Shown here one piece after another: positions 1 to 64,000 of a stretch of 64,000 bases of DNA; the first letter of the stretch is position 1, and each line of letters starts with the position of its first letter. The DNA comes from Streptomyces atroolivaceus. GTDB taxonomy: Bacteria > Actinomycetota > Actinomycetes > Streptomycetales > Streptomycetaceae. Made by a program: the position numbers and the translations under genes. The stretch is from positions 1 through 64,000 of the forward strand of contig NZ_JNXG01000014.1 in NCBI RefSeq assembly GCF_000717025.1. Direction: 5' to 3'. Under the pieces are notes generated by a model. It had not been told where the DNA came from. It made no database searches and was given only the letters and a program-made list of their open reading frames with translations.

Positions 1-131
1 CCCTGCGCGGACAGCAGCACCATCTGGGCCCGTCGCCAGGTCACCACCGACCCGGTGCCCCTGCGGATGATCCGCAGCAGCCGCCGCCCCTCGTCATCAT
101 CAATCACACGGACCTGCACTCGTATCGCCAC
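1..131 (-). CDS. IS630-family transposase, N-terminal fragment (cut by window edge)
   Basis: Reading the minus strand from a GTG at 131 gives an uninterrupted 43-codon stretch containing RRLLRIIRRGTG and VTWRRAQMVLLSAQG. This is the winged-helix N-terminal start typical of Streptomyces IS630 transposases, the DNA-binding part that precedes the DDE catalytic domain. The rest lies to the left of the window, so I cannot tell whether the element is intact. Its 5' end faces the decayed sequence at 190-700, which fits an insertion-prone boundary. Family assignment is by recognition of the motif only. Confidence 0.6.
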   Translation of the reverse strand, partial: MAIRVQVRVIDDDEGRRLLRIIRRGTGSVVTWRRAQMVLLSAQ

Positions 132-189
132 CCGGACAGAGTGACCGACACACCCCGCCCGGCACAGCACCCGGACGGTGCGTCACATC

Positions 190-700
190 ACAACAGGGCA
201 AACGTTGCCTGATCCGGCACTAGGTGGTGAGCGTGTTCCCGACCAGGAAACGACCGGCGACTATGTCTGCCCCGAGGGCCCGGATGGCCTCGTCGACGCG
301 GCCCGCGCGTTCCAGGACCCGGACCTCAAGGTCCTGCGCATTACTCGCTCGAGAGTACATCGTTCCTCACCGCGGGCGCCACGGGCCCGCTCGGCCTTGG
401 GTGCGAACTGTTCAAGAACCCGCTCGTCCCGGTTCTGCCCCTCGGTCAGCTCGACCAGAACGACAGCATCCACTCCGGTCCAGATGCGGGGTGAGAACGA
501 CGATTGCTCCATCCACCTGCCCCGCCTTGACCAGCGGCTCCGCGAAGTCGAGGCACACCTGCTCCGACGCCAGCCCTTGAGGGTGCCGGCCACTTTTGCG
601 TCCAGGGACCGGCGTGCCGTGACCGGCGACGCGTCGCACCGCAGCAGGCTGCCGGTCGCAAACCGCTGATCGACTGTGAGCACGCTCCCCGACCTCGGCC
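190..700 (-). pseudogene. Decayed TPR-like repeat protein
   Basis: No single frame is open across this stretch. Pieces in different minus-strand frames resemble the actinobacterial repeat family with units like AGRVDEAIxxL. One piece reads LVKAGQVDGAIVVLTPHLD (around 520), another reads LERAGRVDEAIRALGADI (around 300), and between them is VDAVVLVELTEGQNRDERVL (around 450). Changing frame twice is needed to join them, so I call it a relic with frameshifts. No function is inferred. It could alternatively be chance similarity, so confidence is low. Confidence 0.35.
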
Positions 701-726
701 GCCCCATCGCCGACGAAGCGCCCCCG

Positions 727-1737
727 TCAAACGGCGCTGCTCCGCTTGCGGCGTATGTCTGTTGGGGTGGTGCCCCACCAACGGTGGCAACAGTGGGTCA
801 GGGCGGCCTGTTCCGAGAGCCCCACCAAGCCGGCCACCTGGTTCATGGGGATATCGGTGGAGGTCAGGTACCGGCTGACGGCTTCGCGGCGTACGTCGTC
901 CAGGACCTCGACGAAGTGCGTGCCCTTCCTGCGCAGGTGACGTTGCAGCGTGCGAGGGTGCAGATTGAGCAGGTCGGCGACGGTGCCGATTCTCGCTTGT
1001 GCGGTGCCCAGGGTCTGGGTGAGGGTGGCGCGTACCCGTTGAACTATGTCGTTCTCCGCCTGCGGCGCCTGTTCCGCCAGAAAGGCCAGGGCGAGATCTC
1101 GCAGTCGGGCGTCACGGCCGTCGAGGCGGCGTGAGGCGAGGCTGCTGGGGAGACGCAGGGCCGGGGCGGGTCGGCCGGTTCGGACGGGTGCGCCGAAGAA
1201 CGCTTCGTAGACCCCGAGGGGCGCGACCGGGCGGTCGGGAAGTTCCACGCTGCGCAGGCCGTAGGGGCCGACGAGGAAGATGATGGCGCGGTGCAGGAAG
1301 CCCAGTGCCAGGTCTGTGCCCTGCCGTGGTTCGGGAAGTCCGGGAGGCAGGCCGTAGGTCAGGGCGGAGACGCCATGCGCGCCGTAGGGGTCCGTTTCGA
1401 GTGTGAGGCTGAGTGCCTGGGCGTGGACGAGCAGATAGCGGGAGGTGCATTCCAGAGCGTCACCGACCGTGGGTGAATGCTGGATGGCCAACGCCAAGGC
1501 GCCGAGCATGCCCAGGTCCTGGCGAGCGGCGATACGCAGTCCCAGATCGGGACAGGCGGTTCCCTGAGACGCGATCTCCAGAATCCGGGCGACCGCGTCG
1601 TCGGGGACGAGCAGGTCGTCGCTGTCGAGGGCTGCGGTGGACAAGCCGGCCAGGCGGGCGTAGGAGTCTGCGTCTCCGCCGAGTTCGGCCACGGTGGCGC
1701 GGAATCCGCGCAGTCCCGCTGATCTGATCTGCGGCAT
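727..1737 (-). CDS. AraC-family transcriptional regulator (arabinose-binding-like N-terminus)
   Basis: A 336-residue regulator. The N-terminal ~190 residues match the Arabinose_bd/OruR-type effector region (AGLRGFRATVAELGGDADSYARLAGL at the start, DLGLRIAARQDLGMLGALALAIQHSPTVGDAL). The C-terminus carries two helix-turn-helix motifs (IGTVADLLNLHPRTLQRHLR and the IPMNQVAGLVGLSEQAALTH region). I chose the ATG at 1737 over an upstream start at 1809 because the longer form would overlap the divergent monooxygenase start. It leaves a 70-bp divergent promoter region, 1738-1807, with two GATCAA repeats. By position it probably controls the flavin monooxygenase/SDR pair next door. The activating ligand is unknown. 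Confidence 0.85.
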   Translation of the reverse strand: MPQIRSAGLRGFRATVAELGGDADSYARLAGLSTAALDSDDLLVPDDAVARILEIASQGTACPDLGLRIAARQDLGMLGALALAIQHSPTVGDALECTSRYLLVHAQALSLTLETDPYGAHGVSALTYGLPPGLPEPRQGTDLALGFLHRAIIFLVGPYGLRSVELPDRPVAPLGVYEAFFGAPVRTGRPAPALRLPSSLASRRLDGRDARLRDLALAFLAEQAPQAENDIVQRVRATLTQTLGTAQARIGTVADLLNLHPRTLQRHLRRKGTHFVEVLDDVRREAVSRYLTSTDIPMNQVAGLVGLSEQAALTHCCHRWWGTTPTDIRRKRSSAV

Positions 1738-1807
1738 GTCGCCCAGGATCAAACATGTGTCGCCTGAGATCAAGTTCTGGGGCGCCCGCTGCACCGAGAC
1801 TCGAGGC

Positions 1808-3295
1808 ATGAAGCCTCACGGAGCTGACGAACCAGCCGACGAACACCTGGATGTGGTGATCGTGGGAGCGGGCCTTTCCGGCATCGGTGCCGCGTACCGG
1901 CTGCAGACCCGATGCCCCGGACGCAGCTATGCGGTGCTGGAGGCGCGGGCCGCGGTGGGCGGCACCTGGGACCTGTTTCGCTATCCAGGAGTCCGCTCGG
2001 ACTCCGACATGTACACCCTCGGCTACGTCTTTCGTCCCTGGCGCGAGGGAAAGTCTCTCGCGGACGGCGATTCCATCCGCCGCTACATCGAGCAGACCGC
2101 GCACGAGCACGGCATAGACCAGCACATACGTTTCAGCACCAAGGTGTTGGCAGTCGACTGGTCGACGATCTCGGCCCGGTGGACCGTGACGATCGAGGAG
2201 GGCGGTGCGGACGGCTGCGCCACACGCCGCACCCTCACCTGCAACTTTCTCTACTCCTGCGCGGGCTACTACGACTACGACAGTGGCCACTCTCCCGACT
2301 TCCCCGGCACCGACTCGTTCGACGGCACGGTGGTGCACCCACAGTTCTGGCCCGAAGACCTCGACTACACGGGCAAGCGCGTGGTTGTCATAGGCTCCGG
2401 AGCCACCGCTGTGACGCTGGTACCAGCCATGGCCGAGCAGGCGGAGCACGTAACGATGCTGCAGCGCTCGCCGACGTGGATCAGCAGTGTCCCCGGCCGG
2501 GACAGGATCGCCGACCGACTCCGGAAGGTGTTGCCCGCTCGGGCGGCACACCGCCTGATACGCGGCAAGAACATCGCTTTCAGCATCGGCTTCTACCAGT
2601 TCTGCCGGCGTCAGCCGCAGAGAGCCCGCAAACTCCTCACCGGCCTGACCACTCGCATCCTCGAGGACAAGGAGGCGGTCGCAGAGCATTTCACTCCCCG
2701 CTACGACCCGTGGGACCAGAGGTTGTGCGCCGTTCCTGACGCTGACCTGTTCGTGACGGTCAAGAAGGGGCAGGCCGAAGTGGTCACCGACCACATCGAC
2801 ACCTTCGTGCCCGAAGGTATCCGTCTGCGGTCCGGCCGTGTCCTGGACGCCGACGTGGTGGTCACCGCCACCGGTCTGAAGCTGCTCGCCTTCGGCGGCA
2901 TCACCCCACACGTCGACGGCCGCCCGGTCAGGCTCTCCGAGCAGTTCGTGTGGCGCGGAGCGATGATCACCGGTGTGCCCAACTTCGCCGTGTGCATCGG
3001 CTACACCAACGCCTCGTGGACATTGCGCGCCGACCTCAGCCACCGCCTCGTCTGCAAAGTCCTCAACCACATGGACCGTCACGGGCTGGCCACCGCCGTG
3101 CCGGAGCCGGACCAGCCACTGGCAGAGCGGCCGCTGCTGGAGCTGACCGCCGGCTACGTCCAGCGATCCATCGACGCCTTCCCTCGCCAAGGCGACCGCA
3201 GCCCGTGGCTCATGCGCCAGAACTATCTCCTGGACATCCTCAGCGGAATGCGCGCCGACCTTCGCCGCGACCTGCGCGTCAGCCCGCGCCCGTAA
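1808..3295 (+). CDS. Flavin-containing (Baeyer-Villiger type) monooxygenase
   Basis: A 495-residue class B flavoprotein monooxygenase that would use FAD and NADPH to insert an oxygen atom into a ketone or oxidise a heteroatom. Visible motifs are the FAD Rossmann GAGLSG (residues 20-25), GTWDLFRYPGVRSDSDMYT (52-70) as in EthA-like enzymes, the BVMO fingerprint FDGTVVHPQFW (171-181), and the NADPH Rossmann GSGATA (196-201). The start at 1808 removes an unlikely N-terminal extension and places the Rossmann motif at the usual distance. It is divergent from the AraC regulator and is followed 144 bp later by an SDR, a common actinobacterial trio for ketone or lipophilic substrate oxidation. Substrate not determinable. 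Confidence 0.88.
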   Translation: MKPHGADEPADEHLDVVIVGAGLSGIGAAYRLQTRCPGRSYAVLEARAAVGGTWDLFRYPGVRSDSDMYTLGYVFRPWREGKSLADGDSIRRYIEQTAHEHGIDQHIRFSTKVLAVDWSTISARWTVTIEEGGADGCATRRTLTCNFLYSCAGYYDYDSGHSPDFPGTDSFDGTVVHPQFWPEDLDYTGKRVVVIGSGATAVTLVPAMAEQAEHVTMLQRSPTWISSVPGRDRIADRLRKVLPARAAHRLIRGKNIAFSIGFYQFCRRQPQRARKLLTGLTTRILEDKEAVAEHFTPRYDPWDQRLCAVPDADLFVTVKKGQAEVVTDHIDTFVPEGIRLRSGRVLDADVVVTATGLKLLAFGGITPHVDGRPVRLSEQFVWRGAMITGVPNFAVCIGYTNASWTLRADLSHRLVCKVLNHMDRHGLATAVPEPDQPLAERPLLELTAGYVQRSIDAFPRQGDRSPWLMRQNYLLDILSGMRADLRRDLRVSPRP

Positions 3296-3439
3296 GCGAC
3301 CGCGCCCGCCCAGCCTCCGCCGGTCCGGGAGTCCCGATGACTTCCGGTCGCACGGAGTATGGCGGCCGACCTACCTGACCGCCCAGGCCACAGCCCGGCC
3401 GGTCGACAGAACCCGACCACCGCCCGTCGAAGGACACTC

Positions 3440-4297
3440 ATGCCCACGCTCGCGCCCTACCGCTTCGCTGATGGAACCGTCGTACTCACCGGAGCCGCCA
3501 GCGGCATGGGCGAGCACCTCGCCCATGGTCTGGCCGCCCGCGGCAGCCATCTGGTCCTCATCGACCGTGATGCCGAACGCCTCGACGCCGTCGCCACCGC
3601 CATTCACGACCGCTACCCCGGTCTGAACACCCGTACCGTCGTCCTGGACCTGGCCGACCGGACGGCCCTCGATGCGGCAGCTGAGCAGATCCTCGACGCT
3701 CACCCGCGCATCACGGCCCTCATCAACAATGCCGGTGTCGCCATGCACGGTCTGTTCGAGGAGTTGTCGGCCGACGAGTTCGACTGGGTCATGCGGATCA
3801 ACTTTCACGCTCCCGTCGCCCTCACCCGACTCCTGCTGCCCAGGCTGCGCCAGTCACCGGGCAGCCACATCGTCAACATCTCCAGCCTGTTCGGCCTGAT
3901 CGCGCCGCCCGGCCAGTCCGCCTACGCATCCAGCAAGTACGCCCTGCGGGGCTTCAGCGACGCCCTGCGGCACGAACTGGCCGACCGGCAGGTCGGCGTG
4001 ACCACCGTGCATCCCGGCGGCATCCGCACCCGCATCGCCGAGACCGCACGGACTGCCTCGCGCGTCGGCACCGACGACGCCCGGCACGGCAAGGCAGCCT
4101 TCACCAACCTCTTGACCTATCCCGCCGACAAGGCCGCGGAACAGATCCTCTCCGGCATCGAGCGCCGCCGGCCCCGGGTGCTGATCGCCTGGTCGGCGAT
4201 CGTTCCCGACCTGCTGGCCCGGGCCTTCCCCGCGTCCTACTGGAGCGTGATGAAGCGCCGGCACCCCGCCACTCCCCGTGCCACAGCCCACTCGTGA
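3440..4297 (+). CDS. Short-chain dehydrogenase/reductase (classical SDR)
   Basis: A 285-residue classical SDR. The cofactor motif is TGAASGMG (residues 17-24), the structural motif NNAG is at 96-99, and the catalytic residues are Ser149, Tyr162 and Lys166 within YASSK. An NAD(P)-dependent alcohol/ketone interconversion is expected. The ATG at 3440 has GAAGGA upstream. The longer reading frame from 3359 adds residues unlike the family. It lies just after the flavin monooxygenase and could supply or remove the ketone that enzyme acts on. This is inference from adjacency. Its C-terminus (EQILSGIERRRPRVLIAW) matches SDRs often found beside EthA-like monooxygenases. Confidence 0.88.
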   Translation: MPTLAPYRFADGTVVLTGAASGMGEHLAHGLAARGSHLVLIDRDAERLDAVATAIHDRYPGLNTRTVVLDLADRTALDAAAEQILDAHPRITALINNAGVAMHGLFEELSADEFDWVMRINFHAPVALTRLLLPRLRQSPGSHIVNISSLFGLIAPPGQSAYASSKYALRGFSDALRHELADRQVGVTTVHPGGIRTRIAETARTASRVGTDDARHGKAAFTNLLTYPADKAAEQILSGIERRRPRVLIAWSAIVPDLLARAFPASYWSVMKRRHPATPRATAHS

Positions 4298-4350
4298 CCC
4301 CCTGGTACCGGTGATCCGGGTGCGTGGGGCCTCTGTGGTAGGAACGGGTC

Positions 4351-5025
4351 GTGGCAGACGCGCGGATTGATGTGGTGATCGCCGACGACCAGCAGATGGT
4401 GCGGGCGGGCTTCAGCCTGATCCTGGGAGCGCAGCCAGGCATCACCGTGGTCGGGGAAGCAGCTGACGGCGTGGAGTGCATCGAGGTGGCGCGCCGGCTG
4501 CGCCCGCACGTGGTGCTGGCCGATATCCGAATGCCGCGGTTGGACGGGCTGGAGGTGGTGCGTCAGCTTGCCGGGCCGGGGGTGGCCGACCCGATGAACG
4601 TCGTGTTGATCACCACCTTCGATCAGGACGACTACGTACGGACCGGACTGCGTAACGGTGCGTGCGGCTTCCTGCTGAAGGACGCGTCGCCGGCTCTGCT
4701 GGTGGAGGCGGTGCAGGCGGCTGCCCGTGGGGACTCACTGGTGTCACCAGCCGTGACGGTACGCCTGCTGAAGCACATGGAGAGGGTGGAGTGGGCCCCG
4801 GAGTCGACGAGCGAGGCGGCTGCCGGACTCAGCGAACGTGAGATGGATATCGTGCGCCTGGTGGCAGTGGGGCGTACGAATCACGAGATCTGTGACGCGT
4901 TGTCCTTGTCCCTGTCGACGGTGAAGACCTATCTGGCGCGGGTCCAGGCCAAGCTCGGCGTACGCAATCGGGTGGAGGTCGCGGCATGGGCCTGGGAGCA
5001 CGGCGCGGTGCGGCCGGGCAGGTGA
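4351..5025 (+). CDS. Two-component response regulator, NarL/LuxR type
   Basis: A 224-residue response regulator starting at GTG. The N-terminal receiver domain has the acidic pair (ADDQQM, residues 11-16), phospho-acceptor Asp58 in VLADIRMP, and the conserved Lys in FLLKD. The C-terminal LuxR helix-turn-helix is LSEREMDIVRLVAVGRTNHEI followed by LSLSTVKTYLARVQAKLG. It is convergent with a histidine kinase whose stop codon lies 10 bp from its own, so the pair very probably forms one two-component system transcribed from opposite sides. The MMPL exporter beyond the kinase is a plausible target. Confidence 0.9.
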   Translation: MADARIDVVIADDQQMVRAGFSLILGAQPGITVVGEAADGVECIEVARRLRPHVVLADIRMPRLDGLEVVRQLAGPGVADPMNVVLITTFDQDDYVRTGLRNGACGFLLKDASPALLVEAVQAAARGDSLVSPAVTVRLLKHMERVEWAPESTSEAAAGLSEREMDIVRLVAVGRTNHEICDALSLSLSTVKTYLARVQAKLGVRNRVEVAAWAWEHGAVRPGR

Positions 5026-5034
5026 GGGCCGGTT

Positions 5035-6249
5035 CTACCCGGGTGACGGCTGGTCGCCCGGAGGGCCGGCGACGGGTGCCAGAGGCAGGGCGGCTTCCAC
5101 CTGCCAGCCTCCGTGGGGGACTGGGCCCGCGCGGAGGCTTCCGTCAAGGGCCTCGACGCGTTCCCGTAGTCCCAGCAGGCCGAAGCCGCCGCGCCCACCG
5201 GTGTGCGCGGCCTTGCCGGAGGGCGCGGTGTTGGTGACTGTCACATACAGCCAGGCGGTGTCCACGTCGAGACGGACCGTGGTCCGGGCGCCGGGCGCGT
5301 GACGACGGACGTTGGTGAGCGCTTCCCGCACCAATCGCTGCGCCGAGAGTTCGGCTTCGGGACTGAGCCGGGCGGCGCGAGCTGCGGCGGTGACGTCCAG
5401 TTGTGCGGGGGTGTCGTCGCTGCCTGCGGCAGAGTGGGCGGAGACGAGGTCGGCCAGTTCGATGAGCAGGTCGCCCGGGCGCAGGGCGGCATGGTCGTCC
5501 TCTCGCAGCACGTACACCAGACGACGCGTCGACTCCAGTGTTTCGGTGCCGGCCAGGACGATGTTGCGCAAGATGGATGCCACTTTGTCGGGTGCGGTCG
5601 CCTGGATCGTCAGTCCGGCGTTGGCCTGGACGATGATGCCGGTCATGTGGTGGGCGATCAGGTCGTGCAGGTCTCGGGCGAGGGCCAGCCGCTCTGCCTG
5701 GCGTACGTCGTGCACGGCGCGTTCCCGGCGGAACTCCAGGGCGCGGACAGCGCAGCCGACGGCGACGGATACGGCCAGGGCCACGGTCAGGACGTAGCCG
5801 CCGGCGCCGAAGGTGGACCATGACTCGGTGCGCAGCGGCAGTGCGAGGACCGCCGCTCCCAGGACGGTGGTGTAGGCAGCCGCGGTGGCCGGTCGCCAGC
5901 CGTGGGCTGTGGTGCGGATGACGAGGAACAGCAGCCCGCAGGTCTCCAGCGCCCCCCACCACGCCAGGTCAGGCCGATCGAACAGGCTCCAGGCGGTCAC
6001 CGCGAGGGAGAGCGTGACGACGCCGATGACTCGTTTGGCCAGTACGGGTGACCGGAAGGTGGAGAGGACGGCCAGGACGATCAGCGGGCCCGTGACCAGC
6101 ACGGGCAGCCAGGTGGTGGGGGACCCGAACCGGTCGGGGCTCACGCGGAGCGCGCTGAGGTCGGCGAGCCAGGTGAGTGTGAAGGCGACCAGGCTGCTGA
6201 TCTTGATGAGCCGGCTGTAAGCCGGGATTCGCGGGAAGTTCCAGTCCAC
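5035..6249 (-). CDS. Sensor histidine kinase (HisKA_3/NarL-partner family)
   Basis: A 404-residue membrane kinase. The N-terminal ~170 residues hold about five hydrophobic helices. The dimerisation/phospho-acceptor region has RDLHDLIAHH with His195, and the C-terminal HATPase domain has EALTNVRRHAP (N box) and GFGLLGLRERV (G box). I start at GTG 6249 because upstream residues in the same frame are Arg-rich and unlike a kinase. No large extracytoplasmic domain is visible, so it probably senses membrane stress or a membrane-embedded cue. It should phosphorylate the regulator encoded convergently at 4351-5025. Confidence 0.88.
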   Translation of the reverse strand: MDWNFPRIPAYSRLIKISSLVAFTLTWLADLSALRVSPDRFGSPTTWLPVLVTGPLIVLAVLSTFRSPVLAKRVIGVVTLSLAVTAWSLFDRPDLAWWGALETCGLLFLVIRTTAHGWRPATAAAYTTVLGAAVLALPLRTESWSTFGAGGYVLTVALAVSVAVGCAVRALEFRRERAVHDVRQAERLALARDLHDLIAHHMTGIIVQANAGLTIQATAPDKVASILRNIVLAGTETLESTRRLVYVLREDDHAALRPGDLLIELADLVSAHSAAGSDDTPAQLDVTAAARAARLSPEAELSAQRLVREALTNVRRHAPGARTTVRLDVDTAWLYVTVTNTAPSGKAAHTGGRGGFGLLGLRERVEALDGSLRAGPVPHGGWQVEAALPLAPVAGPPGDQPSPG

Positions 6250-6656
6250 ACCTCTCAGCCTAGAAGCTCTCCTGACGAGGTCCCCATGTCGGCCGAATGA
6301 CCGACACGGCGGGGTGCGTCTGGTACCAGCGACCGACGCCGCACGGGCCGACCCGGCGGAATCATGGTGATCAGGCGGTCTGCATCCCACCTGGGGCCGG
6401 GCTGCCGACCGGCGCGCCGAGGCCCGGGCCCCGGAGTGCGCACCGGTCGTTTCCCCGGCGCCGTCCACTCCCTTCGGGAAGCGGCGCTCGGGACGAGTCG
6501 TGGTGCGTCGCCGTCACTACGGGCGGCACGGGCAGGACAACTGTTCACGCCTCACCGGCGGCGAAGCACTGTCCGTGCTCACCTGCCTCCACCTGAACCC
6601 TCCCGTTCGGCTTCCCATCCGCACCGACGAAACAGAGAGAGAGTCCCCACACCCTC
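6250..6656. other. Divergent intergenic region, kinase / MMPL
   Basis: 407 bp with no convincing gene between the start of the histidine kinase (minus) and the MMPL exporter (plus). It contains an inverted repeat TGTCGG-N8-CCGACA (6287-6306), about 40 bp upstream of the kinase start, which could be a binding site for the cognate response regulator. A purine-rich GAGAGAGAG tract lies 10-20 bp before the MMPL start. Promoter elements could not be assigned with confidence. Confidence 0.4.
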
Positions 6657-8879
6657 ATGGCCACTTTCCTGCACAGGATCGGCAAGGCCGCGTTCACGCG
6701 GCGCTGGCCGGTCGTACTTCTCTGGGCGCTCGTTCTGGGCGTAGTAGGCGCCGCCGCCGCGGGCAGCTCCGGCCCCGCCGGCTCCAGCATCACGCTGCCC
6801 GGCACAGAAGCCCAGCGGGCCAACGACCTGCTGGGCAAGAAGTTCCCGGCGGCCGATACCGAGGTCGCCACTGCCCGCGTCGTCATGCGTGCTCCCGAGG
6901 GGGAGACGATCAGCAGCGCCGAGAACGAAGCCGCTCTCGAAGCGACGCTGACCGCGGTGAAGAACTCCTCCTCACGTATCGGCCAGGTCAGCGACCCCTT
7001 CACGGCGAAGTCGGTCAGCGCGGACGACACCACGGCCTACGCGCAGGTCACCTACACCGCCAAGGACGCGGACCTGACCGACAGTGACCACACCGGTCTG
7101 GACGAAGCTCTCGAGTCGGGCCGTGACCAGGGGCTGACAGTGGAGGCTTCGGGCAATGCGCTGTCCGCCCCCGCCCAGAGCCACGCGGCCGAGGTCATCG
7201 GCTTCGCCCTGGCCGCGGTCATCCTTCTCATCACCTTCGGCTCCCTGGCCGCCGCCGGCCTGCCCCTGCTCACCGCGCTGGTCGGCGTGGGCGTGAGCAT
7301 CGCCGCCATCACCGCGCTCAGCGCCCCGCTCGACCTCTCGAGCAGCACACCGGCCCTGGCCACGATGCTGGGTCTCGCCGTCGGCATCGACTACGCCCTG
7401 TTCATCGTCTCCCGCTACCGCTCCGAGCGAGCGGACGGTTACGACGCCCGCGAGGCAGCTGCCCGCGCCAACGGCACAGCCGGTTCCGCGGTCGTCTTCG
7501 CCGGACTGACGGTGGTCATCGCCCTCGCGGGCCTGGCCGTCGTGAACCTGCCAGTCCTCACCACGATGGGCCTGGCCGCCGCCGGGGCCGTCGTCGTCGC
7601 GGTCCTCGTCGCCATCACTCTGGTCCCCGCGCTCCTGGGCTTCGCCGGCGAACGGGTCCGCGGCAAGGCGCGCGGGAAGACCGTGCGCGCCGCACCGGCG
7701 TCCAAGCCGGGGCTGGGGCAGCGGTGGATCTCCTACGTCCTGCGCAAGCCGGCGAAGGTGCTGCTCATGAGCGTGATCGCCCTGGGTGTGGTGGCCCTTC
7801 CCGCTGCGAAGCTGGAACTGGGGCTGCCGGACGACGGCTCCAAGGCCGCCTCCTCCACACAGCGCAAGGCGTACGACATGCTGTCGGAGTCCTTCGGTCC
7901 CGGTTTCAACGGCCCGCTCACGGTGGCCGTCGACGACCAGGCCCCGGCCGTCGCCCGCAGCGGCGCCGAGACGATGGGCAAGTCCCTGGCGGATCTTCAG
8001 GATGTGGCTGCGGTGACCCCGGCTGTGTTCAACAAGCGCGGTGACACCGCCGTCATCACCGTCATCCCGAAGAGTGCACCGAGCAGTGATGCCACCAAGG
8101 ACCTCGTCGACGACATCCGCTCACTGGCCGTCACCGTCGGTTCGGACACCGGGGCCCGGTCCCTGGTGACGGGAACCACGGCACTCAACATCGACATCTC
8201 CGCCAAGTTCAGCGCTGCGATCGTGCCCTACCTGGCCCTGGTCGTCGGCCTGGCCGTCCTCGTGCTGATCCTCGTGTTCCGCTCCGTCCTGGTGCCCGTC
8301 AAGGCCGCCCTCGGCTTCCTGCTTTCCGTGCTGGCCTCTCTGGGCGCTCTCGTCGCGGTCTTCCAGTGGGGATGGCTGAAGGACCTGATCGGCCTGGAGC
8401 AGACCGCTCCCATCATGAGCTTGATGCCCATACTCATGGTCGGCATCGTCTTCGGACTGGCCATGGACTACCAAGTGTTCCTCGTCACCCGTATACGCGA
8501 GGCATACGTGCACGGAGCCGACGCCCGGTCGGCCGTCGAGTCGGGCTTCAAGCACAGCGCCACTGTCGTCACCGCTGCGGCCCTCATCATGATCTGCGTC
8601 TTCGCCGGGTTCGTCCCGTCCCATGACCCGATGCTCAAGGCACTGGGCTTCGCGCTGGCGATCGCTGTTGTCTTCGACGCGTTCATCGTTCGCATGACGA
8701 TCGTGCCCGCGGCGTTGGCGCTCCTCGGCAGGCGGGCCTGGTCCCTGCCCGCCTGGGTCGACCGCATCCTGCCCCACGTCGACATCGAAGGAGAGAGGCT
8801 CGCGCAGCACGCGCCCTCTCTGCACACGCATGGGAAGCCGGACCGCACACCCGCTCACGAGTACAGCGGATGCAACTGA
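6657..8879 (+). CDS. MMPL-family (RND-like) transporter
   Basis: A 740-residue protein with the two-fold MMPL layout: an N-terminal membrane helix (residues ~13-33), a periplasm-facing loop, a helix bundle (~180-340), a second helix near 365, a second loop, and a final bundle (~515-705). Typical features are LAVGIDYALFIVSRYRSE in the first bundle and FGLAMDYQVFLVTRIREA in the second, both with the conserved GxxxDY proton-relay motif. Such proteins export lipids or hydrophobic toxins, driven by the proton gradient. The two-component system beside it suggests inducible expression. Substrate unknown. Confidence 0.92.
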   Translation: MATFLHRIGKAAFTRRWPVVLLWALVLGVVGAAAAGSSGPAGSSITLPGTEAQRANDLLGKKFPAADTEVATARVVMRAPEGETISSAENEAALEATLTAVKNSSSRIGQVSDPFTAKSVSADDTTAYAQVTYTAKDADLTDSDHTGLDEALESGRDQGLTVEASGNALSAPAQSHAAEVIGFALAAVILLITFGSLAAAGLPLLTALVGVGVSIAAITALSAPLDLSSSTPALATMLGLAVGIDYALFIVSRYRSERADGYDAREAAARANGTAGSAVVFAGLTVVIALAGLAVVNLPVLTTMGLAAAGAVVVAVLVAITLVPALLGFAGERVRGKARGKTVRAAPASKPGLGQRWISYVLRKPAKVLLMSVIALGVVALPAAKLELGLPDDGSKAASSTQRKAYDMLSESFGPGFNGPLTVAVDDQAPAVARSGAETMGKSLADLQDVAAVTPAVFNKRGDTAVITVIPKSAPSSDATKDLVDDIRSLAVTVGSDTGARSLVTGTTALNIDISAKFSAAIVPYLALVVGLAVLVLILVFRSVLVPVKAALGFLLSVLASLGALVAVFQWGWLKDLIGLEQTAPIMSLMPILMVGIVFGLAMDYQVFLVTRIREAYVHGADARSAVESGFKHSATVVTAAALIMICVFAGFVPSHDPMLKALGFALAIAVVFDAFIVRMTIVPAALALLGRRAWSLPAWVDRILPHVDIEGERLAQHAPSLHTHGKPDRTPAHEYSGCN

Positions 8880-8988
8880 CACACGTACGAGGGGTGGCCC
8901 CGTCCGAGGTGCCGCCCCTCGCCACTCCTGCACCACCCGGTGTCGAACGGCCACCATCGGCGCCTGCCCCGAGAAAGAACTCCCTGCC

Positions 8989-9849
8989 ATGCTGGAAGTG
9001 CTCGTTGTCGACGACCAGGCCCTACGCAACAGGGCTTTGTGCCTCCTCGTCGACAACGAGCGCGACATGACCTCTGTCCACGCACCATCCCCTGCCGAAG
9101 CAGTACGGATCAGCGGGCGCACCGGCCCTGACGTCATCGTCTGGCACACCGAACCCAGCCACTGGCCCCTGATACGACGCGCGCTGGATGCCGCACGGGG
9201 CGTCCGCGTACTGACGCTCACCGATGACGCGTCCAGCTTCAGGGCACTGCGCGCCGGGGCGAGCAGCACGCTTCCTGCCACTGTCACTGCGGACGAACTC
9301 CTGACGGCCGTACGCAGGACCGCCGCCGGGGGCGCGGTCGTGCCCTCGCCTGTGGTCAAAGCTGTCATCGAAGCGGTCCGCACCGCGGCGGTCACGGCCC
9401 CTGAGCCGCACCTGCGGTTGGCATCGCTCACACACAGGGAACTCGAAGTCATCGGCGCACTCGCCCGAGGTTGGAGCAACGACGAGATCGCCGCCCAGCT
9501 CTCCCTGTCCCGCACCACCGTGAAATCCCACGTCAGCCACATCTTCCACAAGATCGGCGCTCGGGATCGCCTCCAAGCCGTCGTCTTCGCCCTCAACGCC
9601 CCGCTATCACGACAGCTACGGCTACCGCTGCGTCCCGAAGGGGCGGATCGCCCATCCACGCAGTCCAGGCCGGAGAGCCCCAAGGTCGCCGGCCGGGCCG
9701 CTGGCCGGCTTGGTGCAGGCCGAGCCCGGACCCCTGTGGAAGCGGGGCAGCGCACCGGACAGGTCCCTCCGTACCGCCTGCTCTCAGGACATGAAGCAGC
9801 TCGACGAGACCCCTCCGAACATCTCACTACGCTTCGATTTTCATGGTAG
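8989..9849 (+). CDS. Atypical response regulator (receiver lacking phospho-Asp) with LuxR HTH
   Basis: A 286-residue protein with receiver-like N-terminus and LuxR helix-turn-helix (THRELEVIGALARGWSNDEI, then LSLSRTTVKSHVSHIFHKIG). The acidic pair is kept (VVDDQ, residues 7-9), but the usual phospho-acceptor is His53 (PDVIVWHTEP), and the conserved Lys after the GA motif is gone (GASSTLPAT). It therefore cannot be phosphorylated in the standard way and probably responds to a ligand or protein partner. A ~80-residue low-complexity tail follows the HTH. Its last codons overlap the promoter of the downstream TetR-controlled island (9824-9852). Start at ATG 8989; the longer frame overlaps the MMPL gene. 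Confidence 0.82.
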   Translation: MLEVLVVDDQALRNRALCLLVDNERDMTSVHAPSPAEAVRISGRTGPDVIVWHTEPSHWPLIRRALDAARGVRVLTLTDDASSFRALRAGASSTLPATVTADELLTAVRRTAAGGAVVPSPVVKAVIEAVRTAAVTAPEPHLRLASLTHRELEVIGALARGWSNDEIAAQLSLSRTTVKSHVSHIFHKIGARDRLQAVVFALNAPLSRQLRLPLRPEGADRPSTQSRPESPKVAGRAAGRLGAGRARTPVEAGQRTGQVPPYRLLSGHEAARRDPSEHLTTLRFSW

Positions 9850-9888
9850 CGTTCCCGTACTTAAATTCTAAGTAGAGGCAGAATTTAA
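9824..9888 (+). promoter_or_regulatory. Promoter plus TetR-type operator A
   Basis: The candidate -10 TAGCGT (9847-9852) lies 17 bp after a weak -35 (9824-9829). Downstream, 9861-9888 forms a perfect inverted repeat TTAAATTCT-N10-AGAATTTAA. The same layout occurs at 17404-17469 in front of the MFS gene, where the operator has identical length and compensating changes at the outer two bases on both sides. I infer that the TetR protein at 16761-17360 binds both. Confidence 0.7.
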
Positions 9889-9920
9889 CGGTGGTCACAG
9901 CGATCAACGAGGAGCGCACG

Positions 9921-10004
9921 ATGCCACGTCTCGAGTCCGCACTCGCGGTCTCCCGGGCGGACGACCCCGTACAGCACCACACCGCCGGGGTGATCTCATG
10001 TTGA
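9921..10004 (+). CDS. 27-residue leader ORF translationally coupled to esterase
   Basis: An ATG at 9921 preceded by AGGAG (8 bp) opens a 27-codon frame ending at TGA 10002-10004, overlapping the esterase start in ATGTTGA. The peptide (begins MPRLESALAVSRADD) has no recognised family. It may serve for translational coupling, or may be the worn-down start of an older gene. The good ribosome-binding site and the overlap argue that it is translated. No function proposed. Confidence 0.4.
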   Translation: MPRLESALAVSRADDPVQHHTAGVISC

Positions 10005-10906
10005 GCCCTCCGGAGAGGCCGAGACGTGCGGGGCTTCTAGGACGCCTCATCTCCGGAGCCCTGGCGAGAAGCGCGCGACGCAGGGAAGGAGCGCCCTTCG
10101 ACATCGCCGCCCACCGTGAGGCGTCGATCCGGATGGCCGCGAGGTTTCGGCTGCCGCGAGGAACCCAGTCGGCGGAGGAGCGGATCGCCGGCGTTCCCGT
10201 GGTGCGGTTCTCCTCGGGCGGATGCGATCGAGGTACGGTCCTCGCCTTCCACGGCGGCGCCTACATGCTCGGAACCGCTCATGTCCTGTCGATACCCGTG
10301 GCGAAGGACGGTGGTCCGGACGTCGTCAGTGTCGGTTACCGGCTGAGCCCCGAACATCCGTACCCCGCCGCGCAGGACGACGCCATGGCGGTCTACCGTG
10401 CGCTCCTCGAGACCGTCGGCGCAGCGCGTGTGGCAGTCATGGGTGACTCCGCCGGTGGCGGGCTGGCCCTCACTCTCCTCCAGGCCGCCGCCGCAGAAGG
10501 TCTGGCCATGCCGAGGGCGCTTGTCGCTGTGCATCCCTGGGCGGACCTCTCACTCAGCGGGGCGTCCTCCACCGCCAACGCAGGACGCGACGTTCTCGTA
10601 CGCTCGGAACTCGAGCAGGCGGCCGACTGGTACGCGCGTGAACGGGATCTGCAGGACCCGTCGGTCTCGCCTCTGTTCGGTTCGTTCGAACGTTTCCCGC
10701 GTACCTATATCGCCGTCGGAACACGGGACCTCCTCCTCGACGACTCGCGTCGAGTGGCATCCCGCATGCGGGATCAGGGCGTCGATGTCCGCCTCGATGT
10801 CTTCCCCGGCGCTCCGCACGGATTCAACGCAGTTCCCCTGGCACAGGGCAGGCAGTGCAACGCCCGCGCACGCGGCTTCATCGAGGCCGGCCTGCTCCCG
10901 CGCTGA
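9998..10906 (+). CDS. Alpha/beta-hydrolase fold-3 esterase (HSL family)
   Basis: A 302-residue HSL/family IV esterase-like hydrolase. The oxyanion motif is HGGAYM (residues 85-90), the nucleophile elbow GDSAGG has Ser151, the acid lies in the TRDLLLDDSR region and the catalytic His in PHGFNAV. No signal peptide is visible, so it acts in the cytoplasm. It is the first large gene of the TetR-controlled island and precedes a GH43 by 54 bp. By context it probably removes acetyl or other acyl groups from an imported plant glycoside. This role is inferred. Alternatives are a general carboxylesterase or lactonase. Confidence 0.85.
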   Translation: MLSPPERPRRAGLLGRLISGALARSARRREGAPFDIAAHREASIRMAARFRLPRGTQSAEERIAGVPVVRFSSGGCDRGTVLAFHGGAYMLGTAHVLSIPVAKDGGPDVVSVGYRLSPEHPYPAAQDDAMAVYRALLETVGAARVAVMGDSAGGGLALTLLQAAAAEGLAMPRALVAVHPWADLSLSGASSTANAGRDVLVRSELEQAADWYARERDLQDPSVSPLFGSFERFPRTYIAVGTRDLLLDDSRRVASRMRDQGVDVRLDVFPGAPHGFNAVPLAQGRQCNARARGFIEAGLLPR

Positions 10907-10960
10907 CGACGAAGCGAGATCCCGCCCTCACGACCCGCCCCCGACCTGGAGAACCACCGC

Positions 10961-12466
10961 ATGAGCACCGAACTCTTCAACCCGCTCGTTCCTGGCTTCA
11001 ACCCGGATCCCAGCGTCGTCCGTGTCGGCGAGGACTACTACCTCGTCACCTCGAGCTTCGAATACCTCCCGGGTCTGCCGGTCTATCACAGCACCGATTT
11101 CGAGTCGTGGGAGCAGATCGGAAACGTCGCGACGCGCGCTGAGCAGCTCGAGATCTACGACGTCCCGACCCCGTTCGGTGTCTTCGCGCCGACCATCCGG
11201 CACCACGACGGTCTCTTCCACGTCATCGTGACCGTGGTGGGAGGCCGCGGCTGCCTGATCTTCACCGCTGCCGATCCGGCCGGCGAGTGGAGCGACGGAA
11301 CGGTGATCGAAGGCCTGCAAGGAATCGACCCGGACCTCGCTTGGGACGAGCACGGCAATGCATACGTCACCTACTGCGGCTCCTCGGAGGCGAACGGGGA
11401 GACCCGGCCCTCGATCCTGCAGGTTCAGGTGGATGTCGCATCGGGGACGGTCCTCGAAGGACCCCGGCCGCTCTGGTCCGGTACCGGATTGAAGAACCCG
11501 GAGGCACCACACCTCTATCAGCGCGGGGGCTTCTGGTACTTGCTGATCGCCGAGGGCGGGACAGAACGAGGCCACGCGGTCAGCATCGCCCGCTCCACCT
11601 CCCCCGAGGGCCCCTTCGAAGGGAGCCCGTCGAATCCGTTCCTCAGTGCCCGCAGCACCGACCGGCCGATCCAGAACACCGGCCACGGTGACATCGTCGA
11701 ACTCCCCGACGGCAGCACCGGCATGGTCCTCCTCGGAATGCGCCCTGTTGGGCTGATGCCGGCCTTCTCTCCGTTGGGCCGGGAAACCTTCGCGACACGC
11801 CTGGAGTGGGTGGACGGCTGGCCGGTCGCCGAACCCGTGACGCCGAACGCGCGGCAGGAGACGATCGAATTCCACGACGCGTTCACCGCGGAGAGCTTCG
11901 ACAACGGGTGGGTGGCTGTGCGGCGCACCCCCTCCGAGGTCGCGTCCGTCAAGAACGGGGACCTCGTTCTCGTCGCGGACGGTGAAGGTCTCGATGACCC
12001 GCACCCCACCTTCCTCGGCCGGCGCCAGACCGGTCTCACGGCCAAGGTCTCCGTCGAGACCGACGTATCGCGGGGCACAGGCGGCCTCAGTCTCCGCTTC
12101 GACGAGCACCATCACTACGACCTCGAGGCGCGTTCCACGCCGCAAGGCGTTCGCCTCCTCGCTCGCGCGCGGTTGGCCGGAATCCAGCAGGAGTGGCATG
12201 CCGATCTTCCCGCTGGACCGATCATTCTGCACGTCACAGCCATGCCGAACGCGGGACAGGGCTCGCTGGCGGAGCCGGTCGAACACGTGACGTTCACTGC
12301 CGCTCCGGTCGGCGACGAATCCGCAGCCGTCACCGTGGCCGTGATCGACGGCCGTTACCTCTCGGCCGAGGCGGTCCTCTCCTTCACCGGACGGGTCCTC
12401 GGGCTCTACTGCACCGAGGGCGCCGTCACGTTCCGCGGCTTCTCCTCTGTCAGCACGAACGCTTGA
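10961..12466 (+). CDS. GH43 beta-xylosidase / alpha-L-arabinofuranosidase-like
   Basis: A 501-residue two-domain GH43 enzyme. The N-terminal five-bladed propeller begins NPLVPGFNPDPSVVRVGEDY, with the catalytic base Asp in FNPDPS and the pKa-modulating Asp in GIDPDLAWDEHG; a Glu in KNPEAPHLY is the likely acid. Residues ~310-500 form the beta-sandwich (GH43_C2/DUF1349) domain characteristic of xylosidases of subfamilies 11/12. No secretion signal, so substrates are hydrolysed inside the cell. In this island the likely job is removal of a terminal xylose or arabinose from an imported glycoside; oligoxylan use is the alternative. The start ATG 10961 leaves only 54 bp after the esterase. Confidence 0.9.
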   Translation: MSTELFNPLVPGFNPDPSVVRVGEDYYLVTSSFEYLPGLPVYHSTDFESWEQIGNVATRAEQLEIYDVPTPFGVFAPTIRHHDGLFHVIVTVVGGRGCLIFTAADPAGEWSDGTVIEGLQGIDPDLAWDEHGNAYVTYCGSSEANGETRPSILQVQVDVASGTVLEGPRPLWSGTGLKNPEAPHLYQRGGFWYLLIAEGGTERGHAVSIARSTSPEGPFEGSPSNPFLSARSTDRPIQNTGHGDIVELPDGSTGMVLLGMRPVGLMPAFSPLGRETFATRLEWVDGWPVAEPVTPNARQETIEFHDAFTAESFDNGWVAVRRTPSEVASVKNGDLVLVADGEGLDDPHPTFLGRRQTGLTAKVSVETDVSRGTGGLSLRFDEHHHYDLEARSTPQGVRLLARARLAGIQQEWHADLPAGPIILHVTAMPNAGQGSLAEPVEHVTFTAAPVGDESAAVTVAVIDGRYLSAEAVLSFTGRVLGLYCTEGAVTFRGFSSVSTNA

Positions 12467-12611
12467 GAAGCATGCGCCTGGCTCAACTCCGTTTCCGTAT
12501 GCAGCCGTTCGCCATTCCCCGAACAACGCACCGCAGCTGTCTTCCTTCTCCGTCTGCCGCCGTGCAGGACGCACCCGCCGGCCTGCTATCAGCACGAATC
12601 CGAGGCTCCCG

Positions 12612-12755
12612 ATGAGCACTTCTCTCAGCCCCACGCACCTGTCAGCCGGAGAACAGACCAGCGCTGCCGTCCTGCCGGACCAGCGGCCGACCTTGTCCTG
12701 GCGCCCTCCCGCCGGCTTCGTGACACAGATCGCCGTCGAGCTGAAGCGTGGGTGA
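12612..12755 (+). CDS. N-terminal piece of split GH78 alpha-L-rhamnosidase
   Basis: A 47-residue frame from ATG 12612 to TGA 12753-12755. Its end, LPDQRPTLSWRPPAG, is the classic opening of the N-terminal beta-sandwich of bacterial GH78 enzymes (usually PxLSWRL). The following gene continues that domain in another frame, starting at GTG 12752 inside a GTGA overlap. Thus the first ~45 residues of the rhamnosidase are out of frame with the rest. This could be a real frame change with coupled translation, a damaged gene, or a sequencing error. Confidence 0.6.
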   Translation: MSTSLSPTHLSAGEQTSAAVLPDQRPTLSWRPPAGFVTQIAVELKRG

Positions 12756-15286
12756 ACGGCCGGAGACATGTGCACCGCACGGACACCCCCGTACCACGCG
12801 CGGAATGGCCGTGGGAGCCGCTCCCGAGCAGGGTCGATCTGACCTGGCGCGTCCGGGTCATGAATGAAGCGGGGTGGTCGTCGTGGTCGGATACCGCGCA
12901 CGCCCACGCTCCACTCTGGCACGAGCACGACTGGACCGGACGGTGGATCTCCCCGGTCGAGACGGACGAGATGGCGAAACAGCCGGACCGTGGCGCCTAC
13001 GAACTGCGTACGGCGTTCGTACTGGACGACGTGCCGGCCGGCGCCCGGCTGTATGCGACCGCCCTGGGGCTCTACGAGGCCACCGTCAACGGCTCCCGCG
13101 TCGGGGACGTCGAGCTGGCACCCGGATTCTCCAGCTACGGTGAGACGTTGTACGCCCAGGCGTACGACGTTCGGGCCCTTCTACGGCCGGGACACAACAC
13201 GATCAGCTTCACCCTGTCGGACGGATGGTTCCGCGGCAGGAACGGCGGCCCGCAACTGCGCGACGTCTGGGGCAACCAGGTGGCGGTCCGCGGCCAGCTC
13301 GACGTCACCGGTGGGGCAGGGTCCGCGACCACGGTGATCGCCACGGACCACCGGTGGGACGCCCGCCGCTCCCCCGTCACCCGCGCTGACCTGATGCGCG
13401 GACAGTCGACGGATCTCCGAGCCCTCCCGCTGGACGACGTCGGCCTCAGCGCGGGCACGGTCCACGCGCCCACACCAAGGTGGTCGCCGTCGCCCCCTGT
13501 CCGGTGCGTCGACCAACACCGCCCCCACGGCATCACCGAGATCCGGCCCGGAGTGTCCATCGTCGACGCGGGGCAGAACATCTCCGGTCGACTGCGCCTG
13601 GAGACCTTGGGCCAGCCGGGCGACACGACGACGCTCGAATACGCGGAGCACCTCGGACCGGACGGTGACCTGGAGACCGAGCATCTCAACATGCCGGTGC
13701 CCGGTGGTTCCCAGATGGTGTACACACAGATCGACCAGGTCACTGCGGGCACCGGACCAGCAGTGTTCGAACCGCGTCACACCGTGCACGGGTTCCGCTA
13801 TGTTCGCGTCTCCCACCTCGGCCGCAGCCTCGAACCGCAGGACGTGACCGTCGACGTCGTCCACTCCGACCTCGAACGCCGCGGCTGGTTCGCCTGCGAC
13901 GTGGAGGACCTGGTTCGGCTCCACGACGCCGCGGAGTGGAGCTTCCGGGGCAACATCGTCGATGTCCCGACCGACTGCCCGACCAGGGAACGCTCGGGCT
14001 GGACAGGCGACTACGCCATCTTCGCCCCTGTGGCCACGATGCTCTACGACATCGAGGGCTTCACGCTCAAATGGCTGCAGGCCGTCCGCGACGACCAGGC
14101 CTCCGACGGAGTGCCGGCGATGTTCTCCCCCGACTCGACACGGATGAAGCAGAACCCGGGCGACATCGCCCGGTTCGCGGGCGGCTCGGCGGCATGGGGC
14201 GACGCGCTCGTCGATGTTCCCTGGGCGATCTACACCGCGTACGGAAACACCCGCGTCCTTCGCGACAGCTGGGACAGCATGACTTCCTGGGCCGGCTACG
14301 CCCTGTGCTGCGCCAGGGAAATCAGGCATCCGGACCGGATCCGGCGATCGGCGACACCCGCCGGGCACGAGCGGTTCATCTGGGACGGACCGTTTCACTT
14401 CGGCGAGTGGGCCGAACCCAAGAAGCCCGGTCACGACGCCTTCGCGGAAGCGGCCGTGGAGGATCCCATGACCGCGCTGAGTGCTGACCAGGGAGAGGTC
14501 GCGACCGCCTATCTGTACCGTTCGCTGACCCGCCTGAGCGCGATCGGCCAGGTGATCGGTCGCGCGGAGGAGGCCCGGGAGTACGCGCGTACCGCGCGAC
14601 AGGTACTGGAGGCGTGGCGGACCGAGTTCCTCCGCCCGGGAGGGCGCACGGCCGCCGACACGCAGGCGGCGTACGTGAGGGCCATCGCTTTCGGGCTCCT
14701 CCCCTCTTCGTCCGTCCCTGCGGCTTCGGACCGTCTCGCGGAACTGATCCACGACAACGACGACCGGCTGGCCACCGGTTTCCTTTCCAGCGGACTGTTG
14801 CTGCCGGTCCTGGCAGACACCGGACACACGGACCTGGCCTTCCGGCTGCTTCTGCGTGACGGCATCCCGTCATGGATGGAGATGCTCCGCCGCGGCGCCA
14901 CCACGGTCTGGGAAGAGTGGGAGGGGGTCGATGACGAAGGGCACGCGCACGCATCGCTGAACCACTACAGCAAGGGCGCGGTAGTCCAGTTCCTGCACGC
15001 CTACCTGGTCGGCCTGCGCCAGGACCCGGCGTCGGCCGGGTGGGAGCGCTTCGTCGTCGCACCGACGATCGGCGGGGGCGTGTCCTCGGCGCGCTTCCGT
15101 CACACGACGCCCCGGGGTGACATCCACATCGCCTGGAAACTCACCGGCAGCCGCTTCCAACTGGACCTGGAAGTTCCCCCCACCTCCTCGGCCACCGTGA
15201 TCCTGCCGGACGGCCGGCGCGGAACCCGCGGCCCGGGAAGGCACCGGCTGACGTGTGAAAGCCCGAGGGGGCAGGCGTCCCCGTGA
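12752..15286 (+). CDS. GH78 alpha-L-rhamnosidase (main part)
   Basis: An 844-residue inverting alpha-L-rhamnosidase body. The order is: rest of the N-terminal Fn3-like domain (DLTWRVRVMNEAGWSSWSD), Bac_rhamnosid_N-like jelly roll (YELRTAFVLDD..., EATVNGSRVGDVELAPGFSSY), the (alpha/alpha)6 catalytic domain and a C-terminal beta domain. The general-acid region is DVPTDCPTRERSGWTGDY and the base region is ATTVWEEWEG. No signal peptide is seen in either frame, implying cytoplasmic action. It should cleave terminal rhamnose from a plant glycoside. It begins at GTG 12752, overlapping the stop of the 47-residue piece, and ends 127 bp before the next esterase. Frame damage may reduce activity. Confidence 0.85.
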   Translation: MNGRRHVHRTDTPVPRAEWPWEPLPSRVDLTWRVRVMNEAGWSSWSDTAHAHAPLWHEHDWTGRWISPVETDEMAKQPDRGAYELRTAFVLDDVPAGARLYATALGLYEATVNGSRVGDVELAPGFSSYGETLYAQAYDVRALLRPGHNTISFTLSDGWFRGRNGGPQLRDVWGNQVAVRGQLDVTGGAGSATTVIATDHRWDARRSPVTRADLMRGQSTDLRALPLDDVGLSAGTVHAPTPRWSPSPPVRCVDQHRPHGITEIRPGVSIVDAGQNISGRLRLETLGQPGDTTTLEYAEHLGPDGDLETEHLNMPVPGGSQMVYTQIDQVTAGTGPAVFEPRHTVHGFRYVRVSHLGRSLEPQDVTVDVVHSDLERRGWFACDVEDLVRLHDAAEWSFRGNIVDVPTDCPTRERSGWTGDYAIFAPVATMLYDIEGFTLKWLQAVRDDQASDGVPAMFSPDSTRMKQNPGDIARFAGGSAAWGDALVDVPWAIYTAYGNTRVLRDSWDSMTSWAGYALCCAREIRHPDRIRRSATPAGHERFIWDGPFHFGEWAEPKKPGHDAFAEAAVEDPMTALSADQGEVATAYLYRSLTRLSAIGQVIGRAEEAREYARTARQVLEAWRTEFLRPGGRTAADTQAAYVRAIAFGLLPSSSVPAASDRLAELIHDNDDRLATGFLSSGLLLPVLADTGHTDLAFRLLLRDGIPSWMEMLRRGATTVWEEWEGVDDEGHAHASLNHYSKGAVVQFLHAYLVGLRQDPASAGWERFVVAPTIGGGVSSARFRHTTPRGDIHIAWKLTGSRFQLDLEVPPTSSATVILPDGRRGTRGPGRHRLTCESPRGQASP

Positions 15287-15413
15287 CGCACCTCAGTCGG
15301 CCGCTGCCGGCTCCACCCGGAGCGCCAGAGATCCCGACCAGGCCGCCTTGCCTGCCGAACAGGCGGCCGCCCCAAGCACATCCGACACCTCCCGCACACG
15401 TTCAGGAGCCCTC

Positions 15414-16652
15414 ATGTCCTCGTCACCAAGCGATGCAAACGCGACGGACCCGCCTGCCGGGGCGCAGGCACCCACACCCAGCACCGCTGCCGGGAGGTCG
15501 AACGGACGGGCCGAACGGATACTGCTCGTCCTCCTGAGCCTGGTGACAGTGGTGGTGTTCCTGGTGGTGGCCAGCACCTTCTTGCCCTTCCCGGTGAACG
15601 TCGTCGGGGCCACCCTGTCGTCGTTCGCGGCCTACCTGTGCGCCATCGCCCTGCTTCTGGCGGTGGGGACGGGGTGGCTGTTGTGGCGTCGGCGCACCTG
15701 GGTCCGACAGGTCCTGTCCGGCCTGGTCGTCCTGTCGCTGCTCGGTGCCGGGGTGATCGGTGGCAGGCAGCTCGCCCTCGCCGACCGAGAGAATGTCGAC
15801 CTCGACCTGACAGCCCTGTTCGACCTCCCGGGTAGTGCTCCGCCCGACGAGAGTGTCGACTACACGCGTTTCGAAGGGGAGGACGTCGCGCTGTCGATCT
15901 GGCGCCCGCAGGGAAGGGACCGGTCGTCCGAGGCCGAGGCGCCAATCGTCTTCCTGGTGCACGGCGGAGGCTGGGTCACGGGATCACGGCTGGAAGGCGT
16001 CCAGCCCGAGCATGCCCGCTGGTTCGCCGAGCGCGGCTATCTCGTCGTGAGTGCCGACTACACCCTCTCCGACAAGCAGCGCCACCTGTGGAACGTCACC
16101 GAAAGCCAGATCGGCTGCGCGCTGGCGTGGACCGCGGCCAATGCTCCGCGCTACGGCGGCGACCCTTCACGGCTGGCGATGATCGGCGAGTCAGCGGGCG
16201 GCAACCTCGCGCTCCAAGCCGCCTACAAGGGCAATGCGGGCAAGCTCACCTCCAGTTGCGGCGGCGAACTGCCCGAGGTCAAAGCCGTCAGCGCGCTCTA
16301 CCCCGGCGCCGACATGGAAGTGCTCTACAACCACGGCGCGTCCAGGACCTTCGCTGAGCAGTACACCGGGGGAAGCCCGCAGCAGTACCAGGACCGGTAC
16401 GCCGCCACCACCACGGTCAACCACATCAGCCCGCAGTCTCCCCCGACGCTCCTGACCACGGGAGCCTCCGACGGCCTCGCCCTGCCCGAGGGCACCTACC
16501 AGTTGTACGACCGGCTGCGGAGCGACGACGTTCCCAGCCATCTGATCGACATCCCTTACGGTCAGCATGGTTTCGACCTCGCCACCGGTGGCGTGGGCAC
16601 CCAGGTGTGGCGCCAGGCAACTCTCCGCTGGTTCGCCGACCACGGCGTCTGA
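15414..16652 (+). CDS. Membrane-anchored alpha/beta-hydrolase (esterase)
   Basis: A 412-residue protein with three hydrophobic segments near residues 35-55, 62-90 and 98-118, then a hydrolase domain with HGGGW (183-187), nucleophile Ser260 in GESAGGN and a His in YGQHGFDLA. The topology suggests the catalytic domain is tethered to the membrane; which face cannot be fixed from sequence. ATG 15414 has AGGAG upstream. It is the last gene of the left half of the island, followed by a strong hairpin. It probably deacylates the glycoside or a related ester; substrate not determinable. Confidence 0.85.
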   Translation: MSSSPSDANATDPPAGAQAPTPSTAAGRSNGRAERILLVLLSLVTVVVFLVVASTFLPFPVNVVGATLSSFAAYLCAIALLLAVGTGWLLWRRRTWVRQVLSGLVVLSLLGAGVIGGRQLALADRENVDLDLTALFDLPGSAPPDESVDYTRFEGEDVALSIWRPQGRDRSSEAEAPIVFLVHGGGWVTGSRLEGVQPEHARWFAERGYLVVSADYTLSDKQRHLWNVTESQIGCALAWTAANAPRYGGDPSRLAMIGESAGGNLALQAAYKGNAGKLTSSCGGELPEVKAVSALYPGADMEVLYNHGASRTFAEQYTGGSPQQYQDRYAATTTVNHISPQSPPTLLTTGASDGLALPEGTYQLYDRLRSDDVPSHLIDIPYGQHGFDLATGGVGTQVWRQATLRWFADHGV

Positions 16653-16686
16653 GGCCCTCGGCCAACCGGCCCGCAGGAAGGGTCAA

Positions 16687-16725
16687 CAGGAGTACCGGCC
16701 GAGCAGGTGCCGGCTGGTACTCCTG
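16687..16725. terminator. Bidirectional hairpin between esterase and tetR
   Basis: 15-bp arms beginning CAGGAGTACC (16687-16701) and ending GGTACTCCTG (16711-16725), one mismatch, 9-nt loop. It sits between the convergent ends of the esterase (16652) and the TetR gene (16761), where it could end transcription in both directions. Confidence 0.6.
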
Positions 16726-16760
16726 CTTGAACACTGCTCGTCGCAGTACGGAAAGCCCGG

Positions 16761-17360
16761 TCAGTGAAGGGTGGGGATGAAAGTGCGCAGGAACGTGCGC
16801 ACTTCCGCCTCGATGTCCACGGAGTCGTGGTCGAGCAGCCACTGCAGTTGCAGGCCGTCCACCAGCGCGATGAGCATCGAAGTAAGGCTCTCCGGCTCGA
16901 TCGGCACCGCGAGTTCCCCACGATCAGCGAGCTGTCGGAACGCCGCCGCCCCTTGGGAGCGGAGCACCGCGTACCGGTGCCGGAAGTAGTCGTGCGCGGG
17001 GTGCTCGACCGAGGTCGCCTCTGCGGAAAGTACGCACTGAAGCTCCATGAGGCCAGGGTTCTTCTGGCTCTCCCTCAACATGCCCAGCAGGGACTCGACA
17101 GCGTCGACCTGGGAGCCGCCGGGAACGGCCGCAGCGGCACGGCGGTCACGTTCCTCCAGGACGGCGACGAGGAGACTGCCCTTGTCCGGAAAGTGATGCT
17201 GCAACCCCGTGAGACTCATGCCGAGCCGGTCCGCGACATCCGTGAGGGTCGCCCCGTAGTACCCGGTTGTCCCGAAGAGCTCGATGCCGGCGTCGATCGC
17301 CCGTGCTCGCAGCTTCGCGGTCTTCGCGTACGGACCGCGTGCGGACCTGGCTACCGGCAC
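16761..17360 (-). CDS. TetR-family repressor of the glycoside island
   Basis: A 199-residue TetR regulator. The N-terminal HTH covers ELFGTTGYYGATLTDVADRLGMS and LQHHFPDKGSLLVAV (residues ~27-68); the helical C-terminus binds an unknown ligand. The GTG start at 17360 has GGAGG nearby. It is divergent from the MFS gene. The 28-bp palindrome at 17442-17469 lies in that gap and recurs before the esterase at 9861, so it probably represses both halves of the island until a glycoside or its aglycone binds. The design (TetR + MFS + several intracellular glycosidases) is reminiscent of saponin- or glycoalkaloid-degrading loci in plant-associated actinobacteria; this is an analogy, not an identification. 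Confidence 0.88.
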   Translation of the reverse strand: MPVARSARGPYAKTAKLRARAIDAGIELFGTTGYYGATLTDVADRLGMSLTGLQHHFPDKGSLLVAVLEERDRRAAAAVPGGSQVDAVESLLGMLRESQKNPGLMELQCVLSAEATSVEHPAHDYFRHRYAVLRSQGAAAFRQLADRGELAVPIEPESLTSMLIALVDGLQLQWLLDHDSVDIEAEVRTFLRTFIPTLH

Positions 17361-17403
17361 CAGCCACCTCCAGATGACGAACGAACTTCACGTGGCCAAA
17401 ACC

Positions 17404-17469
17404 TTACCACCCTCAAATTTTCGTGCTAGCGTCCCCTCCAGCCAAATTCCAAGTGCAGTCAATATTTGG
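17404..17469 (+). promoter_or_regulatory. Promoter plus TetR-type operator B
   Basis: -35 TTACCA (17404-17409), 17-bp spacer, -10 TAGCGT (17427-17432). The operator at 17442-17469 has outer arms CCAAAT and ATTTGG and shares 18 of 28 positions with operator A (9861-9888), including the central AAGT. The changes at positions 1-2 and 27-28 are symmetric, as expected for a dimer-binding site. It lies downstream of the -10, where repressor would block early transcription. Confidence 0.72.
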
Positions 17470-17507
17470 AATGGAGGCAGTCGTCGCTGGTCAAGGAGGA
17501 TCACACG

Positions 17508-18848
17508 ATGTCCGACACCGAGTCAGAGTTCGGTGATGTCGTCCATACCGCCGACCTTGTGCTTGTCAGCCCTGAGAAGCACGAGGACGGCGCCGGCGAA
17601 CCGGTCGCCCCGTCACCGCAGCGCACCAGCCGCCGTGGCGTAGCCGCCATCCTCGTCGCGATGGCGGGAAACGCCGCCGCGACCCTGATGCCGCCCCTGG
17701 TCGCCCTGCCGATCTACGTCGAGAAGTTCGACTCGGAGGACAAGGCGACATCATTGGGCGTAGCGCTGGGCCTCAACGCGCTGCTTCTGCTGTTCCTCAC
17801 TCCGATATTCGGCGCGCTCAGCGACCGGACGACCAGTCCACTCGGGATGCGCAAGCCCGGCCTCATCGCCGGCACCGCGATCATCGTGCTCGGTCTCGTC
17901 GTGCAGGGCCTCGCGTCCGGCGTCGGGACACTCATCCTCGGCACCCTCGTCATGGCACTCGGCCAGGCCGCTTTCACCGCCTCCTTCTCCGCACTGATCC
18001 CTGACCAGGTGGCCCCTACGGGCCGCGGCCGGGTGCTCGGATTCCAGAGCCTCGTCCTCGTGGTGGTCGGCGTGAGCGCCTCCTTCGTCGGACCGGTGCT
18101 GCTCGACCATCAGCTCCTGCTCTTCACCGTGGGCGGAGGAATCGCGATGCTGACCACCCTGGCTGCCGTGGTCCTCCTCGACGACCGCGTACTCGACAAG
18201 CGGAACGCGCCGAATCAGCCCCCGCTGCGCGCGCTGGTGGAGGGATTCGCCTACCATCCGAAGTCCGCGCCGGACTTCTCCTGGGTGTGGTTGAGCCGCT
18301 TCCTCGTCACCCTGGGCATCTCCTTCGGCGGGTTCTCCATCTACTTCCTCACCGATCAGCTCAACGTGACGGACGACGAGCTTCCCTCTCTGATCAGCCT
18401 GTCCGCCGTGATCAACCTCGGCGGAACCGTGATCGGCACCCTCCTCGGCGCCTTCTTGGCCGACAAGCTCGGACGCCTGAAGAGCCTCGTCATCTTCACC
18501 GGCCTCATCTTCCTCGCCGGCGGACTGATCGCGGCCTTCTCCCCCACCGTTCCGGTCTTCCTGCTCGCCACGGGGGTGATCGCCGTGGCCATCGGGTCAT
18601 TCCTCCCGATAGACGGCGCGCTGGTGATGGCCGTCCTTCCCGGCGGTCAGGCGCAGACCGGCAAGTACATGGCGATCATCACGATCGCCGATCAGCTTCC
18701 GCGATCCGTCGGCCCGTTCCTCGCACCCGTTGTCGTCGCCGTCGGCGCGGCCACACCGCTGGGCGGCTACCCGCTGCTCTACCTGTTCATGGGAGTCGTC
18801 GCGGTGGCCGGTGGGCTCGTCGTCCGCAAGGTGAGAAACGTCCGATAG
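17508..18848 (+). CDS. MFS permease, probable glycoside importer
   Basis: A 446-residue major facilitator with 12 predicted membrane helices after a ~45-residue soluble N-terminus. Helix 2-3 loop GALSDRTTSPLGMRKPG and the mid-protein GAFLADKLGRLKS are typical MFS loops. ATG 17508 has AAGGAGGA at ideal distance; the frame can be read upstream through the operator but lacks a start with a ribosome-binding site. It is the first gene right of the TetR operator and lies 41 bp before a GH1 gene. No ABC transporter is present in the island, so this is the likely entry route for the intact glycoside. Export of an aglycone is the alternative. Confidence 0.85.
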   Translation: MSDTESEFGDVVHTADLVLVSPEKHEDGAGEPVAPSPQRTSRRGVAAILVAMAGNAAATLMPPLVALPIYVEKFDSEDKATSLGVALGLNALLLLFLTPIFGALSDRTTSPLGMRKPGLIAGTAIIVLGLVVQGLASGVGTLILGTLVMALGQAAFTASFSALIPDQVAPTGRGRVLGFQSLVLVVVGVSASFVGPVLLDHQLLLFTVGGGIAMLTTLAAVVLLDDRVLDKRNAPNQPPLRALVEGFAYHPKSAPDFSWVWLSRFLVTLGISFGGFSIYFLTDQLNVTDDELPSLISLSAVINLGGTVIGTLLGAFLADKLGRLKSLVIFTGLIFLAGGLIAAFSPTVPVFLLATGVIAVAIGSFLPIDGALVMAVLPGGQAQTGKYMAIITIADQLPRSVGPFLAPVVVAVGAATPLGGYPLLYLFMGVVAVAGGLVVRKVRNVR

Positions 18849-18889
18849 TGCGAAACGAACGACCACTCGACACGAAAGAGCTCCGCCCG

Positions 18890-20119
18890 ATGACCACACC
18901 TCTCAGCACCCCGATCAACACCCGGGAAGGCTTCCTCTGGGGCGCCGCGACCTCACCGCACCAGACGGAAGGCGGAAACGTCCACTCGGACTGGTGGCAG
19001 TTGGAGAACGCCCCGCAGTCGTTCGTCAGCGAACGCAGCGGCGACGCGGTCGACAGCTACCACCGCTATCCCGAGGACATGCGCCTGCTCGCCGAGGCCG
19101 GTCTGAACGCCTACCGTTTCGGGATCGAATGGGCACGCGTCGAGCCGGCTCCAGGCGTCCACCTGGAATCCGAACTCGCCCACTACCGGCAGATGATCGA
19201 GACAGCCCGGAGTCTCGGGCTGACGCCGGTCGTCACCCTCCACCACTTCACCACCCCGGCCTGGTTCGCCCACCAGGGCGGATGGCTGCACCCGGACGCC
19301 GTCGACCTCTTCGCCCGTTACGTCGAACGAGCGACGACGATCCTGCACGACGTCGACTGGGTGTGCACCATCAATGAGCCCAACATCATCGCAGCCATGA
19401 CAGCACTGTTCCGGCAGCAGGCCGCAGGATCCGGCGGCTCAGGCGAGGCGACCAACCGTGACGCGGTGACAAGTCTCAGTCTCCCGACTCCGGACACGGA
19501 GGTCGCCGACGCCCTCACCGCAGCCCACCGTCGCGCGGTCGAGATCGTGCACAGGAAGACGCACGCGAAGGCCGGCTGGACGGTCGCGGGCCAACAGTTC
19601 GAACCGACCCCGGGCAACGAGGCCGTGTTCGAACGGACGCGCCGGGACTGGGAGGACAGATTCCTCCTCGTGTCCCGCGAGGACGACTTCGTCGGTGTCC
19701 AGGCGTACACCAGTCAGAAGGTCGATGAGAACGGACCTGTCCCCCACCCCGCCCACCCCACCAACACCCTGAGTGGCTGGGCGTACCGCCCGGACGCCCT
19801 TGAAATGGCGCTCCGCCACGCCTGGGACGTCACGGGCGGCACGCCGCTGCTCGTGACCGAGAACGGCATCGCCACGGACGACGACACCGTCCGCGTCCGG
19901 TACACGGGAGAGGCCCTGACGGGACTCGACAAGGCCGTCGCAGACGGCATCGACGTCCGCGGGTACCTGCACTGGAGCGCTCTCGACAACTACGAATGGG
20001 GCCACTGGGGACCGACGTTCGGCCTCATAGCCGTCGACCGTACGACGTTCGAACGCTCCCCGAGGCCGAGCCTGGAATGGTTCGGCCGACTCGCCCGCAC
20101 GGCCGTCTCCGCCAGGTGA
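18890..20119 (+). CDS. GH1 family beta-glycosidase
   Basis: A 409-residue retaining GH1 enzyme with acid/base Glu163 in TINEPN and nucleophile Glu324 in VTENG; GFLWGAATSPHQTEGG at the N-terminus and HWSALDNYEWGHW near the C-terminus are family marks. It is somewhat shorter than the common 440-480 residues. No signal peptide. The usual activity is beta-glucosidase; in this island it probably removes an internal or terminal beta-glucose (or galactose/fucose) from the imported glycoside. The start ATG 18890 follows CTCCGCCCG, a weak ribosome-binding site, suggesting coupling to the MFS gene. Confidence 0.9.
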   Translation: MTTPLSTPINTREGFLWGAATSPHQTEGGNVHSDWWQLENAPQSFVSERSGDAVDSYHRYPEDMRLLAEAGLNAYRFGIEWARVEPAPGVHLESELAHYRQMIETARSLGLTPVVTLHHFTTPAWFAHQGGWLHPDAVDLFARYVERATTILHDVDWVCTINEPNIIAAMTALFRQQAAGSGGSGEATNRDAVTSLSLPTPDTEVADALTAAHRRAVEIVHRKTHAKAGWTVAGQQFEPTPGNEAVFERTRRDWEDRFLLVSREDDFVGVQAYTSQKVDENGPVPHPAHPTNTLSGWAYRPDALEMALRHAWDVTGGTPLLVTENGIATDDDTVRVRYTGEALTGLDKAVADGIDVRGYLHWSALDNYEWGHWGPTFGLIAVDRTTFERSPRPSLEWFGRLARTAVSAR

Positions 20120-20159
20120 CGAGGACCTGCGCCGTCCCCGACAGTCCGAAAGCACACCA

Positions 20160-20477
20160 GTGACACCCGACGTGTTCTCCTCTGATGTCGTGCGGTTGAT
20201 CACCCTCAACTACGTCGGCGAACCCTCACGGCTCACTGCCCGTACGCCTTCCCCGGAGGGCACGACCTGGAAGGTCTGCCACCCGCGTTCCTCCTGAACG
20301 CCGATGCCGACAGCCTCCGCGCCTCGGCACAGCGGTTCGGGGCCGAACTCGCCACGGCGGGTGTCGACGTCCGTGGTCAAGGAAACGGGCACCCTGCACG
20401 GCCATCTGAACGACCCCGGGCTGCCGGCCGCGACGCGGAGCAGCGAACGCATGGCAACGTGGCTGACGTCGACGTGA
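20160..20477 (+). pseudogene. Relic of alpha/beta-hydrolase (frameshifted, catalytic centre lost)
   Basis: The stretch begins at GTG 20160 with VRLITLNYVGEPSRLTA. After a frame change it reads YAFPGGHDLEGLPPAFLLNADADSLRAS. After another it reads VKETGTLHGHLNDPG and ERMATWLTS. In order these are the cap-proximal part, the acid (NADAD) and the catalytic-His end (LHGHLN) of an HSL-type alpha/beta-hydrolase. The HGGG and GxSxG segments are absent, so the gene lost its N-terminal two thirds and suffered two frameshifts. It sits between the GH1 and GH3 genes and implies that the island once carried a third esterase. Confidence 0.65.
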
Positions 20478-20574
20478 TCCGGGAACCGGCCGACAGGCCT
20501 CTGCGGCCCTGTCGCGTCAGCCGGTCCGAAGCACGAGAGCGGTGAACACCATGTCCAAGAAGAAGGAGATCGTC

Positions 20575-22854
20575 ATGCAGCATCCACTGACCGCCACCCT
20601 CACGCTCGAGGAGAAGGCCGGTCTCGTCTCCGGCGCATCGTTCTGGCGGACGCGAGGTGTCGAGCGACTCGCGATCGAACCGGCGACCCTGACCGACGGC
20701 CCGCACGGAGTGCGACTTCAGACCGGCGCGGGCGACCATCTCGGCATCAACGAGAGCCGACCCGCGACGGCATTTCCGACCGCGACGTCGCTCGGTTCGT
20801 CGTGGAACCCCGCTCTGGTCGAGGAGGTGGGGCGCGCGCTGGGAGCCGAGGCCCGCGCCCTGGGCGTCGACATCCTGCTCGGACCCGGCGTCAACATCAA
20901 ACGGTCACCGCTGTGCGGACGGAACTTCGAGTACTTCTCGGAGGACCCGTTCCTGTCGGGCGCGCTCGGCACGTCGTGGGTGAACGGCGTGCAAGCGCAG
21001 GGAGTGGGCGCTTCCCTGAAGCATTTCGCCGCCAACAACCAGGAGACGGACCGGATGCGCGTCGACGCGGTCGTCGACGAGCGAACCCTCCGCGAGATCT
21101 ACCTGCCCGCGTTCGAGACCATCGTGGATCAGGCGAATCCGGCGACCGTGATGTGCTCCTACAACCGGGTCAACGGCACTTCCGCGTCCCAGAACCGATG
21201 GCTGCTGACCGACGTCCTGCGAGACGAATGGGGCTTCCAGGGATACGTCGTCTCGGACTGGGGCGCCGTCGTCGACCCCGACGCCGCGCTCGCGGCCGGT
21301 CTCGACCTGGAGATGCCCTCGACCGGCGACCGGGGCCCGGCCGCGATGGTGGAAGCCGTCCGCGCCGGAGCGGTCGACGAAGCGGACCTCGACCAAGCGG
21401 TGTCGCGCCTGCTCACCGTCCACGACCGGGTCCGCGCCTCCCGAGGAGAAGCCCCGGAGGCGGACCTGGATGCCCATCACGGCCTGGCCCGGCGTACCGC
21501 CTGCGAAGGCGCCGTACTCCTCAGGAACGAGGACACCCTCCTTCCCCTGAGCCCCTCCCAGGGCGGCCGGATCGCGGTGATCGGCGAGTTCGCACGCACC
21601 GCCCGCTTCCAGGGCGCCGGCAGTTCACAGATCAACCCCACCCGCGTCGACGACGCCCTCACGGCGATCCGAGCCAAGACCACACGCGAGGTCGTCTTCG
21701 AGTCGGGCTTCAGTCTCGACGGAGCCGACTCCGACGCGCACGAAGCGGCCGTCCGAGCCGCGCGTGACGCCGACACCGTCGTGCTGTTCCTCGGCCTTCC
21801 GCCGCAGGAGGAATCCGAAGGGTTCGACCGCACCCACATCGACCTCCCGGCCGCCCAGCTCGCCCTCCTGGACGCCGTCACCGAGGTCAGCCGGCGCGTT
21901 GTCGTCGTCCTCAGCAACGGCGGCGTGGTGTCCCTGCGGCACATCGCCGACCGGGTGCCCGCGATCCTGGAGATGTGGCTGGCGGGGCAGGCCGGCGGCT
22001 CGGCAGCCGCTGACCTCCTCTTCGGAGCCGCGGAACCCGGCGGACGCCTGGCCGAAACCATTCCACTCGCCCTCACCGACACGCCCGCGCACATCAACTG
22101 GCCCGGCAGCGACAGCCGGGTCCTGTACGGCGAGCGCGTCTACGTCGGCTACCGCTGGTACGACACCACCGAGCGCGCGGTGGCGTTCCCGTTCGGCTTC
22201 GGGCTCTCGTACACCTCGTTCTCCTACTCGGACCTTCGAGTCACGGTCACGGACCCGTCGGTCGCCCGAGTGACCGCGGAGGTGACGGTGACCAACACCG
22301 GGTCACGACCCGGCTCCGACGTCGTGCAGATCTACGTCTCCGCCCCCGCCTCGCGGACGGATCGCCCACACCGCGAACTGCGGGCCTTCCGCAAGGTCCA
22401 TCTCGGCCCCGGCGAGTCGACGACCGTAGCCCTCACCTTGGGCCACCGGGCCTTCGCCTACTGGTCGAGCACCGGTTGGCGGGTCGATCCCGGCGAGTAC
22501 CGGATCGAGGCCGCCGCCTCCTCCCGCGACATCCGCGACATGGCCACGATCGTCCTCGAGGTACCTGCCGTGGCCACGCCGCTCCGCGCCGACTCGACGC
22601 TCGACGAGTGGAAGGCCCACCCCGTGGGCGGCCCGGTGCTCCAAGGCCTCTTCGACCTGATCGGTGGCACGCCCCCCGAGCTCACCGACCCGCACCTGCT
22701 CGTCATGATCGGCCCCATGCCGTTGGCGAACCTCATCGCCATCGCAGCCGGTGTCGACGGCCGGGAGACCGTGGCGCACCTGCTCCACGAAGTGGACCAG
22801 CACACACCGGGCCGGAGCCACCTCGAGGCCGGACAGTCCCTACCTCGACCGTGA
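20575..22854 (+). CDS. GH3 beta-glucosidase-like enzyme
   Basis: A 759-residue GH3 enzyme: the TIM-like domain with LGPGVNIKRSPLCGRNFEY, KHFAANNQE (149 onward) and the nucleophile Asp228 in YVVSDWG; then the alpha/beta sandwich (~330-560) with GAGSSQINP; then a fibronectin-III-like domain (~590-690) and a ~60-residue helical tail. No secretion signal, so it acts inside the cell. ATG 20575 has GAAGGAGA just upstream, and I prefer it to starts at 20542 or 20551. Typical activity is exo-acting beta-glucosidase or beta-xylosidase; the N-terminal DGPHGVRLQ motif is common to glucosidases of this type. Confidence 0.9.
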   Translation: MQHPLTATLTLEEKAGLVSGASFWRTRGVERLAIEPATLTDGPHGVRLQTGAGDHLGINESRPATAFPTATSLGSSWNPALVEEVGRALGAEARALGVDILLGPGVNIKRSPLCGRNFEYFSEDPFLSGALGTSWVNGVQAQGVGASLKHFAANNQETDRMRVDAVVDERTLREIYLPAFETIVDQANPATVMCSYNRVNGTSASQNRWLLTDVLRDEWGFQGYVVSDWGAVVDPDAALAAGLDLEMPSTGDRGPAAMVEAVRAGAVDEADLDQAVSRLLTVHDRVRASRGEAPEADLDAHHGLARRTACEGAVLLRNEDTLLPLSPSQGGRIAVIGEFARTARFQGAGSSQINPTRVDDALTAIRAKTTREVVFESGFSLDGADSDAHEAAVRAARDADTVVLFLGLPPQEESEGFDRTHIDLPAAQLALLDAVTEVSRRVVVVLSNGGVVSLRHIADRVPAILEMWLAGQAGGSAAADLLFGAAEPGGRLAETIPLALTDTPAHINWPGSDSRVLYGERVYVGYRWYDTTERAVAFPFGFGLSYTSFSYSDLRVTVTDPSVARVTAEVTVTNTGSRPGSDVVQIYVSAPASRTDRPHRELRAFRKVHLGPGESTTVALTLGHRAFAYWSSTGWRVDPGEYRIEAAASSRDIRDMATIVLEVPAVATPLRADSTLDEWKAHPVGGPVLQGLFDLIGGTPPELTDPHLLVMIGPMPLANLIAIAAGVDGRETVAHLLHEVDQHTPGRSHLEAGQSLPRP

Positions 22855-22904
22855 TCGCCGCGAGCGGCCCTCGGAACGCGCCGCATTCACCGGAAGACGC
22901 CTTC

Positions 22905-25226
22905 ATGACTCTCTGGCACGGGCGATTCATCGCCGCCGACAGCACGACCCATGACGCACCTCTCCTACGTCACACGTTCACCTCGGAACAGTCGCACGGC
23001 CCCATTCAGCAAGCGACGCTCGCACTCTCCGCACTCGGTGTGTGCGAAGCGTTCGTCAACGGGGTGGCCGTCTCCGACGATCTCCTCACCCCCGGGTGGT
23101 CCAGCTACGAGTGGCGGGTCCGCTACACCGAACACGACGTCACGCCCCTTCTCGCCCCCCGGTCGACGATCGGTATCGCGCTCGGCAACGGCTGGTACCG
23201 CGGCCGGCTCGGATGGGGCGGGGGCGCGGAGAAGTACGGCGACGAGATCGCCGCGTTCGCACAACTGCGCATCCGCTACGCGGACGGACACGAACAGGTC
23301 GTCGCGACCGACTCGACCTGGCGCAGCGGCGCAGGACCGGTGACCGCCAACGATCTCTACGATGGACAGAGCATCGACGCTCGCCGGGCCGACGGCGCCT
23401 GGATGCTCCCCGGCTTCGATGACAGCGGCTGGCAGGGGGTGCACGTCGTCGACGCCGACCTCGGCATCCTGGAGCCGTACATCGGCCCGCCGGTTCGTCG
23501 GCAGGAAGAAATCGCGCCGGTCGACGTGTTCACCAGCCCGAGCGGTGCGACACTCGTCGACTTCGGGGTGAACATCGTGGGCTGGGTCCGTGCCCAGGTC
23601 ACCGGTGCGGCGGGATCCGTCGTCACACTCCGCCACGCGGAAGTGCTGGAGGCGGGCGAGATCGGTGTCCGCCCGCTCCGCACGGCCAAGGCGACGGACA
23701 CCTTCACCCTCAGCGGCGGAGAAGACGTCTTCGAACCGACGTTCACGTTTCACGGCTTCCGCTACGTCGAGGTCACCGGATGGCCCGAGGGCGCGACGTC
23801 CATAGCGGACGGTGGCCTCACAGCGGTGGTGATCGGCTCCGCGCTGCGCCGCACAGGAACGTTCAGCTGCTCCGACCCGCTCCTGAACCAACTGCACACC
23901 AACGTGGTACGGGGCTTGCGCGGCAACTTCGTCGACGTGCCCACCGACTGCCCCCAGCGCGACGAACGGCTCGGCTGGACCGGAGACATCTCCGTGTTCA
24001 CCCCCACCGCCTCATACCTGTTCGACGTGAAGGACTTCCTGCGCGACTGGCTTCGCGATCTCCACCTCGAACAGGCAAACCGCAACGGCCTCGTCCCGGT
24101 CGTGGTGCCGGACGTGATGAAGAAGATGCAGCTGCCGCCCGGCGTGCCGGAGGTGGACTCCACGGCCATCTGGGGCGACGCGGCCGCGTGGGTGCCGTGG
24201 GCCCTCTGGCAAGCCTACGGCGACCCGGTCGTTCTGGAGGAGTCGTTCGACGCGATGGCTGCCCACGTCCGCCGTGTCCGATCGCTCCTCTCTCCCACGG
24301 GTGTGTGGGATGCGGGTTTCCAGTTCGCGGACTGGCTCGACCCCGACTCCGATCCCGCCCAGCCCTGGATGTCGAAAGCCGACAACGGCGTCGTCGCGAC
24401 CGCAAGCGCCTACCGAAGCGCCGTCATCACCTCGGACACAGCGGCCGTCTTGGGACGAACAGCCGACCGGGAGGAGTTCAGGGAAATGGCCGCGGGCCTC
24501 CGCCGCGCGTTCCGCGAACAGTACGTGGATGGCGAACGCATCCTCAGCGACTGCACCACCGTCTACTCCCTCGCCATCGTCTTCGGCCTTCTCGACGACG
24601 ACGAAGCCACATGGGCCGGGGCCCGACTCGCCGAACTCGTCGCGGAGAGCGACTACGTGATCTCGACGGGGTTCGCCGGCACCCCCTTCGTCACCGACGC
24701 CCTCAGCCGCACCGGACATACCTCCACCGCCTACCGACTGCTGCTGCAGAAGGAATGTCCCTCCTGGCTCTACCCCGTCACCATGGGCGCGACCACGATC
24801 TGGGAACGCTGGGACTCCATGCTCCCCGACGGATCCATCAACCCCGGCGAGATGACCAGCTTCAACCACTACGCACTCGGGTCGGTCGCCGACTGGATGC
24901 ACAGAGTGGTTGCCGGCATCGCGCCGCTGGATCCCGGCTACCGCCGTATCCTCATCGCCCCGCAGCCCGGGGGCGGGCTCGACTGGGCCGAGAGCGAGCT
25001 CGACACCCCGCACGGGGTTGCTCGTGTCCACTGGTCGTCGACGGCCGGAACCATCGAACTCGACCTCACCGTACCCAGCGGGAGCACTGCTGTCGTTCGC
25101 TTGCCGGGGCGCCCTGAGCACTGCGTCGGGCCGGGCAACCACACCTTGACGGCAGAGGCAGGAGACGTGACAGGCAGACCAAGCTCGTGGCAGCGAGAGC
25201 GAGAGGTACCTGAGGCCACACCGTGA
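22905..25226 (+). CDS. GH78 alpha-L-rhamnosidase (second copy)
   Basis: A 773-residue GH78 enzyme. It starts directly with the jelly-roll domain (CEAFVNGVAVSDDLLTPGWSSYEW) and lacks the extra N-terminal Fn3-like domain of the copy at 12752. The catalytic domain has the acid region DVPTDCPQRDERLGWTGD and base region TTIWERWDSM. No signal peptide, so cytoplasmic. It begins 50 bp after the GH3 and is the last gene of the island. Two rhamnosidases of different architecture suggest two distinct rhamnosyl linkages, or a backup for the frame-damaged copy. Confidence 0.92.
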   Translation: MTLWHGRFIAADSTTHDAPLLRHTFTSEQSHGPIQQATLALSALGVCEAFVNGVAVSDDLLTPGWSSYEWRVRYTEHDVTPLLAPRSTIGIALGNGWYRGRLGWGGGAEKYGDEIAAFAQLRIRYADGHEQVVATDSTWRSGAGPVTANDLYDGQSIDARRADGAWMLPGFDDSGWQGVHVVDADLGILEPYIGPPVRRQEEIAPVDVFTSPSGATLVDFGVNIVGWVRAQVTGAAGSVVTLRHAEVLEAGEIGVRPLRTAKATDTFTLSGGEDVFEPTFTFHGFRYVEVTGWPEGATSIADGGLTAVVIGSALRRTGTFSCSDPLLNQLHTNVVRGLRGNFVDVPTDCPQRDERLGWTGDISVFTPTASYLFDVKDFLRDWLRDLHLEQANRNGLVPVVVPDVMKKMQLPPGVPEVDSTAIWGDAAAWVPWALWQAYGDPVVLEESFDAMAAHVRRVRSLLSPTGVWDAGFQFADWLDPDSDPAQPWMSKADNGVVATASAYRSAVITSDTAAVLGRTADREEFREMAAGLRRAFREQYVDGERILSDCTTVYSLAIVFGLLDDDEATWAGARLAELVAESDYVISTGFAGTPFVTDALSRTGHTSTAYRLLLQKECPSWLYPVTMGATTIWERWDSMLPDGSINPGEMTSFNHYALGSVADWMHRVVAGIAPLDPGYRRILIAPQPGGGLDWAESELDTPHGVARVHWSSTAGTIELDLTVPSGSTAVVRLPGRPEHCVGPGNHTLTAEAGDVTGRPSSWQREREVPEATP

Positions 25227-25309
25227 CCACGCACACGAGACATCCTCGCTGTCTGTGTCGTGTAACAGGCGGGCCGCCGTGGCATCTCGAGGATTCCCAA
25301 CCTGCATTG

Positions 25310-26362
25310 TCATAGCCGATGCTGAAGACTGGAGTGTGCGTCTCTCGCGGCGGTGGAACGTCTCACGGCCAGCTCGGGCGTCAGGACGACCTGGACGTGG
25401 TCGTGCTCACCGTCGGGAAGCGAGGTCTCCGCCTCCAGCAGCCGAACCGCTGTGGCACCCACCATCCTGCCTGGACGCTGCAGTGATGTGAGAGGGACGC
25501 TTGCCGAGGACGCGTACGCACTGTCGTCGCAGCCGACCAACGCCACATCACTCGGTACGCGCAGACCGGCTTCGTTCAGTTCATGCAGCACTCCCAGGGC
25601 GAGCAGGTCATGGGCGCAGAACAGGGCGGTGGGCCTGTTCGTGACGTTCAGCAGCCTCCTGCCCGCGCTCCTCCCCGCGGCCACGGTCATGGCTGGGCAG
25701 TCCAATTCCCTCAGAGCGGTGGCGGGCAGACCGGCGTGGGCAACGGCCTCGAGCGCACCCGCCCGACGTCGAGCAACCTGCGGAAGATGGGGCGGACCGC
25801 TGATGAAGCCCACGGAGCGATGGCCGGCGGCCAGGAGATGCTGGACGGCCAGCCGTCCGCCGGTGACGTCGTCGATGGCGACGGAGCACACACGCGGACG
25901 CCCCGGCCGTGCGTCGTGGTCCATCAGGACGCACGGGATGCCGGATCGCGGCAGGGCCGCCATGAAGTCATCGGACGTGTCCGCCGGCGTGATCAGTACG
26001 CCTCGGATCTCATGTTCCGTCAGTAGGGCGAGGCAGCGCGCTTCTTCAGCGGTGTTCCGGGGACTGGTGTACACCATCACAGCCAGCCCCGCCGCGCGAG
26101 CTGCTTCTTCCGCTCCTTGGACGAGGGTCATGCAGTAAGGGTTCGTGAGGTCGTGGACGAGTACGGCAATGATGCGTGAGGGCTGTCCACGCAGAACTCG
26201 GGCATTTTCGCTGCGGACGTATCCGAGGCGCTCTATGGCTGACAGCACACGATTGCGTGTGTGCACGGCAACGATTTCGGGCCTGTTGAACACGTTGGAG
26301 ACCGTGCCGGTGGACACGTCGGCTTCTCGGGCCACGTCCGCGATGCCCACGCGCGGTTTCAC
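25310..26362 (-). CDS. LacI-family transcriptional regulator
   Basis: A 350-residue LacI/PurR repressor. The HTH is VGIADVAREADVSTGTVSNVFNRPEIV at the N-terminus (residues ~6-32), followed by a periplasmic-binding-like sugar domain (IIAVLVHDLTNPYCMTLVQGAEEAA). I start at GTG 26362, which has GCGAGGAG 9-10 bp upstream, rather than 26491. It is convergent with the rhamnosidase at 22905 and is separated from the GH43 gene at 26565 by a hairpin, so it is probably its own unit. It may control the carbohydrate operon upstream, but another LacI gene (33117) is better placed for that. Confidence 0.9.
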   Translation of the reverse strand: MKPRVGIADVAREADVSTGTVSNVFNRPEIVAVHTRNRVLSAIERLGYVRSENARVLRGQPSRIIAVLVHDLTNPYCMTLVQGAEEAARAAGLAVMVYTSPRNTAEEARCLALLTEHEIRGVLITPADTSDDFMAALPRSGIPCVLMDHDARPGRPRVCSVAIDDVTGGRLAVQHLLAAGHRSVGFISGPPHLPQVARRRAGALEAVAHAGLPATALRELDCPAMTVAAGRSAGRRLLNVTNRPTALFCAHDLLALGVLHELNEAGLRVPSDVALVGCDDSAYASSASVPLTSLQRPGRMVGATAVRLLEAETSLPDGEHDHVQVVLTPELAVRRSTAARDAHSSLQHRL

Positions 26363-26461
26363 CTTGACGTACTCCTCGCTACCCGTCGGCTCGTGCCGCC
26401 CGCCACGTAATTCCTCACCGAAACCACCGCCTTGCCCCGGGAGGAGCCTGCGGCCGTACAG

Positions 26462-26493
26462 CGGTGGCCGGCCATGAGGCAGGCCGGCCACCG
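26462..26493 (-). terminator. Hairpin after GH43 gene
   Basis: Perfect 12-bp inverted repeat CGGTGGCCGGCC / GGCCGGCCACCG with an 8-nt loop, 72 bp past the end of the minus-strand GH43 gene and upstream of the LacI gene. It fits a terminator closing the carbohydrate operon. Confidence 0.65.
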
Positions 26494-26564
26494 TCCCCGT
26501 GCCTCGAGACGGCCCGAGGCTTCCTCTCAGCGGATGTCAGGTTCCGCGGAGTGCAATGCTGGGG

Positions 26565-27611
26565 TCACTGCGGTTCGACGTCTTCGATCCGCCATTCGTC
26601 CTGCCATTCGATCACCGGCGTCTCGCCGTCGAAGCGGATGGGCAACCACACGTAGTCGGCGACCGAGGTGTCGGGCTCCGGCAGCGGCATGGGCGCGACG
26701 CTCCGGCCGGCCTCCTTCGCGGAGTAGTGCTCGTGGAAGGGCCCGTCCCGGTCGGACTCCTCCTCCGACAGTTGCGGAAGCCACCGGTCCGCGAGGGCTA
26801 TGTAGAGGTCCTCTTGCGTCGGGTGCTTGAAGACCGAACTGATCTGGGACCGGTAGGAGGTGCGGGTGTCGGCCTGCGGGTGGGGGTTTCCGATGACGGT
26901 GTAGGGCCCGTGATAGGTGTCCGCCACGGCCACCTCCGAGGGGTTGGGGTAGTACCACGTCGTACCGGAGGTGATCAGGTAGTGCTTGCCTTTCCTCCGG
27001 AAGTACGCGGGTGCCTCGCGTACCAGGGGAGGGTGGGGCTGCGGGAAGTGCGTCGAGTAGTACCCGGTGACGTCTGTGAAGTCGTCGGTGAGGTCGGCGC
27101 AGATCATCTCGCTGTGGACCCGCTCGAAGTAGTAGTAACCCTTGCCGTCGACCGGATCGACGACGAGGTCGAAGTCGCCGGCGAACATCCCCAGCGGGCT
27201 GAACCCCGTACGGACGATCTCGTAGGGCCCCAGCAGGGAGTCGGCGGTGAGGACGGTGCAGAGCTGTTGGTCGCCCTCCCCCATGATCTTGAGCCAGCAG
27301 ACGTACTTCCCGGTGCGCGGGTTGCGGACGATGTGCGGGCGGTCGATCAACTGCGAAGGGTGCAAAGGGGATTCCGGATCGTCGAGATCCGGAGGGATGA
27401 CAAGACCGAGATCCGTCCAGTTGTAGAGATCGGTCGAGGAGTAGCACCGGATCCCCCACGTCCAGACGTTGTCGCCCGGTTTCGAGTGCTCCTTGTTCTC
27501 CCCGTACCAGTAGTAGGTGCCGTTCTCGTGGAGCAAGGAGCCCGCGTGCGCGTGGATGCGGTTGCCGTTGGTGTCCAGCCAGATCTGGCCCGGACGGATG
27601 GAGTCGTACAT
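26565..27611 (-). CDS. GH43 glycoside hydrolase, cytoplasmic (exo-galactanase-like subfamily)
   Basis: A 348-residue single-domain GH43 propeller. The opening IWLDTNGNRIHAHAGSLLHENG and the next YYWYGENKE resemble GH43 subfamily 24/34 enzymes (exo-beta-1,3-galactanase-like) rather than xylosidases. The central motif FAGDFDLVVDPVDGKGY carries an Asp pair. There is no signal peptide. The start could be ATG 27611 (AAGAAAGAG 6-8 bp upstream) or ATG 27647. It is the last gene of the minus-strand operon from 32891 and probably trims galactose from imported rhamnogalacturonan side-chain oligosaccharides. The exact linkage is uncertain. Confidence 0.82.
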   Translation of the reverse strand: MYDSIRPGQIWLDTNGNRIHAHAGSLLHENGTYYWYGENKEHSKPGDNVWTWGIRCYSSTDLYNWTDLGLVIPPDLDDPESPLHPSQLIDRPHIVRNPRTGKYVCWLKIMGEGDQQLCTVLTADSLLGPYEIVRTGFSPLGMFAGDFDLVVDPVDGKGYYYFERVHSEMICADLTDDFTDVTGYYSTHFPQPHPPLVREAPAYFRRKGKHYLITSGTTWYYPNPSEVAVADTYHGPYTVIGNPHPQADTRTSYRSQISSVFKHPTQEDLYIALADRWLPQLSEEESDRDGPFHEHYSAKEAGRSVAPMPLPEPDTSVADYVWLPIRFDGETPVIEWQDEWRIEDVEPQ

Positions 27612-27977
27612 TCCCTGCTCTTTCTTTGCGGCTGTCGTGGACGGCATTCCCGTGGCAGCGGGATTGCTGGAAGTCGGCGCCGTCGCCGGTCAGAGTGCCG
27701 TTGACACTGACGCGGCGGCGGTCGGGGTCGGTCCGAGTCAGGTCCAGTTGTCGGCCGTCGGCCCCTCGGCGGGGCTCACTGGCAGAGGGCCAGGACGATC
27801 TCGCCGTCTTAGGTGAACCCGGCCGGGAACGTGAGGTGGGAAGCCGACGGTGTGCTACCGGGCGGCGAGACGATGAGAACTGCTGTCTTCCGTCCTACGG
27901 GACGGCAGCGGTGAGCCGATCTTGTTGCCGTCGGGGGGCAACGGCATCACGGCAAGGTCCTGAAGACCGAAGCCGCA
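27612..27977. other. Gap inside carbohydrate operon with probable coding relic
   Basis: 366 bp between the oxidoreductase (27978) and the GH43 gene. No open frame of convincing quality is present. The minus strand shows short protein-like pieces (LTFPAGFT, then DGEIVLALCQ after an in-frame stop; and RRVSVNGTLTGD), suggestive of the worn C-terminal part of a beta-sandwich protein. I cannot name the family. Transcription may read through to the GH43 gene. Confidence 0.3.
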
Positions 27978-29084
27978 TCAGACCGCCCATGGCTCGCCTA
28001 GTTCCGCGAACGTCGCCAGTTGCTCGGCGGACGCCCGGACGGCTTGCTCCACGCCCGGGATGTGGGTCCGGGACCCGTCACCTTCGTGTGCGAGCCATCG
28101 TTCGCTGATCAGCCGGGGTTCGGGCGTGGCATTGATGTGCTCGAGGACCCGTGTGAACGCACCGCACGCCGCGATGTCGCTATGGAGTGGGACCCCGTCA
28201 TCCAGGTGCGCGAGGAGGTTCTCCAGCGGGGAGGTGCGACCGTGGTGTTCGCGCTGTCCGTCCAGCAGCAGGAGGTCGCGCGTGTAGTGCAGCTCAGCTC
28301 TGCGCCGGGTGCCGTGGACGACGATGACGGGTTCCGCGGGCGTCCGGGCGGCGAGGGTGACCGCGACGGTGATCACCGTGTCGCGTGCGGTCCTCAGCCT
28401 CAGACATGAGGTGTCGTCGACCTGGATGTCGCGGACCCGCAGGAGTTCCACGTCCAGGTCGGCAATGTCGTCCCATCCGGTGCTGCGGTCCAGGGCCAGA
28501 GCCGTGGCCACGGCGTGGGCGAAGGGGTTGGTCAACGCGCCGTCGGCGACCGGAACGCCGTTGAGCTCCCGTCGGCCTGCCCAGGCCGAACGCTGGTAGT
28601 ACGCGGCATCACGCGACCACGCGCCGTAGCAGCCGATGCCCCGGATCTCTCCGAGTTCCCCGGCGGCCATCAGCTCGGTGAGCCGGGTGCAGGCCCCGGA
28701 GCCGAGGCTCTGGAAGCCGACCTGACAGCTCAGTTCCTCGTGCCGGGAGAGCGTCAGGATCTCCTGCCACTCTGCGGCGCTCGGGGCGGGCGGCTTCTCC
28801 AGCAGCAGGTGGCAGCCCGCGTGCAGTACCTGCCGGCTCAAGGGCAGATGGGTGTGGATGGGAGTCGCGACGACGGCCAGGTCGGGGCTGGTACCGGCGA
28901 GAAGGCGGTCGAGTCGGGTATCGAAGGGCCGGTCACCGAACTGCTTGCCCGCGTCCGGGCCCAGGGGCTGCAGATCGCACAGCCCCACGAGCCGGACGAG
29001 CCCGCGTGCTTCCAGCTGGGCGATCTCACGCAGGTACGTGGCTCCGTATCCCGACGCACCCGCGAGCACGATCCTCCGGGTCAC
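27978..29084 (-). CDS. Gfo/Idh/MocA-family oxidoreductase
   Basis: A 368-residue NAD(P)-dependent sugar dehydrogenase-like protein. The Rossmann motif GASGYG lies at the extreme N-terminus, EKPPAPSAAEW holds the family EKP Lys, and GALTNPFAHAV is in the substrate domain. The GTG start (29084) overlaps the stop of the YesL-like gene in GTGA, showing translational coupling, and has AAGGAAGGAG upstream. It lies in an operon for ABC uptake of pectic sugars, so oxidation or epimerisation of a rhamnogalacturonan-derived sugar is likely. The substrate is unknown. Confidence 0.88.
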   Translation of the reverse strand: MTRRIVLAGASGYGATYLREIAQLEARGLVRLVGLCDLQPLGPDAGKQFGDRPFDTRLDRLLAGTSPDLAVVATPIHTHLPLSRQVLHAGCHLLLEKPPAPSAAEWQEILTLSRHEELSCQVGFQSLGSGACTRLTELMAAGELGEIRGIGCYGAWSRDAAYYQRSAWAGRRELNGVPVADGALTNPFAHAVATALALDRSTGWDDIADLDVELLRVRDIQVDDTSCLRLRTARDTVITVAVTLAARTPAEPVIVVHGTRRRAELHYTRDLLLLDGQREHHGRTSPLENLLAHLDDGVPLHSDIAACGAFTRVLEHINATPEPRLISERWLAHEGDGSRTHIPGVEQAVRASAEQLATFAELGEPWAV

Positions 29085-29677
29085 TTGGGGCTCCTTCCTT
29101 CCACGGCAACCGCGGCAAGGACGAGCAGGCCGGGGAGGATCACCGTGAACGCGGGCACCTCGAAGGCCACGACGCCGAGCACCACGACGGCGCCGACCAG
29201 CATCAGGCTGCCCTTCCAGTCGCGCGCAACGGACTCGGCGGCACCGGACAGGGCGGCGCGCCAGGCCGTGCCCGGCCGCCATCGCGCGGCGCTGCGGAGA
29301 CCGACGAGCACGACGAAGATCAGGGCCAGAGCTGTCAGTACGCCTACCACCCGCCCTCCGGGCACGCCGGCGGCCAGCGCCAGCAGGTCCAGGCCGGCCA
29401 CCGCGACCGCGGCGGTGGGGGCGAGCAGGGCGGTCGGCTGCCGGAGGGACTCGACGAGCAGCGCACCGAAGCGCCGCACGGTGGGAGTCCGCTCCGTCTC
29501 GGTCATCTCACGCAGCAGAGTCGCGCCGGCACCAGCCGCAGCGAGGGAGGTCACCAGAGGCAGTGAGGCGATGCTCACCAGGACACCGATGAAGAGGACC
29601 TCGGCGGGCAGCTCCAGATGGCGCATCAGGCCGGTACGCGGCTCACGGCCGGCGACCCGTGGGGCAGTCGTCTGCAT
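29081..29677 (-). CDS. YesL-like (DUF624) membrane protein
   Basis: A 198-residue protein with four to five hydrophobic helices (around residues 25-50, 75-100, 100-120, 150-190). It begins MQTTAPRVAG at ATG 29677, only 2 bp after the stop of the upstream permease, and ends by overlapping the Gfo/Idh start. The DUF624/YesL family is regularly found with ABC uptake genes for pectin oligosaccharides (as in the Bacillus yes/ytc rhamnogalacturonan regions). Its role, perhaps assisting the transporter, is not established. Position inside the operon supports the assignment. Confidence 0.75.
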   Translation of the reverse strand: MQTTAPRVAGREPRTGLMRHLELPAEVLFIGVLVSIASLPLVTSLAAAGAGATLLREMTETERTPTVRRFGALLVESLRQPTALLAPTAAVAVAGLDLLALAAGVPGGRVVGVLTALALIFVVLVGLRSAARWRPGTAWRAALSGAAESVARDWKGSLMLVGAVVVLGVVAFEVPAFTVILPGLLVLAAVAVEGRSPK

Positions 29678-29679
29678 GG

Positions 29680-30567
29680 TCAGCCCTTCAGACCCGAGGT
29701 GGAGACACCGTCGACGAGGAAACGCTGGAACGCGACGAAGAAGAGTCCGATGGGAACGAGAGCCAGAACCGACATGGCGAACATCGGTCCGAAGGCCGAC
29801 TGGCTGGTCTGGTCGACATAGATCTGGAGGGCCAGAGGCAGAGTGAACTTCGACGGGTCGTTCAGGTAGATCAACTGGCTGAAGAAGTCGTTCCAGGTCC
29901 AGATGAACGTGAAGATCGACGTCGTGATGACGGCCGGTCGCAGCAGCGGAAGGATCACGTACCAGAAGGTGCGGAACGGGCCGCAACCATCGATGGTGGC
30001 GCTCTCGTCCAACTCCTTGGGAAGGCCGCGTACGAACTGCACCATCAGGAAGACGAAGAAGGCTTCCGTGGCGAAGAACTTCGGCAGCACCAGCGGCCAG
30101 AAGGTGTTAACCATGTCGAGCTTCTGGAAGATGATGTACTGCGGGATCAACACGACGTGATGCGGCAGCATGATCGTCGCGATCATGAAGGCGAAGAGCG
30201 GCCCTCGCCCGCGGAACTTCAGCCGGCCGAAGACGTACCCGGCCAGCGCGCAGGACAGGACGTTGCCGATCACGGCGAGGCCGGAGACGAGCAGCGAGTT
30301 GCCGAAGTACTGCCAGACGCTGTAGCCGGCGACGCCGCCGAACACCTGGCTGTAGTTGGAGGTCGTCCCGTGGTCGGGGAGCAACGCGAGGTTGGACAAG
30401 ACCTCGTCGGCCGGCTTGAAGGAGCTGGAGACGAGCCACAGCACGGGGTACATCAGCACCAGGACCAGGGCGGTGACGGCCACGTGCCACAGGACGGTGC
30501 GCACGGTGAGCCCTCGCCGTTCCGTGCCTGTGACGGAGGGGGCAGGGGTCGCTGCCTGGACGCTCAT
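29680..30567 (-). CDS. Carbohydrate ABC transporter permease (MalG-like)
   Basis: A 295-residue inner-membrane permease with six predicted helices. The EAA-loop equivalent DESATIDGCGPFRTFWYVILPLLRP (~190-213) contacts the ATPase. ATG 30567 overlaps the stop of the MalF-like gene in ATGA and has GGGAGG upstream. It pairs with the permease at 30564-31535 and the binding lipoprotein at 31590. No ATPase gene is present here; in Streptomyces a shared MsiK-type ATPase usually energises such importers. Confidence 0.93.
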   Translation of the reverse strand: MSVQAATPAPSVTGTERRGLTVRTVLWHVAVTALVLVLMYPVLWLVSSSFKPADEVLSNLALLPDHGTTSNYSQVFGGVAGYSVWQYFGNSLLVSGLAVIGNVLSCALAGYVFGRLKFRGRGPLFAFMIATIMLPHHVVLIPQYIIFQKLDMVNTFWPLVLPKFFATEAFFVFLMVQFVRGLPKELDESATIDGCGPFRTFWYVILPLLRPAVITTSIFTFIWTWNDFFSQLIYLNDPSKFTLPLALQIYVDQTSQSAFGPMFAMSVLALVPIGLFFVAFQRFLVDGVSTSGLKG

Positions 30568-31535
30568 CGGGTTCCCTCCCCGGCGTAGAAGACCCACTTC
30601 CGCGAGCTGCGGAACAGCAGGACGGTGATGATCGCGATCACGACGAGGAGCACCCAGGCCATGGCGGAGGCGTAGCCCATCTCGAAGTTGTTGAAGCCGC
30701 GCTGGTAGAGGTACAGCGTGTAGAGGAGTGCGGAGTCGCTGGGCCCTCCGCGTCCGCTGCCGATGACGAAGGCCCCGGTGAAGGACTGGAACGCCTGGAT
30801 GATCTCCAGGACGAGGTTGAACAGCAGGACAGGAGTGATCATGGGCAGTGTGACGGAGAAGAAGCGCCGGACAGGACCGGCGCCGTCCAGGGCTGCCGCC
30901 TCGTACAGCTCGTTGGGTACCTGCTTCAGGCCCGCGAGGAAGATCACCATCGGTGCGCCGAACTGCCAGATCGCCAGAGCTATCACGGTGAGCAGTGCGT
31001 AGCGGGGCTGGTCGACCATGCTGCCGATGTGGATGCCGAAGATGCCCAGGAAGTCATCGACCACACCGTTGGATCCGAACAGGGAACGCCAGACGAGGGC
31101 CACACTGACGCTGGCCCCCAGGAGGGACGGCGCGTAGAAGGCGGAGCGGTAGAAGCCTGTTCCGCGTCGCGGCTTGTTGAGGAGCAGCGCGACGCCCAGC
31201 GCCGCGGCGAGCTTGAGTGGGACGGAGACCAGCGCGAACTTCAGGGTGACCCATACGGAGTTCCAGTAGCGGTCGTCCTGGGTGAACATGCGCTCGAAGT
31301 TCTGCAGGCCGACCCACCGGGGGGTGTTGAAGAGGTCGTAGTCGGTGAAGGCCAGGTAGAGCGAGGCGAGCATGGGGCCGACGGTCAGCAGCGAGGCGCC
31401 GATGAGCCAGGGGGACAGGAAGACGTATGCTGCTCCGCTCCGCTGTCGCCGGCGGCGCGGTGGTCGCGCCTGCGCTTCGGGCACGGGGGCCTCCGCTCGC
31501 TCTCCCTTGGAGCGAGCCTGTGCGATGGTTGGCAT
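30564..31535 (-). CDS. Carbohydrate ABC transporter permease (MalF-like)
   Basis: A 323-residue permease with an Arg-rich cytoplasmic N-terminus followed by six helices. The EAA loop reads YEAAALDGAGPVRRFFSV. ATG 31535 has AAAGGA upstream; the longer frame from 31586 is unlikely. Its stop overlaps the next permease start. Expected partner of the binding lipoproteins at 31590 and perhaps 35543 in importing rhamnogalacturonan fragments. Confidence 0.93.
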   Translation of the reverse strand: MPTIAQARSKGERAEAPVPEAQARPPRRRRQRSGAAYVFLSPWLIGASLLTVGPMLASLYLAFTDYDLFNTPRWVGLQNFERMFTQDDRYWNSVWVTLKFALVSVPLKLAAALGVALLLNKPRRGTGFYRSAFYAPSLLGASVSVALVWRSLFGSNGVVDDFLGIFGIHIGSMVDQPRYALLTVIALAIWQFGAPMVIFLAGLKQVPNELYEAAALDGAGPVRRFFSVTLPMITPVLLFNLVLEIIQAFQSFTGAFVIGSGRGGPSDSALLYTLYLYQRGFNNFEMGYASAMAWVLLVVIAIITVLLFRSSRKWVFYAGEGTR

Positions 31536-31589
31536 CGCGTGATCCTTTCTGCGCCTCGCGGTCGCGGCCGACCGCGGGGGACGCATGTC

Positions 31590-32891
31590 TTACTGCCCGA
31601 GGGACTGCTTGGCGTTCTCGACGACCTTGGCCGCGCCCGCGGACGCGCTTGACTTACCGAAGATCACGTCGTCGTAGACCCGCTGGAAGTCCGTCTTGAC
31701 GGCCGAGCTCCCGCTGGGCCACAGCCAGGTGTCGGAGGGGCTGAGCCTGTCCTTCACCTTGCTCTGGAAGTCGCAGGTCTCCTTGTCGGCGCCGGTCGCC
31801 GAGGCGCAGACACTGGCCGCGACCTCGGAGTTGGGCGGAGTGCCACGGGTGGTCCCGAGCACCTTGCCCGCCTCGGAATCGTTCAGGATGAAGTTGAGCA
31901 GCAGCGCGGCGGCCTCCTTGTGGGAAGAGGTCTTGGCGATGCCGTAGTAGACGGGAGGCAGGGCGGCCATGCCGGATTCGGTCTTGCTGTCGCTCGGCAG
32001 CGGCGCGTAGCCCAGCTTCCCCTGGTAGGTGGACACGTAGCTGGTCACGCTGGAGTCGTATGCGATCTCCGATCCGGACTCCTTCGCCACGAGGGCTGAG
32101 TTCTGCGCCGAGCCGTCCATCTTCGTGGTGTCCTCGGCCGCGGTCACGCCCTTCTTCTGCCGCATCGACGCCAGCATGCTCCAGTACTGCTCGAGATCGT
32201 CCTCGGTGAAGCCCAGCTTGCGGTCGCTGGTGTAGAGCTGCTTGCCGTTCTGGTGCAGCCAGCTCTCGAACCAGTCGATCGCCCAGCCGAAGTCGGTGGT
32301 GCCCGCCCTGCCGCTCTCGGCCTGGACCTTGGCCATGTCGGTGGCGAACTGCTTCCAGGTCCAGCCGTCCTCGGGGACGGTGACCCCCGCCTTCTCGTAC
32401 AGGTCCTTGTCGTAGACGAACAGCTGCGTAGTCAGGCCGGCCGGCATCGCGAACTGCTTGCCGTCGGCCTCGCCTCCCGCGAGGAGGCTGTCGGAGATGC
32501 CGTCGGTCTTCAGCGTCTTGCCGACGTAGGGGGTGAGCTCGGCAAGCTGGCGCTTCTGCTGGTACTCCCCGAAGGTCGGACGGTCCAGCTGCAGCAGGTC
32601 GGGCGCGTTGCCACCGGCGATCTGCGTGGTCAGCTTCTGCACGTAGGCGGGGTAGCCGCTGAACTCGGTCTGGACCTTGATATTGGGGTGTTCCTTCTCG
32701 AACCTCTTCACCACCTTCTCGGTGGCTGCGGCCCGGTCCTCGTTGCCCCACCACACGAAGCGGATGGTCTGCTTCGCATCGCTGCCTACTTCGTCCGGCG
32801 ACGACGAACACGCGGTGAGCGTGCCCGCCAGGGTGAAGGCGGCTGCGGCCAGCACGCTCCAGCGGCCCGGACGGGGGATGCGACCTGTCAT
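31590..32891 (-). CDS. ABC sugar-binding lipoprotein
   Basis: A 433-residue extracellular solute-binding protein (family 1). The lipoprotein signal ends in LAGTLTAC, with the lipidated Cys28, so it is anchored outside the membrane. The mature protein begins with the beta-strand FVWWGNEDRA typical for oligosaccharide binders. It leads the minus-strand operon and lies 80 bp downstream of a promoter with two LacI boxes (32972-32999). A close paralogue at 35543-36841 shares most residues and the same promoter. Ligand probably an (unsaturated) rhamnogalacturonan oligosaccharide, by context. Confidence 0.93.
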   Translation of the reverse strand: MTGRIPRPGRWSVLAAAAFTLAGTLTACSSSPDEVGSDAKQTIRFVWWGNEDRAAATEKVVKRFEKEHPNIKVQTEFSGYPAYVQKLTTQIAGGNAPDLLQLDRPTFGEYQQKRQLAELTPYVGKTLKTDGISDSLLAGGEADGKQFAMPAGLTTQLFVYDKDLYEKAGVTVPEDGWTWKQFATDMAKVQAESGRAGTTDFGWAIDWFESWLHQNGKQLYTSDRKLGFTEDDLEQYWSMLASMRQKKGVTAAEDTTKMDGSAQNSALVAKESGSEIAYDSSVTSYVSTYQGKLGYAPLPSDSKTESGMAALPPVYYGIAKTSSHKEAAALLLNFILNDSEAGKVLGTTRGTPPNSEVAASVCASATGADKETCDFQSKVKDRLSPSDTWLWPSGSSAVKTDFQRVYDDVIFGKSSASAGAAKVVENAKQSLGQ

Positions 32892-32971
32892 GGCAGTCCC
32901 TTTTTGTTTCGACGGTGAATCGGTTGAATGAGCGGGAGGCCCCCGTCCGTTCATGGGCGAGTTCTCCGGTC

Positions 32972-33041
32972 CCGTGAACGCTCACGTGAACGCTCACGGT
33001 AGGCTTGCGGAGACGTTACGTCCGTGAGTCGGCAGCGTCAA
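32972..33041 (-). promoter_or_regulatory. Promoter and tandem LacI operator for ABC operon
   Basis: On the minus strand: -35 TTGACG (33036-33041), 17-bp spacer, -10 TAACGT (33013-33018). Downstream lie two boxes, each CGTGAGCGTTCACG as read on the minus strand (32985-32998 and 32973-32986), overlapping by two bases. Sequence around the core is nearly identical to the promoter at 35396-35465 and is similar in design to 45949-46018. The central CG and palindrome fit LacI-family binding. Confidence 0.78.
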
Positions 33042-33116
33042 TAGTTGGCAAGAGTGTGACGAGTTGACCAACCGTGCACCTGCATAATGAACGTCGTCCA
33101 TCAGCGGGGAGAGACA

Positions 33117-34118
33117 GTGGCCAAACAGCGGATCACGATCGAGGACGTCGCCCGAGCGGCAGGAGTCTCACGCCAGACAGTCACGCGGGCCATGAACGAC
33201 ATGGCGGAGATCAGATCCGAGACCCGGCAGCGTGTGCTGGAGGCAGCAGAGGCACTCGGGTACCGCCCGAGCCGGTTCGCCAGCAACCTCGCCTCACGCC
33301 AGAGAAGTCACGCAATCGGACTGGTGATCGCCTCGTTCCGCAATCCGTACTACACGGAACTGGCTGCGGAGGTGCTGGACGTCGCCACCGCGCGCGGCTG
33401 GCAAGTGGTCGTGTGCTCGCGCGAGCAAGGCACCGATCTTGAACTGATCTCCACGCTGGCCGGCCAGGTCGATGCCATCTTCGGCTACTTCGTCACCCCC
33501 GACCAGACCGCCCTCGCCGCCGCTGCCCGGGGGGTCCCCGTGGTGATGTTCGAGCGAACGGCCGCCGTACCCGGCCTGCACTCGGTCGACCTCGATTTCG
33601 AGCAGGGGATCGAGGCACTGCTGACAGAGCTCAGGAACCGAGGCGCTTCCCGCTTCGGCCTCATCGAGTCCGACGCCGCGACGGATCCCAATCCCTATCA
33701 GCCCACACAGCGCCGGCGCGCGTACGAAAAGCTCGCGGGCGCCCATTCCCTCGACTCGATCGTCGTGGCCGAGGAGTCGATGCGCGGCGGCGCCGAAGGT
33801 TTCCAACGGTTGTGGAACGCCTCCCCCGGACTCGACGCGGTGCTCGTGTTCAACGACCTCATGGCCATGGGAGCAGTTCACGGCGCGCACACACTCGGCG
33901 TCTCCATCCCCGCCGACGTGCGCATCGTGGGGATCGACGGGCTCTCACTCGGCAGCGTCACGACCCCCTCGCTGTCCACGCTGTCCATCGATCGACTCGC
34001 CGTCGCGAAGACCGCGGCGGACATTGTCGACACTTTGCTGGAGGCACATGACGCCGGGCCGCACGAGCCAATCGTCCGCACGGTCACTCCACAGCCTCTG
34101 TGGCGAGAATCCGCCTGA
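33117..34118 (+). CDS. LacI-family regulator, probable controller of the rhamnogalacturonan regulon
   Basis: A 333-residue LacI repressor. The HTH ITIEDVARAAGVSRQTVTRAM and hinge ALGYRPSRFASNLAS occupy residues 5-60, then the sugar-binding core. It is divergent from the ABC operon, with the CGTGAACG boxes in the gap, so it is the natural candidate to bind the three such boxes in this region. I prefer GTG 33117 (GGGGAGAG upstream) to ATG 33087, which falls in a TAATGA that may be its own -10. The inducer is probably a rhamnogalacturonan breakdown product. Confidence 0.9.
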   Translation: MAKQRITIEDVARAAGVSRQTVTRAMNDMAEIRSETRQRVLEAAEALGYRPSRFASNLASRQRSHAIGLVIASFRNPYYTELAAEVLDVATARGWQVVVCSREQGTDLELISTLAGQVDAIFGYFVTPDQTALAAAARGVPVVMFERTAAVPGLHSVDLDFEQGIEALLTELRNRGASRFGLIESDAATDPNPYQPTQRRRAYEKLAGAHSLDSIVVAEESMRGGAEGFQRLWNASPGLDAVLVFNDLMAMGAVHGAHTLGVSIPADVRIVGIDGLSLGSVTTPSLSTLSIDRLAVAKTAADIVDTLLEAHDAGPHEPIVRTVTPQPLWRESA

Positions 34119-34466
34119 CGACCTGGTCGCCGACCACCGGGGGCGGGGGGTTACGGTCATCACACCGGCCCGGGGTGCACCGCCAGGTACGCCCTTCCAT
34201 CGCTGACCACCGGCCGTCGAAGCACGAACCGTTGGCGCACCTCCACGGCCAGGCGAACCGGAACGTCGCCGAGCGGCCCCGCACCGGCGGCGACCGGCGG
34301 CGCAACAGATGTCGGAACCGCACCGGCGCTATGAATGCCCGCAATGCCGAGTACGTCCTGGTCTCTGTCGGCGTTGCCGAGGCCGTCGTCTGTTGCCGTC
34401 GGCTCACCGCACGGATCCGTTCTCAGCCGGCCGAAGCCGAGGGCGGCCTATCCGTGGTGCCAGACC

Positions 34467-34745
34467 TCAGCCGGAGTGATGTCCCACGAGGTGCCCGCGA
34501 TTCCCCCAGTACCGAATGCCCAAGCCTCGCTCCAGCGCGCGAGCCTCCATCTCCGCGTCCACCTCCGACGGCACACGGCCTATCAGGCGGATGCCCTGGA
34601 ACGTGACTTGGAACCCGTCAACGAGCACGCAGGTCAAGCCCACGCCTTCGACCGCGGGTCGGCCATCGGCCGACTCGACCCTGCGGAACTCGACCCGCCA
34701 CTGGGCACGCTGAGTGTTCCCGCGCTCGATCTCGCTCTCCTCAGT
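34467..34745 (-). pseudogene. Relic of unknown conserved gene
   Basis: The minus strand reads protein-like sequence without a usable start codon: RVEFRRVESADGRPAVEGVG, then LTCVLVDGFQVTFQGIRLIG and RVPSEVDAEMEARALERGLG, ending at TGA 34467-34469. The composition and codon bias are coding-like, but no ATG/GTG with a ribosome-binding site opens the frame. I do not recognise a family. It is probably the middle of a gene that lost both ends. Confidence 0.35.
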
Positions 34746-34800
34746 TGAAACCCACGTTCCGCCATGGCCATGACGACCTCATGGTGTTAGGCGGTCAAGC

Positions 34801-35320
34801 TCAGCGGTCCGGGAGTCTGGCGAGGCACCACCTCCACTGCTCCCGCTCCGCGTCCACGAGCACCACCCAGTAGTCCCCGTTCGCCGCCTGATGAGCGTCC
34901 GCACGAGGCTCTCGACACAACCTGATCCAGCGCTCCAGGATCAGCGCCTCAGCCCCATTTCCGGCTCGCTCCTTCTCGCCCCCGACTGCGCGGGTTTCTT
35001 CATCCGGGACCAGGACGTCTCAGCCCCCGGAACACCGGTAAGCCGTGGCCGGCCAGCGGAGCGGCGAGCCCGGCATGGCGGAGAAGCTGATCGCCCACGG
35101 CGCACCGACGGACCACCTCCGCGTCAGCCGCACCCTGGCGCCGCCGTCGCCTACGGTGATCACGCGTACTCCCAGTTCACCGGGGGGCGCTGCGGTTGCG
35201 GTAGTCCAGCAGGTCGGCCGCCACCAGCGAGCCATCCTCCCCTCGCGGGCGGTCTCGTCACCCCGACCACCCCCGCTCCGCCCTTCGCGACCGAGCTGAG
35301 CGGCCTCCATCGAAGCGGCG
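34801..35320 (-). pseudogene. Relic of unknown gene(s), frames broken
   Basis: A minus-strand piece reading LILERWIRLCREPRADAHQ and then NGDYWVVLVDAEREQWRWCL ends at TGA 34801-34803. Further upstream, GELGVRVITVGDGGARVRL (around 35150) and PWAISFSAMPGSPLRWPATA (around 35060) are in another frame. These look like parts of one hypothetical Streptomyces protein separated by frameshifts. No function can be given. Together with the relic at 34467 it fills the 1.4 kb between the LacI gene and the second binding protein. Confidence 0.3.
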
Positions 35321-35395
35321 AGAGTGGTCCGAACCGTCCAGCCTGACCGTCGGGGAAGCTCTCGACTTCGCCAACTCGCACCTCTGTCCAAACTA

Positions 35396-35465
35396 TTGAC
35401 GCTGCCGATGCACGGACGTAACGTCTCCGCCAATCTTCCGTGAGCGTTCACGTGAGCGATCACGG
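35396..35465 (+). promoter_or_regulatory. Promoter and tandem LacI operator for orphan binding protein
   Basis: -35 TTGACG (35396-35401), 17-bp spacer, -10 TAACGT (35419-35424). At 35438-35465 are two boxes, CGTGAGCGTTCACG and CGTGAGCGATCACG, overlapping by two bases. The block from just upstream of the -35 to the operator is nearly the same as the minus-strand promoter at 32972-33041, evidence of segmental duplication in inverted orientation. Confidence 0.78.
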
Positions 35466-35542
35466 AACGGGGAGCCATACCCGGTCGCAGCGAGGAACTC
35501 CCCCCATCTCACCTATTCGCCGTCGAATCAAGAGGGACTCCC

Positions 35543-36841
35543 ATGAGAGGTCGCACCCCCCGTCGGGGCCGCTGGAGCGTGCTGGCCGCAGCCGCCTTCA
35601 CCCTGGCGGGAACGCTCACCGCATGCTCGTCGCCGGACGACGTGAGCAGCGACTCCGAACAGACCATCCGCTTCGTCTGGTGGGGCAACGAGGACCGAGC
35701 CGCAGCCACCAAGAAGGCAGTGGCACTGTTCGAGAAGAAGCATCCCAACATCAACGTCCAGGCCGAGTTCAGCGGCTACCCCGCCTACGTGCAGAAGCTC
35801 ACCACGCAGATCGCCGGCGGTGCCGCACCTGACCTGCTGCAGTTGGACCGCCCCACCTTCGGCGAGTACCAGCAGAAGCGGCAGCTTGCCGACCTCTCGC
35901 CGTACGTAGGCAAGTCGCTGAAGACCGACAAGATCCCCACCAGCCTCCTCGCCGGCGGCAAGGCCGACGGCAGGCAGTACGCCATGCCCGCCGGCCTCAC
36001 GACCGAACTCATCGTTTTTGACGAGGAGTTGTTCGCCAAGGCCGGGGTGAGCATTCCAGAAGAAGGCTGGACCTGGGACCGGTTCGCCGCCGACATGGTC
36101 AAGGTGCAGAACAAGACCGGCCGCGCCGGCGCATCGGACTTCGGCTGGTCCGCAGACCTGTTCGAAGCATGGCTGCACCAGCGGGGCAAGGCCCTCTACG
36201 CCACCAACTCGAAGCTCGGCTTCACCAAGGATGACCTCGCCGAGTACTGGAGCATGCTGGGTTCCTTGCGTCAGAAGAAGGCCATCACCCCACCCGAGGT
36301 GACCACCAAGTCGGACGGCTCGGTACAGAACTCCCCCATGATCGCCAAGGAATCGGCCTCGGAGACCTCGTACGACTCCGGCGTGTCCAGTTACGTGTCC
36401 AGCTACCCGGGCGCTATCGGACTCGCACCCCTCCCGAGCGACAGCACGACTGCGTCCGGCATGCCCGCTCTGCCGCCGGTGTACTACGGGGTCAGTCAGC
36501 GCTCCTCCCACAAGGAAGCCGCGACCCTGTTGCTGGACTTCCTGGTGAACGACGCGGAAGCCAGCAGAACACTGGGGACGACCCGCGGCACGCCACCCAA
36601 CTCCGACAACAAGGACGCGGTCTGCGCGCAAGCCACCGGCCCCGACAAGCAGACATGCGACTTCCAGACGAAGGTTGCCGACCGGCTCATGCCCTCGGAT
36701 TCCTGGTTCTGGCCCAGCGGCAGCGCCGCCCTCAAGTCCGACTTCCAGCGGGTCTACGACGACGTGATCTTCGGAAAGACCAGCGCGCCCGCAGGCGCGG
36801 CCAAGGTCGTGGAGAACGCCGAGCAAGGTCTGGGCCGCTGA
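35543..36841 (+). CDS. Second ABC sugar-binding lipoprotein (orphan paralogue)
   Basis: A 432-residue family 1 binding lipoprotein, Cys28 in LAGTLTAC. It aligns with the protein at 31590-32891 over its whole length with few indels; long runs such as LLQLDRPTFGEYQQKRQLA are identical. It has its own promoter with the same LacI boxes and is followed by a terminator, with no permease genes next to it. It likely shares the permeases at 29680-31535, perhaps with a shifted oligosaccharide preference. Substitutions in the mid-region (e.g. FDEELFAKAGVSIPEE versus YDKDLYEKAGVTVPED) could alter specificity. Confidence 0.92.
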   Translation: MRGRTPRRGRWSVLAAAAFTLAGTLTACSSPDDVSSDSEQTIRFVWWGNEDRAAATKKAVALFEKKHPNINVQAEFSGYPAYVQKLTTQIAGGAAPDLLQLDRPTFGEYQQKRQLADLSPYVGKSLKTDKIPTSLLAGGKADGRQYAMPAGLTTELIVFDEELFAKAGVSIPEEGWTWDRFAADMVKVQNKTGRAGASDFGWSADLFEAWLHQRGKALYATNSKLGFTKDDLAEYWSMLGSLRQKKAITPPEVTTKSDGSVQNSPMIAKESASETSYDSGVSSYVSSYPGAIGLAPLPSDSTTASGMPALPPVYYGVSQRSSHKEAATLLLDFLVNDAEASRTLGTTRGTPPNSDNKDAVCAQATGPDKQTCDFQTKVADRLMPSDSWFWPSGSAALKSDFQRVYDDVIFGKTSAPAGAAKVVENAEQGLGR

Positions 36842-36852
36842 AGCCCGCCCCC

Positions 36853-36874
36853 CCCAGGCCTCCCACGGCCTGGG
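36853..36874 (+). terminator. Terminator after orphan binding protein
   Basis: Perfect 8-bp stem CCCAGGCC / GGCCTGGG with loop TCCCAC, 12 bp past the stop codon. No U-tract, as usual in Streptomyces. Confidence 0.6.
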
Positions 36875-37289
36875 AGAACCGACGATGACGCCGAAGAGGT
36901 CGTAGCCGGGGCAGACCAGGCGCAGCGAGGCAGGCAAGGGCCGACGTCGGACAGCGAAGCACCGACTGCACCACATCCACAAAGCCCGTCCATGGGCGCG
37001 GGAGCCGGACATGCCGTGGCGTCGGCCGAGCGACTCGTGAGCTCACGGCGCGCACCATCCGCGGGTGGCGTGTCCCCGCAGGCCGGCGTTCCAGCGTCGC
37101 TCGCGCGACCGTGACCGGAGGCGGCCGCGGCACCCAGTGGCCTGCTCCTGCACCCCCGGGCCGCCCTCCGGCCCACCGGCGAGCCGGCCGCACGAGGCTG
37201 CCCGGCCCCGGCCCCACTCACGTACCGGGCCGCGCTGCCGAAACAAAGCCCAGCTCCTGGGCGACAACGATGTTCGAAGGGAAGCAACC
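36875..37289. other. Intergenic region before PL4 lyase
   Basis: About 415 bp with no convincing gene. No copy of the TTGACG/TAACGT promoter or of the CGTGAACG boxes is visible, unlike the neighbouring genes. The lyase ribosome-binding site GAAGGGAAG lies just before 37290. Confidence 0.5.
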
Positions 37290-39284
37290 ATGCCCAGCCC
37301 CATCACCCGACGCGGTGCGCTCGGTCTCATCGGCGCAGCCACCGGGACAGCAGCCCTCTCCCTCCCTGCGGCCACCGCGTTCGCCGCGAACGCCGGGAAG
37401 ACCACAGACGGGCCCGGCGTGACGCTCGTCGACAACGGCACCACAGTCACGCTCGCCAACGGCATCATCCAGTTCACCGTCGTCAAGGCCAGTGCAAAGA
37501 TCACCGATCTCCGCCTCCTCGCCAGCGATCACGGGAACGGCGACACCAACCTGCTCTCAGGGCGTAGCGGCAACGGCTACACGCCCATCAACTACTCCGG
37601 GGCGACCGTATCCGTCGGCCTGAAGAACGCCTCCTTCAGCGTCGTCACCGAGACGGCCGACCGCGTCGAGATCTCCATGCTCGACAACGACCCCTCGCTG
37701 CTGGGCTTCTACCTCGACATCCGCCTCGTCCTCGAGCGCGGGCGATCGGGCCTGTACAACTACTGGATCATCAAGTACCCCGAGACCATGCCCGACGGCC
37801 TCTCACTCGGGCAGCTGCGGTACGCCTACTCCGCCGACGACCCGGCCTTCCGGTGGTTCGTCGTCGACGACGACCGCGGGGTCCAGCGGCGCCCGACCGC
37901 GGAGGAATTGGCAGGCGGGGTCACCCTCCAGGACTCGGTCTACGCCCTGCCCGACGGCTCCATCTACTCGAAGTACCAGAACAAGTCGAATCTCGAAGGG
38001 GACAGCAATGTCTTCATGATGTCCAACGGCCGGGTGGGCCTCTCCCTCATACAGGCCAACAAGGACTGGTTCGGCGGCCCTACCCGCCAGGAGCTGACCA
38101 CTCACGACTACTACAACGGCATGATCCTGCTCTGGCACCCGGTGTCCAGCCACTACGGCATCGATGTCCAGCCGCCCAAGGGCTGGGAAAAGGTCTACGG
38201 CCCCTCCTACCTCCACATCGGCGAAGTCGCGGCCGGCGACGAGGAGACGAACGTCGCCACCCTCTGGGAGGATGCCAAGCAGACCGCTGCGCGGGAACAG
38301 GAGTCCTGGCCGTACCGGTGGATCACCGATCCCACCTATGCCGCGACCACTCGCTCCACCGTCAGCGGCAAGATCGTCGTCTCCTCCCGCGGTCCCGCCG
38401 ACAACGGCTGGGCGCTCCTCTACCAGCCTGAGCCCGACCGCGTATGGCAGAGCGCCACGCTCGACGGCAACGACTGGCAGCACAACGGACACGGCTACGT
38501 CTACTCCGCGAAGATCGGCACGGACGGCCGGTTCACCATTCCCGCCGTCCGGCCCGGCACCTACACACTGGCCGCCTTCTCAAAGGGCGTCCTCGGCGAA
38601 TACCGTCGCCCTGGTATCAAGGTGCCGGCGGCCACAGCCGTCAGCACAGGAACCCTTGTCTGGGCCCCGACCAGCCACGGCACCACGCTCTGGCAGATCG
38701 GCACCCCCGACCGCTCCGCCCAGGAGTTCCACATCTCCGGCGGCAGGAGCGGCTACAGCGACACCCTGACATGGCTGGAGTACCCGTACGACTTCCCCGA
38801 GGGGGTCGACTTCAAGGTCGGCGTCGACGACCCGGCCACCGACTGGAACTACTTCCACCCCGCCGTCAGGACGCCGGGCACGCCCACCCAGCTGGCGTGG
38901 CGCGGAACCACGGCCGACAGCTCACTCGAGACCTGGAAGATCCGCTTCGACTCCAACGGCTACCGCCGGGGCACCGGCTATCTCGACATCCATCTGACCG
39001 GCGCCGTCTTCGGCACACTCGCCGTCACCCTCAACGGCACCGAGATCGCCTCCTTCACCCCGCTTCCCGGTGTGAACCGTGACGCCTGCAGCTACCGGCT
39101 GGCCGTCCGCGGCATGCACCGTCAGCTGAAGACCATCAGCTTTCCCGCCGGCCTCATCCACCGTGGCGAGAACGTCCTCGCCCTCGCCCCCGCCGCCCCG
39201 GCAGAAGCGCCCACGTCCGACAACTGGATGCAGCCCATGGCGGGTGTCATGTACGACACCATCCGCCTCCAGGTGCACCGCTGA
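37290..39284 (+). CDS. PL4 rhamnogalacturonan endolyase, secreted
   Basis: A 664-residue polysaccharide lyase family 4 protein. The Tat-like signal TRRGALGLIG with a hydrophobic stretch to about residue 31 (TAFAAN) sends it outside the cell. The N-terminal beta-sandwich catalytic domain begins GVTLVDNGTTVTLANGI; a central Fn3-like domain (YTLAAFSKGVLGEYRRPG) and a C-terminal CBM-like jelly roll follow, the three-domain RG-lyase arrangement. It should cut the rhamnose-galacturonate backbone by beta-elimination. It is downstream of the orphan binding protein but separated by a terminator, so it needs its own promoter. Confidence 0.9.
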   Translation: MPSPITRRGALGLIGAATGTAALSLPAATAFAANAGKTTDGPGVTLVDNGTTVTLANGIIQFTVVKASAKITDLRLLASDHGNGDTNLLSGRSGNGYTPINYSGATVSVGLKNASFSVVTETADRVEISMLDNDPSLLGFYLDIRLVLERGRSGLYNYWIIKYPETMPDGLSLGQLRYAYSADDPAFRWFVVDDDRGVQRRPTAEELAGGVTLQDSVYALPDGSIYSKYQNKSNLEGDSNVFMMSNGRVGLSLIQANKDWFGGPTRQELTTHDYYNGMILLWHPVSSHYGIDVQPPKGWEKVYGPSYLHIGEVAAGDEETNVATLWEDAKQTAAREQESWPYRWITDPTYAATTRSTVSGKIVVSSRGPADNGWALLYQPEPDRVWQSATLDGNDWQHNGHGYVYSAKIGTDGRFTIPAVRPGTYTLAAFSKGVLGEYRRPGIKVPAATAVSTGTLVWAPTSHGTTLWQIGTPDRSAQEFHISGGRSGYSDTLTWLEYPYDFPEGVDFKVGVDDPATDWNYFHPAVRTPGTPTQLAWRGTTADSSLETWKIRFDSNGYRRGTGYLDIHLTGAVFGTLAVTLNGTEIASFTPLPGVNRDACSYRLAVRGMHRQLKTISFPAGLIHRGENVLALAPAAPAEAPTSDNWMQPMAGVMYDTIRLQVHR

Positions 39285-39303
39285 CGCCTGATCCTGGCCC
39301 CTG

Positions 39304-39337
39304 CGGGTGCCCCTCGGCGCAGACGAGCGGGCACCCG
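39304..39337 (+). terminator. Hairpin just after PL4 gene
   Basis: CGGGTGCCC (39304-39312) and GGGCACCCG (39329-39337), perfect 9-bp stem, 16-nt loop, 20 bp after the lyase stop. Confidence 0.5.
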
Positions 39338-39541
39338 TGCGCAGGACGGACAGCACGTCCGCAGGACCGTCGTCCGGTCGTCACTGAAGCGACGGCGGTG
39401 CTGCGAGTGCTCCTGACTGCCGGGCCGCAGGCATCACCATGCCCGTGAGGGCCGCCACGGCCGCGTCACGATCCGCGCGGCTGGTTGCGGGCGCAGCACT
39501 CGGTGGCCGCCCTCCGCCGAGTCACCGTCCCTCCAAGGCCA

Positions 39542-39579
39542 CGAGGGACCCGACCTGCCCTACCCGGTCGGGTCCCTCG
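39542..39579. terminator. Strong hairpin between convergent genes
   Basis: Perfect 14-bp stem (CGAGGGACCCGACC / GGTCGGGTCCCTCG) with a 10-nt loop. It lies between the PL4 lyase (plus) and the beta-helix gene (minus). Confidence 0.65.
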
Positions 39580-39655
39580 CAGGGTGGCGCGAGCCGCTGG
39601 TACTCGACTCGTGCCCTACCGGACGGCCCCGGTGAACCCACCATGTCCCATGAGC

Positions 39656-39687
39656 GCCGCGGGCCGGTCGACCGACCGGCCCGCGGC
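39656..39687. terminator. Strong hairpin after beta-helix gene
   Basis: Perfect 14-bp stem (GCCGCGGGCCGGTC / GACCGGCCCGCGGC) with a 4-nt loop, 19 bp beyond the minus-strand stop at 39706. It would serve the beta-helix gene and block read-through from the lyase side. Confidence 0.65.
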
Positions 39688-39705
39688 GATGGATCCCGTG
39701 AGGGA

Positions 39706-40926
39706 TCAGCAGACGTCCTTTGTGGTGTTCACCAACTCGACATCCTTGATGACGGTGTTCTCAGCACACGGGCTCTCTTCGATGAACGAGTCGGTCACGG
39801 TCAGATTTCCCAGGGTGACGTCGCTCGTGTTCGCGAATTCGTCGCGGGCCGCGATCCGGATGCCTCCAGCCCCTGAGACGGTGCCGCCCTCCGCCGCGAT
39901 GGTGACGTTGTAGCAGTTCTCCACCAGGACGGCGTTGTTCTCGGTGTCAGCGATGTCGACGCGGTCGATCACCGCTCCCCCGCTCTCGGAGACGCAGAAG
40001 ATGCCACGCCCGCCTCCCCGGGCGATGACCCGCTCGACGTGGATGTTGGTTTCGTAGCTGTCACCGATCCGGCCGTTCCGATTGGCCATCCGGAAGGCGG
40101 CGTAGCCGGTTCCGGAGCCGACGTTCTCGGCGTCCACCGTTCCCACCTCGGCGTTCGTGGTGGTGTTGAGCAGCAGGCCGGCTTCACCCACGTCGCGGGC
40201 TGTCACCGTACCGATGGTGACGCCGTCCAGGCCTGCGGTTTCGACCGCGTTGGAGCTGGCGCCCGAGACATGGACGTTGTCGATCCGGGTGTTGGTCGCA
40301 GGGGCGGTCTTGCTGCCGTTGTCGATCCTGATTCCCAGGCCGCCGCTGAGGCGCATGTCGATCTCCCCCAGGGTGAGGTTGCTGACGCTGCGGAAGAACA
40401 TCCCGTACATCGGCGCACCGGTGATCTTGGCGTGCTGCACTTCGACGTCGGTCGTGTCCCTGGAGTAGATGGGCCCGGTGTCGGTGGCGACGGCGCCTGT
40501 CGCGTGTATGGTGCCGCAGACGTCCAGGACGGTGTAGCTGGGCAGCTTGAGCCGCTCCGATGCGCTGATCGTCCCCGACCCCAGGACAACCATGCGCTCC
40601 TTGGTCGTGCGGTTCGGCGTCAGGCTGTCCAGGCCGGCGCTCATGGCGGCGAACATGTCGTCGCCCGTGTAGAGGACGGTGTCGCCGTGACGGGCCTTCC
40701 AGGTGTCCCCCGTCTTCGCGACCTCCGCCTGGAAGGCGCCCGCCCCGCATTCCTGCGCCTGCGCCTCGGCCGGTGACTGTGACGCGGCGGTTTGCTCCTC
40801 TTCGTTGCCGAAGGCGTTGCTCTGCACCGCCGCGGTCGCCGCCACGACAGCCAGTACCGTGGCACTCGCCGCCGTGATCGACATGGTCTTACGCCGACTC
40901 CGGTGCTGATTCCTGTGGTGTCGCAT
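39706..40926 (-). CDS. Secreted right-handed parallel beta-helix protein
   Basis: A 406-residue protein with an N-terminal signal (RRKTMSITAASATVLAVVAATAAVQ split around residues 12-37) and a repetitive body in which short strands of the form xxNVHVSGASSNAVETAGLDG and VTIGTVTARDVGEAG recur about every 22-25 residues, diagnostic of a pectin-lyase-like beta-helix. Cys residues near both ends (ECGAG, EESPCAEN, TKDVC) may form disulfides. In this locus it is probably a pectin-active lyase or hydrolase, but I cannot locate catalytic residues, so the activity is open. ATG 40926 has AAGGA upstream. Confidence 0.8.
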   Translation of the reverse strand: MRHHRNQHRSRRKTMSITAASATVLAVVAATAAVQSNAFGNEEEQTAASQSPAEAQAQECGAGAFQAEVAKTGDTWKARHGDTVLYTGDDMFAAMSAGLDSLTPNRTTKERMVVLGSGTISASERLKLPSYTVLDVCGTIHATGAVATDTGPIYSRDTTDVEVQHAKITGAPMYGMFFRSVSNLTLGEIDMRLSGGLGIRIDNGSKTAPATNTRIDNVHVSGASSNAVETAGLDGVTIGTVTARDVGEAGLLLNTTTNAEVGTVDAENVGSGTGYAAFRMANRNGRIGDSYETNIHVERVIARGGGRGIFCVSESGGAVIDRVDIADTENNAVLVENCYNVTIAAEGGTVSGAGGIRIAARDEFANTSDVTLGNLTVTDSFIEESPCAENTVIKDVELVNTTKDVC

Positions 40927-41350
40927 GATCCGCGTTCCTTGCAGTCGTGGAGGGATGTGGGGTGCGGGATGTCCGTGGGGGCGTGCTGCTGCACGTCCGC
41001 ACCCTGTGCGGTCAAGGATCGCCCGCCCGCTCGGCGGTCGACCTGCCACGGTGCCGGGCGTCTGCTGCGGCCGCCTCCTGACGAGGGACACGGCACTGCT
41101 CGGCCCGGCCGGGACCAGGAGGGCTCCGCTCCCGGGGCACTTGGTTCATCTCACCTTCCGGCGACCGTGCGGTCGCGTAGGTCCGATCCCTTACGCACGG
41201 GTGACCGACGCGCACGCCTCAGGTCACAGAAAACCGGGCGACCTCATGCGTGATGTGGGTCTCACCACGCAGGGAGAGGAACGGCGATACGCAGGCCGGC
41301 GGCGTTCGTGCTGGAGGGCTCGCCGCGTCGTTTCGCCCGCGAACCGGCTG
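40927..41350. other. Intergenic region before beta-helix gene
   Basis: 424 bp without a convincing gene. A small inverted repeat GCGACC-N4-GGTCGC lies near 41161. It should hold the promoter for the minus-strand beta-helix gene; no LacI box of the CGTGAACG type is seen. Confidence 0.45.
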
Positions 41351-43396
41351 TCAGATCGTCGTCGCAGACGGTGCCGGCCGCGGGAAGAGCTCGACGAGGT
41401 CGGAATCGAACGGGGCGAGCGTGAAGCCGTCATCAGCATGGGCGTGGTCATGCAGCACACTGCGCGACGGGCCGGGCGTGGCGATCGCTTTGCTTTCGCC
41501 CTCAAGGTTTACGTACAGCAGGTGCGTAGCGTCGATGGCCCGTGCCAGAACGCCCGGCGGCACCGTGAGGTCGGGGCGGATTCCCCTCAGCTCGAGCTCG
41601 GAGTCGAGGACGATGTCGATGAGCGCGCGCCGCGCCGGAGCACCGACGTAGATGGCGCGGCCCTTTCCGTAGGCGTTGACCGTGACCACCGGGTAGTCGC
41701 GGTCGAGTCCGACTGCGGAGGCCGCTACGCGTGCCGTACGAGGGTGGATCTCGTCGATGCGCGGGGCCTCGACGCGAAGGTGTCTGTCCCCGTGGACGAT
41801 GTCCAGCTCCTCGCCCCTCAGTTTGCCGCCAGCCAGCTCGTTGAGCACATGCGGCTCCTGGTAGGACCCGATCCTGATGCCGAACACGTCGCCGAGGAGG
41901 CCTGGCCTGGCGGTGGCGAAGACTTGGCCGGTCACATCGACCGAAGCGGAGTAGGAGGTCATGACGGCCGTCCCGCCGTCGGCGACGAAGCGCCGTATGC
42001 GCGCTGCCGATTCCTCGTCCATGAGTGCGACGCCCGGGAGGAGGAGGATCTGGTACTGCAGGCTGCTGCGGCTCACATCGACCACACGCTGGTCGAGATT
42101 TCGATCGAGGACCGCGTCGAAGCACGTCTGGAGCTGGACGTCGTGCTTCTCCGGTAGGAAGGCGCTCGCGAGCTGGCTCGGAAAGGAGAAGGCGAGTCCG
42201 ATCTCGGCCCGTGACCGGTAGGGGAAACCACAGTCCTGGATCTTGGCGAACTCCTTGGCGAGTTGGCGGTACTCGTCGCACTTCCGGTTGGGTTCACCGT
42301 CCCAGTCCACCATCCCCTGCAGGTACTGCTCCTCTCCGCCGTGCATCGTCTGCCAGGTCCAGCCGCAGACCATCTGGTTTCCCATGAGCAGCGATGCGTA
42401 AGCGCTCTTCCGCACCGAGCCGGGGGCCGCGGTCATGGTGGTGAACTCCGTGCACCAGAAGGGGGTGTCGGCCTCGAGACGAATCCGGGCGATCCCGAGC
42501 AGGGCTTCGTGGAGGCCGGTGTTGTCCACGAGCGACGGCCCCGGGTAGAAACCCATGCCGTCGCGGTCCATCCTTCCTGAATAGGCGATCTCCGCGTAGT
42601 CGAAGTAGCGCCCGGCTTCGGTGTAGTACCAGGAGTTGCCGGTGCGGTGGGCTTCGGGCGCATTCTCCTCGACTCGGCTGATGACAGAGAGCAGGAATTC
42701 GTTGATTTCACAGGAGACGAATCGCCGGAAGTCCAGCAGACGTTCCGGGGCGCCCTCGGTCCTGCCTGACACCGGTAGTCCGACTTCGTCGAAATCGCCG
42801 ATGCGACGGGACCAGCGTTGTCCTGCCCAGGCATGGTTCAGCTTCTCGACGGTGGAGTACCGCCCTCGCAGCCAGGAGACGAAGCGGGAGCGGACCGTCT
42901 CGGAGTACGAGTACGGTCCGTCGCCCGGTTCGTTGTCGACGCCGAAGGCCAGCAGTGCCGGGTGAGCGGCGTAGCGGCGGGTCAGTGTGTCGGCGAAGCG
43001 CAGGGCGTGTTCGCGGTACGCGGGGTCGCCGACATCGACCATGTAGCGGGTGTTGGGGTACAGCCGGTTGCCGGTCGAATCCGTGATGCTGATGCTCGGG
43101 TGTTTCCGGTGCAGCCAGAGCGGGGCCGGCCGGACGGCGATGTCGAGGATCACCCCTATTCCCGCGTCGTGCATCAGATCCATGACGTCGTCGAACCAGG
43201 TGAACTCGAACTGGCCGTCCGCGGGTTCGAAGCTGTCCCAAGCCAGGTGGCCGAGGCGTACGACGGTGAGCCCGGCCTCCTTCATCATGCGGACATCGCG
43301 TTCCCACTGCCGTGGATCCGAATCGTGCGGATGGTAGTTGGCTCCGACATACAACGTGGCGGGCGAGGACTCACTCCGCTCGGCCTGATGGGTCAT
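41351..43396 (-). CDS. GH42 beta-galactosidase
   Basis: A 681-residue GH42 enzyme: TIM barrel (YVGANYHPHDSDPRQWERDV at the N-terminus), acid/base Glu156 in VDNEPG, nucleophile Glu317 in FWCTEFTT, then the trimerisation domain (~410-610) and a small C-terminal beta domain. No signal peptide, so it works on imported galacto-oligosaccharides, such as those from the galactan side chains of rhamnogalacturonan-I. ATG 43396 has CAGGAGC. The gene lies between the PL11 lyase and the beta-helix gene on the same strand. Confidence 0.92.
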   Translation of the reverse strand: MTHQAERSESSPATLYVGANYHPHDSDPRQWERDVRMMKEAGLTVVRLGHLAWDSFEPADGQFEFTWFDDVMDLMHDAGIGVILDIAVRPAPLWLHRKHPSISITDSTGNRLYPNTRYMVDVGDPAYREHALRFADTLTRRYAAHPALLAFGVDNEPGDGPYSYSETVRSRFVSWLRGRYSTVEKLNHAWAGQRWSRRIGDFDEVGLPVSGRTEGAPERLLDFRRFVSCEINEFLLSVISRVEENAPEAHRTGNSWYYTEAGRYFDYAEIAYSGRMDRDGMGFYPGPSLVDNTGLHEALLGIARIRLEADTPFWCTEFTTMTAAPGSVRKSAYASLLMGNQMVCGWTWQTMHGGEEQYLQGMVDWDGEPNRKCDEYRQLAKEFAKIQDCGFPYRSRAEIGLAFSFPSQLASAFLPEKHDVQLQTCFDAVLDRNLDQRVVDVSRSSLQYQILLLPGVALMDEESAARIRRFVADGGTAVMTSYSASVDVTGQVFATARPGLLGDVFGIRIGSYQEPHVLNELAGGKLRGEELDIVHGDRHLRVEAPRIDEIHPRTARVAASAVGLDRDYPVVTVNAYGKGRAIYVGAPARRALIDIVLDSELELRGIRPDLTVPPGVLARAIDATHLLYVNLEGESKAIATPGPSRSVLHDHAHADDGFTLAPFDSDLVELFPRPAPSATTI

Positions 43397-43490
43397 CAAT
43401 AAGCTCCTGTGGCTTCCGGTCCTGGAAATATGCGTCTCCCACCTCGGGAGCACATCGGTTGACGATCACTCGCCCGCCGGTGGCTTCTGC

Positions 43491-45841
43491 TCAGCGCCGG
43501 CGACCGGGGGTCGGGACCTGCGCCCAGTCCATGTCGGAGGCAAGATAGAAGCTGGTGTAGGAGGGCTGGTTGTAGGTGGTCTGCTGGCGTGCCACCTCGA
43601 CCCGGTACTGCGGGTCGTGCATGAGCGTGTACAGCTTGTGGTCGGTCAGCTCGGTGCTCGTGTAGATCCGCATCGCGGAACTGTCCCGCGTTGCCAGGAG
43701 CATTTCCTCGCGCCAGTCGCCCAGGACGTCAGCGACCAAGGACGGGTGCTTGCCGTTGACGGTTGTCGCGCCTTCGGCGGTCAGCAGTGTGTCTCCCCGC
43801 CCGTTCACCAGGGTGGGCGTGGTGTAGTCGCCGTAGAGGTCGCCTCCCCTGATGATCTGGGTCGTCATGTCGCCCGCCCATCGGATGCTGTGATTGGTTC
43901 CGGGCCCGGAATCCCCGATCCGCTCCCCGTTCGCAGCCCACAGCCCAAGTGGTGTGCCGCTGGGGCCGGGGTCGCTCGACCATGCCTCGTAGCCAGGGAT
44001 GCCCGGGTCGATGTCGCCCACCATGCCGCGACCGACGTCGTAGCCGGCGAAGCCGCCCCACAGCGCCTCGCCCGTGGCCGCGTCACGCATCGCATAGCCG
44101 TACGGTGCACGAGCGTCCTCGTGCACGGTGAATATCTCCAGGCCCGGGTGCTGCGGGTCCAGGTCGGTCACGTGCATGGCGTCGCCATGCCCCAGTTTGG
44201 CGAGTTCACCCGGTGCCTCGCTGCCTTCCGGCAGGACGTCGTAGGAGCTGTAGAGCAAGTCGCCGTCGTCGTCGACGGTGGCCGAGCCGTAGACGATCTC
44301 CTGGCGCCCGTCTCCGTCGACGTCCGCCGCGCTGAGCGAGTGAAATCCCTGGGACGTCAGCCTGCCGTACTCCGGGTCGGTGCCCTCGACACCGTGCGGG
44401 CGATCGTTGAACGGGTTGGCCATCGGGGCGTGCCCGCTGTCCACGTGCCACTGCTCACGCAGTTTCCTGCCGTCCCAGCGATAGGTGACGATGGTGGCAC
44501 GGGTGTAGTAGCCGCGGCTGAACACCGCCGAGGGATGACGGCCGTCGAGGTAGGCGACGCCCGACAGAAAGCGGTCCACTCGGTTGCCCGGCTCGATGTT
44601 CGCCATCGCGTAGTCGCCCCACAGCAGCCCGTCGTCGCCGCGTGGCACGGGGTATCGCTCCGTATCCAGTTCGGCACCGGTGGATCCGTCGAAGACCGTC
44701 AGGTACTCCGGACCGTCCAGGATGAAGCCCTCGAAGTCGCGCAGCTTGTTGCGGCTGGAACGGGCCGGGGCGTAGACGTCGATGAAGTAGTCGGCCAGTT
44801 CCTCGGCATCGGTCCGGGACAGCGGATACCTGAATGACAGCTCGTCCTCGGCTCCCAGTGCCCTTTCGATGGTGGCGGGCCAGTTCCCGCCCACGACCTC
44901 GGGGTGCTCGTGCCAGCCCTGGAACATTTCCACCAGGTGGTCGTGGTAGCTCTCGGCGCTGAGCCGGTAGTCGTCCTTGTGGGAGTGGCCGGCGCGGACG
45001 TCGGCACGTGGCATGGTGACGTACTCCCGGCTCGTGGCTGTCCCGTCCTTGGCGTATCGGGTGATCGAGGTGCCGGGCGCCGTCTTCATCATCAGCTCGG
45101 CGCGGCCGTCGCCGTCGAAGTCGTAGACGGGGAACTGGGTGTAGTGCGCGCCGGAGCGGATGTTGACGCCGAGGTCGATGCGGTACAGCAGGGTGCCGTC
45201 GCTCTCGTAGGTGTCTATGTAGGTGTTGCCGGTGTAACCGACCTGCGATACGTCCTTGGAGTTGGACGGCTCCCACTTCAGGACGTACTCGTAGGCGCCG
45301 TCCCCGTGCACGTCGCCGACGCTCATGTCTGTGGCTTTGTAGGTGTACTTCTCCCCGGCCGGAGTGACACCGTCCGCCGGCCTGCGCAGGGGGACTCGTG
45401 GTAGCCCTTGGCCCACGGTGATACGGACGCACTCCGGTCGGCCTCTCTGCCGGCTTCTACCGCCGCCACCTGGTACTCGCTGTCCGGCGAGGCGTGTTCA
45501 TCCAGGTAGTTGGTGCTGCCGGTGACCGTCGCGACGCGCTTGCCGTCCCGGTAGACGCGGAAGTCAGCGCCCGCCATCCCGGTGGCCGTGTGGCCGGTCA
45601 CCTCTGACCCGAGCAGCCGCCAGCTCAGAAAGACCCCCTCGTCAGTCGGAACGGCCGTAAGCCCTCGGTCGACCTCCTCCATACGGGGTCCACTGTGGCC
45701 GCCCCGGTCGCGGTGCGCCTCGTCACCCACGGCAGGCCCGCCATGAGCCGCGGCCAGCAGGAAGACGCCCGCCGTCAGCGCACAGGTCAGACTCCGCCAC
45801 CGCCTGCTCCCGCCTCGGCTCCACCTTCTCCTGCTGCCCAT
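43491..45841 (-). pseudogene. PL11 rhamnogalacturonan lyase, interrupted by a single frameshift
   Basis: A full-length PL11 lyase is encoded in two frames. The first (ATG 45841) has a signal sequence (LTCALTAGVFLLAAAHGGPA), then an Fn3-like start (RGLTAVPTDEGVFLSWRLLG) ending in SVSPWAKGYHE. The second continues at once with VPLRRPADGVTPAGEKYTYK and the eight-bladed propeller with many DxDGDGxxE calcium motifs (VYDFDGDGRAELMMKT) to the stop at 43491. Adding one G between 45394 and 45395 restores the frame (YHE-V-PLRRP). So either one base was lost recently or it is a sequencing error. If intact, it is an extracellular endo-acting lyase. Its promoter (45949-46018) carries the LacI boxes. Confidence 0.85.
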
Positions 45842-45948
45842 GGTGGTGGCCTCTCGTCGGTGCCATCGAGACGTGGTTCCGCCATCACGCGACATTGCCG
45901 CGGCTCCGCGTGCTTTCATCCGGCGCCTCCTCGGGCTGCCATGGGGGT

Positions 45949-46018
45949 CCGTGAACGCTCCCGTGAACGTTCACGATCGATGCACGAAGACGCTACGGCG
46001 GTGTTACATGGCCGTCAA
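45949..46018 (-). promoter_or_regulatory. Promoter and LacI operators for PL11 gene
   Basis: On the minus strand: -35 TTGACG (46013-46018), 17-bp spacer, -10 TAGCGT (45990-45995). Downstream is the perfect palindrome CGTGAACGTTCACG (45962-45975) and next to it a degenerate box (CGTGAACGCTCCCG, 45950-45963). It is the third promoter of the same design as 32972-33041 and 35396-35465. Confidence 0.75.
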
Positions 46019-46153
46019 GACGTGTCACAGCGGCAAGGATGCGTCGCTGGGCGATGGCGAGACTGCGCATCACCGCCAACCACACGGCCCCAGTCGTCCA
46101 CGTATCCGGAGACGACGGTCCGGCACGGAAGCCCCTCTTCCTTGATGTGCCCC

Positions 46154-46203
46154 CCGAGGCGTGCGGCCACGGCACGGCTGCCCACCGTGGCCGCACGCCT
46201 CGG
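46154..46203 (-). terminator. Long hairpin terminator
   Basis: A 19-bp perfect stem, 46154-46172 against 46185-46203, with GAGGCGTGCGGCC in its left arm and a 12-nt loop. It lies 9 bp past the GH53 stub stop and closes the minus-strand operon that runs from about 56 kb. Confidence 0.7.
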
Positions 46204-46211
46204 CCCAGCCC

Positions 46212-46385
46212 CTACGCGTTGAGGAACTCCAAGGCGGCGATGGGGCGACGCGTCGTAGGATCCCAGGCGCAACTGTTGTTGCCCTCGATGAACGGAGCGT
46301 AGCCTTGCGGCTCCCAGAAGAAGGTGCCCAGCCCGCCGAAGCCCTTGAGCCCGGTGACGAAGGCACTCAACGGGTCACGCACCTG
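46212..46385 (-). pseudogene. C-terminal stub of GH53 endo-beta-1,4-galactanase
   Basis: The last 57 residues of a GH53 protein remain: GLGTFFWEPQGYAPF and CAWDPTTRRPIAALEF are the family's C-terminal signature (usually GVFYWEP...WDPTTRRP). The catalytic Glu residues and the rest of the barrel are missing. Upstream in the same frame is unrelated sequence that runs into the antisense of the cupin gene. So the operon once ended with a galactanase, consistent with rhamnogalacturonan-I galactan side-chain use; only the stub is left. Confidence 0.75.
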
Positions 46386-46462
46386 CGTCGGCTTGCCCAG
46401 CGGGCCGCCGGGGCCCGCCAACGGTGAGGCGCGGGCCCACGGAGTGGGCTGGTATGCCGCCC

Positions 46463-47200
46463 TCAGCGCGGCACCGTCGCCCCCTCCACGGCGTACTCCT
46501 CGCGGCGCCCGCACATGCCGAGTCCGCCGTGGCGCGTGGGCTCGGCGACGTGCATGGTCGACGAAGACAGGTAGCCTTCCGCGTCGCCCCTTTCCAGGCT
46601 GTCGAGCTGTGCCCCGGTCCGCTCGGCGGCGGCCAGGGCGCCTGCGTGCCATAGTTTCCGCCAGGCGGGCACGCGCGGCCGGACCAGCGCGGCCGCGGCC
46701 CGCTGGAACGCCCGCAGGGGTTCGGCGTCGCCCGCCGCGAGCGCCTCGCGCAGCGGCAGATACCCCTCGACCGCCAAGTCCCGACGGCGCCGCGCCGCAT
46801 CCTCCGCCTCCGGTCCCGCGAGGCTGGGCAGGGCGGCCGCCGTCGCGTACCTCTCCGGGTCGGTCAGGTACTCCGGCGGGAACGTGAACACCGCGTCACC
46901 CGCCTCCGGCAGCCCGCTGTTCTGCATCAGGACGGTGATCCGCAGATCCTCGCCCTGCACCATGCGGTGCACCGTGCCCGGCTCGAACCACGCCAGCGAT
47001 CCCGTTTCCAGGGGGGTGTCCCGGTAGCCGTCCGGGCTCAGCGTCTGCACGGCGCCGCGCCCGCCCGTCACGACGTACGCCTCCGTGCACACCAGGTGCA
47101 GATGCGGGCTGCCGCCACAGACGCCGTCCGCCGCCTCCCAGTCGTACGCGGACAGGTGGGAGAGGCCGATCCCGCCGGGCAGCGGGCGGTCCAGGCTCAC
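46463..47200 (-). CDS. Cupin-domain protein of the oxidoreductase operon
   Basis: A 245-residue protein with one cupin barrel at the N-terminus: SPHLHLVCTEAYVVTGGRGA supplies HxH and Glu, and GTVHRMV the later His, enough to bind a metal. The C-terminal half is helical and contains AWRKLWHAGALAAAERTGAQ. GTG 47200 overlaps the stop of the PmoA-like gene (GTGA). It is probably a sugar isomerase- or dioxygenase-like enzyme or a sugar sensor; I cannot choose. The gene order oxidoreductase - PmoA-like - cupin suggests a short pathway acting on one sugar derivative. Confidence 0.75.
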   Translation of the reverse strand: MSLDRPLPGGIGLSHLSAYDWEAADGVCGGSPHLHLVCTEAYVVTGGRGAVQTLSPDGYRDTPLETGSLAWFEPGTVHRMVQGEDLRITVLMQNSGLPEAGDAVFTFPPEYLTDPERYATAAALPSLAGPEAEDAARRRRDLAVEGYLPLREALAAGDAEPLRAFQRAAAALVRPRVPAWRKLWHAGALAAAERTGAQLDSLERGDAEGYLSSSTMHVAEPTRHGGLGMCGRREEYAVEGATVPR

Positions 47201-48141
47201 CACGCCAGCCCCTTGAGCCGGGCGACGACCCGCTCCCGGTCCCAGGCGCCGTCGGCGACCACGATCCGGTACCGGTAGCGGAACCTCTCGCCCGCCGGCA
47301 GCGCGAACTCCTCGAAGAACGCCCACGAGAACGCGACCGTCGGGATCGGCTCCGAGCGCACGAACCAGTGCGAGGCGTGGATCGCGTGAGCGTTCTCGGG
47401 AGCGTGTGCGAACACCAGCGTCGAGTGGGCGTCGATGTCGTCGTGCTCACCAGCGAACGCCAGCCACGGCGCCTGCGAGCCCATCAACCCGCTCTCCGAG
47501 GCCTCGCCTTGCGGCCCGAGCACCGTGCCGCCCGTGAAGTCGCGCGGCCCGCGCCACTGCAGACCCGTGTAGCCGGCCATCTCGCGACCCGCCGTGGTCG
47601 GCGAGCCGAAGTGCAGCGCCTCCCCGTCGGCGCGCGTGTTGGTCAGCTCGATCGACCAGTCGATGGCGTACGAGCCGGACTCCGTGTCCACGGAGTGCAC
47701 CCGCACCCCGCGCTTCTCGCGGGCCCACTCCACGCCGCCGTTCTCGATCCACGTGAGGCCCTCGGTGAAGGCCAGCTCGTCGCCGCTCGCGTCCACGGCT
47801 TCGAACCCGTCGTGGCGCATCGAGCCGATGCGGTCGGGCAGTGGGAGGTAACCCTTGCCGTGGACATAGCAGTCGCCGCCCCAGAAGTTCTGCCCGGATA
47901 GGTGGCTGGCCGTCATTTGCAGGCCCTTGTGCCAGCGGTGGTCGTTTGGCCGGTACCCCGAGACCAGGTTGCCGGAGAGGGTGCGTAGCGGATGTACGTA
48001 CGGCTTGCGGGCCTCGAATCCTGAAGGGTCCGGCTTGTAGACGTAGGAGAAGAGGTCCGTGCCGGTGGCGGTGGCGCGCACCACGATGCGCTCGCCGAGG
48101 GTGTGCGTGACCTCAAGGGTGTTCACTGCGTCACTGCTCAC
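47197..48141 (-). CDS. PmoA-family (DUF6807) protein
   Basis: A 314-residue protein matching the family annotated as methane oxygenase PmoA in actinobacteria, which is a misnomer: it is a soluble beta-sandwich found with sugar oxidoreductases. Marks are YVHPLRTLSGNLVSGYRPND followed by HRWHKGLQ, and FGSPTTAGREMAGYTGLQWRGP. No membrane helices. GTG 48141 overlaps the stop of the upstream oxidoreductase (GTGA) and its own stop overlaps the cupin gene, so all three are translationally coupled. Function probably on carbohydrate derivatives, not methane. Confidence 0.78.
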   Translation of the reverse strand: MSSDAVNTLEVTHTLGERIVVRATATGTDLFSYVYKPDPSGFEARKPYVHPLRTLSGNLVSGYRPNDHRWHKGLQMTASHLSGQNFWGGDCYVHGKGYLPLPDRIGSMRHDGFEAVDASGDELAFTEGLTWIENGGVEWAREKRGVRVHSVDTESGSYAIDWSIELTNTRADGEALHFGSPTTAGREMAGYTGLQWRGPRDFTGGTVLGPQGEASESGLMGSQAPWLAFAGEHDDIDAHSTLVFAHAPENAHAIHASHWFVRSEPIPTVAFSWAFFEEFALPAGERFRYRYRIVVADGAWDRERVVARLKGLAW

Positions 48142-49253
48142 TGCTTCGGGCTCCAATCCGGGTGGTCGCCGTGCATCGCGGCATAGAACGGGTCGCCGGG
48201 GCCGATCTCGCCGGCCTTGACGGTGGCGCCGGTGAAGGCCGACTTGTACATCGCGGCAGCGAACTCCAGCGTGCTGCGGGCGCTTTGACCGCTGCCGGGC
48301 GGGCGGGTGCTGGCGTCGTACGCGTCGAGCAGCGCGGTCAGCTGCGCGGCGTGCGAGCTGGGTACGTCGGCGGCGGGCGCGGGCGGCTGCTCGGCTCCGG
48401 GGGCCGGGGTGTAGCGCCAGTCGTCGTTGCTGTGCCCGTACAGGTGGGTCAGCTCGACGGTGGCCTTCTCGCAGTCGATGCGGATGCGGCTCGTCTCGTC
48501 CGGCGAGAGCACGGAGTTGACGACCGTGCCGAGGGCGCCGTCCTTGAACCGGACGAGCGCGGTCGACACGTCCTCGCTCTCCGTGTCGTGCACGAGCCGG
48601 GCCGCCATCGCCTTGACCTCAGTCCACTCGCCGAGCAGATGCAGCATCAGGTCGAACTGGTGGATGCCGTGGCCCATCACCGGGCCGCCGCCCTCGCTGG
48701 CCCAACGGCCGCGCCAGGGAACCTCGTAGTAGGCGGTGTCGCGGTACCAGGTCGTCTGACATTGGGCGACGAGGGGGCGGCCGAGCGTGCCCTCGGCGAG
48801 CAGCGAGCGGGCGTGCACGGCGCCGGAACCGTAGCGGTGCTGGAAGACCACGGACGCGTAGGCGCCGGAGGCCTCCTCGGCGGCGGCGATCTCGTCGTAC
48901 TCGGCGAGGGAGAGGGTGAGCGGCTTCTCGCACAGCACCCAAGCGCCCGCCTTCAGTGCCGCGACGGTCTGTTCGCAGTGGAGCACCGGCGGGGTGCCGA
49001 TGAGAACGAGATCGGGCCGCGCCTCCTCCAGCATCGCGGTCAGGTCGGAGTACGCGGAGACATCCGCGAATCCGGCCTCTGCGGCCCGGTGACAGAAGGC
49101 GTCGAGCCGGCCACGGTCCACATCGACCGCGGCAACCAGGTCGATGCGGTCGCGCAGGCAGGCAAGGGCGGACAGATGGTTACCGGTGACGATTCCGCCG
49201 GTGCCGACGACGGCGGCACGCGGACGGGGTCCCGGACGTGAAGGGCTTGGCAT
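48138..49253 (-). CDS. Gfo/Idh/MocA-family oxidoreductase
   Basis: A 371-residue NAD(P)-dependent oxidoreductase: Rossmann GTGGIVTGNHLSAL at residues ~17-30, EKPLTLSLAEYDE carrying the EKP Lys, and GGGPVMGHGIHQFDLMLHLLG with the catalytic His region. ATG 49253 has GAAGGA upstream. First of a three-gene overlapping set with the PmoA-like and cupin genes. A 236-bp gap upstream contains TTGACA on the minus strand (49347-49352), so it may have its own promoter besides read-through from the GH43 gene. Confidence 0.9.
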   Translation of the reverse strand: MPSPSRPGPRPRAAVVGTGGIVTGNHLSALACLRDRIDLVAAVDVDRGRLDAFCHRAAEAGFADVSAYSDLTAMLEEARPDLVLIGTPPVLHCEQTVAALKAGAWVLCEKPLTLSLAEYDEIAAAEEASGAYASVVFQHRYGSGAVHARSLLAEGTLGRPLVAQCQTTWYRDTAYYEVPWRGRWASEGGGPVMGHGIHQFDLMLHLLGEWTEVKAMAARLVHDTESEDVSTALVRFKDGALGTVVNSVLSPDETSRIRIDCEKATVELTHLYGHSNDDWRYTPAPGAEQPPAPAADVPSSHAAQLTALLDAYDASTRPPGSGQSARSTLEFAAAMYKSAFTGATVKAGEIGPGDPFYAAMHGDHPDWSPKQ

Positions 49254-49489
49254 GCGGGTTCCTTCGCATAGAACTTCAGAGGTGTAAGCGACTTCTGCCG
49301 GCGAAATCGCACAGGGGAGAAATCCCTCAAGCTCTGCCGATGGCCATGTCAATGACTGGGCCCAACGCAGAAGTGGGAGACTGGGCCACTCAGGCGCGTG
49401 CACGCTCCTGGGAGGAACTCGCACGACGCAAGCTCGAGTGAGGGCCTGCCTCGTGGCCAGGCTCGATGGAGTGAACGGCCTCCCGACAG

Positions 49490-51163
49490 CTACTCTGCCG
49501 TAGAGGTGGGTTGTGAGGTTCCCGTTCCCGCTCGCACCAGCGAGAGCGAGTCGACAGAGACCTTCTGGTCGTGTGCTTGGCTGCGGGCCTCGATGCTGAT
49601 GCTGACACGGCCGGACGTGAGACACAGGTTGCCGAGGGCGTGTTCTTGCCAGCCGTACGTTGTCTGCGTGAGATCAAGAACGTAGCTCTCCCCTCGTCCG
49701 CCCCTGACCATGATGCGTGCGTATTGGAGCTTTTGAGTTGCTCTGGCTGTGGCCGTCAGCCGGTAGGTGCCCGGGGGGACATCGATGTCCTGTGACACCG
49801 ATCCCGAGAACGCGCCAGGGTTGCCGAGCGCGGCGGCGAAACGCGAACCATTGGCGCCCGGGGAGGTGTTGGACAGGAACGGGTTCGTGGAGAAGCCCGT
49901 GTCGATGGTTGTGGTCCAACCGGTGAGTGCGGTGACCGGCACCCGGTCGGCGGCGAAGTCGGGGTTGAGTATGTAGTTGTTGCCCCGGCCTTCTCTCCAT
50001 TGCCCGGTTCGTGCGTTCAGCTGCCACTCGCTCAGTGAGTGGAAGGCCAGGCGACCGGCTCTCATGGACAGTGGCACCCACTGGTTGTAACCCAGCCCGT
50101 TCCAGGCGAAGTTCGCCCAGCGATCGCCTGCGTAGATGACAGTGTCCTGCTTGGTGCCCTTGACGGTGAGGAAGAAGCCGGTCTGGGTGACGTGGCTGTA
50201 GTCCTTCTCGGTCCCGGGCAGGATGTATTCGCTCGAGTATTCGCCGAGGATGTCCTGGGTTCTGGACTGGATGATGTACGTGTGCGAGGAGTTCCAGCCG
50301 TGCAGGTCCGAGGTTGCGATGTAGTAGATCCCGTTCAGCTTGAACATGGCGTTGCCCTCGCGGCCGGCGGGGATGTAGCCGACCTTCTTGGCGGGTTCGA
50401 TGCTGAGCGCGTCGGCGTCGGAGATCTTGCTGATGTAGGAGTTCTGACGGCCGCTGGGGTTGCTGAAGACCAGATAACTGCTGCCGTCGTCGTCCGTGAA
50501 GACCGTCTGGTCGCCGGTCCCCTGGTGTCCTACGTTCTCGATGTGCGTTTGGATGTCGGCGTAGGTGAAGTCGCCGGTGGGTGTGTCGCTCTGGAGGAAC
50601 AGGAGGGCCCGTCCGGTCGGGTTCTCGTCGAAGGCCGACTTCATCTGTGTCACCAGGACGTACTTGCGGGTGTTCGGGTTGTACATGACCCCGAGGCGGC
50701 CCAGCCAGGAGGTGTCGGACAGGGTCTTCACCCGGGACAGTGAGTCGCCGGCCACGTCTTTGGAGGGCGGGATGTGCAGAGGCGTCGCCGTCGTGGCGAT
50801 GTTCCCCTCGAATGTCCAGTTCACCAGGTCGCTTGAGGAGTAGGCGGTGATGGCGACGAAGGTGGCGTACGTGTCATAGCGGCGTGTCGGGTTGGCGTAG
50901 TACAGCTCGCCTCCGGCGTAGCGGACCCCGTACCAGTAGTAGCGGTCGCCGAACCGGAAGACTCCGCCGCCCTGGGAGTAGATCGGGTTGCCGTCGGTGT
51001 CGTGCCAGAAGGTGTCGTTACGGATGGTTCCGAACGCGGACCGGGTGCGGCTCCGGGCCTGGGCGGACGTGGGTGTCAGTCCTGTCAGTGCGCTCACGGC
51101 GCCTGCGGCGGTGCCGGCGAGGACAGCACGTCGGCCGATGCCTGCGTCTCGGGATGGACTCAT
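49490..51163 (-). CDS. Secreted GH43 enzyme (exo-galactanase-like) with C-terminal carbohydrate-binding domain
   Basis: A 557-residue protein with a Tat signal (GRRAVLAGTAAGAVSALTGL) and a GH43 subfamily 24-like propeller (FWHDTDGNPIYSQGGGVFRF, then YYWYGVRYAGG). Residues ~400-550 form a jelly-roll CBM-like domain (GNPGAFSGSVSQDIDVPPGT, YGWQEHALGN). Exported exo-beta-1,3-galactanase-type or related activity on arabinogalactan or pectin side chains is likely; the exact linkage is not determinable. ATG 51163 has CAGGAG. It is fifth in the second carbohydrate operon, 63 bp after the oxidoreductase. Confidence 0.88.
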   Translation of the reverse strand: MSPSRDAGIGRRAVLAGTAAGAVSALTGLTPTSAQARSRTRSAFGTIRNDTFWHDTDGNPIYSQGGGVFRFGDRYYWYGVRYAGGELYYANPTRRYDTYATFVAITAYSSSDLVNWTFEGNIATTATPLHIPPSKDVAGDSLSRVKTLSDTSWLGRLGVMYNPNTRKYVLVTQMKSAFDENPTGRALLFLQSDTPTGDFTYADIQTHIENVGHQGTGDQTVFTDDDGSSYLVFSNPSGRQNSYISKISDADALSIEPAKKVGYIPAGREGNAMFKLNGIYYIATSDLHGWNSSHTYIIQSRTQDILGEYSSEYILPGTEKDYSHVTQTGFFLTVKGTKQDTVIYAGDRWANFAWNGLGYNQWVPLSMRAGRLAFHSLSEWQLNARTGQWREGRGNNYILNPDFAADRVPVTALTGWTTTIDTGFSTNPFLSNTSPGANGSRFAAALGNPGAFSGSVSQDIDVPPGTYRLTATARATQKLQYARIMVRGGRGESYVLDLTQTTYGWQEHALGNLCLTSGRVSISIEARSQAHDQKVSVDSLSLVRAGTGTSQPTSTAE

Positions 51164-51226
51164 GGCAATCTCCTGGATGGGGTCGGTGGGATGGTCCGGG
51201 TACGGGGTGGGCATGAGGGCGCGAAG

Positions 51227-52726
51227 TCAGGCGCGGGAGTGTGGGCCCTGGGCGACCGACCCATCCGTACGGTGCTCGGTCAGGTCGACCCCGAGGTGGA
51301 GGTCCTCGACGTCGACGGGCTGTCGGGTGAGCAGCGACTGGTTGGCGGCGGCGCCCACCGCCACGGCCCGGACGCCGTCGAGGTATCCGGCGGCCCGGCC
51401 GAGGCAGTCCGATGCCGTGCGCAGATCACGGCGGAAGATGTCCATGAGGAGGATGGCGTCGCCGCCGCCGTGGCCGCCGATGCCGTCGGGGATGGTCACT
51501 TCCTGGGCGCGCTGGAAGTGCTTCTGCACGATCAGGCGCTCTTCGGTCGGTCGGATGGCGTCGCTCACGCCGTCCTCGGGGGTGGCGGAGGGGTCCAGGA
51601 GGTGGTTGCCTTCGAGGTGGCCGCGTTCGACGACGCACAGTTCGGCTCGGCCCCTTGTGCCGTTGATCGAGACCCGGTAGCCCTCCCAGGGGCTGTGGGC
51701 GTTCAAGGAGTAGGTGAGCACGGCGCCGCGGGCGTAATCGACCACCACGGACATGTTGTCCTCGATCGTGACTCCTGGCGCGAAGGGGTCCTGGTCTCGC
51801 CGGTATCCGTCGTGCTGTTCGGCGCGGAGGTAGAGCGCCTCCAGGCGAGGATCGGCACGGAGGTCCAGGGCGAAGGGGTCGCCGGTGGTGCCGGTGCCCC
51901 GCTCAGGGCGCGGCCCCATGCCCAGCGCGGCGGCGTTGGCATCGCCGTAGAAACGCAGACCTCCCGAGGCGTACACGCGGACCGGGACGTCGTCGATCCA
52001 CCAGTTCACCAGGTCGAAGTGGTGGCTGGCCTTGTGAACCAAGAGGCCGCCGGAGTTGGTCTTCTCACGGTGCCAGCGGCGGAAGTAGTCCGCACCGTGC
52101 ATGGTGTCCAGCATCCACTCGAAGTGCACGCTGGTGACCTCGCCGACGGCGCCGTCCGCGATGACCTGCCGCAGCGTCGAATTGCGCGGTGCGTAGCGGT
52201 AGTTGAACGTCATGATGACGTCCCTGCCGGTGTCGGCGACGGCCTTGGTGACTAGACGGCAGCCTGCGGCGTCCGTCGTCAGGGGCTTTTCGACCACGGC
52301 GTCGGCGCCCGCGCGCAGGGTGCGGTCGACGAGTTCCGCATGGGTGCGGTCCAGGCTCGTGATGATGACCGCGTCGACGGACTGCTCGTCGATCAGCCGC
52401 TCCAGATCGGCAGGCAGGTAACGGGGCAGGCCCGCTGGTCCGGATGTACCGAGGGCATGGCCGACCCGCGCGTCGTAGTAGTCGATACGGGCGGGGTTGG
52501 GGTCCAGCCACGCGACGATCTCACCGACATCGGCGTGGTCGCCGAGGAGGGCTTCGACGTACATTCCGGCGCGGTGGCCGGTGCCGGCCACCGCGTAGCG
52601 ACGGCGGGGGCGGTCGGCGGGGGGAGCCGCGAAGTCGGGGACGACGCCCCGCCCGGGTGTGGTGCCGGGGTGTTCCGCAGGGCGGGGTGCGGTGGGGTTC
52701 TGGTCGATGACGTGGTGCTCGGTCAC
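51227..52726 (-). CDS. Gfo/Idh/MocA-family oxidoreductase, long form
   Basis: A 499-residue member with an unusual ~40-residue Pro-rich N-terminus before the Rossmann motif GTGHRAGMYVEALLG. EKPLTTDAAGCRL supplies the EKP Lys; HKASHHFDLVNWWIDD contains the usual His pair, and a C-terminal extension (~430-499) exceeds the common 350-400 length. This long form, with HREKTNSGGLLVHKASHHFD, resembles family members associated with galactose- or uronic-acid-derived sugars, but the substrate is not known. It starts at GTG 52726 with a weak ribosome-binding site, 117 bp after the binding-protein gene. Confidence 0.88.
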   Translation of the reverse strand: MTEHHVIDQNPTAPRPAEHPGTTPGRGVVPDFAAPPADRPRRRYAVAGTGHRAGMYVEALLGDHADVGEIVAWLDPNPARIDYYDARVGHALGTSGPAGLPRYLPADLERLIDEQSVDAVIITSLDRTHAELVDRTLRAGADAVVEKPLTTDAAGCRLVTKAVADTGRDVIMTFNYRYAPRNSTLRQVIADGAVGEVTSVHFEWMLDTMHGADYFRRWHREKTNSGGLLVHKASHHFDLVNWWIDDVPVRVYASGGLRFYGDANAAALGMGPRPERGTGTTGDPFALDLRADPRLEALYLRAEQHDGYRRDQDPFAPGVTIEDNMSVVVDYARGAVLTYSLNAHSPWEGYRVSINGTRGRAELCVVERGHLEGNHLLDPSATPEDGVSDAIRPTEERLIVQKHFQRAQEVTIPDGIGGHGGGDAILLMDIFRRDLRTASDCLGRAAGYLDGVRAVAVGAAANQSLLTRQPVDVEDLHLGVDLTEHRTDGSVAQGPHSRA

Positions 52727-52843
52727 GGGTCTCTGTCTCTCGGTGATAGGTGCATCGCGGGGCCATCGGCCGAAGGCGAAGCGTGGGCAGCGCGCCGCTT
52801 CAGTCGGCCCGGGGCGCTGCGATGACGACCGCGCGGAGAAAGG

Positions 52844-54178
52844 TCAGCCTGCTGAATAGATCTTGTCAGCCATCTCCTTGATGAAGGCCCGTGCTGCGTC
52901 CTTCGCACTGACCCGGCCGAACATGACTTCCTGCCCGTAGCGGGTGAGGGAGGCCTCGACGTCGTTGGCGCCCGTGGGAGCGATCGCCAGCGCCGGGCCC
53001 TCTGCCTTGTTCTCGATGGACTCGACGAACTCGGCCGCACGGCGGTCCTCGGAGGAAAGAGATCCCGCGACCTGCGCACGCACTGCAGGCACAGCGGGGA
53101 GGCCTCGCTCGGCTCCCAGAATCTTTGCCGTCTGCATGTCTCCGGTGAGGAAGTTCACCAGAAGCGCGGATTCCGCCGGGTGCCGGGTCTGCGCGGAGAT
53201 CGACCAGTACATCGCCGGCTTGATGAACTGCCCTGAGTCGACTGCCTGTTCGCCCTTCTCGCCAGAGGGGAGGTCGACCAGGATGAACTCGTCTCCGCCG
53301 CTCGCCGCGGCGTAGGCGGCGAGCTGGCTGGCGAAGATGACCGACGTCGCCGCCTTGCCCGTAGCCAGGGGCGACTGGTCCAGGGGAAGCACGGCGGCGT
53401 CCGCGAGTTGAGACCTGCTCAGGGTGGCCTCGGACTTGATGAGCCGGTCCGCCCCGTTCCAGAAGGCAGTGAGTGTCTCGGGCCGTAGGACGATGTGTCC
53501 GTCGTCGCTGAACAGGCGATCGCCTCGTTGGCGGGCGAACAGCTCGAGCGCCGACGAGCCCGCCAGGGGCAGCGCTCCCGCGACCTTGCCGCCTGAGACG
53601 CGGTTCACCTTGGCGGCGAAGACCTCGTACTCGCTCCAGGTCCAGGACTTGGTGTCGGGCAGCTTCAGTCCGAGCTTGTCGAGGAGCGTGGTGTTGACGG
53701 CGAGGCCTGGGGCGGTGACGGCGTTGGGGACCGCGTACAGCTTTCCCTCGTAGCGGCCGGTGCCGAGCAGCTTGGCCGGCAGCCTGCCGCGGTCCAGGAA
53801 CTTGGACTTGCCGAGGTCGAGGAGGGCTCCACGGTCCGCGTACGCGGACAGGTAGAGGGCGTCCATCTGGATGACGTCCGGAGGGTCTCCTGCGGCACTC
53901 ATCGTGGCCAGGCGGTCCCAGTAGCCGGTCCAGTCCGAGTACTCCATCCGGACATGGATGCGGGGATGTTTCTTCTCGAAGAGCCGCACGGCGTCGGCCG
54001 TCAGCTTCTGCCGTTCCTCGGCGCCCCACCAGTTCAGACGGATGGTGACGCGGTCCCGGCTGAGCCGGTCGGGGCCCGTCTCCCTGCCCACGGCGCAGCC
54101 GGTCAGGGACAGGGCAGTGAGGGCGGCGGCGACGAGCATGCTCACCGACTCACGGCGTGTGCCGCGCTTGAGCAGCAT
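52844..54178 (-). CDS. ABC sugar-binding lipoprotein (second transporter)
   Basis: A 444-residue family 1 binding protein with lipidated Cys28 in LSLTGC and mature start TIRLNWWGAEERQKL. It is clearly distinct from the pair at 31590/35543. It lies after both permease genes, whereas binding-protein-first is usual. ATG 54178 has GAAGGGAAAG. It delivers the substrate of the second operon, probably a galactan- or arabinogalactan-derived oligosaccharide by context. Confidence 0.92.
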   Translation of the reverse strand: MLLKRGTRRESVSMLVAAALTALSLTGCAVGRETGPDRLSRDRVTIRLNWWGAEERQKLTADAVRLFEKKHPRIHVRMEYSDWTGYWDRLATMSAAGDPPDVIQMDALYLSAYADRGALLDLGKSKFLDRGRLPAKLLGTGRYEGKLYAVPNAVTAPGLAVNTTLLDKLGLKLPDTKSWTWSEYEVFAAKVNRVSGGKVAGALPLAGSSALELFARQRGDRLFSDDGHIVLRPETLTAFWNGADRLIKSEATLSRSQLADAAVLPLDQSPLATGKAATSVIFASQLAAYAAASGGDEFILVDLPSGEKGEQAVDSGQFIKPAMYWSISAQTRHPAESALLVNFLTGDMQTAKILGAERGLPAVPAVRAQVAGSLSSEDRRAAEFVESIENKAEGPALAIAPTGANDVEASLTRYGQEVMFGRVSAKDAARAFIKEMADKIYSAG

Positions 54179-54221
54179 GTCTTTCCCTTCGTGAGATCGT
54201 GCGGGGATCAAGCGGCGTCGC

Positions 54222-55127
54222 TCACTTGCCGCCGGTTGTGGCGATGCCCCGGATGAGATAGCGCTGGCCGAAGGTGAAGGCCACCAGTACGGGGATGATC
54301 GACAGGACGCTCATGGCGAAGAGCGATCCGTAGGACGAGTTGGCCTGGGCGTCGATGAAGGACCGCAGGGCCACTGGGACCGTGTACTTGCCGGGATCGG
54401 TCAGGAAGACCAGCTGCGAGAAGAAGTCACCCCACGTCCAGATGAACGTGAAGATCGCCGTGGTGGCGAGGGCGGGCGTCATGAGCGGGAGGATGATCTG
54501 CAGGAAGATCCGGGGGTGGCCGGCACCGTCGATCCGGGCGGCCTCGTCAAGCTCGCGGGGCAGCCCACGGATGAACTGCACCATCAGGAAGATGAAGAAC
54601 CCGTCCGTGGCGAGGAACTTGGGCACGATCAGCGGCAGGAACGTGTTGATCCAGCCGAGCTGGGCGAAGAGCACGTACTGCGGGATGATCAGCACGTGGA
54701 TCGGCAGCATGATCGTGAGCAGCATGATGGCGAACGCGGACTTCTTGAACCGGAAGCTGAGACGGGCGAAGGCATAAGCCGTCATCGAGCAGGCGATGAG
54801 GTTGCCGATGACCGAACCCAGCACCACGATCGCCGAGTTGAGCAAGTAGGTGCTGAAGGGGTGGGTGAGCGCGCTCCAGCCCTCGGTGTAGTTCTCGGCG
54901 GCGAAGGTGTCCAGGAAGATGCCCGAGTCGGTGAAGATCGAGCCGTCCGGTCGCAGGGAGCTGACCACCATCCACAGGACGGGATAGAGGGCGACGATCA
55001 CCAGGGTGATGAAGAGGCCGTGTCGCAGGATCCGCGGCGCGTGCCGCCGCCTGCGCTCCCGCGTGGGAGCGGGGGCAAGGGCGGGGGAAGACACCGCCGT
55101 CTCGTGGGTCAGGTGGTCAGTCGTCAT
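54222..55127 (-). CDS. Carbohydrate ABC transporter permease (MalG-like, second set)
   Basis: A 301-residue six-helix permease with the EAA loop LDEAARIDGAGHPRIFLQ. ATG 55127 lies inside the end of the MalF-like gene (11-bp overlap). It ends 43 bp before the binding-protein gene. Works with the permease at 55117-56061 and presumably a shared ATPase encoded elsewhere. Confidence 0.93.
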   Translation of the reverse strand: MTTDHLTHETAVSSPALAPAPTRERRRRHAPRILRHGLFITLVIVALYPVLWMVVSSLRPDGSIFTDSGIFLDTFAAENYTEGWSALTHPFSTYLLNSAIVVLGSVIGNLIACSMTAYAFARLSFRFKKSAFAIMLLTIMLPIHVLIIPQYVLFAQLGWINTFLPLIVPKFLATDGFFIFLMVQFIRGLPRELDEAARIDGAGHPRIFLQIILPLMTPALATTAIFTFIWTWGDFFSQLVFLTDPGKYTVPVALRSFIDAQANSSYGSLFAMSVLSIIPVLVAFTFGQRYLIRGIATTGGK

Positions 55128-56061
55128 AGAAAACCCAGTATTTGGAGGCCCAGAAGTTCATGGCGGTAAAGGCGCCGACGATGATCAGCAGCAGCCAGGC
55201 GAGCGCGGAGGCGTAGCCCATACGGAAGGAGCCGAAGCCCTCCTGGTACAGGTAGAGCGTGTAGAAGAGCGTGGAGTCCGTGGGCCCGCCGGTGCCGCCG
55301 GAGACGACGAACGCCTGGGTGAAGGACTGGAAGGCGCCGATGATGCCGAGCACCAGGTTGAAGAAGATCATCGGGGTGAGCAGCGGCAGCGTGATCGACC
55401 TGAACTGCCGCAGAGGGCCGGCCCCGTCGGTCGCGGCTGCCTCGTAGTACTCACGAGGAATCTGCCGCAGCCCGGCCAGGAAGATCACCATGGGTGAGCC
55501 GAACGTCCACACGTGCAGCAGGATCACCGTGCCGAGCGCGGTGTCGGGGTCGCCCACCCAGCTCCGCGACGCGACTCCGAAGACGCCGAGGACGTCGTTC
55601 ACCAGGCCGTCGTCGCCGAAGATGATCCGCCACAGCACTGCGATCGCGACGCTGCCCCCCAGCAGGCTGGGAAGATAGAGGGCGGAGCGGTAGAACGTGA
55701 GGCCGCGCATGCCGCGGTCCAGCATGAGCGCGAGTCCCAGGGCGGCGGCGAGCTGGAGCGGGACCCCGGTGATCACGTAGGTGAAGGTGACCTTCAGCGA
55801 CTGGTGCAGGCGTGCGTCGTGCACCATGTGGACGATGTTGTCCAGGCCGGTGAAGTGTGCGGCCTGCAGCAGGTTGTAGTCCGTGAAGGACAGGTACAGG
55901 GAGACGAGCATGGGGCCGAGCGTGAGGCCCAACAGGCCGACCAGCCACGGCAGAAGGAAGACCAGCGCCGCCTTGTTGTCCCGTTCGTCCGCACGTCGAG
56001 CGGCTCGGGGCAGGCCTTTCGGCCGCTGGGAAGCGACGCGCCGAAGCTCCGCAATACTCAT
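55117..56061 (-). CDS. Carbohydrate ABC transporter permease (MalF-like, second set)
   Basis: A 314-residue permease, EAA loop YYEAAATDGAGPLRQFRS. Start taken as ATG 56061, which overlaps the stop of a 38-residue leader frame (ATGA) and has GGAGGT 10 bp upstream; GTG 56073 is the alternative. It is the first large gene of the second carbohydrate operon. Confidence 0.9.
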   Translation of the reverse strand: MSIAELRRVASQRPKGLPRAARRADERDNKAALVFLLPWLVGLLGLTLGPMLVSLYLSFTDYNLLQAAHFTGLDNIVHMVHDARLHQSLKVTFTYVITGVPLQLAAALGLALMLDRGMRGLTFYRSALYLPSLLGGSVAIAVLWRIIFGDDGLVNDVLGVFGVASRSWVGDPDTALGTVILLHVWTFGSPMVIFLAGLRQIPREYYEAAATDGAGPLRQFRSITLPLLTPMIFFNLVLGIIGAFQSFTQAFVVSGGTGGPTDSTLFYTLYLYQEGFGSFRMGYASALAWLLLIIVGAFTAMNFWASKYWVFYDD

Positions 56062-56174
56062 GGGGTGGCGCACCTCCCGGCACTCCGGCGGCTGAGGTGG
56101 GCTGGGCGTCGCTTCGAGGCACGTACGTCCTCGGTGGTGCGGGGCACCGCGAGGGATTCGGTGGGGACTTTCAC
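56058..56174 (-). CDS. 38-residue leader ORF coupled to permease
   Basis: A minus-strand frame from GTG 56174 (GAAGGGA upstream at normal distance) encodes VKVPTESLAVPRTTEDVRAS and a basic tail, ending at TGA 56058-56060 that overlaps the permease ATG. No family recognised. It resembles the 27-residue leader at 9921: a short frame with a good ribosome-binding site and start/stop overlap with a large gene. It may set translation level, or be a relic. Confidence 0.4.
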   Translation of the reverse strand: MKVPTESLAVPRTTEDVRASKRRPAHLSRRSAGRCATP

Positions 56175-56264
56175 GGCTCTGGTCCCTTCAGTCGGGCGGG
56201 CTCGGTGGGGCAGGTTCGATGAGGGCTCGACGGCTCGCGAGCCGACGGACGGGTTGAGGGCGGC

Positions 56265-56702
56265 TCAGCGCTCGCGGATGATGGTGACCTCGCGCGCCGG
56301 CAGACTCGTTCGGCCCGCTGTCACGCTCCGGCCGGACATCAGGTCGTCGCCGCCGACGGGGATCTCCGCGTCGGTACCGGTGTGATTCATGAGGAAGAGG
56401 AACCTTTCCCCGTGCTCACCGTGGCGTCGTACGGCCCCGATGCCCGTGGGCAGGCCAGGCACTCCGGCGGTCGCGCCGGCCTCATCCAGGAGCGACTCGA
56501 GGATCCGGTCGGTGCCTTCCTCGTCGAGTCGGGTGACGACGTACCAGGCGGCGCCGCTCTCGACGGCCCGGCGGGCGGAGCCATCGGTGAGCGGGCCGTC
56601 GGACCAGGTGTGCACGGCCTGAGCACCTTCGCTGCGAGTCCTCTCGCTCCACAGGTCCGCGCGCGCCCCTTCGTCGAGGGTGTGGGCCTCGTCGGCCTGC
56701 AT
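56265..56702 (-). pseudogene. C-terminal stub of GH42 beta-galactosidase
   Basis: About 145 residues matching the trimerisation-domain end and C-terminal beta domain of GH42 (AWYVVTRLDEEGTDRILESL, ERFLFLMNHTG, DLMSGRSVTAGRTSLPA). The TIM barrel and both catalytic Glu are missing. An upstream ATG with AAAGGAGAG (about 56745) opens only a few codons in another frame. It is probably the remaining 3' end of a gene that once headed this operon, cut by deletion. Confidence 0.7.
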
Positions 56703-57047
56703 CGCCCGGAACTCCCGGGTGAGGGCATGTCGATGCGGCTCATGACTCTCCTTTGCGTCGATGGCCTGCTGTACGGAGCGATGCGCCGAAAACCCACTGG
56801 AACGATTCAGCCAACGTCGAAGTCGAGGCCTGGCGCCGGCCGCTGATGTGCCGACAGGAGCAATTCTGTCGGTAGGCGTTCACCACTGAGCGAGGGGTCG
56901 ATGCAAGCAGCAACGCCCCCTCCGAACGACCTTGAGTTAACGGTCACCCAAGCAGCCGGCCCAACATTAGGGGCGCCCGATGGGTGCGTCAATGCGCCGG
57001 GGGAAGGTCGGTCACGCACGAAGTCATCGCCACGGCGGTCTCACGGA

Positions 57048-57182
57048 GTGATCGATCACCTATGCGGTCAACCCTGTTCTCGCGGGTCGAATACCGGTCA
57101 CCGAATTCCCTTTCGAGCGGGTGACTTGCCCCTGCAGAGAAGCGCCGACCTGGCCGGACCAGAACTTCTCGATGATCGATCA
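57048..57182. promoter_or_regulatory. Two LacI-type palindromes upstream of second carbohydrate operon
   Basis: GTGATCGATCAC (57048-57059) is a perfect 12-bp palindrome with central CG; TGATCGATCA recurs at 57173-57182. The first sits just downstream of TTGACC as read on the minus strand, so a repressor here could block transcription toward the GH42 stub and permease operon. They differ from the CGTGAACG boxes of the first operon. Confidence 0.6.
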
Positions 57183-57260
57183 CTTCTCGCGGTCGGTATG
57201 ACCACCCACTTTGGTAGCCTCAGTCCGCGTTGCTACCGCAGCAGGATGGTCATGACGACC

Positions 57261-57274
57261 AGTGAACGATCACT
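57261..57274 (+). promoter_or_regulatory. Palindromic box in front of LacI gene
   Basis: AGTGAACGATCACT, 36 bp before the LacI start at 57310. The arms AGTGA/TCACT are perfect. It fits autoregulation by the LacI protein that also binds 57048-57182. Confidence 0.55.
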
Positions 57275-57309
57275 AGGTGGAGTCGTGGCGTCCGGAGTGA
57301 GGAGGACGG

Positions 57310-58323
57310 GTGAGCAGTGACGCGCCGACGAGGCGGCCGACGATCAAGGACGTGGCACGCCTGGCAGGGGTGTCACACCAAACCGTCTCGCGCTACCTGC
57401 GCTCGGATACCTCCATCAACGACGCCATGCGTGAGAGCATCAGGCAGGCCATCGCACAGCTCGGATACCGTCCGAACCTCGCCGCCCGAGCCATGCGCAA
57501 CCGCAAGACTGGGCGACTGGCCCTGCTCATGCCGTCCGGAACCGCGGTCAGCTCACTGGAGATGCTGGCCGGGGCCACCGCCGATGCCCGCGAGGCGGGG
57601 TATTCGATTGAAGTCATCATTCTGGGCGACCCCGTGGAGGCGCGTGCCCAACGCGTCATGGAACTGTCCGACTACGGGGTCTTCGAAGGCATGCTTTCGC
57701 TCACCCCTCTCCCCAGTCTCCCCCATCGCGCAGTATCAGGCGGTACCGTTATCGCGGTGTCCGCCGACTACGACGACCAGATGCGCAGCATCGGCGCTCT
57801 CGCCGACGCGACTTCGGCGAGCGAGATCATCGAACGCCTTGCGAGCCAAGGACACCGCAGGTTCCTTCACATGGCTGGCGACTACGCTCACACCGCGGCT
57901 GGCGCGAGAAGGCAGGTCTACCTCGACACAGTTCGACGCCTGGGCCTGGAGTCCTACGGCGTCGTGGACTGCGAGTGGCTGCCTGCGCGCGCACGCGAGG
58001 CCATCCGCAACCTCCCCGAGGACAGCGGCGTTACAGCCGTGATCGCAGCGAACGACCTTCTGGCGGCCGCGACCGTCCGAGGTGCACTCGACCGCGGTTG
58101 GAGCGTGCCACGTGATCTGAGCGTCACGGGCTGGGACAACAACCCGGTGGGCGCCGAGATGGTGCCCTCGCTCACCACCGTGGCCGTTGACAACGAACAC
58201 CTCGGACGCCGCGCCGTCCGACGGTTGCTGGCCGTAATGGCGGGAGAACCGGCCCCCGAGGAGGACGGCCTGCTGACCCGGATCATCTGGCGCGAGTCCA
58301 CCGCTCCTCCGGGGCGTTCCTGA
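57310..58323 (+). CDS. LacI-family regulator of second carbohydrate operon
   Basis: A 337-residue LacI protein: HTH TIKDVARLAGVSHQTVSRYL, hinge QLGYRPNLAARAMRN, then a sugar-binding domain (RLALLMPSGTAVSSLEMLAG). GTG 57310 has GAGGAGG upstream. Divergent from the operon at 46.4-56.1 kb, with matching palindromes in the gap, so probably its repressor and autoregulator. Inducer unknown, perhaps a galactan fragment. Confidence 0.9.
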   Translation: MSSDAPTRRPTIKDVARLAGVSHQTVSRYLRSDTSINDAMRESIRQAIAQLGYRPNLAARAMRNRKTGRLALLMPSGTAVSSLEMLAGATADAREAGYSIEVIILGDPVEARAQRVMELSDYGVFEGMLSLTPLPSLPHRAVSGGTVIAVSADYDDQMRSIGALADATSASEIIERLASQGHRRFLHMAGDYAHTAAGARRQVYLDTVRRLGLESYGVVDCEWLPARAREAIRNLPEDSGVTAVIAANDLLAAATVRGALDRGWSVPRDLSVTGWDNNPVGAEMVPSLTTVAVDNEHLGRRAVRRLLAVMAGEPAPEEDGLLTRIIWRESTAPPGRS

Positions 58324-58460
58324 CCGTTCGCAGAAGCACTGCCGCTTCTACCAACTCTGAGTGGGCGGGTCGTGAGTCCTTGAGTGGCTCTGCTGTCGCC
58401 TGATGGTGTGGTAGCAGGGGGCATCTACCGGTCCGCGGGTACTGATCTGGTGATGTGATC

Positions 58461-58818
58461 GGGTAAGGGAACGCAAGCCCGTACCCGAGTGACCTGTCTG
58501 ACGAGCAGTGGTCGTTGATCGAGCCGGTGATCACCGCGTGGAAGGACCGGCACCGCTCGGCCAGCGGCCACCGGGGCGCCTACGAAGGCCGCACCTGGCG
58601 CGGCTGGCACCACCACGTCACCCTCGTCGCCGCCGCCCAAACCCTCCTCGCCCTCAGGCGGCTCGGCCCGAAGCACACACGTCGGCCTGCCCCTCCACCA
58701 GGTCCTGGACCTCCCGCAAGACCTGCTGAAGGGCTGGACCGGCACCTGCACCACCTGCAACCGACCCCTGCCCCGCAACCGGACCGGACGCAGAACCGAA
58801 CGCTGCACTACCAGGGCT
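58461..58818 (+). pseudogene. Chimeric transposase relic (IS5-like start, IS701-like end)
   Basis: The plus strand reads YPSDLSDEQWSLIEPVITAW, the N-terminus of IS5-family transposases. In the same frame it passes without the catalytic core into GRTWRGWHHHVTLVAAAQTLL and ALRRLGPK, a transposase C-terminus of IS701/IS4 type. After a frameshift it reads LLKGWTGTCTTCNRPLPRNR, the usual end. Two element remnants were therefore fused by deletion. It marks the boundary between the LacI gene and the sigma-factor gene. Confidence 0.6.
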
Positions 58819-60408
58819 TCAAGGCGTCACAAAGTTGAATGATGTGGTGCGCCCGTACCCGGAGTCGGCCCCCTCCTGGGCTTCGAGCCACAGCTCACCG
58901 TCCTCGCGGTAACGCAGGTGCGAGAGTGGGCTGTTGAAGGCGAACAACGATTTGGAGCCCTCCACCGCTCCCCCGCGTACGCAGTAGGTGGCATCGGCCC
59001 GGAAACGGGCGCTTCCGTCGTTCTTTCCCAGTTCCACCACTCCCTCGCGATAGCCGGTGTGCCGCAGGTAGGCGCCGCTGGTGTCCCGGAACGAATAGCA
59101 GCCTGTGCCCATGAGGCCTCGTGTGACGGTGAAGACCAGGCGTTGGGAAGCGAGCGAGATCCCCTCCCGCGCGGTCATCATCACTGCTCGTTCATCCACT
59201 CCGGCTATGTACCGGCCGGGTTCGGCCGCTGCTTCCAAGGCGTGAGGGCCGAGCATTCCCGGCACCGGAACGGCGGTGGGCGTGGCGGTGGGACTCACGG
59301 ACGGCGCCGGAGAGATCGTGGGCGACGTGGTGCTCGGCCGCGGGGAGGTCTCAGGAACAGAGGCAGAAGCGGAGACGGAGGCCGGCGCCGGCCGGGGTCT
59401 CGCTTCGGGAGCAGCGTCAGACCCCGAGTGCACGGTGAGCCCGTACCAGAGACCCACACCGGCCAGCGCGAGTACGCCGGATGTCACCACCGCGGCAGGT
59501 CCGTGGGCCTGCCCGGCCGCTCGGGCGGCCTGACGGGAGACGGAAAGCAGCCCTTCCGCCTTGGCTGCCGCAACGCCACCGTGCGCGCCCGTGAGGGCTC
59601 CTGCGACCAGGTGGGCGCCGAGCCCCAGCGGCAACGGGACCAAGGCCAGGCGGCCCAGCAGTCCCTCCGCAGGTATGAGGCCACCGCGGGCGCTCCAGCA
59701 GTACGGGCAGTCACGGACGTGCCGGTTCAGCCGCTTGCGCCACAGAGCACTGGGATGACGGTCCCAGGAAGGCAGGAGGCTGGTCAGCTCTGCGCAACGG
59801 GGCGAGGCGGCCAACGCCCGCAGCACGGAACGGGCCGCCTCCAGGCGTTCCTTGACGCGAGCCACACGCACCGCTGCCTGGTGGGGGTCGAGCCCGTCAG
59901 CGGCCGCCCAGTCGCTGCGAGTCAACTGCCCTGCGGCTTCCATCCACCACAGGGACAAGGTCTCCCGGTCCGCCTCCTCCAGCCACCGTGTAGCCTCCAC
60001 CGCCTCCCGGCGCTGCCCGGACAGATCCAGCCGGAGGATCGTGAGGTCGGCGAAGTCCGCCTGCGGATCGGCCTGAGCGGTGGCGTCCTCGGGCAGCCCT
60101 GCTCGCGGCCGGGTCTGCCGGGCCTGCCAGGAGTCTCGCACCTGACGCACCGCTATGGCGACGAGCCAGGAACGGAAACGTTCCGGCTCGCGCAGCGCGG
60201 AAAGATTCTTCACCGCGCGGAGCATGGTTTCCTGCACGACATCGTCGACGTCGGGGTGTCCGTCCATGGCCCGTCCGACGATGTTGTAGATCAGCGGCAG
60301 ATAGTCCGCCACCAGAGCCTCGAGGGCCTGCCTGTCACCCTCAACGGCAGCCGTTACCCGGGCGGCCTCCGAATGCACCTCAGGCTCGTGCGAGCGCACG
60401 TACGCCAC
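58819..60408 (-). CDS. ECF sigma factor fused to zinc motif, membrane helix and AbfB sensor domain
   Basis: A 529-residue fusion. Residues ~20-100 are sigma region 2 (DVDDVVQETMLRAVKNLS, FRSWLVAIAVRQVRDSW), ~125-195 a degenerate region 4, HVRDCPYC (230-237) an HX3CX2C zinc motif as in anti-sigma domains, 304-325 a single membrane helix, 330-385 a Ser/Pro/Thr-rich linker, and ~390-529 an AbfB (CBM42-like) domain (RYIAGVDERAVMMT, SAYLRHT-like GAYLRHTGYREG, RFRADATYCVRGG, HLRYREDGELWLEA). The sensor should lie outside and bind arabinofuranose on plant or cell-wall glycans, with the sigma part released inside, perhaps by proteolysis. Similar actinobacterial ECF groups with fused carbohydrate-binding tails are known. 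Start GTG 60408 (GAGGGG) preferred to 60426. Confidence 0.85.
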   Translation of the reverse strand: MAYVRSHEPEVHSEAARVTAAVEGDRQALEALVADYLPLIYNIVGRAMDGHPDVDDVVQETMLRAVKNLSALREPERFRSWLVAIAVRQVRDSWQARQTRPRAGLPEDATAQADPQADFADLTILRLDLSGQRREAVEATRWLEEADRETLSLWWMEAAGQLTRSDWAAADGLDPHQAAVRVARVKERLEAARSVLRALAASPRCAELTSLLPSWDRHPSALWRKRLNRHVRDCPYCWSARGGLIPAEGLLGRLALVPLPLGLGAHLVAGALTGAHGGVAAAKAEGLLSVSRQAARAAGQAHGPAAVVTSGVLALAGVGLWYGLTVHSGSDAAPEARPRPAPASVSASASVPETSPRPSTTSPTISPAPSVSPTATPTAVPVPGMLGPHALEAAAEPGRYIAGVDERAVMMTAREGISLASQRLVFTVTRGLMGTGCYSFRDTSGAYLRHTGYREGVVELGKNDGSARFRADATYCVRGGAVEGSKSLFAFNSPLSHLRYREDGELWLEAQEGADSGYGRTTSFNFVTP

Positions 60409-60614
60409 CGTCCCCTCACGTCTCACTTCGTGTGCCGTGACGTGGACAGCCCCAAGCCGCCCGGCGTGAGGCCGCCGTCACGCTGCGACAGTGTGCCATC
60501 GTCGGCGGGCAGTGACGTAACGACGAGGCGCCGGAGCAGTGTCCGGATTCCGCTGGCACCGTGCTCGCCCCGGCCGTAGCACCTGGCCTGACCGGGCCGG
60601 GACCGCCCCGTTCA

Positions 60615-60630
60615 TGTGATGGGTGTCACA
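60615..60630. promoter_or_regulatory. Crp-like palindrome in divergent promoter region
   Basis: TGTGA-N6-TCACA, matching the cyclic-AMP receptor protein site pattern, in the 360-bp region between the sigma-factor gene and the DUF1566 gene. Nothing else was recognised in that region. It could tie these surface-sensing genes to carbon status. A chance match is possible. Confidence 0.4.
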
Positions 60631-60768
60631 TCGCATAAGTCCCGTGTTTTCTGAGACATCGAGCCCGCTCCTCGGTCTCCACTCGTATGGCACCGTCCGG
60701 AGGTGCCGTGGTGGGGACAGGAACGGCCCGCCACTCCGCTCACAAGTGACAGGGACAGGAGGGGTGCC

Positions 60769-61938
60769 GTGCGTTTCGAGCACCGCCGTCGCAGAGGAGG
60801 CCCGACTCCGCGTCACCGAGCAGCTCGGACAAGGCGAGGACGTTCGATCACCGCGCTCGCCGCCACCGCGGCGCTGGTCGCCGCCGTCGGGGTCGCGTAC
60901 ACGGCGGCAACGGATCGGCACACCGATTCCCCGGAACAGGCGGCCGTCGCCACGTCCGAGCAGCCCTCGCCCTCACCCGCCGGCGGAACCGCCCGTCCGC
61001 CCTCACCGACGCGGACTTCCGGGACTCCCCGGGCCGACGCGAGCGCCGAGACGAAGACTTCGGCTGTGCCCACGGTGGCCTCCGCGTCCCCACGGGCCAG
61101 GCCGCCGGCCGACTGCCGTGGCGCCCTCGCCTCGCGGTGGGCGAACTGGCCCATGCCCAACGCACGGACCGGTGGGCTGCCCTCCCCGGCGAGTTACACG
61201 AACCAGGGCAACGGCACCGTGCGCGACAACGTCACCTGCCTCCTCTGGCAGCGCACGCCAGCGCCCCAGCGCCATACATTCACCGACGCCCGGGCCTACT
61301 GTGCGCGTCTGAAGCTGGTCGGCGACGGCTGGCGACTGCCCAGCCGGATCGAGGTGATGTCTTTGGTGGACACCACGAGATCGGGCCCCGCCATCGACAC
61401 CACGGCCTTCCCCGGCACACCGGCTCGGTTTTTCTGGACCTCTTCACCCTGGGCTGTGACGAAGGCACCGCCGCGGGCGTGGATCGTCAATTTCTACGAG
61501 GGCCTCACCAGCAACGCCGCCGAGCAGTCCGGGTCGTACCAGGTGCGGTGCGTCCGCGGCGGCAGTGGTTCCGGCAGCCCGGCGTACCGGACCGGCGGCG
61601 GCCGGGTCACCGATCCCACGACGGGGCTCACGTGGCAGCGGGCCACCGCGCCCGGCACCATGTCCCCCGCTGCCGCCGATGCCTACTGCGCCGCCCTCAC
61701 TGTGGGTGGACGCGCCTGGCGCCTGCCCACGGTGAAGGAGCTCGCCACCCTCGTCGACGACAGCCGCGTCAGCCCGGCCATCGACCGTGCCGCCTTCCCG
61801 GACACACCCGGAACCGGTGCGTACTGGTCCGCCAGTGCCTTCGCACCGGAGACCTCCCAGCGCTGGTTCCTCAGCTACAACGACGGCATCACCAGCCATC
61901 GTCAGCTCGCGGGCGCGTATGTCCGCTACGTCAGCTGA
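60769..61938 (+). CDS. Surface protein with two DUF1566 (Lcl C-terminal-like) domains
   Basis: A 389-residue protein with a basic N-terminus, one hydrophobic segment (SITALAATAALVAAVGVAYT, ~residues 25-46), a Ser/Pro/Thr-rich linker, and two DUF1566 repeats. Each repeat has the pattern W(Q/-)R...A..YC..L...GWRLP...E(V/L)..LVD. The first spans ~135-265 with YCARLKLVGDGWRLPSRIE, the second ~275-389 with YCAALTVGGRAWRLPTVKEL. The domain resembles C-type-lectin/formylglycine-generating-enzyme folds and is usually extracellular. Start GTG 60769 has AGGAGGGG. Divergent from the sigma-factor fusion, which may control it. Confidence 0.82.
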   Translation: MRFEHRRRRGGPTPRHRAARTRRGRSITALAATAALVAAVGVAYTAATDRHTDSPEQAAVATSEQPSPSPAGGTARPPSPTRTSGTPRADASAETKTSAVPTVASASPRARPPADCRGALASRWANWPMPNARTGGLPSPASYTNQGNGTVRDNVTCLLWQRTPAPQRHTFTDARAYCARLKLVGDGWRLPSRIEVMSLVDTTRSGPAIDTTAFPGTPARFFWTSSPWAVTKAPPRAWIVNFYEGLTSNAAEQSGSYQVRCVRGGSGSGSPAYRTGGGRVTDPTTGLTWQRATAPGTMSPAAADAYCAALTVGGRAWRLPTVKELATLVDDSRVSPAIDRAAFPDTPGTGAYWSASAFAPETSQRWFLSYNDGITSHRQLAGAYVRYVS

Positions 61939-62019
61939 GCCGCGAGTGGGTCGGCGGAAAGGGCAAGAGGGAACGAGGAGGCACACCAAGGCTGTCGGGC
62001 ACGTCCGCAGCCTCATGAA

Positions 62020-62440
62020 GCACGCGCCGCCCGCCCGATGCAGTACTCGAGCGATCGCTTCGTCGCGCGGCGGTGCTGTTGTGTGGCGAATGCCGAGTGA
62101 GGTCTGCAGGCGGATGCCTCCGTTGCGAGCGGGTGGCCAGCGACGAGGGACGAAAGGGCGCGGGCTGCCGCACAGCCCATGTCGTGCAGCGGCTGCCGGA
62201 CAGTCGTCAGGGGAGGAGCTGTGAGCCGCTTCGGGCAAGTCGTCGAACCCGACGACCGACACGTCATCGGGCACCCCCGAGGTCCAGAGCACGGGTGGCG
62301 TCGAGAGCTCCGACCGCAAGGGGGTCCGCGCCCGTGACAATGGCTGTGGGGCTTGAGTGGTCAGGAGCTCGGTGACCGCGTGCAGGCCACCGGCCCAACG
62401 CATAACTCCGTAAATCTACTTCGAAAGACTTGAAGCTCAG
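62020..62440 (-). pseudogene. Decayed LacI-family regulator (C-terminal part)
   Basis: Pieces in several minus-strand frames give VPDDVSVVGFDDLPEAAHSS, PPLTTVRQPLHDMGCAAARA, and PTAIVTGADPLAVGALDATR, in the order expected from the C-terminal half of a LacI repressor (AIVTGAD...GALDA, then PDDVSVVGFDD, then PLTTVRQP). At least three frame changes are needed, and the DNA-binding domain is absent. It probably once regulated the PL11 gene to the right. Confidence 0.65.
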
Positions 62441-62528
62441 CTTTGTGATGTGCGACCGCAGCCCACGGAACTTCGCCTCCTCCCCATCGCGCGTTCCATG
62501 CGCTGCCACCCCGGCCGCGGACGACGAG

Positions 62529-62561
62529 CGGCACCGGCGGATGTAACACCCGCCGGTGCCG
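62529..62561 (-). terminator. Terminator after second PL11 gene
   Basis: Perfect 12-bp stem CGGCACCGGCGG / CCGCCGGTGCCG with a 9-nt loop, 61 bp beyond the lyase stop. Confidence 0.65.
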
Positions 62562-62621
62562 TCACAGCACTGGCCAGTCCCGATCTCCGGGCCTGTGCCC
62601 GCCGCCCTGCAGCCGCGTTGT

Positions 62622-64000
62622 CTACTCGGCGGACTCGCCCACGTAGCTGATGTCGGGCCTGGGAGGTGCGGACATCTCGTGGCCGAGGTAGTAGTCCACC
62701 TGATGCGACTGCATGTATCCCTTGACCGTCATGTCGTTGCGGTACGCGGGGTTGTGCGCCAGCGTGTACAGACGGTTGTCCGTCGCCTGATCGGTGGAGA
62801 GGATCACGAGTTCGTTGTTGTCGGCGTTGGTGAAGACAGCCTCTTCGCGCCAGTCACCGAACAGATCACCGATCAACGTGGGGTTATCGGTGGACCCGAA
62901 GCCCCTCGCACCGAGCTTCCATACGGTCTCGACCCGAGGCACGCTCCTGGCCGTACTCGGGGAGGCCGGGTTCCACTTCTCGATCTTGCCGTCGTTGAGC
63001 AGTTCCATGCCCAGGTCGCCGTCCCACCACAGTCCCAGCGCCGGCCAGGGCTGCAGTGAGGTGTTCTTCGCCAGGAGCTTGTTGGACTTGGCGTTGTAGA
63101 GGCCCGAGAAGGACCATGCTTCCATGCCGGGCTCATCGGGGTCGATGTCGCCGACCAGGCCGCGTCCGACGTCGACGATGCCCTTGGCACTGTGCTTCCA
63201 GATCATGCTGCCGTCGGTCGCGTCGTAGTAGTACTCGCGCAGACCGCTGGTGTTGTCCTGCTGGACTCCGTAGCCCTGAAGGCCGGGCCGGTCAGGGTCC
63301 ATCTTTCCGATGTACCAGCGGTCCCCGTGACCGATTCCCTGGTCCGCCAGCGAGTAGCGGAGGGTGCCGTCACCGTTGAGGACGAACCCGATCTCGGCGA
63401 CCTCGTCCTTGCCGTCGCCGTCGACATCGATGACACGCGTGTTGTGCCCGTCCGCGGCGGACTGTTTGCCGCGCAGCCATTTCCACTTCTGTTCGATCTT
63501 GCTGCCGTCGAACGTCCACGCGCCGATCATGAGGTTGAAGCCGCCCTTGCCGACGCGGTTCTTCATGAAGGACACCAGGGTGGGGGTGCGCCCGTCGAGA
63601 TGGCCCACAGCGAAGCGCGCGGCCAGCGGCCCGTCGGCGATGTAGTCGTCGGGGACGGGGGCCGTGGCTCGAGGGGCGCCTGTCAGGCCGTCGAGCATGG
63701 CGATGAACTGGCGGTCGCCTTTGGCCCGGGTGAACTTCGTGCCGTCGCCGAACGTCACACCGCCTGCGATACGCGCCGCCACCTCCGCCTTGCCGTCACC
63801 GTCGAAGTCGTAGACTGTCACGCCGTCCCAGTTGCCGGTGTCGATACTCGATGCCCCTCCTTCGATGTTGTTGACGTTCTTCCCGTTCGGCCCCATGTTC
63901 ATGGACCACAGGAAGGTGCCGTCGCTGCGATAGGCCTCAATGGTGCGTGGGGCGGTCTGCCTGTCGACGATGTAGTCGTACTCGCCGTCGCCGTCGAGGT
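62622..64000 (-). CDS. PL11 rhamnogalacturonan lyase, second copy (5' end beyond window)
   Basis: 459 C-terminal residues of a PL11 lyase, open to the window edge. Many calcium-binding DxDGDGxxE turns (VYDFDGDGKAEVAARI, VIDVDGDGKDEVAEIGFVLN) and the family ends GDLFGDWREEAVFTNADNN and LYTLAHNPAYRNDM identify it. It is not a close copy of the gene at 43491 (which reads LGDWREEMLLATRDSS and LMHDPQYRVEV), so the two probably differ in mode, e.g. endo- versus exo-acting. Signal peptide and start not visible. Followed by a terminator at 62529. Confidence 0.88.
   Translation of the reverse strand, partial: LDGDGEYDYIVDRQTAPRTIEAYRSDGTFLWSMNMGPNGKNVNNIEGGASSIDTGNWDGVTVYDFDGDGKAEVAARIAGGVTFGDGTKFTRAKGDRQFIAMLDGLTGAPRATAPVPDDYIADGPLAARFAVGHLDGRTPTLVSFMKNRVGKGGFNLMIGAWTFDGSKIEQKWKWLRGKQSAADGHNTRVIDVDGDGKDEVAEIGFVLNGDGTLRYSLADQGIGHGDRWYIGKMDPDRPGLQGYGVQQDNTSGLREYYYDATDGSMIWKHSAKGIVDVGRGLVGDIDPDEPGMEAWSFSGLYNAKSNKLLAKNTSLQPWPALGLWWDGDLGMELLNDGKIEKWNPASPSTARSVPRVETVWKLGARGFGSTDNPTLIGDLFGDWREEAVFTNADNNELVILSTDQATDNRLYTLAHNPAYRNDMTVKGYMQSHQVDYYLGHEMSAPPRPDISYVGESAE

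Follow-up and report, generated by a model that had tools for sequence, protein, structure and literature searches.

A putative TetR-controlled regulon for import and cytoplasmic deglycosylation of a plant glycoside in Streptomyces atroolivaceus

Described deglycosylation systems and gene content of the island

Operons that combine a GH78 rhamnosidase with an MFS transporter for phenolic rhamnosides are known from Lactobacillus plantarum, which belongs to another phylum and apparently uses another type of regulator. In actinobacteria, a steroidal-glycoalkaloid cluster (RhaA/GluA/GalA; families GH2, GH3 and GH78) has been described from Glutamicibacter halophytocola S2 (PMC10653915); it is also reported from Arthrobacter sp. 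S41, and its enzyme activities are given in PMC9597252. This cluster shares with the locus studied here its actinobacterial origin and the pairing of a rhamnosidase with a beta-glucosidase, there directed against the branched trisaccharide of a plant toxin. The saponin-hydrolysing set of Sphingobium sp. RC1 likewise includes GH78 and GH3 enzymes, but its six candidates have predicted Sec or Tat signals. The earlier note on this DNA mentioned TetR-controlled clusters for saponins and glycoalkaloids; the Glutamicibacter solanine-cluster paper did not confirm this, as its text contains none of the terms "TetR", "MFS", "transporter" and "regulator". No description of a TetR-MFS-glycosidase arrangement was found in the literature at the level of titles and abstract openings, a scope that mostly excludes subscription papers and leaves the absence of such a description unproven.

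Within the window (the whole stretch of 64,000 nucleotides that was analysed), an island at 9.8-25.2 kb comprises two GH78s, a GH43, a GH1, a GH3, two esterases, an MFS permease and one TetR regulator (Table 1). All of these genes had been named in the earlier note, and each was verified by Pfam domains. Its bounds (9824..25226) hold for the gene set, but the control region opens already at 9818. In comparison with RhaA/GluA/GalA, GH78 and GH3 are present and GH2 is missing from the trio, while GH43, GH1, a second GH78 and the esterases are additional. The island also differs from a Gram-positive polysaccharide utilisation locus in that no glycoside hydrolase with a signal-type N-terminus lies inside it.

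Table 1. Coordinates of island genes, candidate operators and other features in the window.
Feature	Position	Strand	Basis or remarks
Candidate TetR operator, promoter 1, distal	9818..9841	.	2 mismatches to AAAWTCT-N10-AGAWTTT; 45 bp ahead of 9863 site
Candidate TetR operator, promoter 1	9863..9886	.	perfect 7-10-7 palindrome
Esterase 1, Abhydrolase_3/HSL-like	9998..10906	+	PF07859 E=2.5e-50; no signal-type N-terminus
GH43 with C-terminal GH43_C2 (beta-xylosidase/alpha-L-arabinofuranosidase type)	10961..12466	+	PF04616 E=1.4e-72
GH78a N-terminal fragment, other frame than main ORF	12612..12752	+	reading frames
GH78 alpha-L-rhamnosidase A, main ORF	12752..15286	+	PF17389 E=1.8e-87
Esterase 2, BD-FAE/Abhydrolase_3, three N-terminal membrane spans	15411 (approx.)..16652	+	Pfam, hydropathy
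Hairpin in the gap between esterase 2 and the convergent tetR	16683..16730	.	folding energy
TetR-family regulator, BetI-type C-terminal domain	16761..17360	-	PF00440 (39.9 bits, cut-off 24), PF13977 (48 bits, cut-off 27)
Candidate TetR operator, tetR/MFS divergent promoter, distal	17398..17421	.	2 mismatches to generalised palindrome
Candidate TetR operator, tetR/MFS promoter, proximal	17444..17467	.	imperfect, 3 mismatches; 46 bp past distal site
MFS permease	17508..18848	+	PF07690 E=2.5e-25 (ORF scanned from 17466)
GH1 beta-glycosidase	18890..20119	+	PF00232
Remnant of a decayed esterase C-terminus, frame shifting	20119..20540	+	frames; PF07859 E=7e-5, 23.1 bits, cut-off 25 (one of two pieces)
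GH3 glycosidase	20542..22854	+	PF00933/PF01915
GH78 alpha-L-rhamnosidase B	22905..25226	+	PF17389 E=6e-112

Both rhamnosidases contain the Bac_rhamnosid N, concanavalin-like, 6-hairpin and C domains. GH78a is interrupted by a frame break near 12738-12759, which puts the leading ~45 codons from ATG 12612 out of frame; the fragment aligns with the start of the GH78a protein of locus L103 (see below) at 52% identity over 29 residues. The esterase remnant is 46% identical to an intact esterase in locus L027. Since GH78a is frame-split and one esterase has decayed, partial erosion of the island is possible. The best model for GH3 was the alpha-L-arabinopyranosidase model NF041610 (886.7 bits, under the curated cut-off of 1300). 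The nearest solved structure to GH1 was SGR_2426 (8kap), a sophorose enzyme according to PMC12369401.

The region containing the hairpin (16680-16745, 66 nt) has a minimum free energy of -37.3 kcal/mol (z -4.6; one of 200 shuffles as good). The hairpin, absent from the output of a consensus terminator scan, is a possible two-way transcription stop. A sigma-70 scan of 9700-25400 returned no promoter. The G+C content of the island is 68.1%, compared with 70.8% in 20 control stretches; as both flanks are equally low (68.7 and 67.6%), the island has no compositional boundary.

Operator-like palindromes at the two operon promoters

Each of the two operon promoters carries a pair of 24-bp palindromes, some of them imperfect, at a distance of 45-46 bp. 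The most upstream site overlaps the 3' end of the preceding LuxR-type ORF (8830-9849). With up to three mismatches, a first consensus, derived from the 9863 and 17444 sites themselves, matched only these two sites in the 8.2-Mb genome, and its reversed control matched none. A generalised palindrome, AAAWTCT-N10-AGAWTTT, was drawn after the sites in another Streptomyces genome (G1064) had been seen. It yielded seven sites in the 8.2 Mb at up to two mismatches, three of them at the two island promoters, and 22 sites at up to three mismatches, four of them in the island, compared with five sites for the reversed control. The four promoter sites were the only ones found on the island's contig at the latter threshold; a weaker place at 30058 has four mismatches to a stricter form of the palindrome. 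The location of the pairs at exactly the two operon promoters agrees with the prediction of the earlier note that the island is controlled by one TetR protein.

In G1064, two sites 45 bp apart (one and three mismatches) precede the MFS gene and one (one mismatch) precedes tetR; apart from the two one-mismatch sites, the 10.3 Mb contain none at up to two mismatches. A scan of eight other loci did not reveal one operator sequence common to the whole TetR subfamily. In six of the eight, a repeated element particular to the locus lay upstream of TetR or GH genes, a count made without a chance control; L028 had none and L038 had one only elsewhere. The same scan ranked the island's own pair low (six mismatches).

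Relatives of the island and of its regulator

A search for the same gene order in other genomes yielded no syntenic copy of the whole island, only partial relatives (G184, G426 and G1064). Locus L103 of G1064 has MFS, GH78a, GH1 and TetR in a row, with identities to the island proteins of 43-45% (MFS), 61% (GH78a), 63% (GH1) and 57% over 125 residues (TetR). Unlike in the island, tetR stands at the operon end and is not divergent, and a GH3 gene (50%) lies 11 kb off; relatives of the island GH43 and of the two esterases are absent at E<=1e-10, and two genes of the PF00144 beta-lactamase/esterase fold are present. On plasmids pVQ28-1 of Clavibacter michiganensis (L078) and pLRE138 of Rhodococcus erythropolis (L079), MFS is directly followed by GH78, and GH3 is also present, but MFS is just 30-31% and GH78b 48% identical to the island proteins. 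L078 additionally has GH1, GH43 and GH2 and differs from the island by LacI genes at both its ends, L079 by rhamnose catabolism genes.

Among named homologues, those nearest to MFS, TetR and GH43 were Pseudarthrobacter proteins (67-76%). In Pseudarthrobacter scleromae (67, 73 and 76%, respectively) the three apparently reside on one contig of 66,964 bases, judged from matching contig sizes; between the MFS and TetR homologue lists 16 contig sizes matched, compared with six in all over 40 offset controls. The MFS searches covered two sets of family genomes (200 and 394), 394 class genomes and 396 genomes of the order of G426, and four first-look candidates per genome (eight in the 200-genome search) were scored, so that misses are possible. 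A comparable MFS occurred in one of 393 other family genomes. No match at 1e-80 was obtained in the 396 genomes, an empty answer that is uninformative for absence, and none on plasmids at 1e-40. A relative of MFS was present in only 4 of 20 larger neighbour loci. GH78b reached at best 55% identity across 61 relatives, and esterase 2 had one weak relative in the scanned genome contigs.

A glycoside hydrolase gene was found within 1.5 kb in 13 of 19 loci of TetR homologues but in none of 20 loci of other TetR proteins of the same genome, which argues against chance. Judged by gene neighbourhood, the TetR subfamily is linked to glycosidases.

Proposed function and alternative readings

We favour, with moderate confidence, a two-operon regulon, repressed by TetR, through which a branched and acylated glycoside with rhamnose would be imported and then deglycosylated in the cytoplasm; its substrate is most likely a saponin- or flavonol-like product of plant specialised metabolism. 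Operon 1 (esterase 1, GH43, GH78a, esterase 2) would be transcribed from a promoter near 9.84 kb and operon 2 (MFS, GH1, GH3, GH78b) from the divergent promoter region between tetR and MFS, near 17.42 kb. When substrate is lacking, TetR dimers would occupy the paired palindromes on either side of the presumed -10 box at each promoter, so that both operons, and tetR with them, are repressed. Esterase 2 would strip acyl groups at the cell surface, and the MFS permease would import the glycoside, probably by proton symport; binding of the glycoside or a product would then release TetR. In the cytoplasm, the GH78s would take off terminal rhamnose, followed by removal of xylose or arabinose by GH43 and of inner arabinopyranose or glucose units by GH3 and GH1, with esterase 1 clearing residual acyl groups.

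The predicted location of the enzymes was examined by hydropathy (19-residue mean, threshold 1.6). Peaks within the first 80 residues were below threshold in GH43 (0.84), GH78a (0.11), GH1 (0.4) and GH3 (0.64). In GH78b a peak of 1.65 at residues 38-56 falls within the rhamnosidase N domain, and segments above threshold in GH43 (85-103, 1.74) and GH3 (720-738, 1.94) are deeper and not N-terminal. None of the glycosidases thus has a signal-type N-terminus, as the earlier note had stated. Its proposal of cytoplasmic stripping by the whole set applies to the glycosidases but not to esterase 2, which appears membrane-anchored because of three N-terminal hydrophobic segments (37-55, 67-85 and 98-116; peaks 3.11, 2.12 and 1.87); its catalytic domain is probably outside the cell.

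Alternatively, the island might complete the breakdown of oligosaccharides that contain rhamnose, xylose or arabinose and are set free from pectin (rhamnogalacturonan I) or arabinoxylan by lyases and other enzymes whose genes lie to the right. This flank (27-64 kb) is a rhamnogalacturonan-utilisation region with PL4 and PL11 lyases, GH42, GH43s, ABC importers and LacI genes, and rhamnogalacturonan fragments are therefore a nearby source of rhamnose. GH78 and GH43 are known from pectin and xylan use, and five of eight plasmid-borne relatives of the island TetR that were examined adjoin ABC importers. We nevertheless regard this reading as rather unlikely: on this contig the palindromes at up to three mismatches are confined to the island promoters, the weaker place at 30058 aside, the flank is equipped with LacI genes and ABC importers of its own, and no lyase was encoded among eight ORFs scanned upstream of the G1064 MFS gene.

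Were the MFS protein an efflux pump, TetR would respond to a glycoside or aglycone that is toxic, and deglycosylation and export by the island would serve detoxification. Divergently transcribed tetR and MFS genes are typical of efflux systems, and efflux and vesicular pumps (VMAT, NorA, MdfA) topped a fold search with the MFS structure model (pLDDT 84.3), in which SLC45A4 ranked 29th; this search with a predicted fold did not separate import from efflux. At the sequence level, homologue P0003 had no match among solved structures. Efflux is nonetheless improbable. The sugar-transport domain MFS_2 (PF13347) was present in 27 of 50 homologues among the matches listed and in the L027 relative, and homologue P0012 was named SLC45 family by NCBI, although P0012 has no MFS_2 entry and the island MFS has no match at E<=1e-3. 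Cytoplasmic glycosidases moreover require an importer, and the island has no other transporter gene. These data are in line with the role of island permease that had been assigned to MFS. A microbial natural product with sugar decorations, made by the strain itself or by a competitor, seems a very improbable substrate: Streptomyces make many deoxysugar glycosides and no sequence feature links the substrate to plants, but GH43, GH78 and esterases fit plant sugar decorations, and the subset of window ORFs scanned contained no glycosyltransferase or antibiotic-biosynthesis domain.

If regulated import and deglycosylation of a plant glycoside is the correct reading, the island offers a defined repressor, defined operator pairs and a limited number of enzymes for identifying the plant glycoside that is recognised and degraded by a soil Streptomyces, and the operator pairs make the question of the substrate directly testable. 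More tentatively, a distinct TetR subfamily could serve specifically to switch loci for glycoside stripping throughout Actinomycetota, with a 23-24-bp palindrome (7-bp arms) that is particular to each regulator and in many cases present twice around the promoter, and with a cassette (GH78, GH43, GH1, GH2, GH3, esterases) that is swapped to fit one glycoside. A subfamily-wide glycosidase link would allow many unannotated actinobacterial loci to be recognised from the regulator, and, if the switch reading is true, regulator phylogeny together with the operator would predict which glycoside a bacterium recognises.

Gene set and layout of the island

Nine intact or nearly intact genes were found between positions 9998 and 25226. 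Pfam assigned them, in order, to esterase, GH43, GH78, esterase, TetR, MFS, GH1, GH3 and GH78, as proposed in an earlier note, and they form two same-direction runs with one opposite-strand regulator gene, tetR, between them. The hairpin between the runs folds at -37.3 kcal/mol (66 nt; z -4.6), with one of 200 shuffles equally good. Scanning 9700-25400 with simple consensus patterns revealed no sigma-70 promoter, and the hairpin was absent from the resulting terminator list.

The first ~45 codons of GH78a (start ATG at 12612) lie in one frame and the remaining protein, from ~12752, in another. As this leading piece aligns with a relative's N-terminus at 52% over 29 residues, it belongs to GH78a; the frame break is either genuine or an assembly error. 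Between GH1 and GH3, the tail of an Abhydrolase_3 esterase was found in shifting frames (20119-20540; one of two pieces scanned matched, E=7e-5, 23.1 bits, cut-off 25; 46% to the intact esterase of homologue locus L027). It is either a former third esterase or a sign that the island is eroding.

The MMPL gene of the left flank has a 46% identical counterpart near L027, and on Clavibacter pVQ28-1 a TetR-GH locus adjoins genes for a response regulator, a kinase and an MMPL protein; this may be coincidence.

Features of the window and their positions
Feature	Position	Content or location
Possible small oxidation cassette	727-4297	AraC-type regulator, FMO-like monooxygenase, short-chain dehydrogenase
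Left flank	4351-8879	Directly left of island: LuxR-type response regulator, histidine kinase, MMPL transporter
Candidate operator	9863-9886	Upstream of operon 1; 24-bp palindromic consensus shared with 17444-17467
Run 1		Esterase 1-GH43-GH78a-esterase 2
Hairpin	16683-16730	Strong; between convergent esterase 2 and tetR ends
Candidate operator	17444-17467	Between tetR and MFS; 24-bp palindromic consensus shared with 9863-9886
Run 2		MFS-GH1-GH3-GH78b, after minus-strand tetR
Rhamnogalacturonan-utilisation region	27000-64000	GH43s, ABC importers, Gfo/Idh/MocA oxidoreductases, LacI regulators
PL4 lyase	37065-39284	Rhamnogalacturonan region
GH42	41351-43453	Rhamnogalacturonan region
PL11	43491-45416 and 62622-63902	Rhamnogalacturonan region
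Single ORF	58819-60426	Sigma-70 region 2 domain and C-terminal AbfB (arabinofuranosidase B) domain
ORF	60703-61938	Two Lcl_C stretches

Operator-like pairs in two genomes

The consensus derived from the two candidate operators themselves had, beyond these sites, no match with ≤3 mismatches in 8.2 Mb (reversed control, 0). The generalised palindrome AAAWTCT-N10-AGAWTTT occurs in the window's genome at 22 places with ≤3 mismatches (reversed control, 5) and at seven with ≤2. Of these places, four at ≤3 and three at ≤2 fall at the two island promoters, because a second copy is present at each, giving pairs at 9818 and 9863 (45 bp apart) and at 17398 and 17444 (46 bp apart); the other 18 of the 22 lie elsewhere in the genome. 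Each pair flanks TAGCGT, which is common to both promoters and could be their -10 box.

Among 394 family genomes searched, only one other, G1064 of the same genus, had an MFS match at E≤1e-75. Its genes for MFS, GH78a, GH1 and TetR are consecutive, with identities to the island proteins of 43% (tblastn) or 45% (genome search), 61%, 63% and 57% (125 residues within its locus, L103), respectively. Upstream of MFS, a one-mismatch site lies 45 bp before a three-mismatch site, and an additional one-mismatch site precedes tetR. In the 10.3 Mb of G1064, these two one-mismatch sites are the only ones with ≤2 mismatches (28 with ≤3), a rank that is partly circular as the generalised pattern was drawn up after the G1064 sites had been seen; neither the 45-bp spacing nor the positions upstream of MFS and tetR were built into it. 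The paired operator-like arrangement recurs in this second genome. Upstream of these genes, L103 encodes a dihydroxy-acid/6-phosphogluconate-type dehydratase (5799-7700) and a zinc alcohol dehydrogenase (10093-11121), possibly for later steps with a released sugar.

Regulator subfamily and possible transfer of the island

Of 200 genomes of the family, 107 had a TetR homologue at E≤1e-15, a count that takes in the genome of the window itself. Loci of 3.5 kb from 19 other genomes with the best TetR matches (one shortened by a contig end) were compared with 20 other TetR loci of the window's genome, chosen from the upper part of a list of 100. A relative of one of the five island GHs lay within 1.5 kb in 13 of the 19, versus none of the controls (one-sided Fisher test, ~3e-6, hand-calculated). 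In 12-20-kb views such GHs were present in 15 of 18 TetR-chosen loci (L029-L046) and both MFS-chosen loci (L027, L028), and a relative of the island MFS in just four of the 20. L030 contains GH1, GH2, MFS, GH78, TetR and a partial GH42-like gene; L027 contains esterase, GH78, GH3, TetR, MFS, GH3 and esterase.

In a scan of eight other loci, made without chance control, six (L027, L030-L034) had their own repeated element upstream of TetR or GH genes, L028 had none, and L038 had one elsewhere only. L032-L034, with elements of the type AAAACCG-N9-CGGTTTT, are perhaps a separate conserved regulon of the same family. Each of these three loci has two TetR genes, flanking GH3 and GH1.

TetR also matched 77 plasmid records (62 Rhizobium). 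Among eight plasmid loci examined, all actinobacterial, seven had a GH nearby, five ABC importers and two MFS; the eighth (TetR relative H24), with only a short 'glycosyl hydrolase' ORF ~6 kb off, was scored as a miss. Judged by plasmid and genome neighbourhoods, the TetR subfamily is linked to glycosidases and is not specific to saponins. On a Rhodococcus erythropolis plasmid (L079, 5886-16634), rhamnose isomerase, kinase and aldolase genes adjoin MFS, GH78 and GH3, and transposase genes flank both sides. Actinobacterial GH2/GH3/GH78 glycoalkaloid clusters, and Sphingobium enzymes with signals, have been reported (PMC9597252, PMC10653915); among the papers listed by literature searches, titles and opening lines of abstracts contained no description of a TetR-MFS-GH switch of this kind.

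The closest named homologues of MFS, TetR and GH43 (67, 73 and 76%) are from Pseudarthrobacter scleromae, and each of these entries gives 66964 as its longest contig. Paenarthrobacter nitroguajacolicus (MFS 61%, TetR 69%) and Actinoplanes lutulentus (TetR 69%, GH43 65%) likewise gave equal sizes, 4406289 and 547665. When self matches were set aside, the 50 MFS homologues and the 119 TetR homologues listed (of 234 in all) had 16 contig sizes in common, versus 6 in total over 40 offset controls. Equal size is strong but incomplete proof of a common contig. The first 34 of 120 listed GH43 homologues shared four sizes with the TetR list and two with the MFS list. The best Streptomyces-named MFS homologue among those listed reached 52%. 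This pattern fits transfer between actinobacterial lineages, with no direction implied; G+C marked no island boundary.

Cell location, transport and substrate

A hydropathy scan found no hydrophobic N-terminal segment in any of the GHs, consistent with the earlier claim that they lack export signals; above-threshold segments are internal (GH78b 38-56, GH43 85-103, GH3 720-738). The proposed cytoplasmic location holds, by prediction, for the glycosidases but not for esterase 2, which has three such segments close to its N-terminus. Membrane proteins can be oriented by the positive-inside rule, and an arginine-rich stretch between spans 2 and 3 suggests that its catalytic domain lies outside the cell membrane; one of the deacylation steps thus probably takes place at the surface of the cell.

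AlphaFold modelled the island MFS with confidence (pLDDT 84.3). A fold search ranked VMAT, NorA and MdfA at the top and SLC45A4 29th, a ranking that does not speak for import. The annotation of homologues does speak for it: 27 of 50 listed homologues have an MFS_2 entry (neither the island MFS nor its homologue P0012 has one), and P0012 is named 'SLC45 family'. From this we infer an importer. Streptomyces GH-transporter clusters are reported to hold mostly ABC and MFS transporters (PMC10272396), and a functional MFS importer of xylo-oligosaccharides has been reported (PMC8990778).

Among solved structures, the GH78s are closest to 6gsz and 3w5m. GH43 is closest to 5z5d (beta-xylosidase) and 5jow (alpha-L-arabinofuranosidase), and GH1 to 8kap (SGR_2426) and 4r27, presumably BGL167. 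The best NCBIfam model for GH3, alpha-L-arabinopyranosidase, scored under its cut-off. SGR_2426 is reported to prefer sophorose, and BGL167, a GH1 enzyme of strain Gsoil167, to act on glucosides from the triterpenoid saponin Rb1 (PMC12369401). Together these matches suggest a molecule with rhamnose, xylose/arabinose and glucose units that also bears acyl groups, as in saponins and flavonol glycosides, but none fixes the substrate. The main rival source is rhamnogalacturonan, whose utilisation region forms the right flank of the island. In that region, the ORF at 58819-60426 is an odd pairing of regulator and sugar-binding module.

Substrate and transport direction are the least secure parts of this reading; the gene set, two-operon layout, operator-like pairs and glycosidase-linked regulator are the most secure. 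The island is a real, probably regulated glycoside-catabolic unit.
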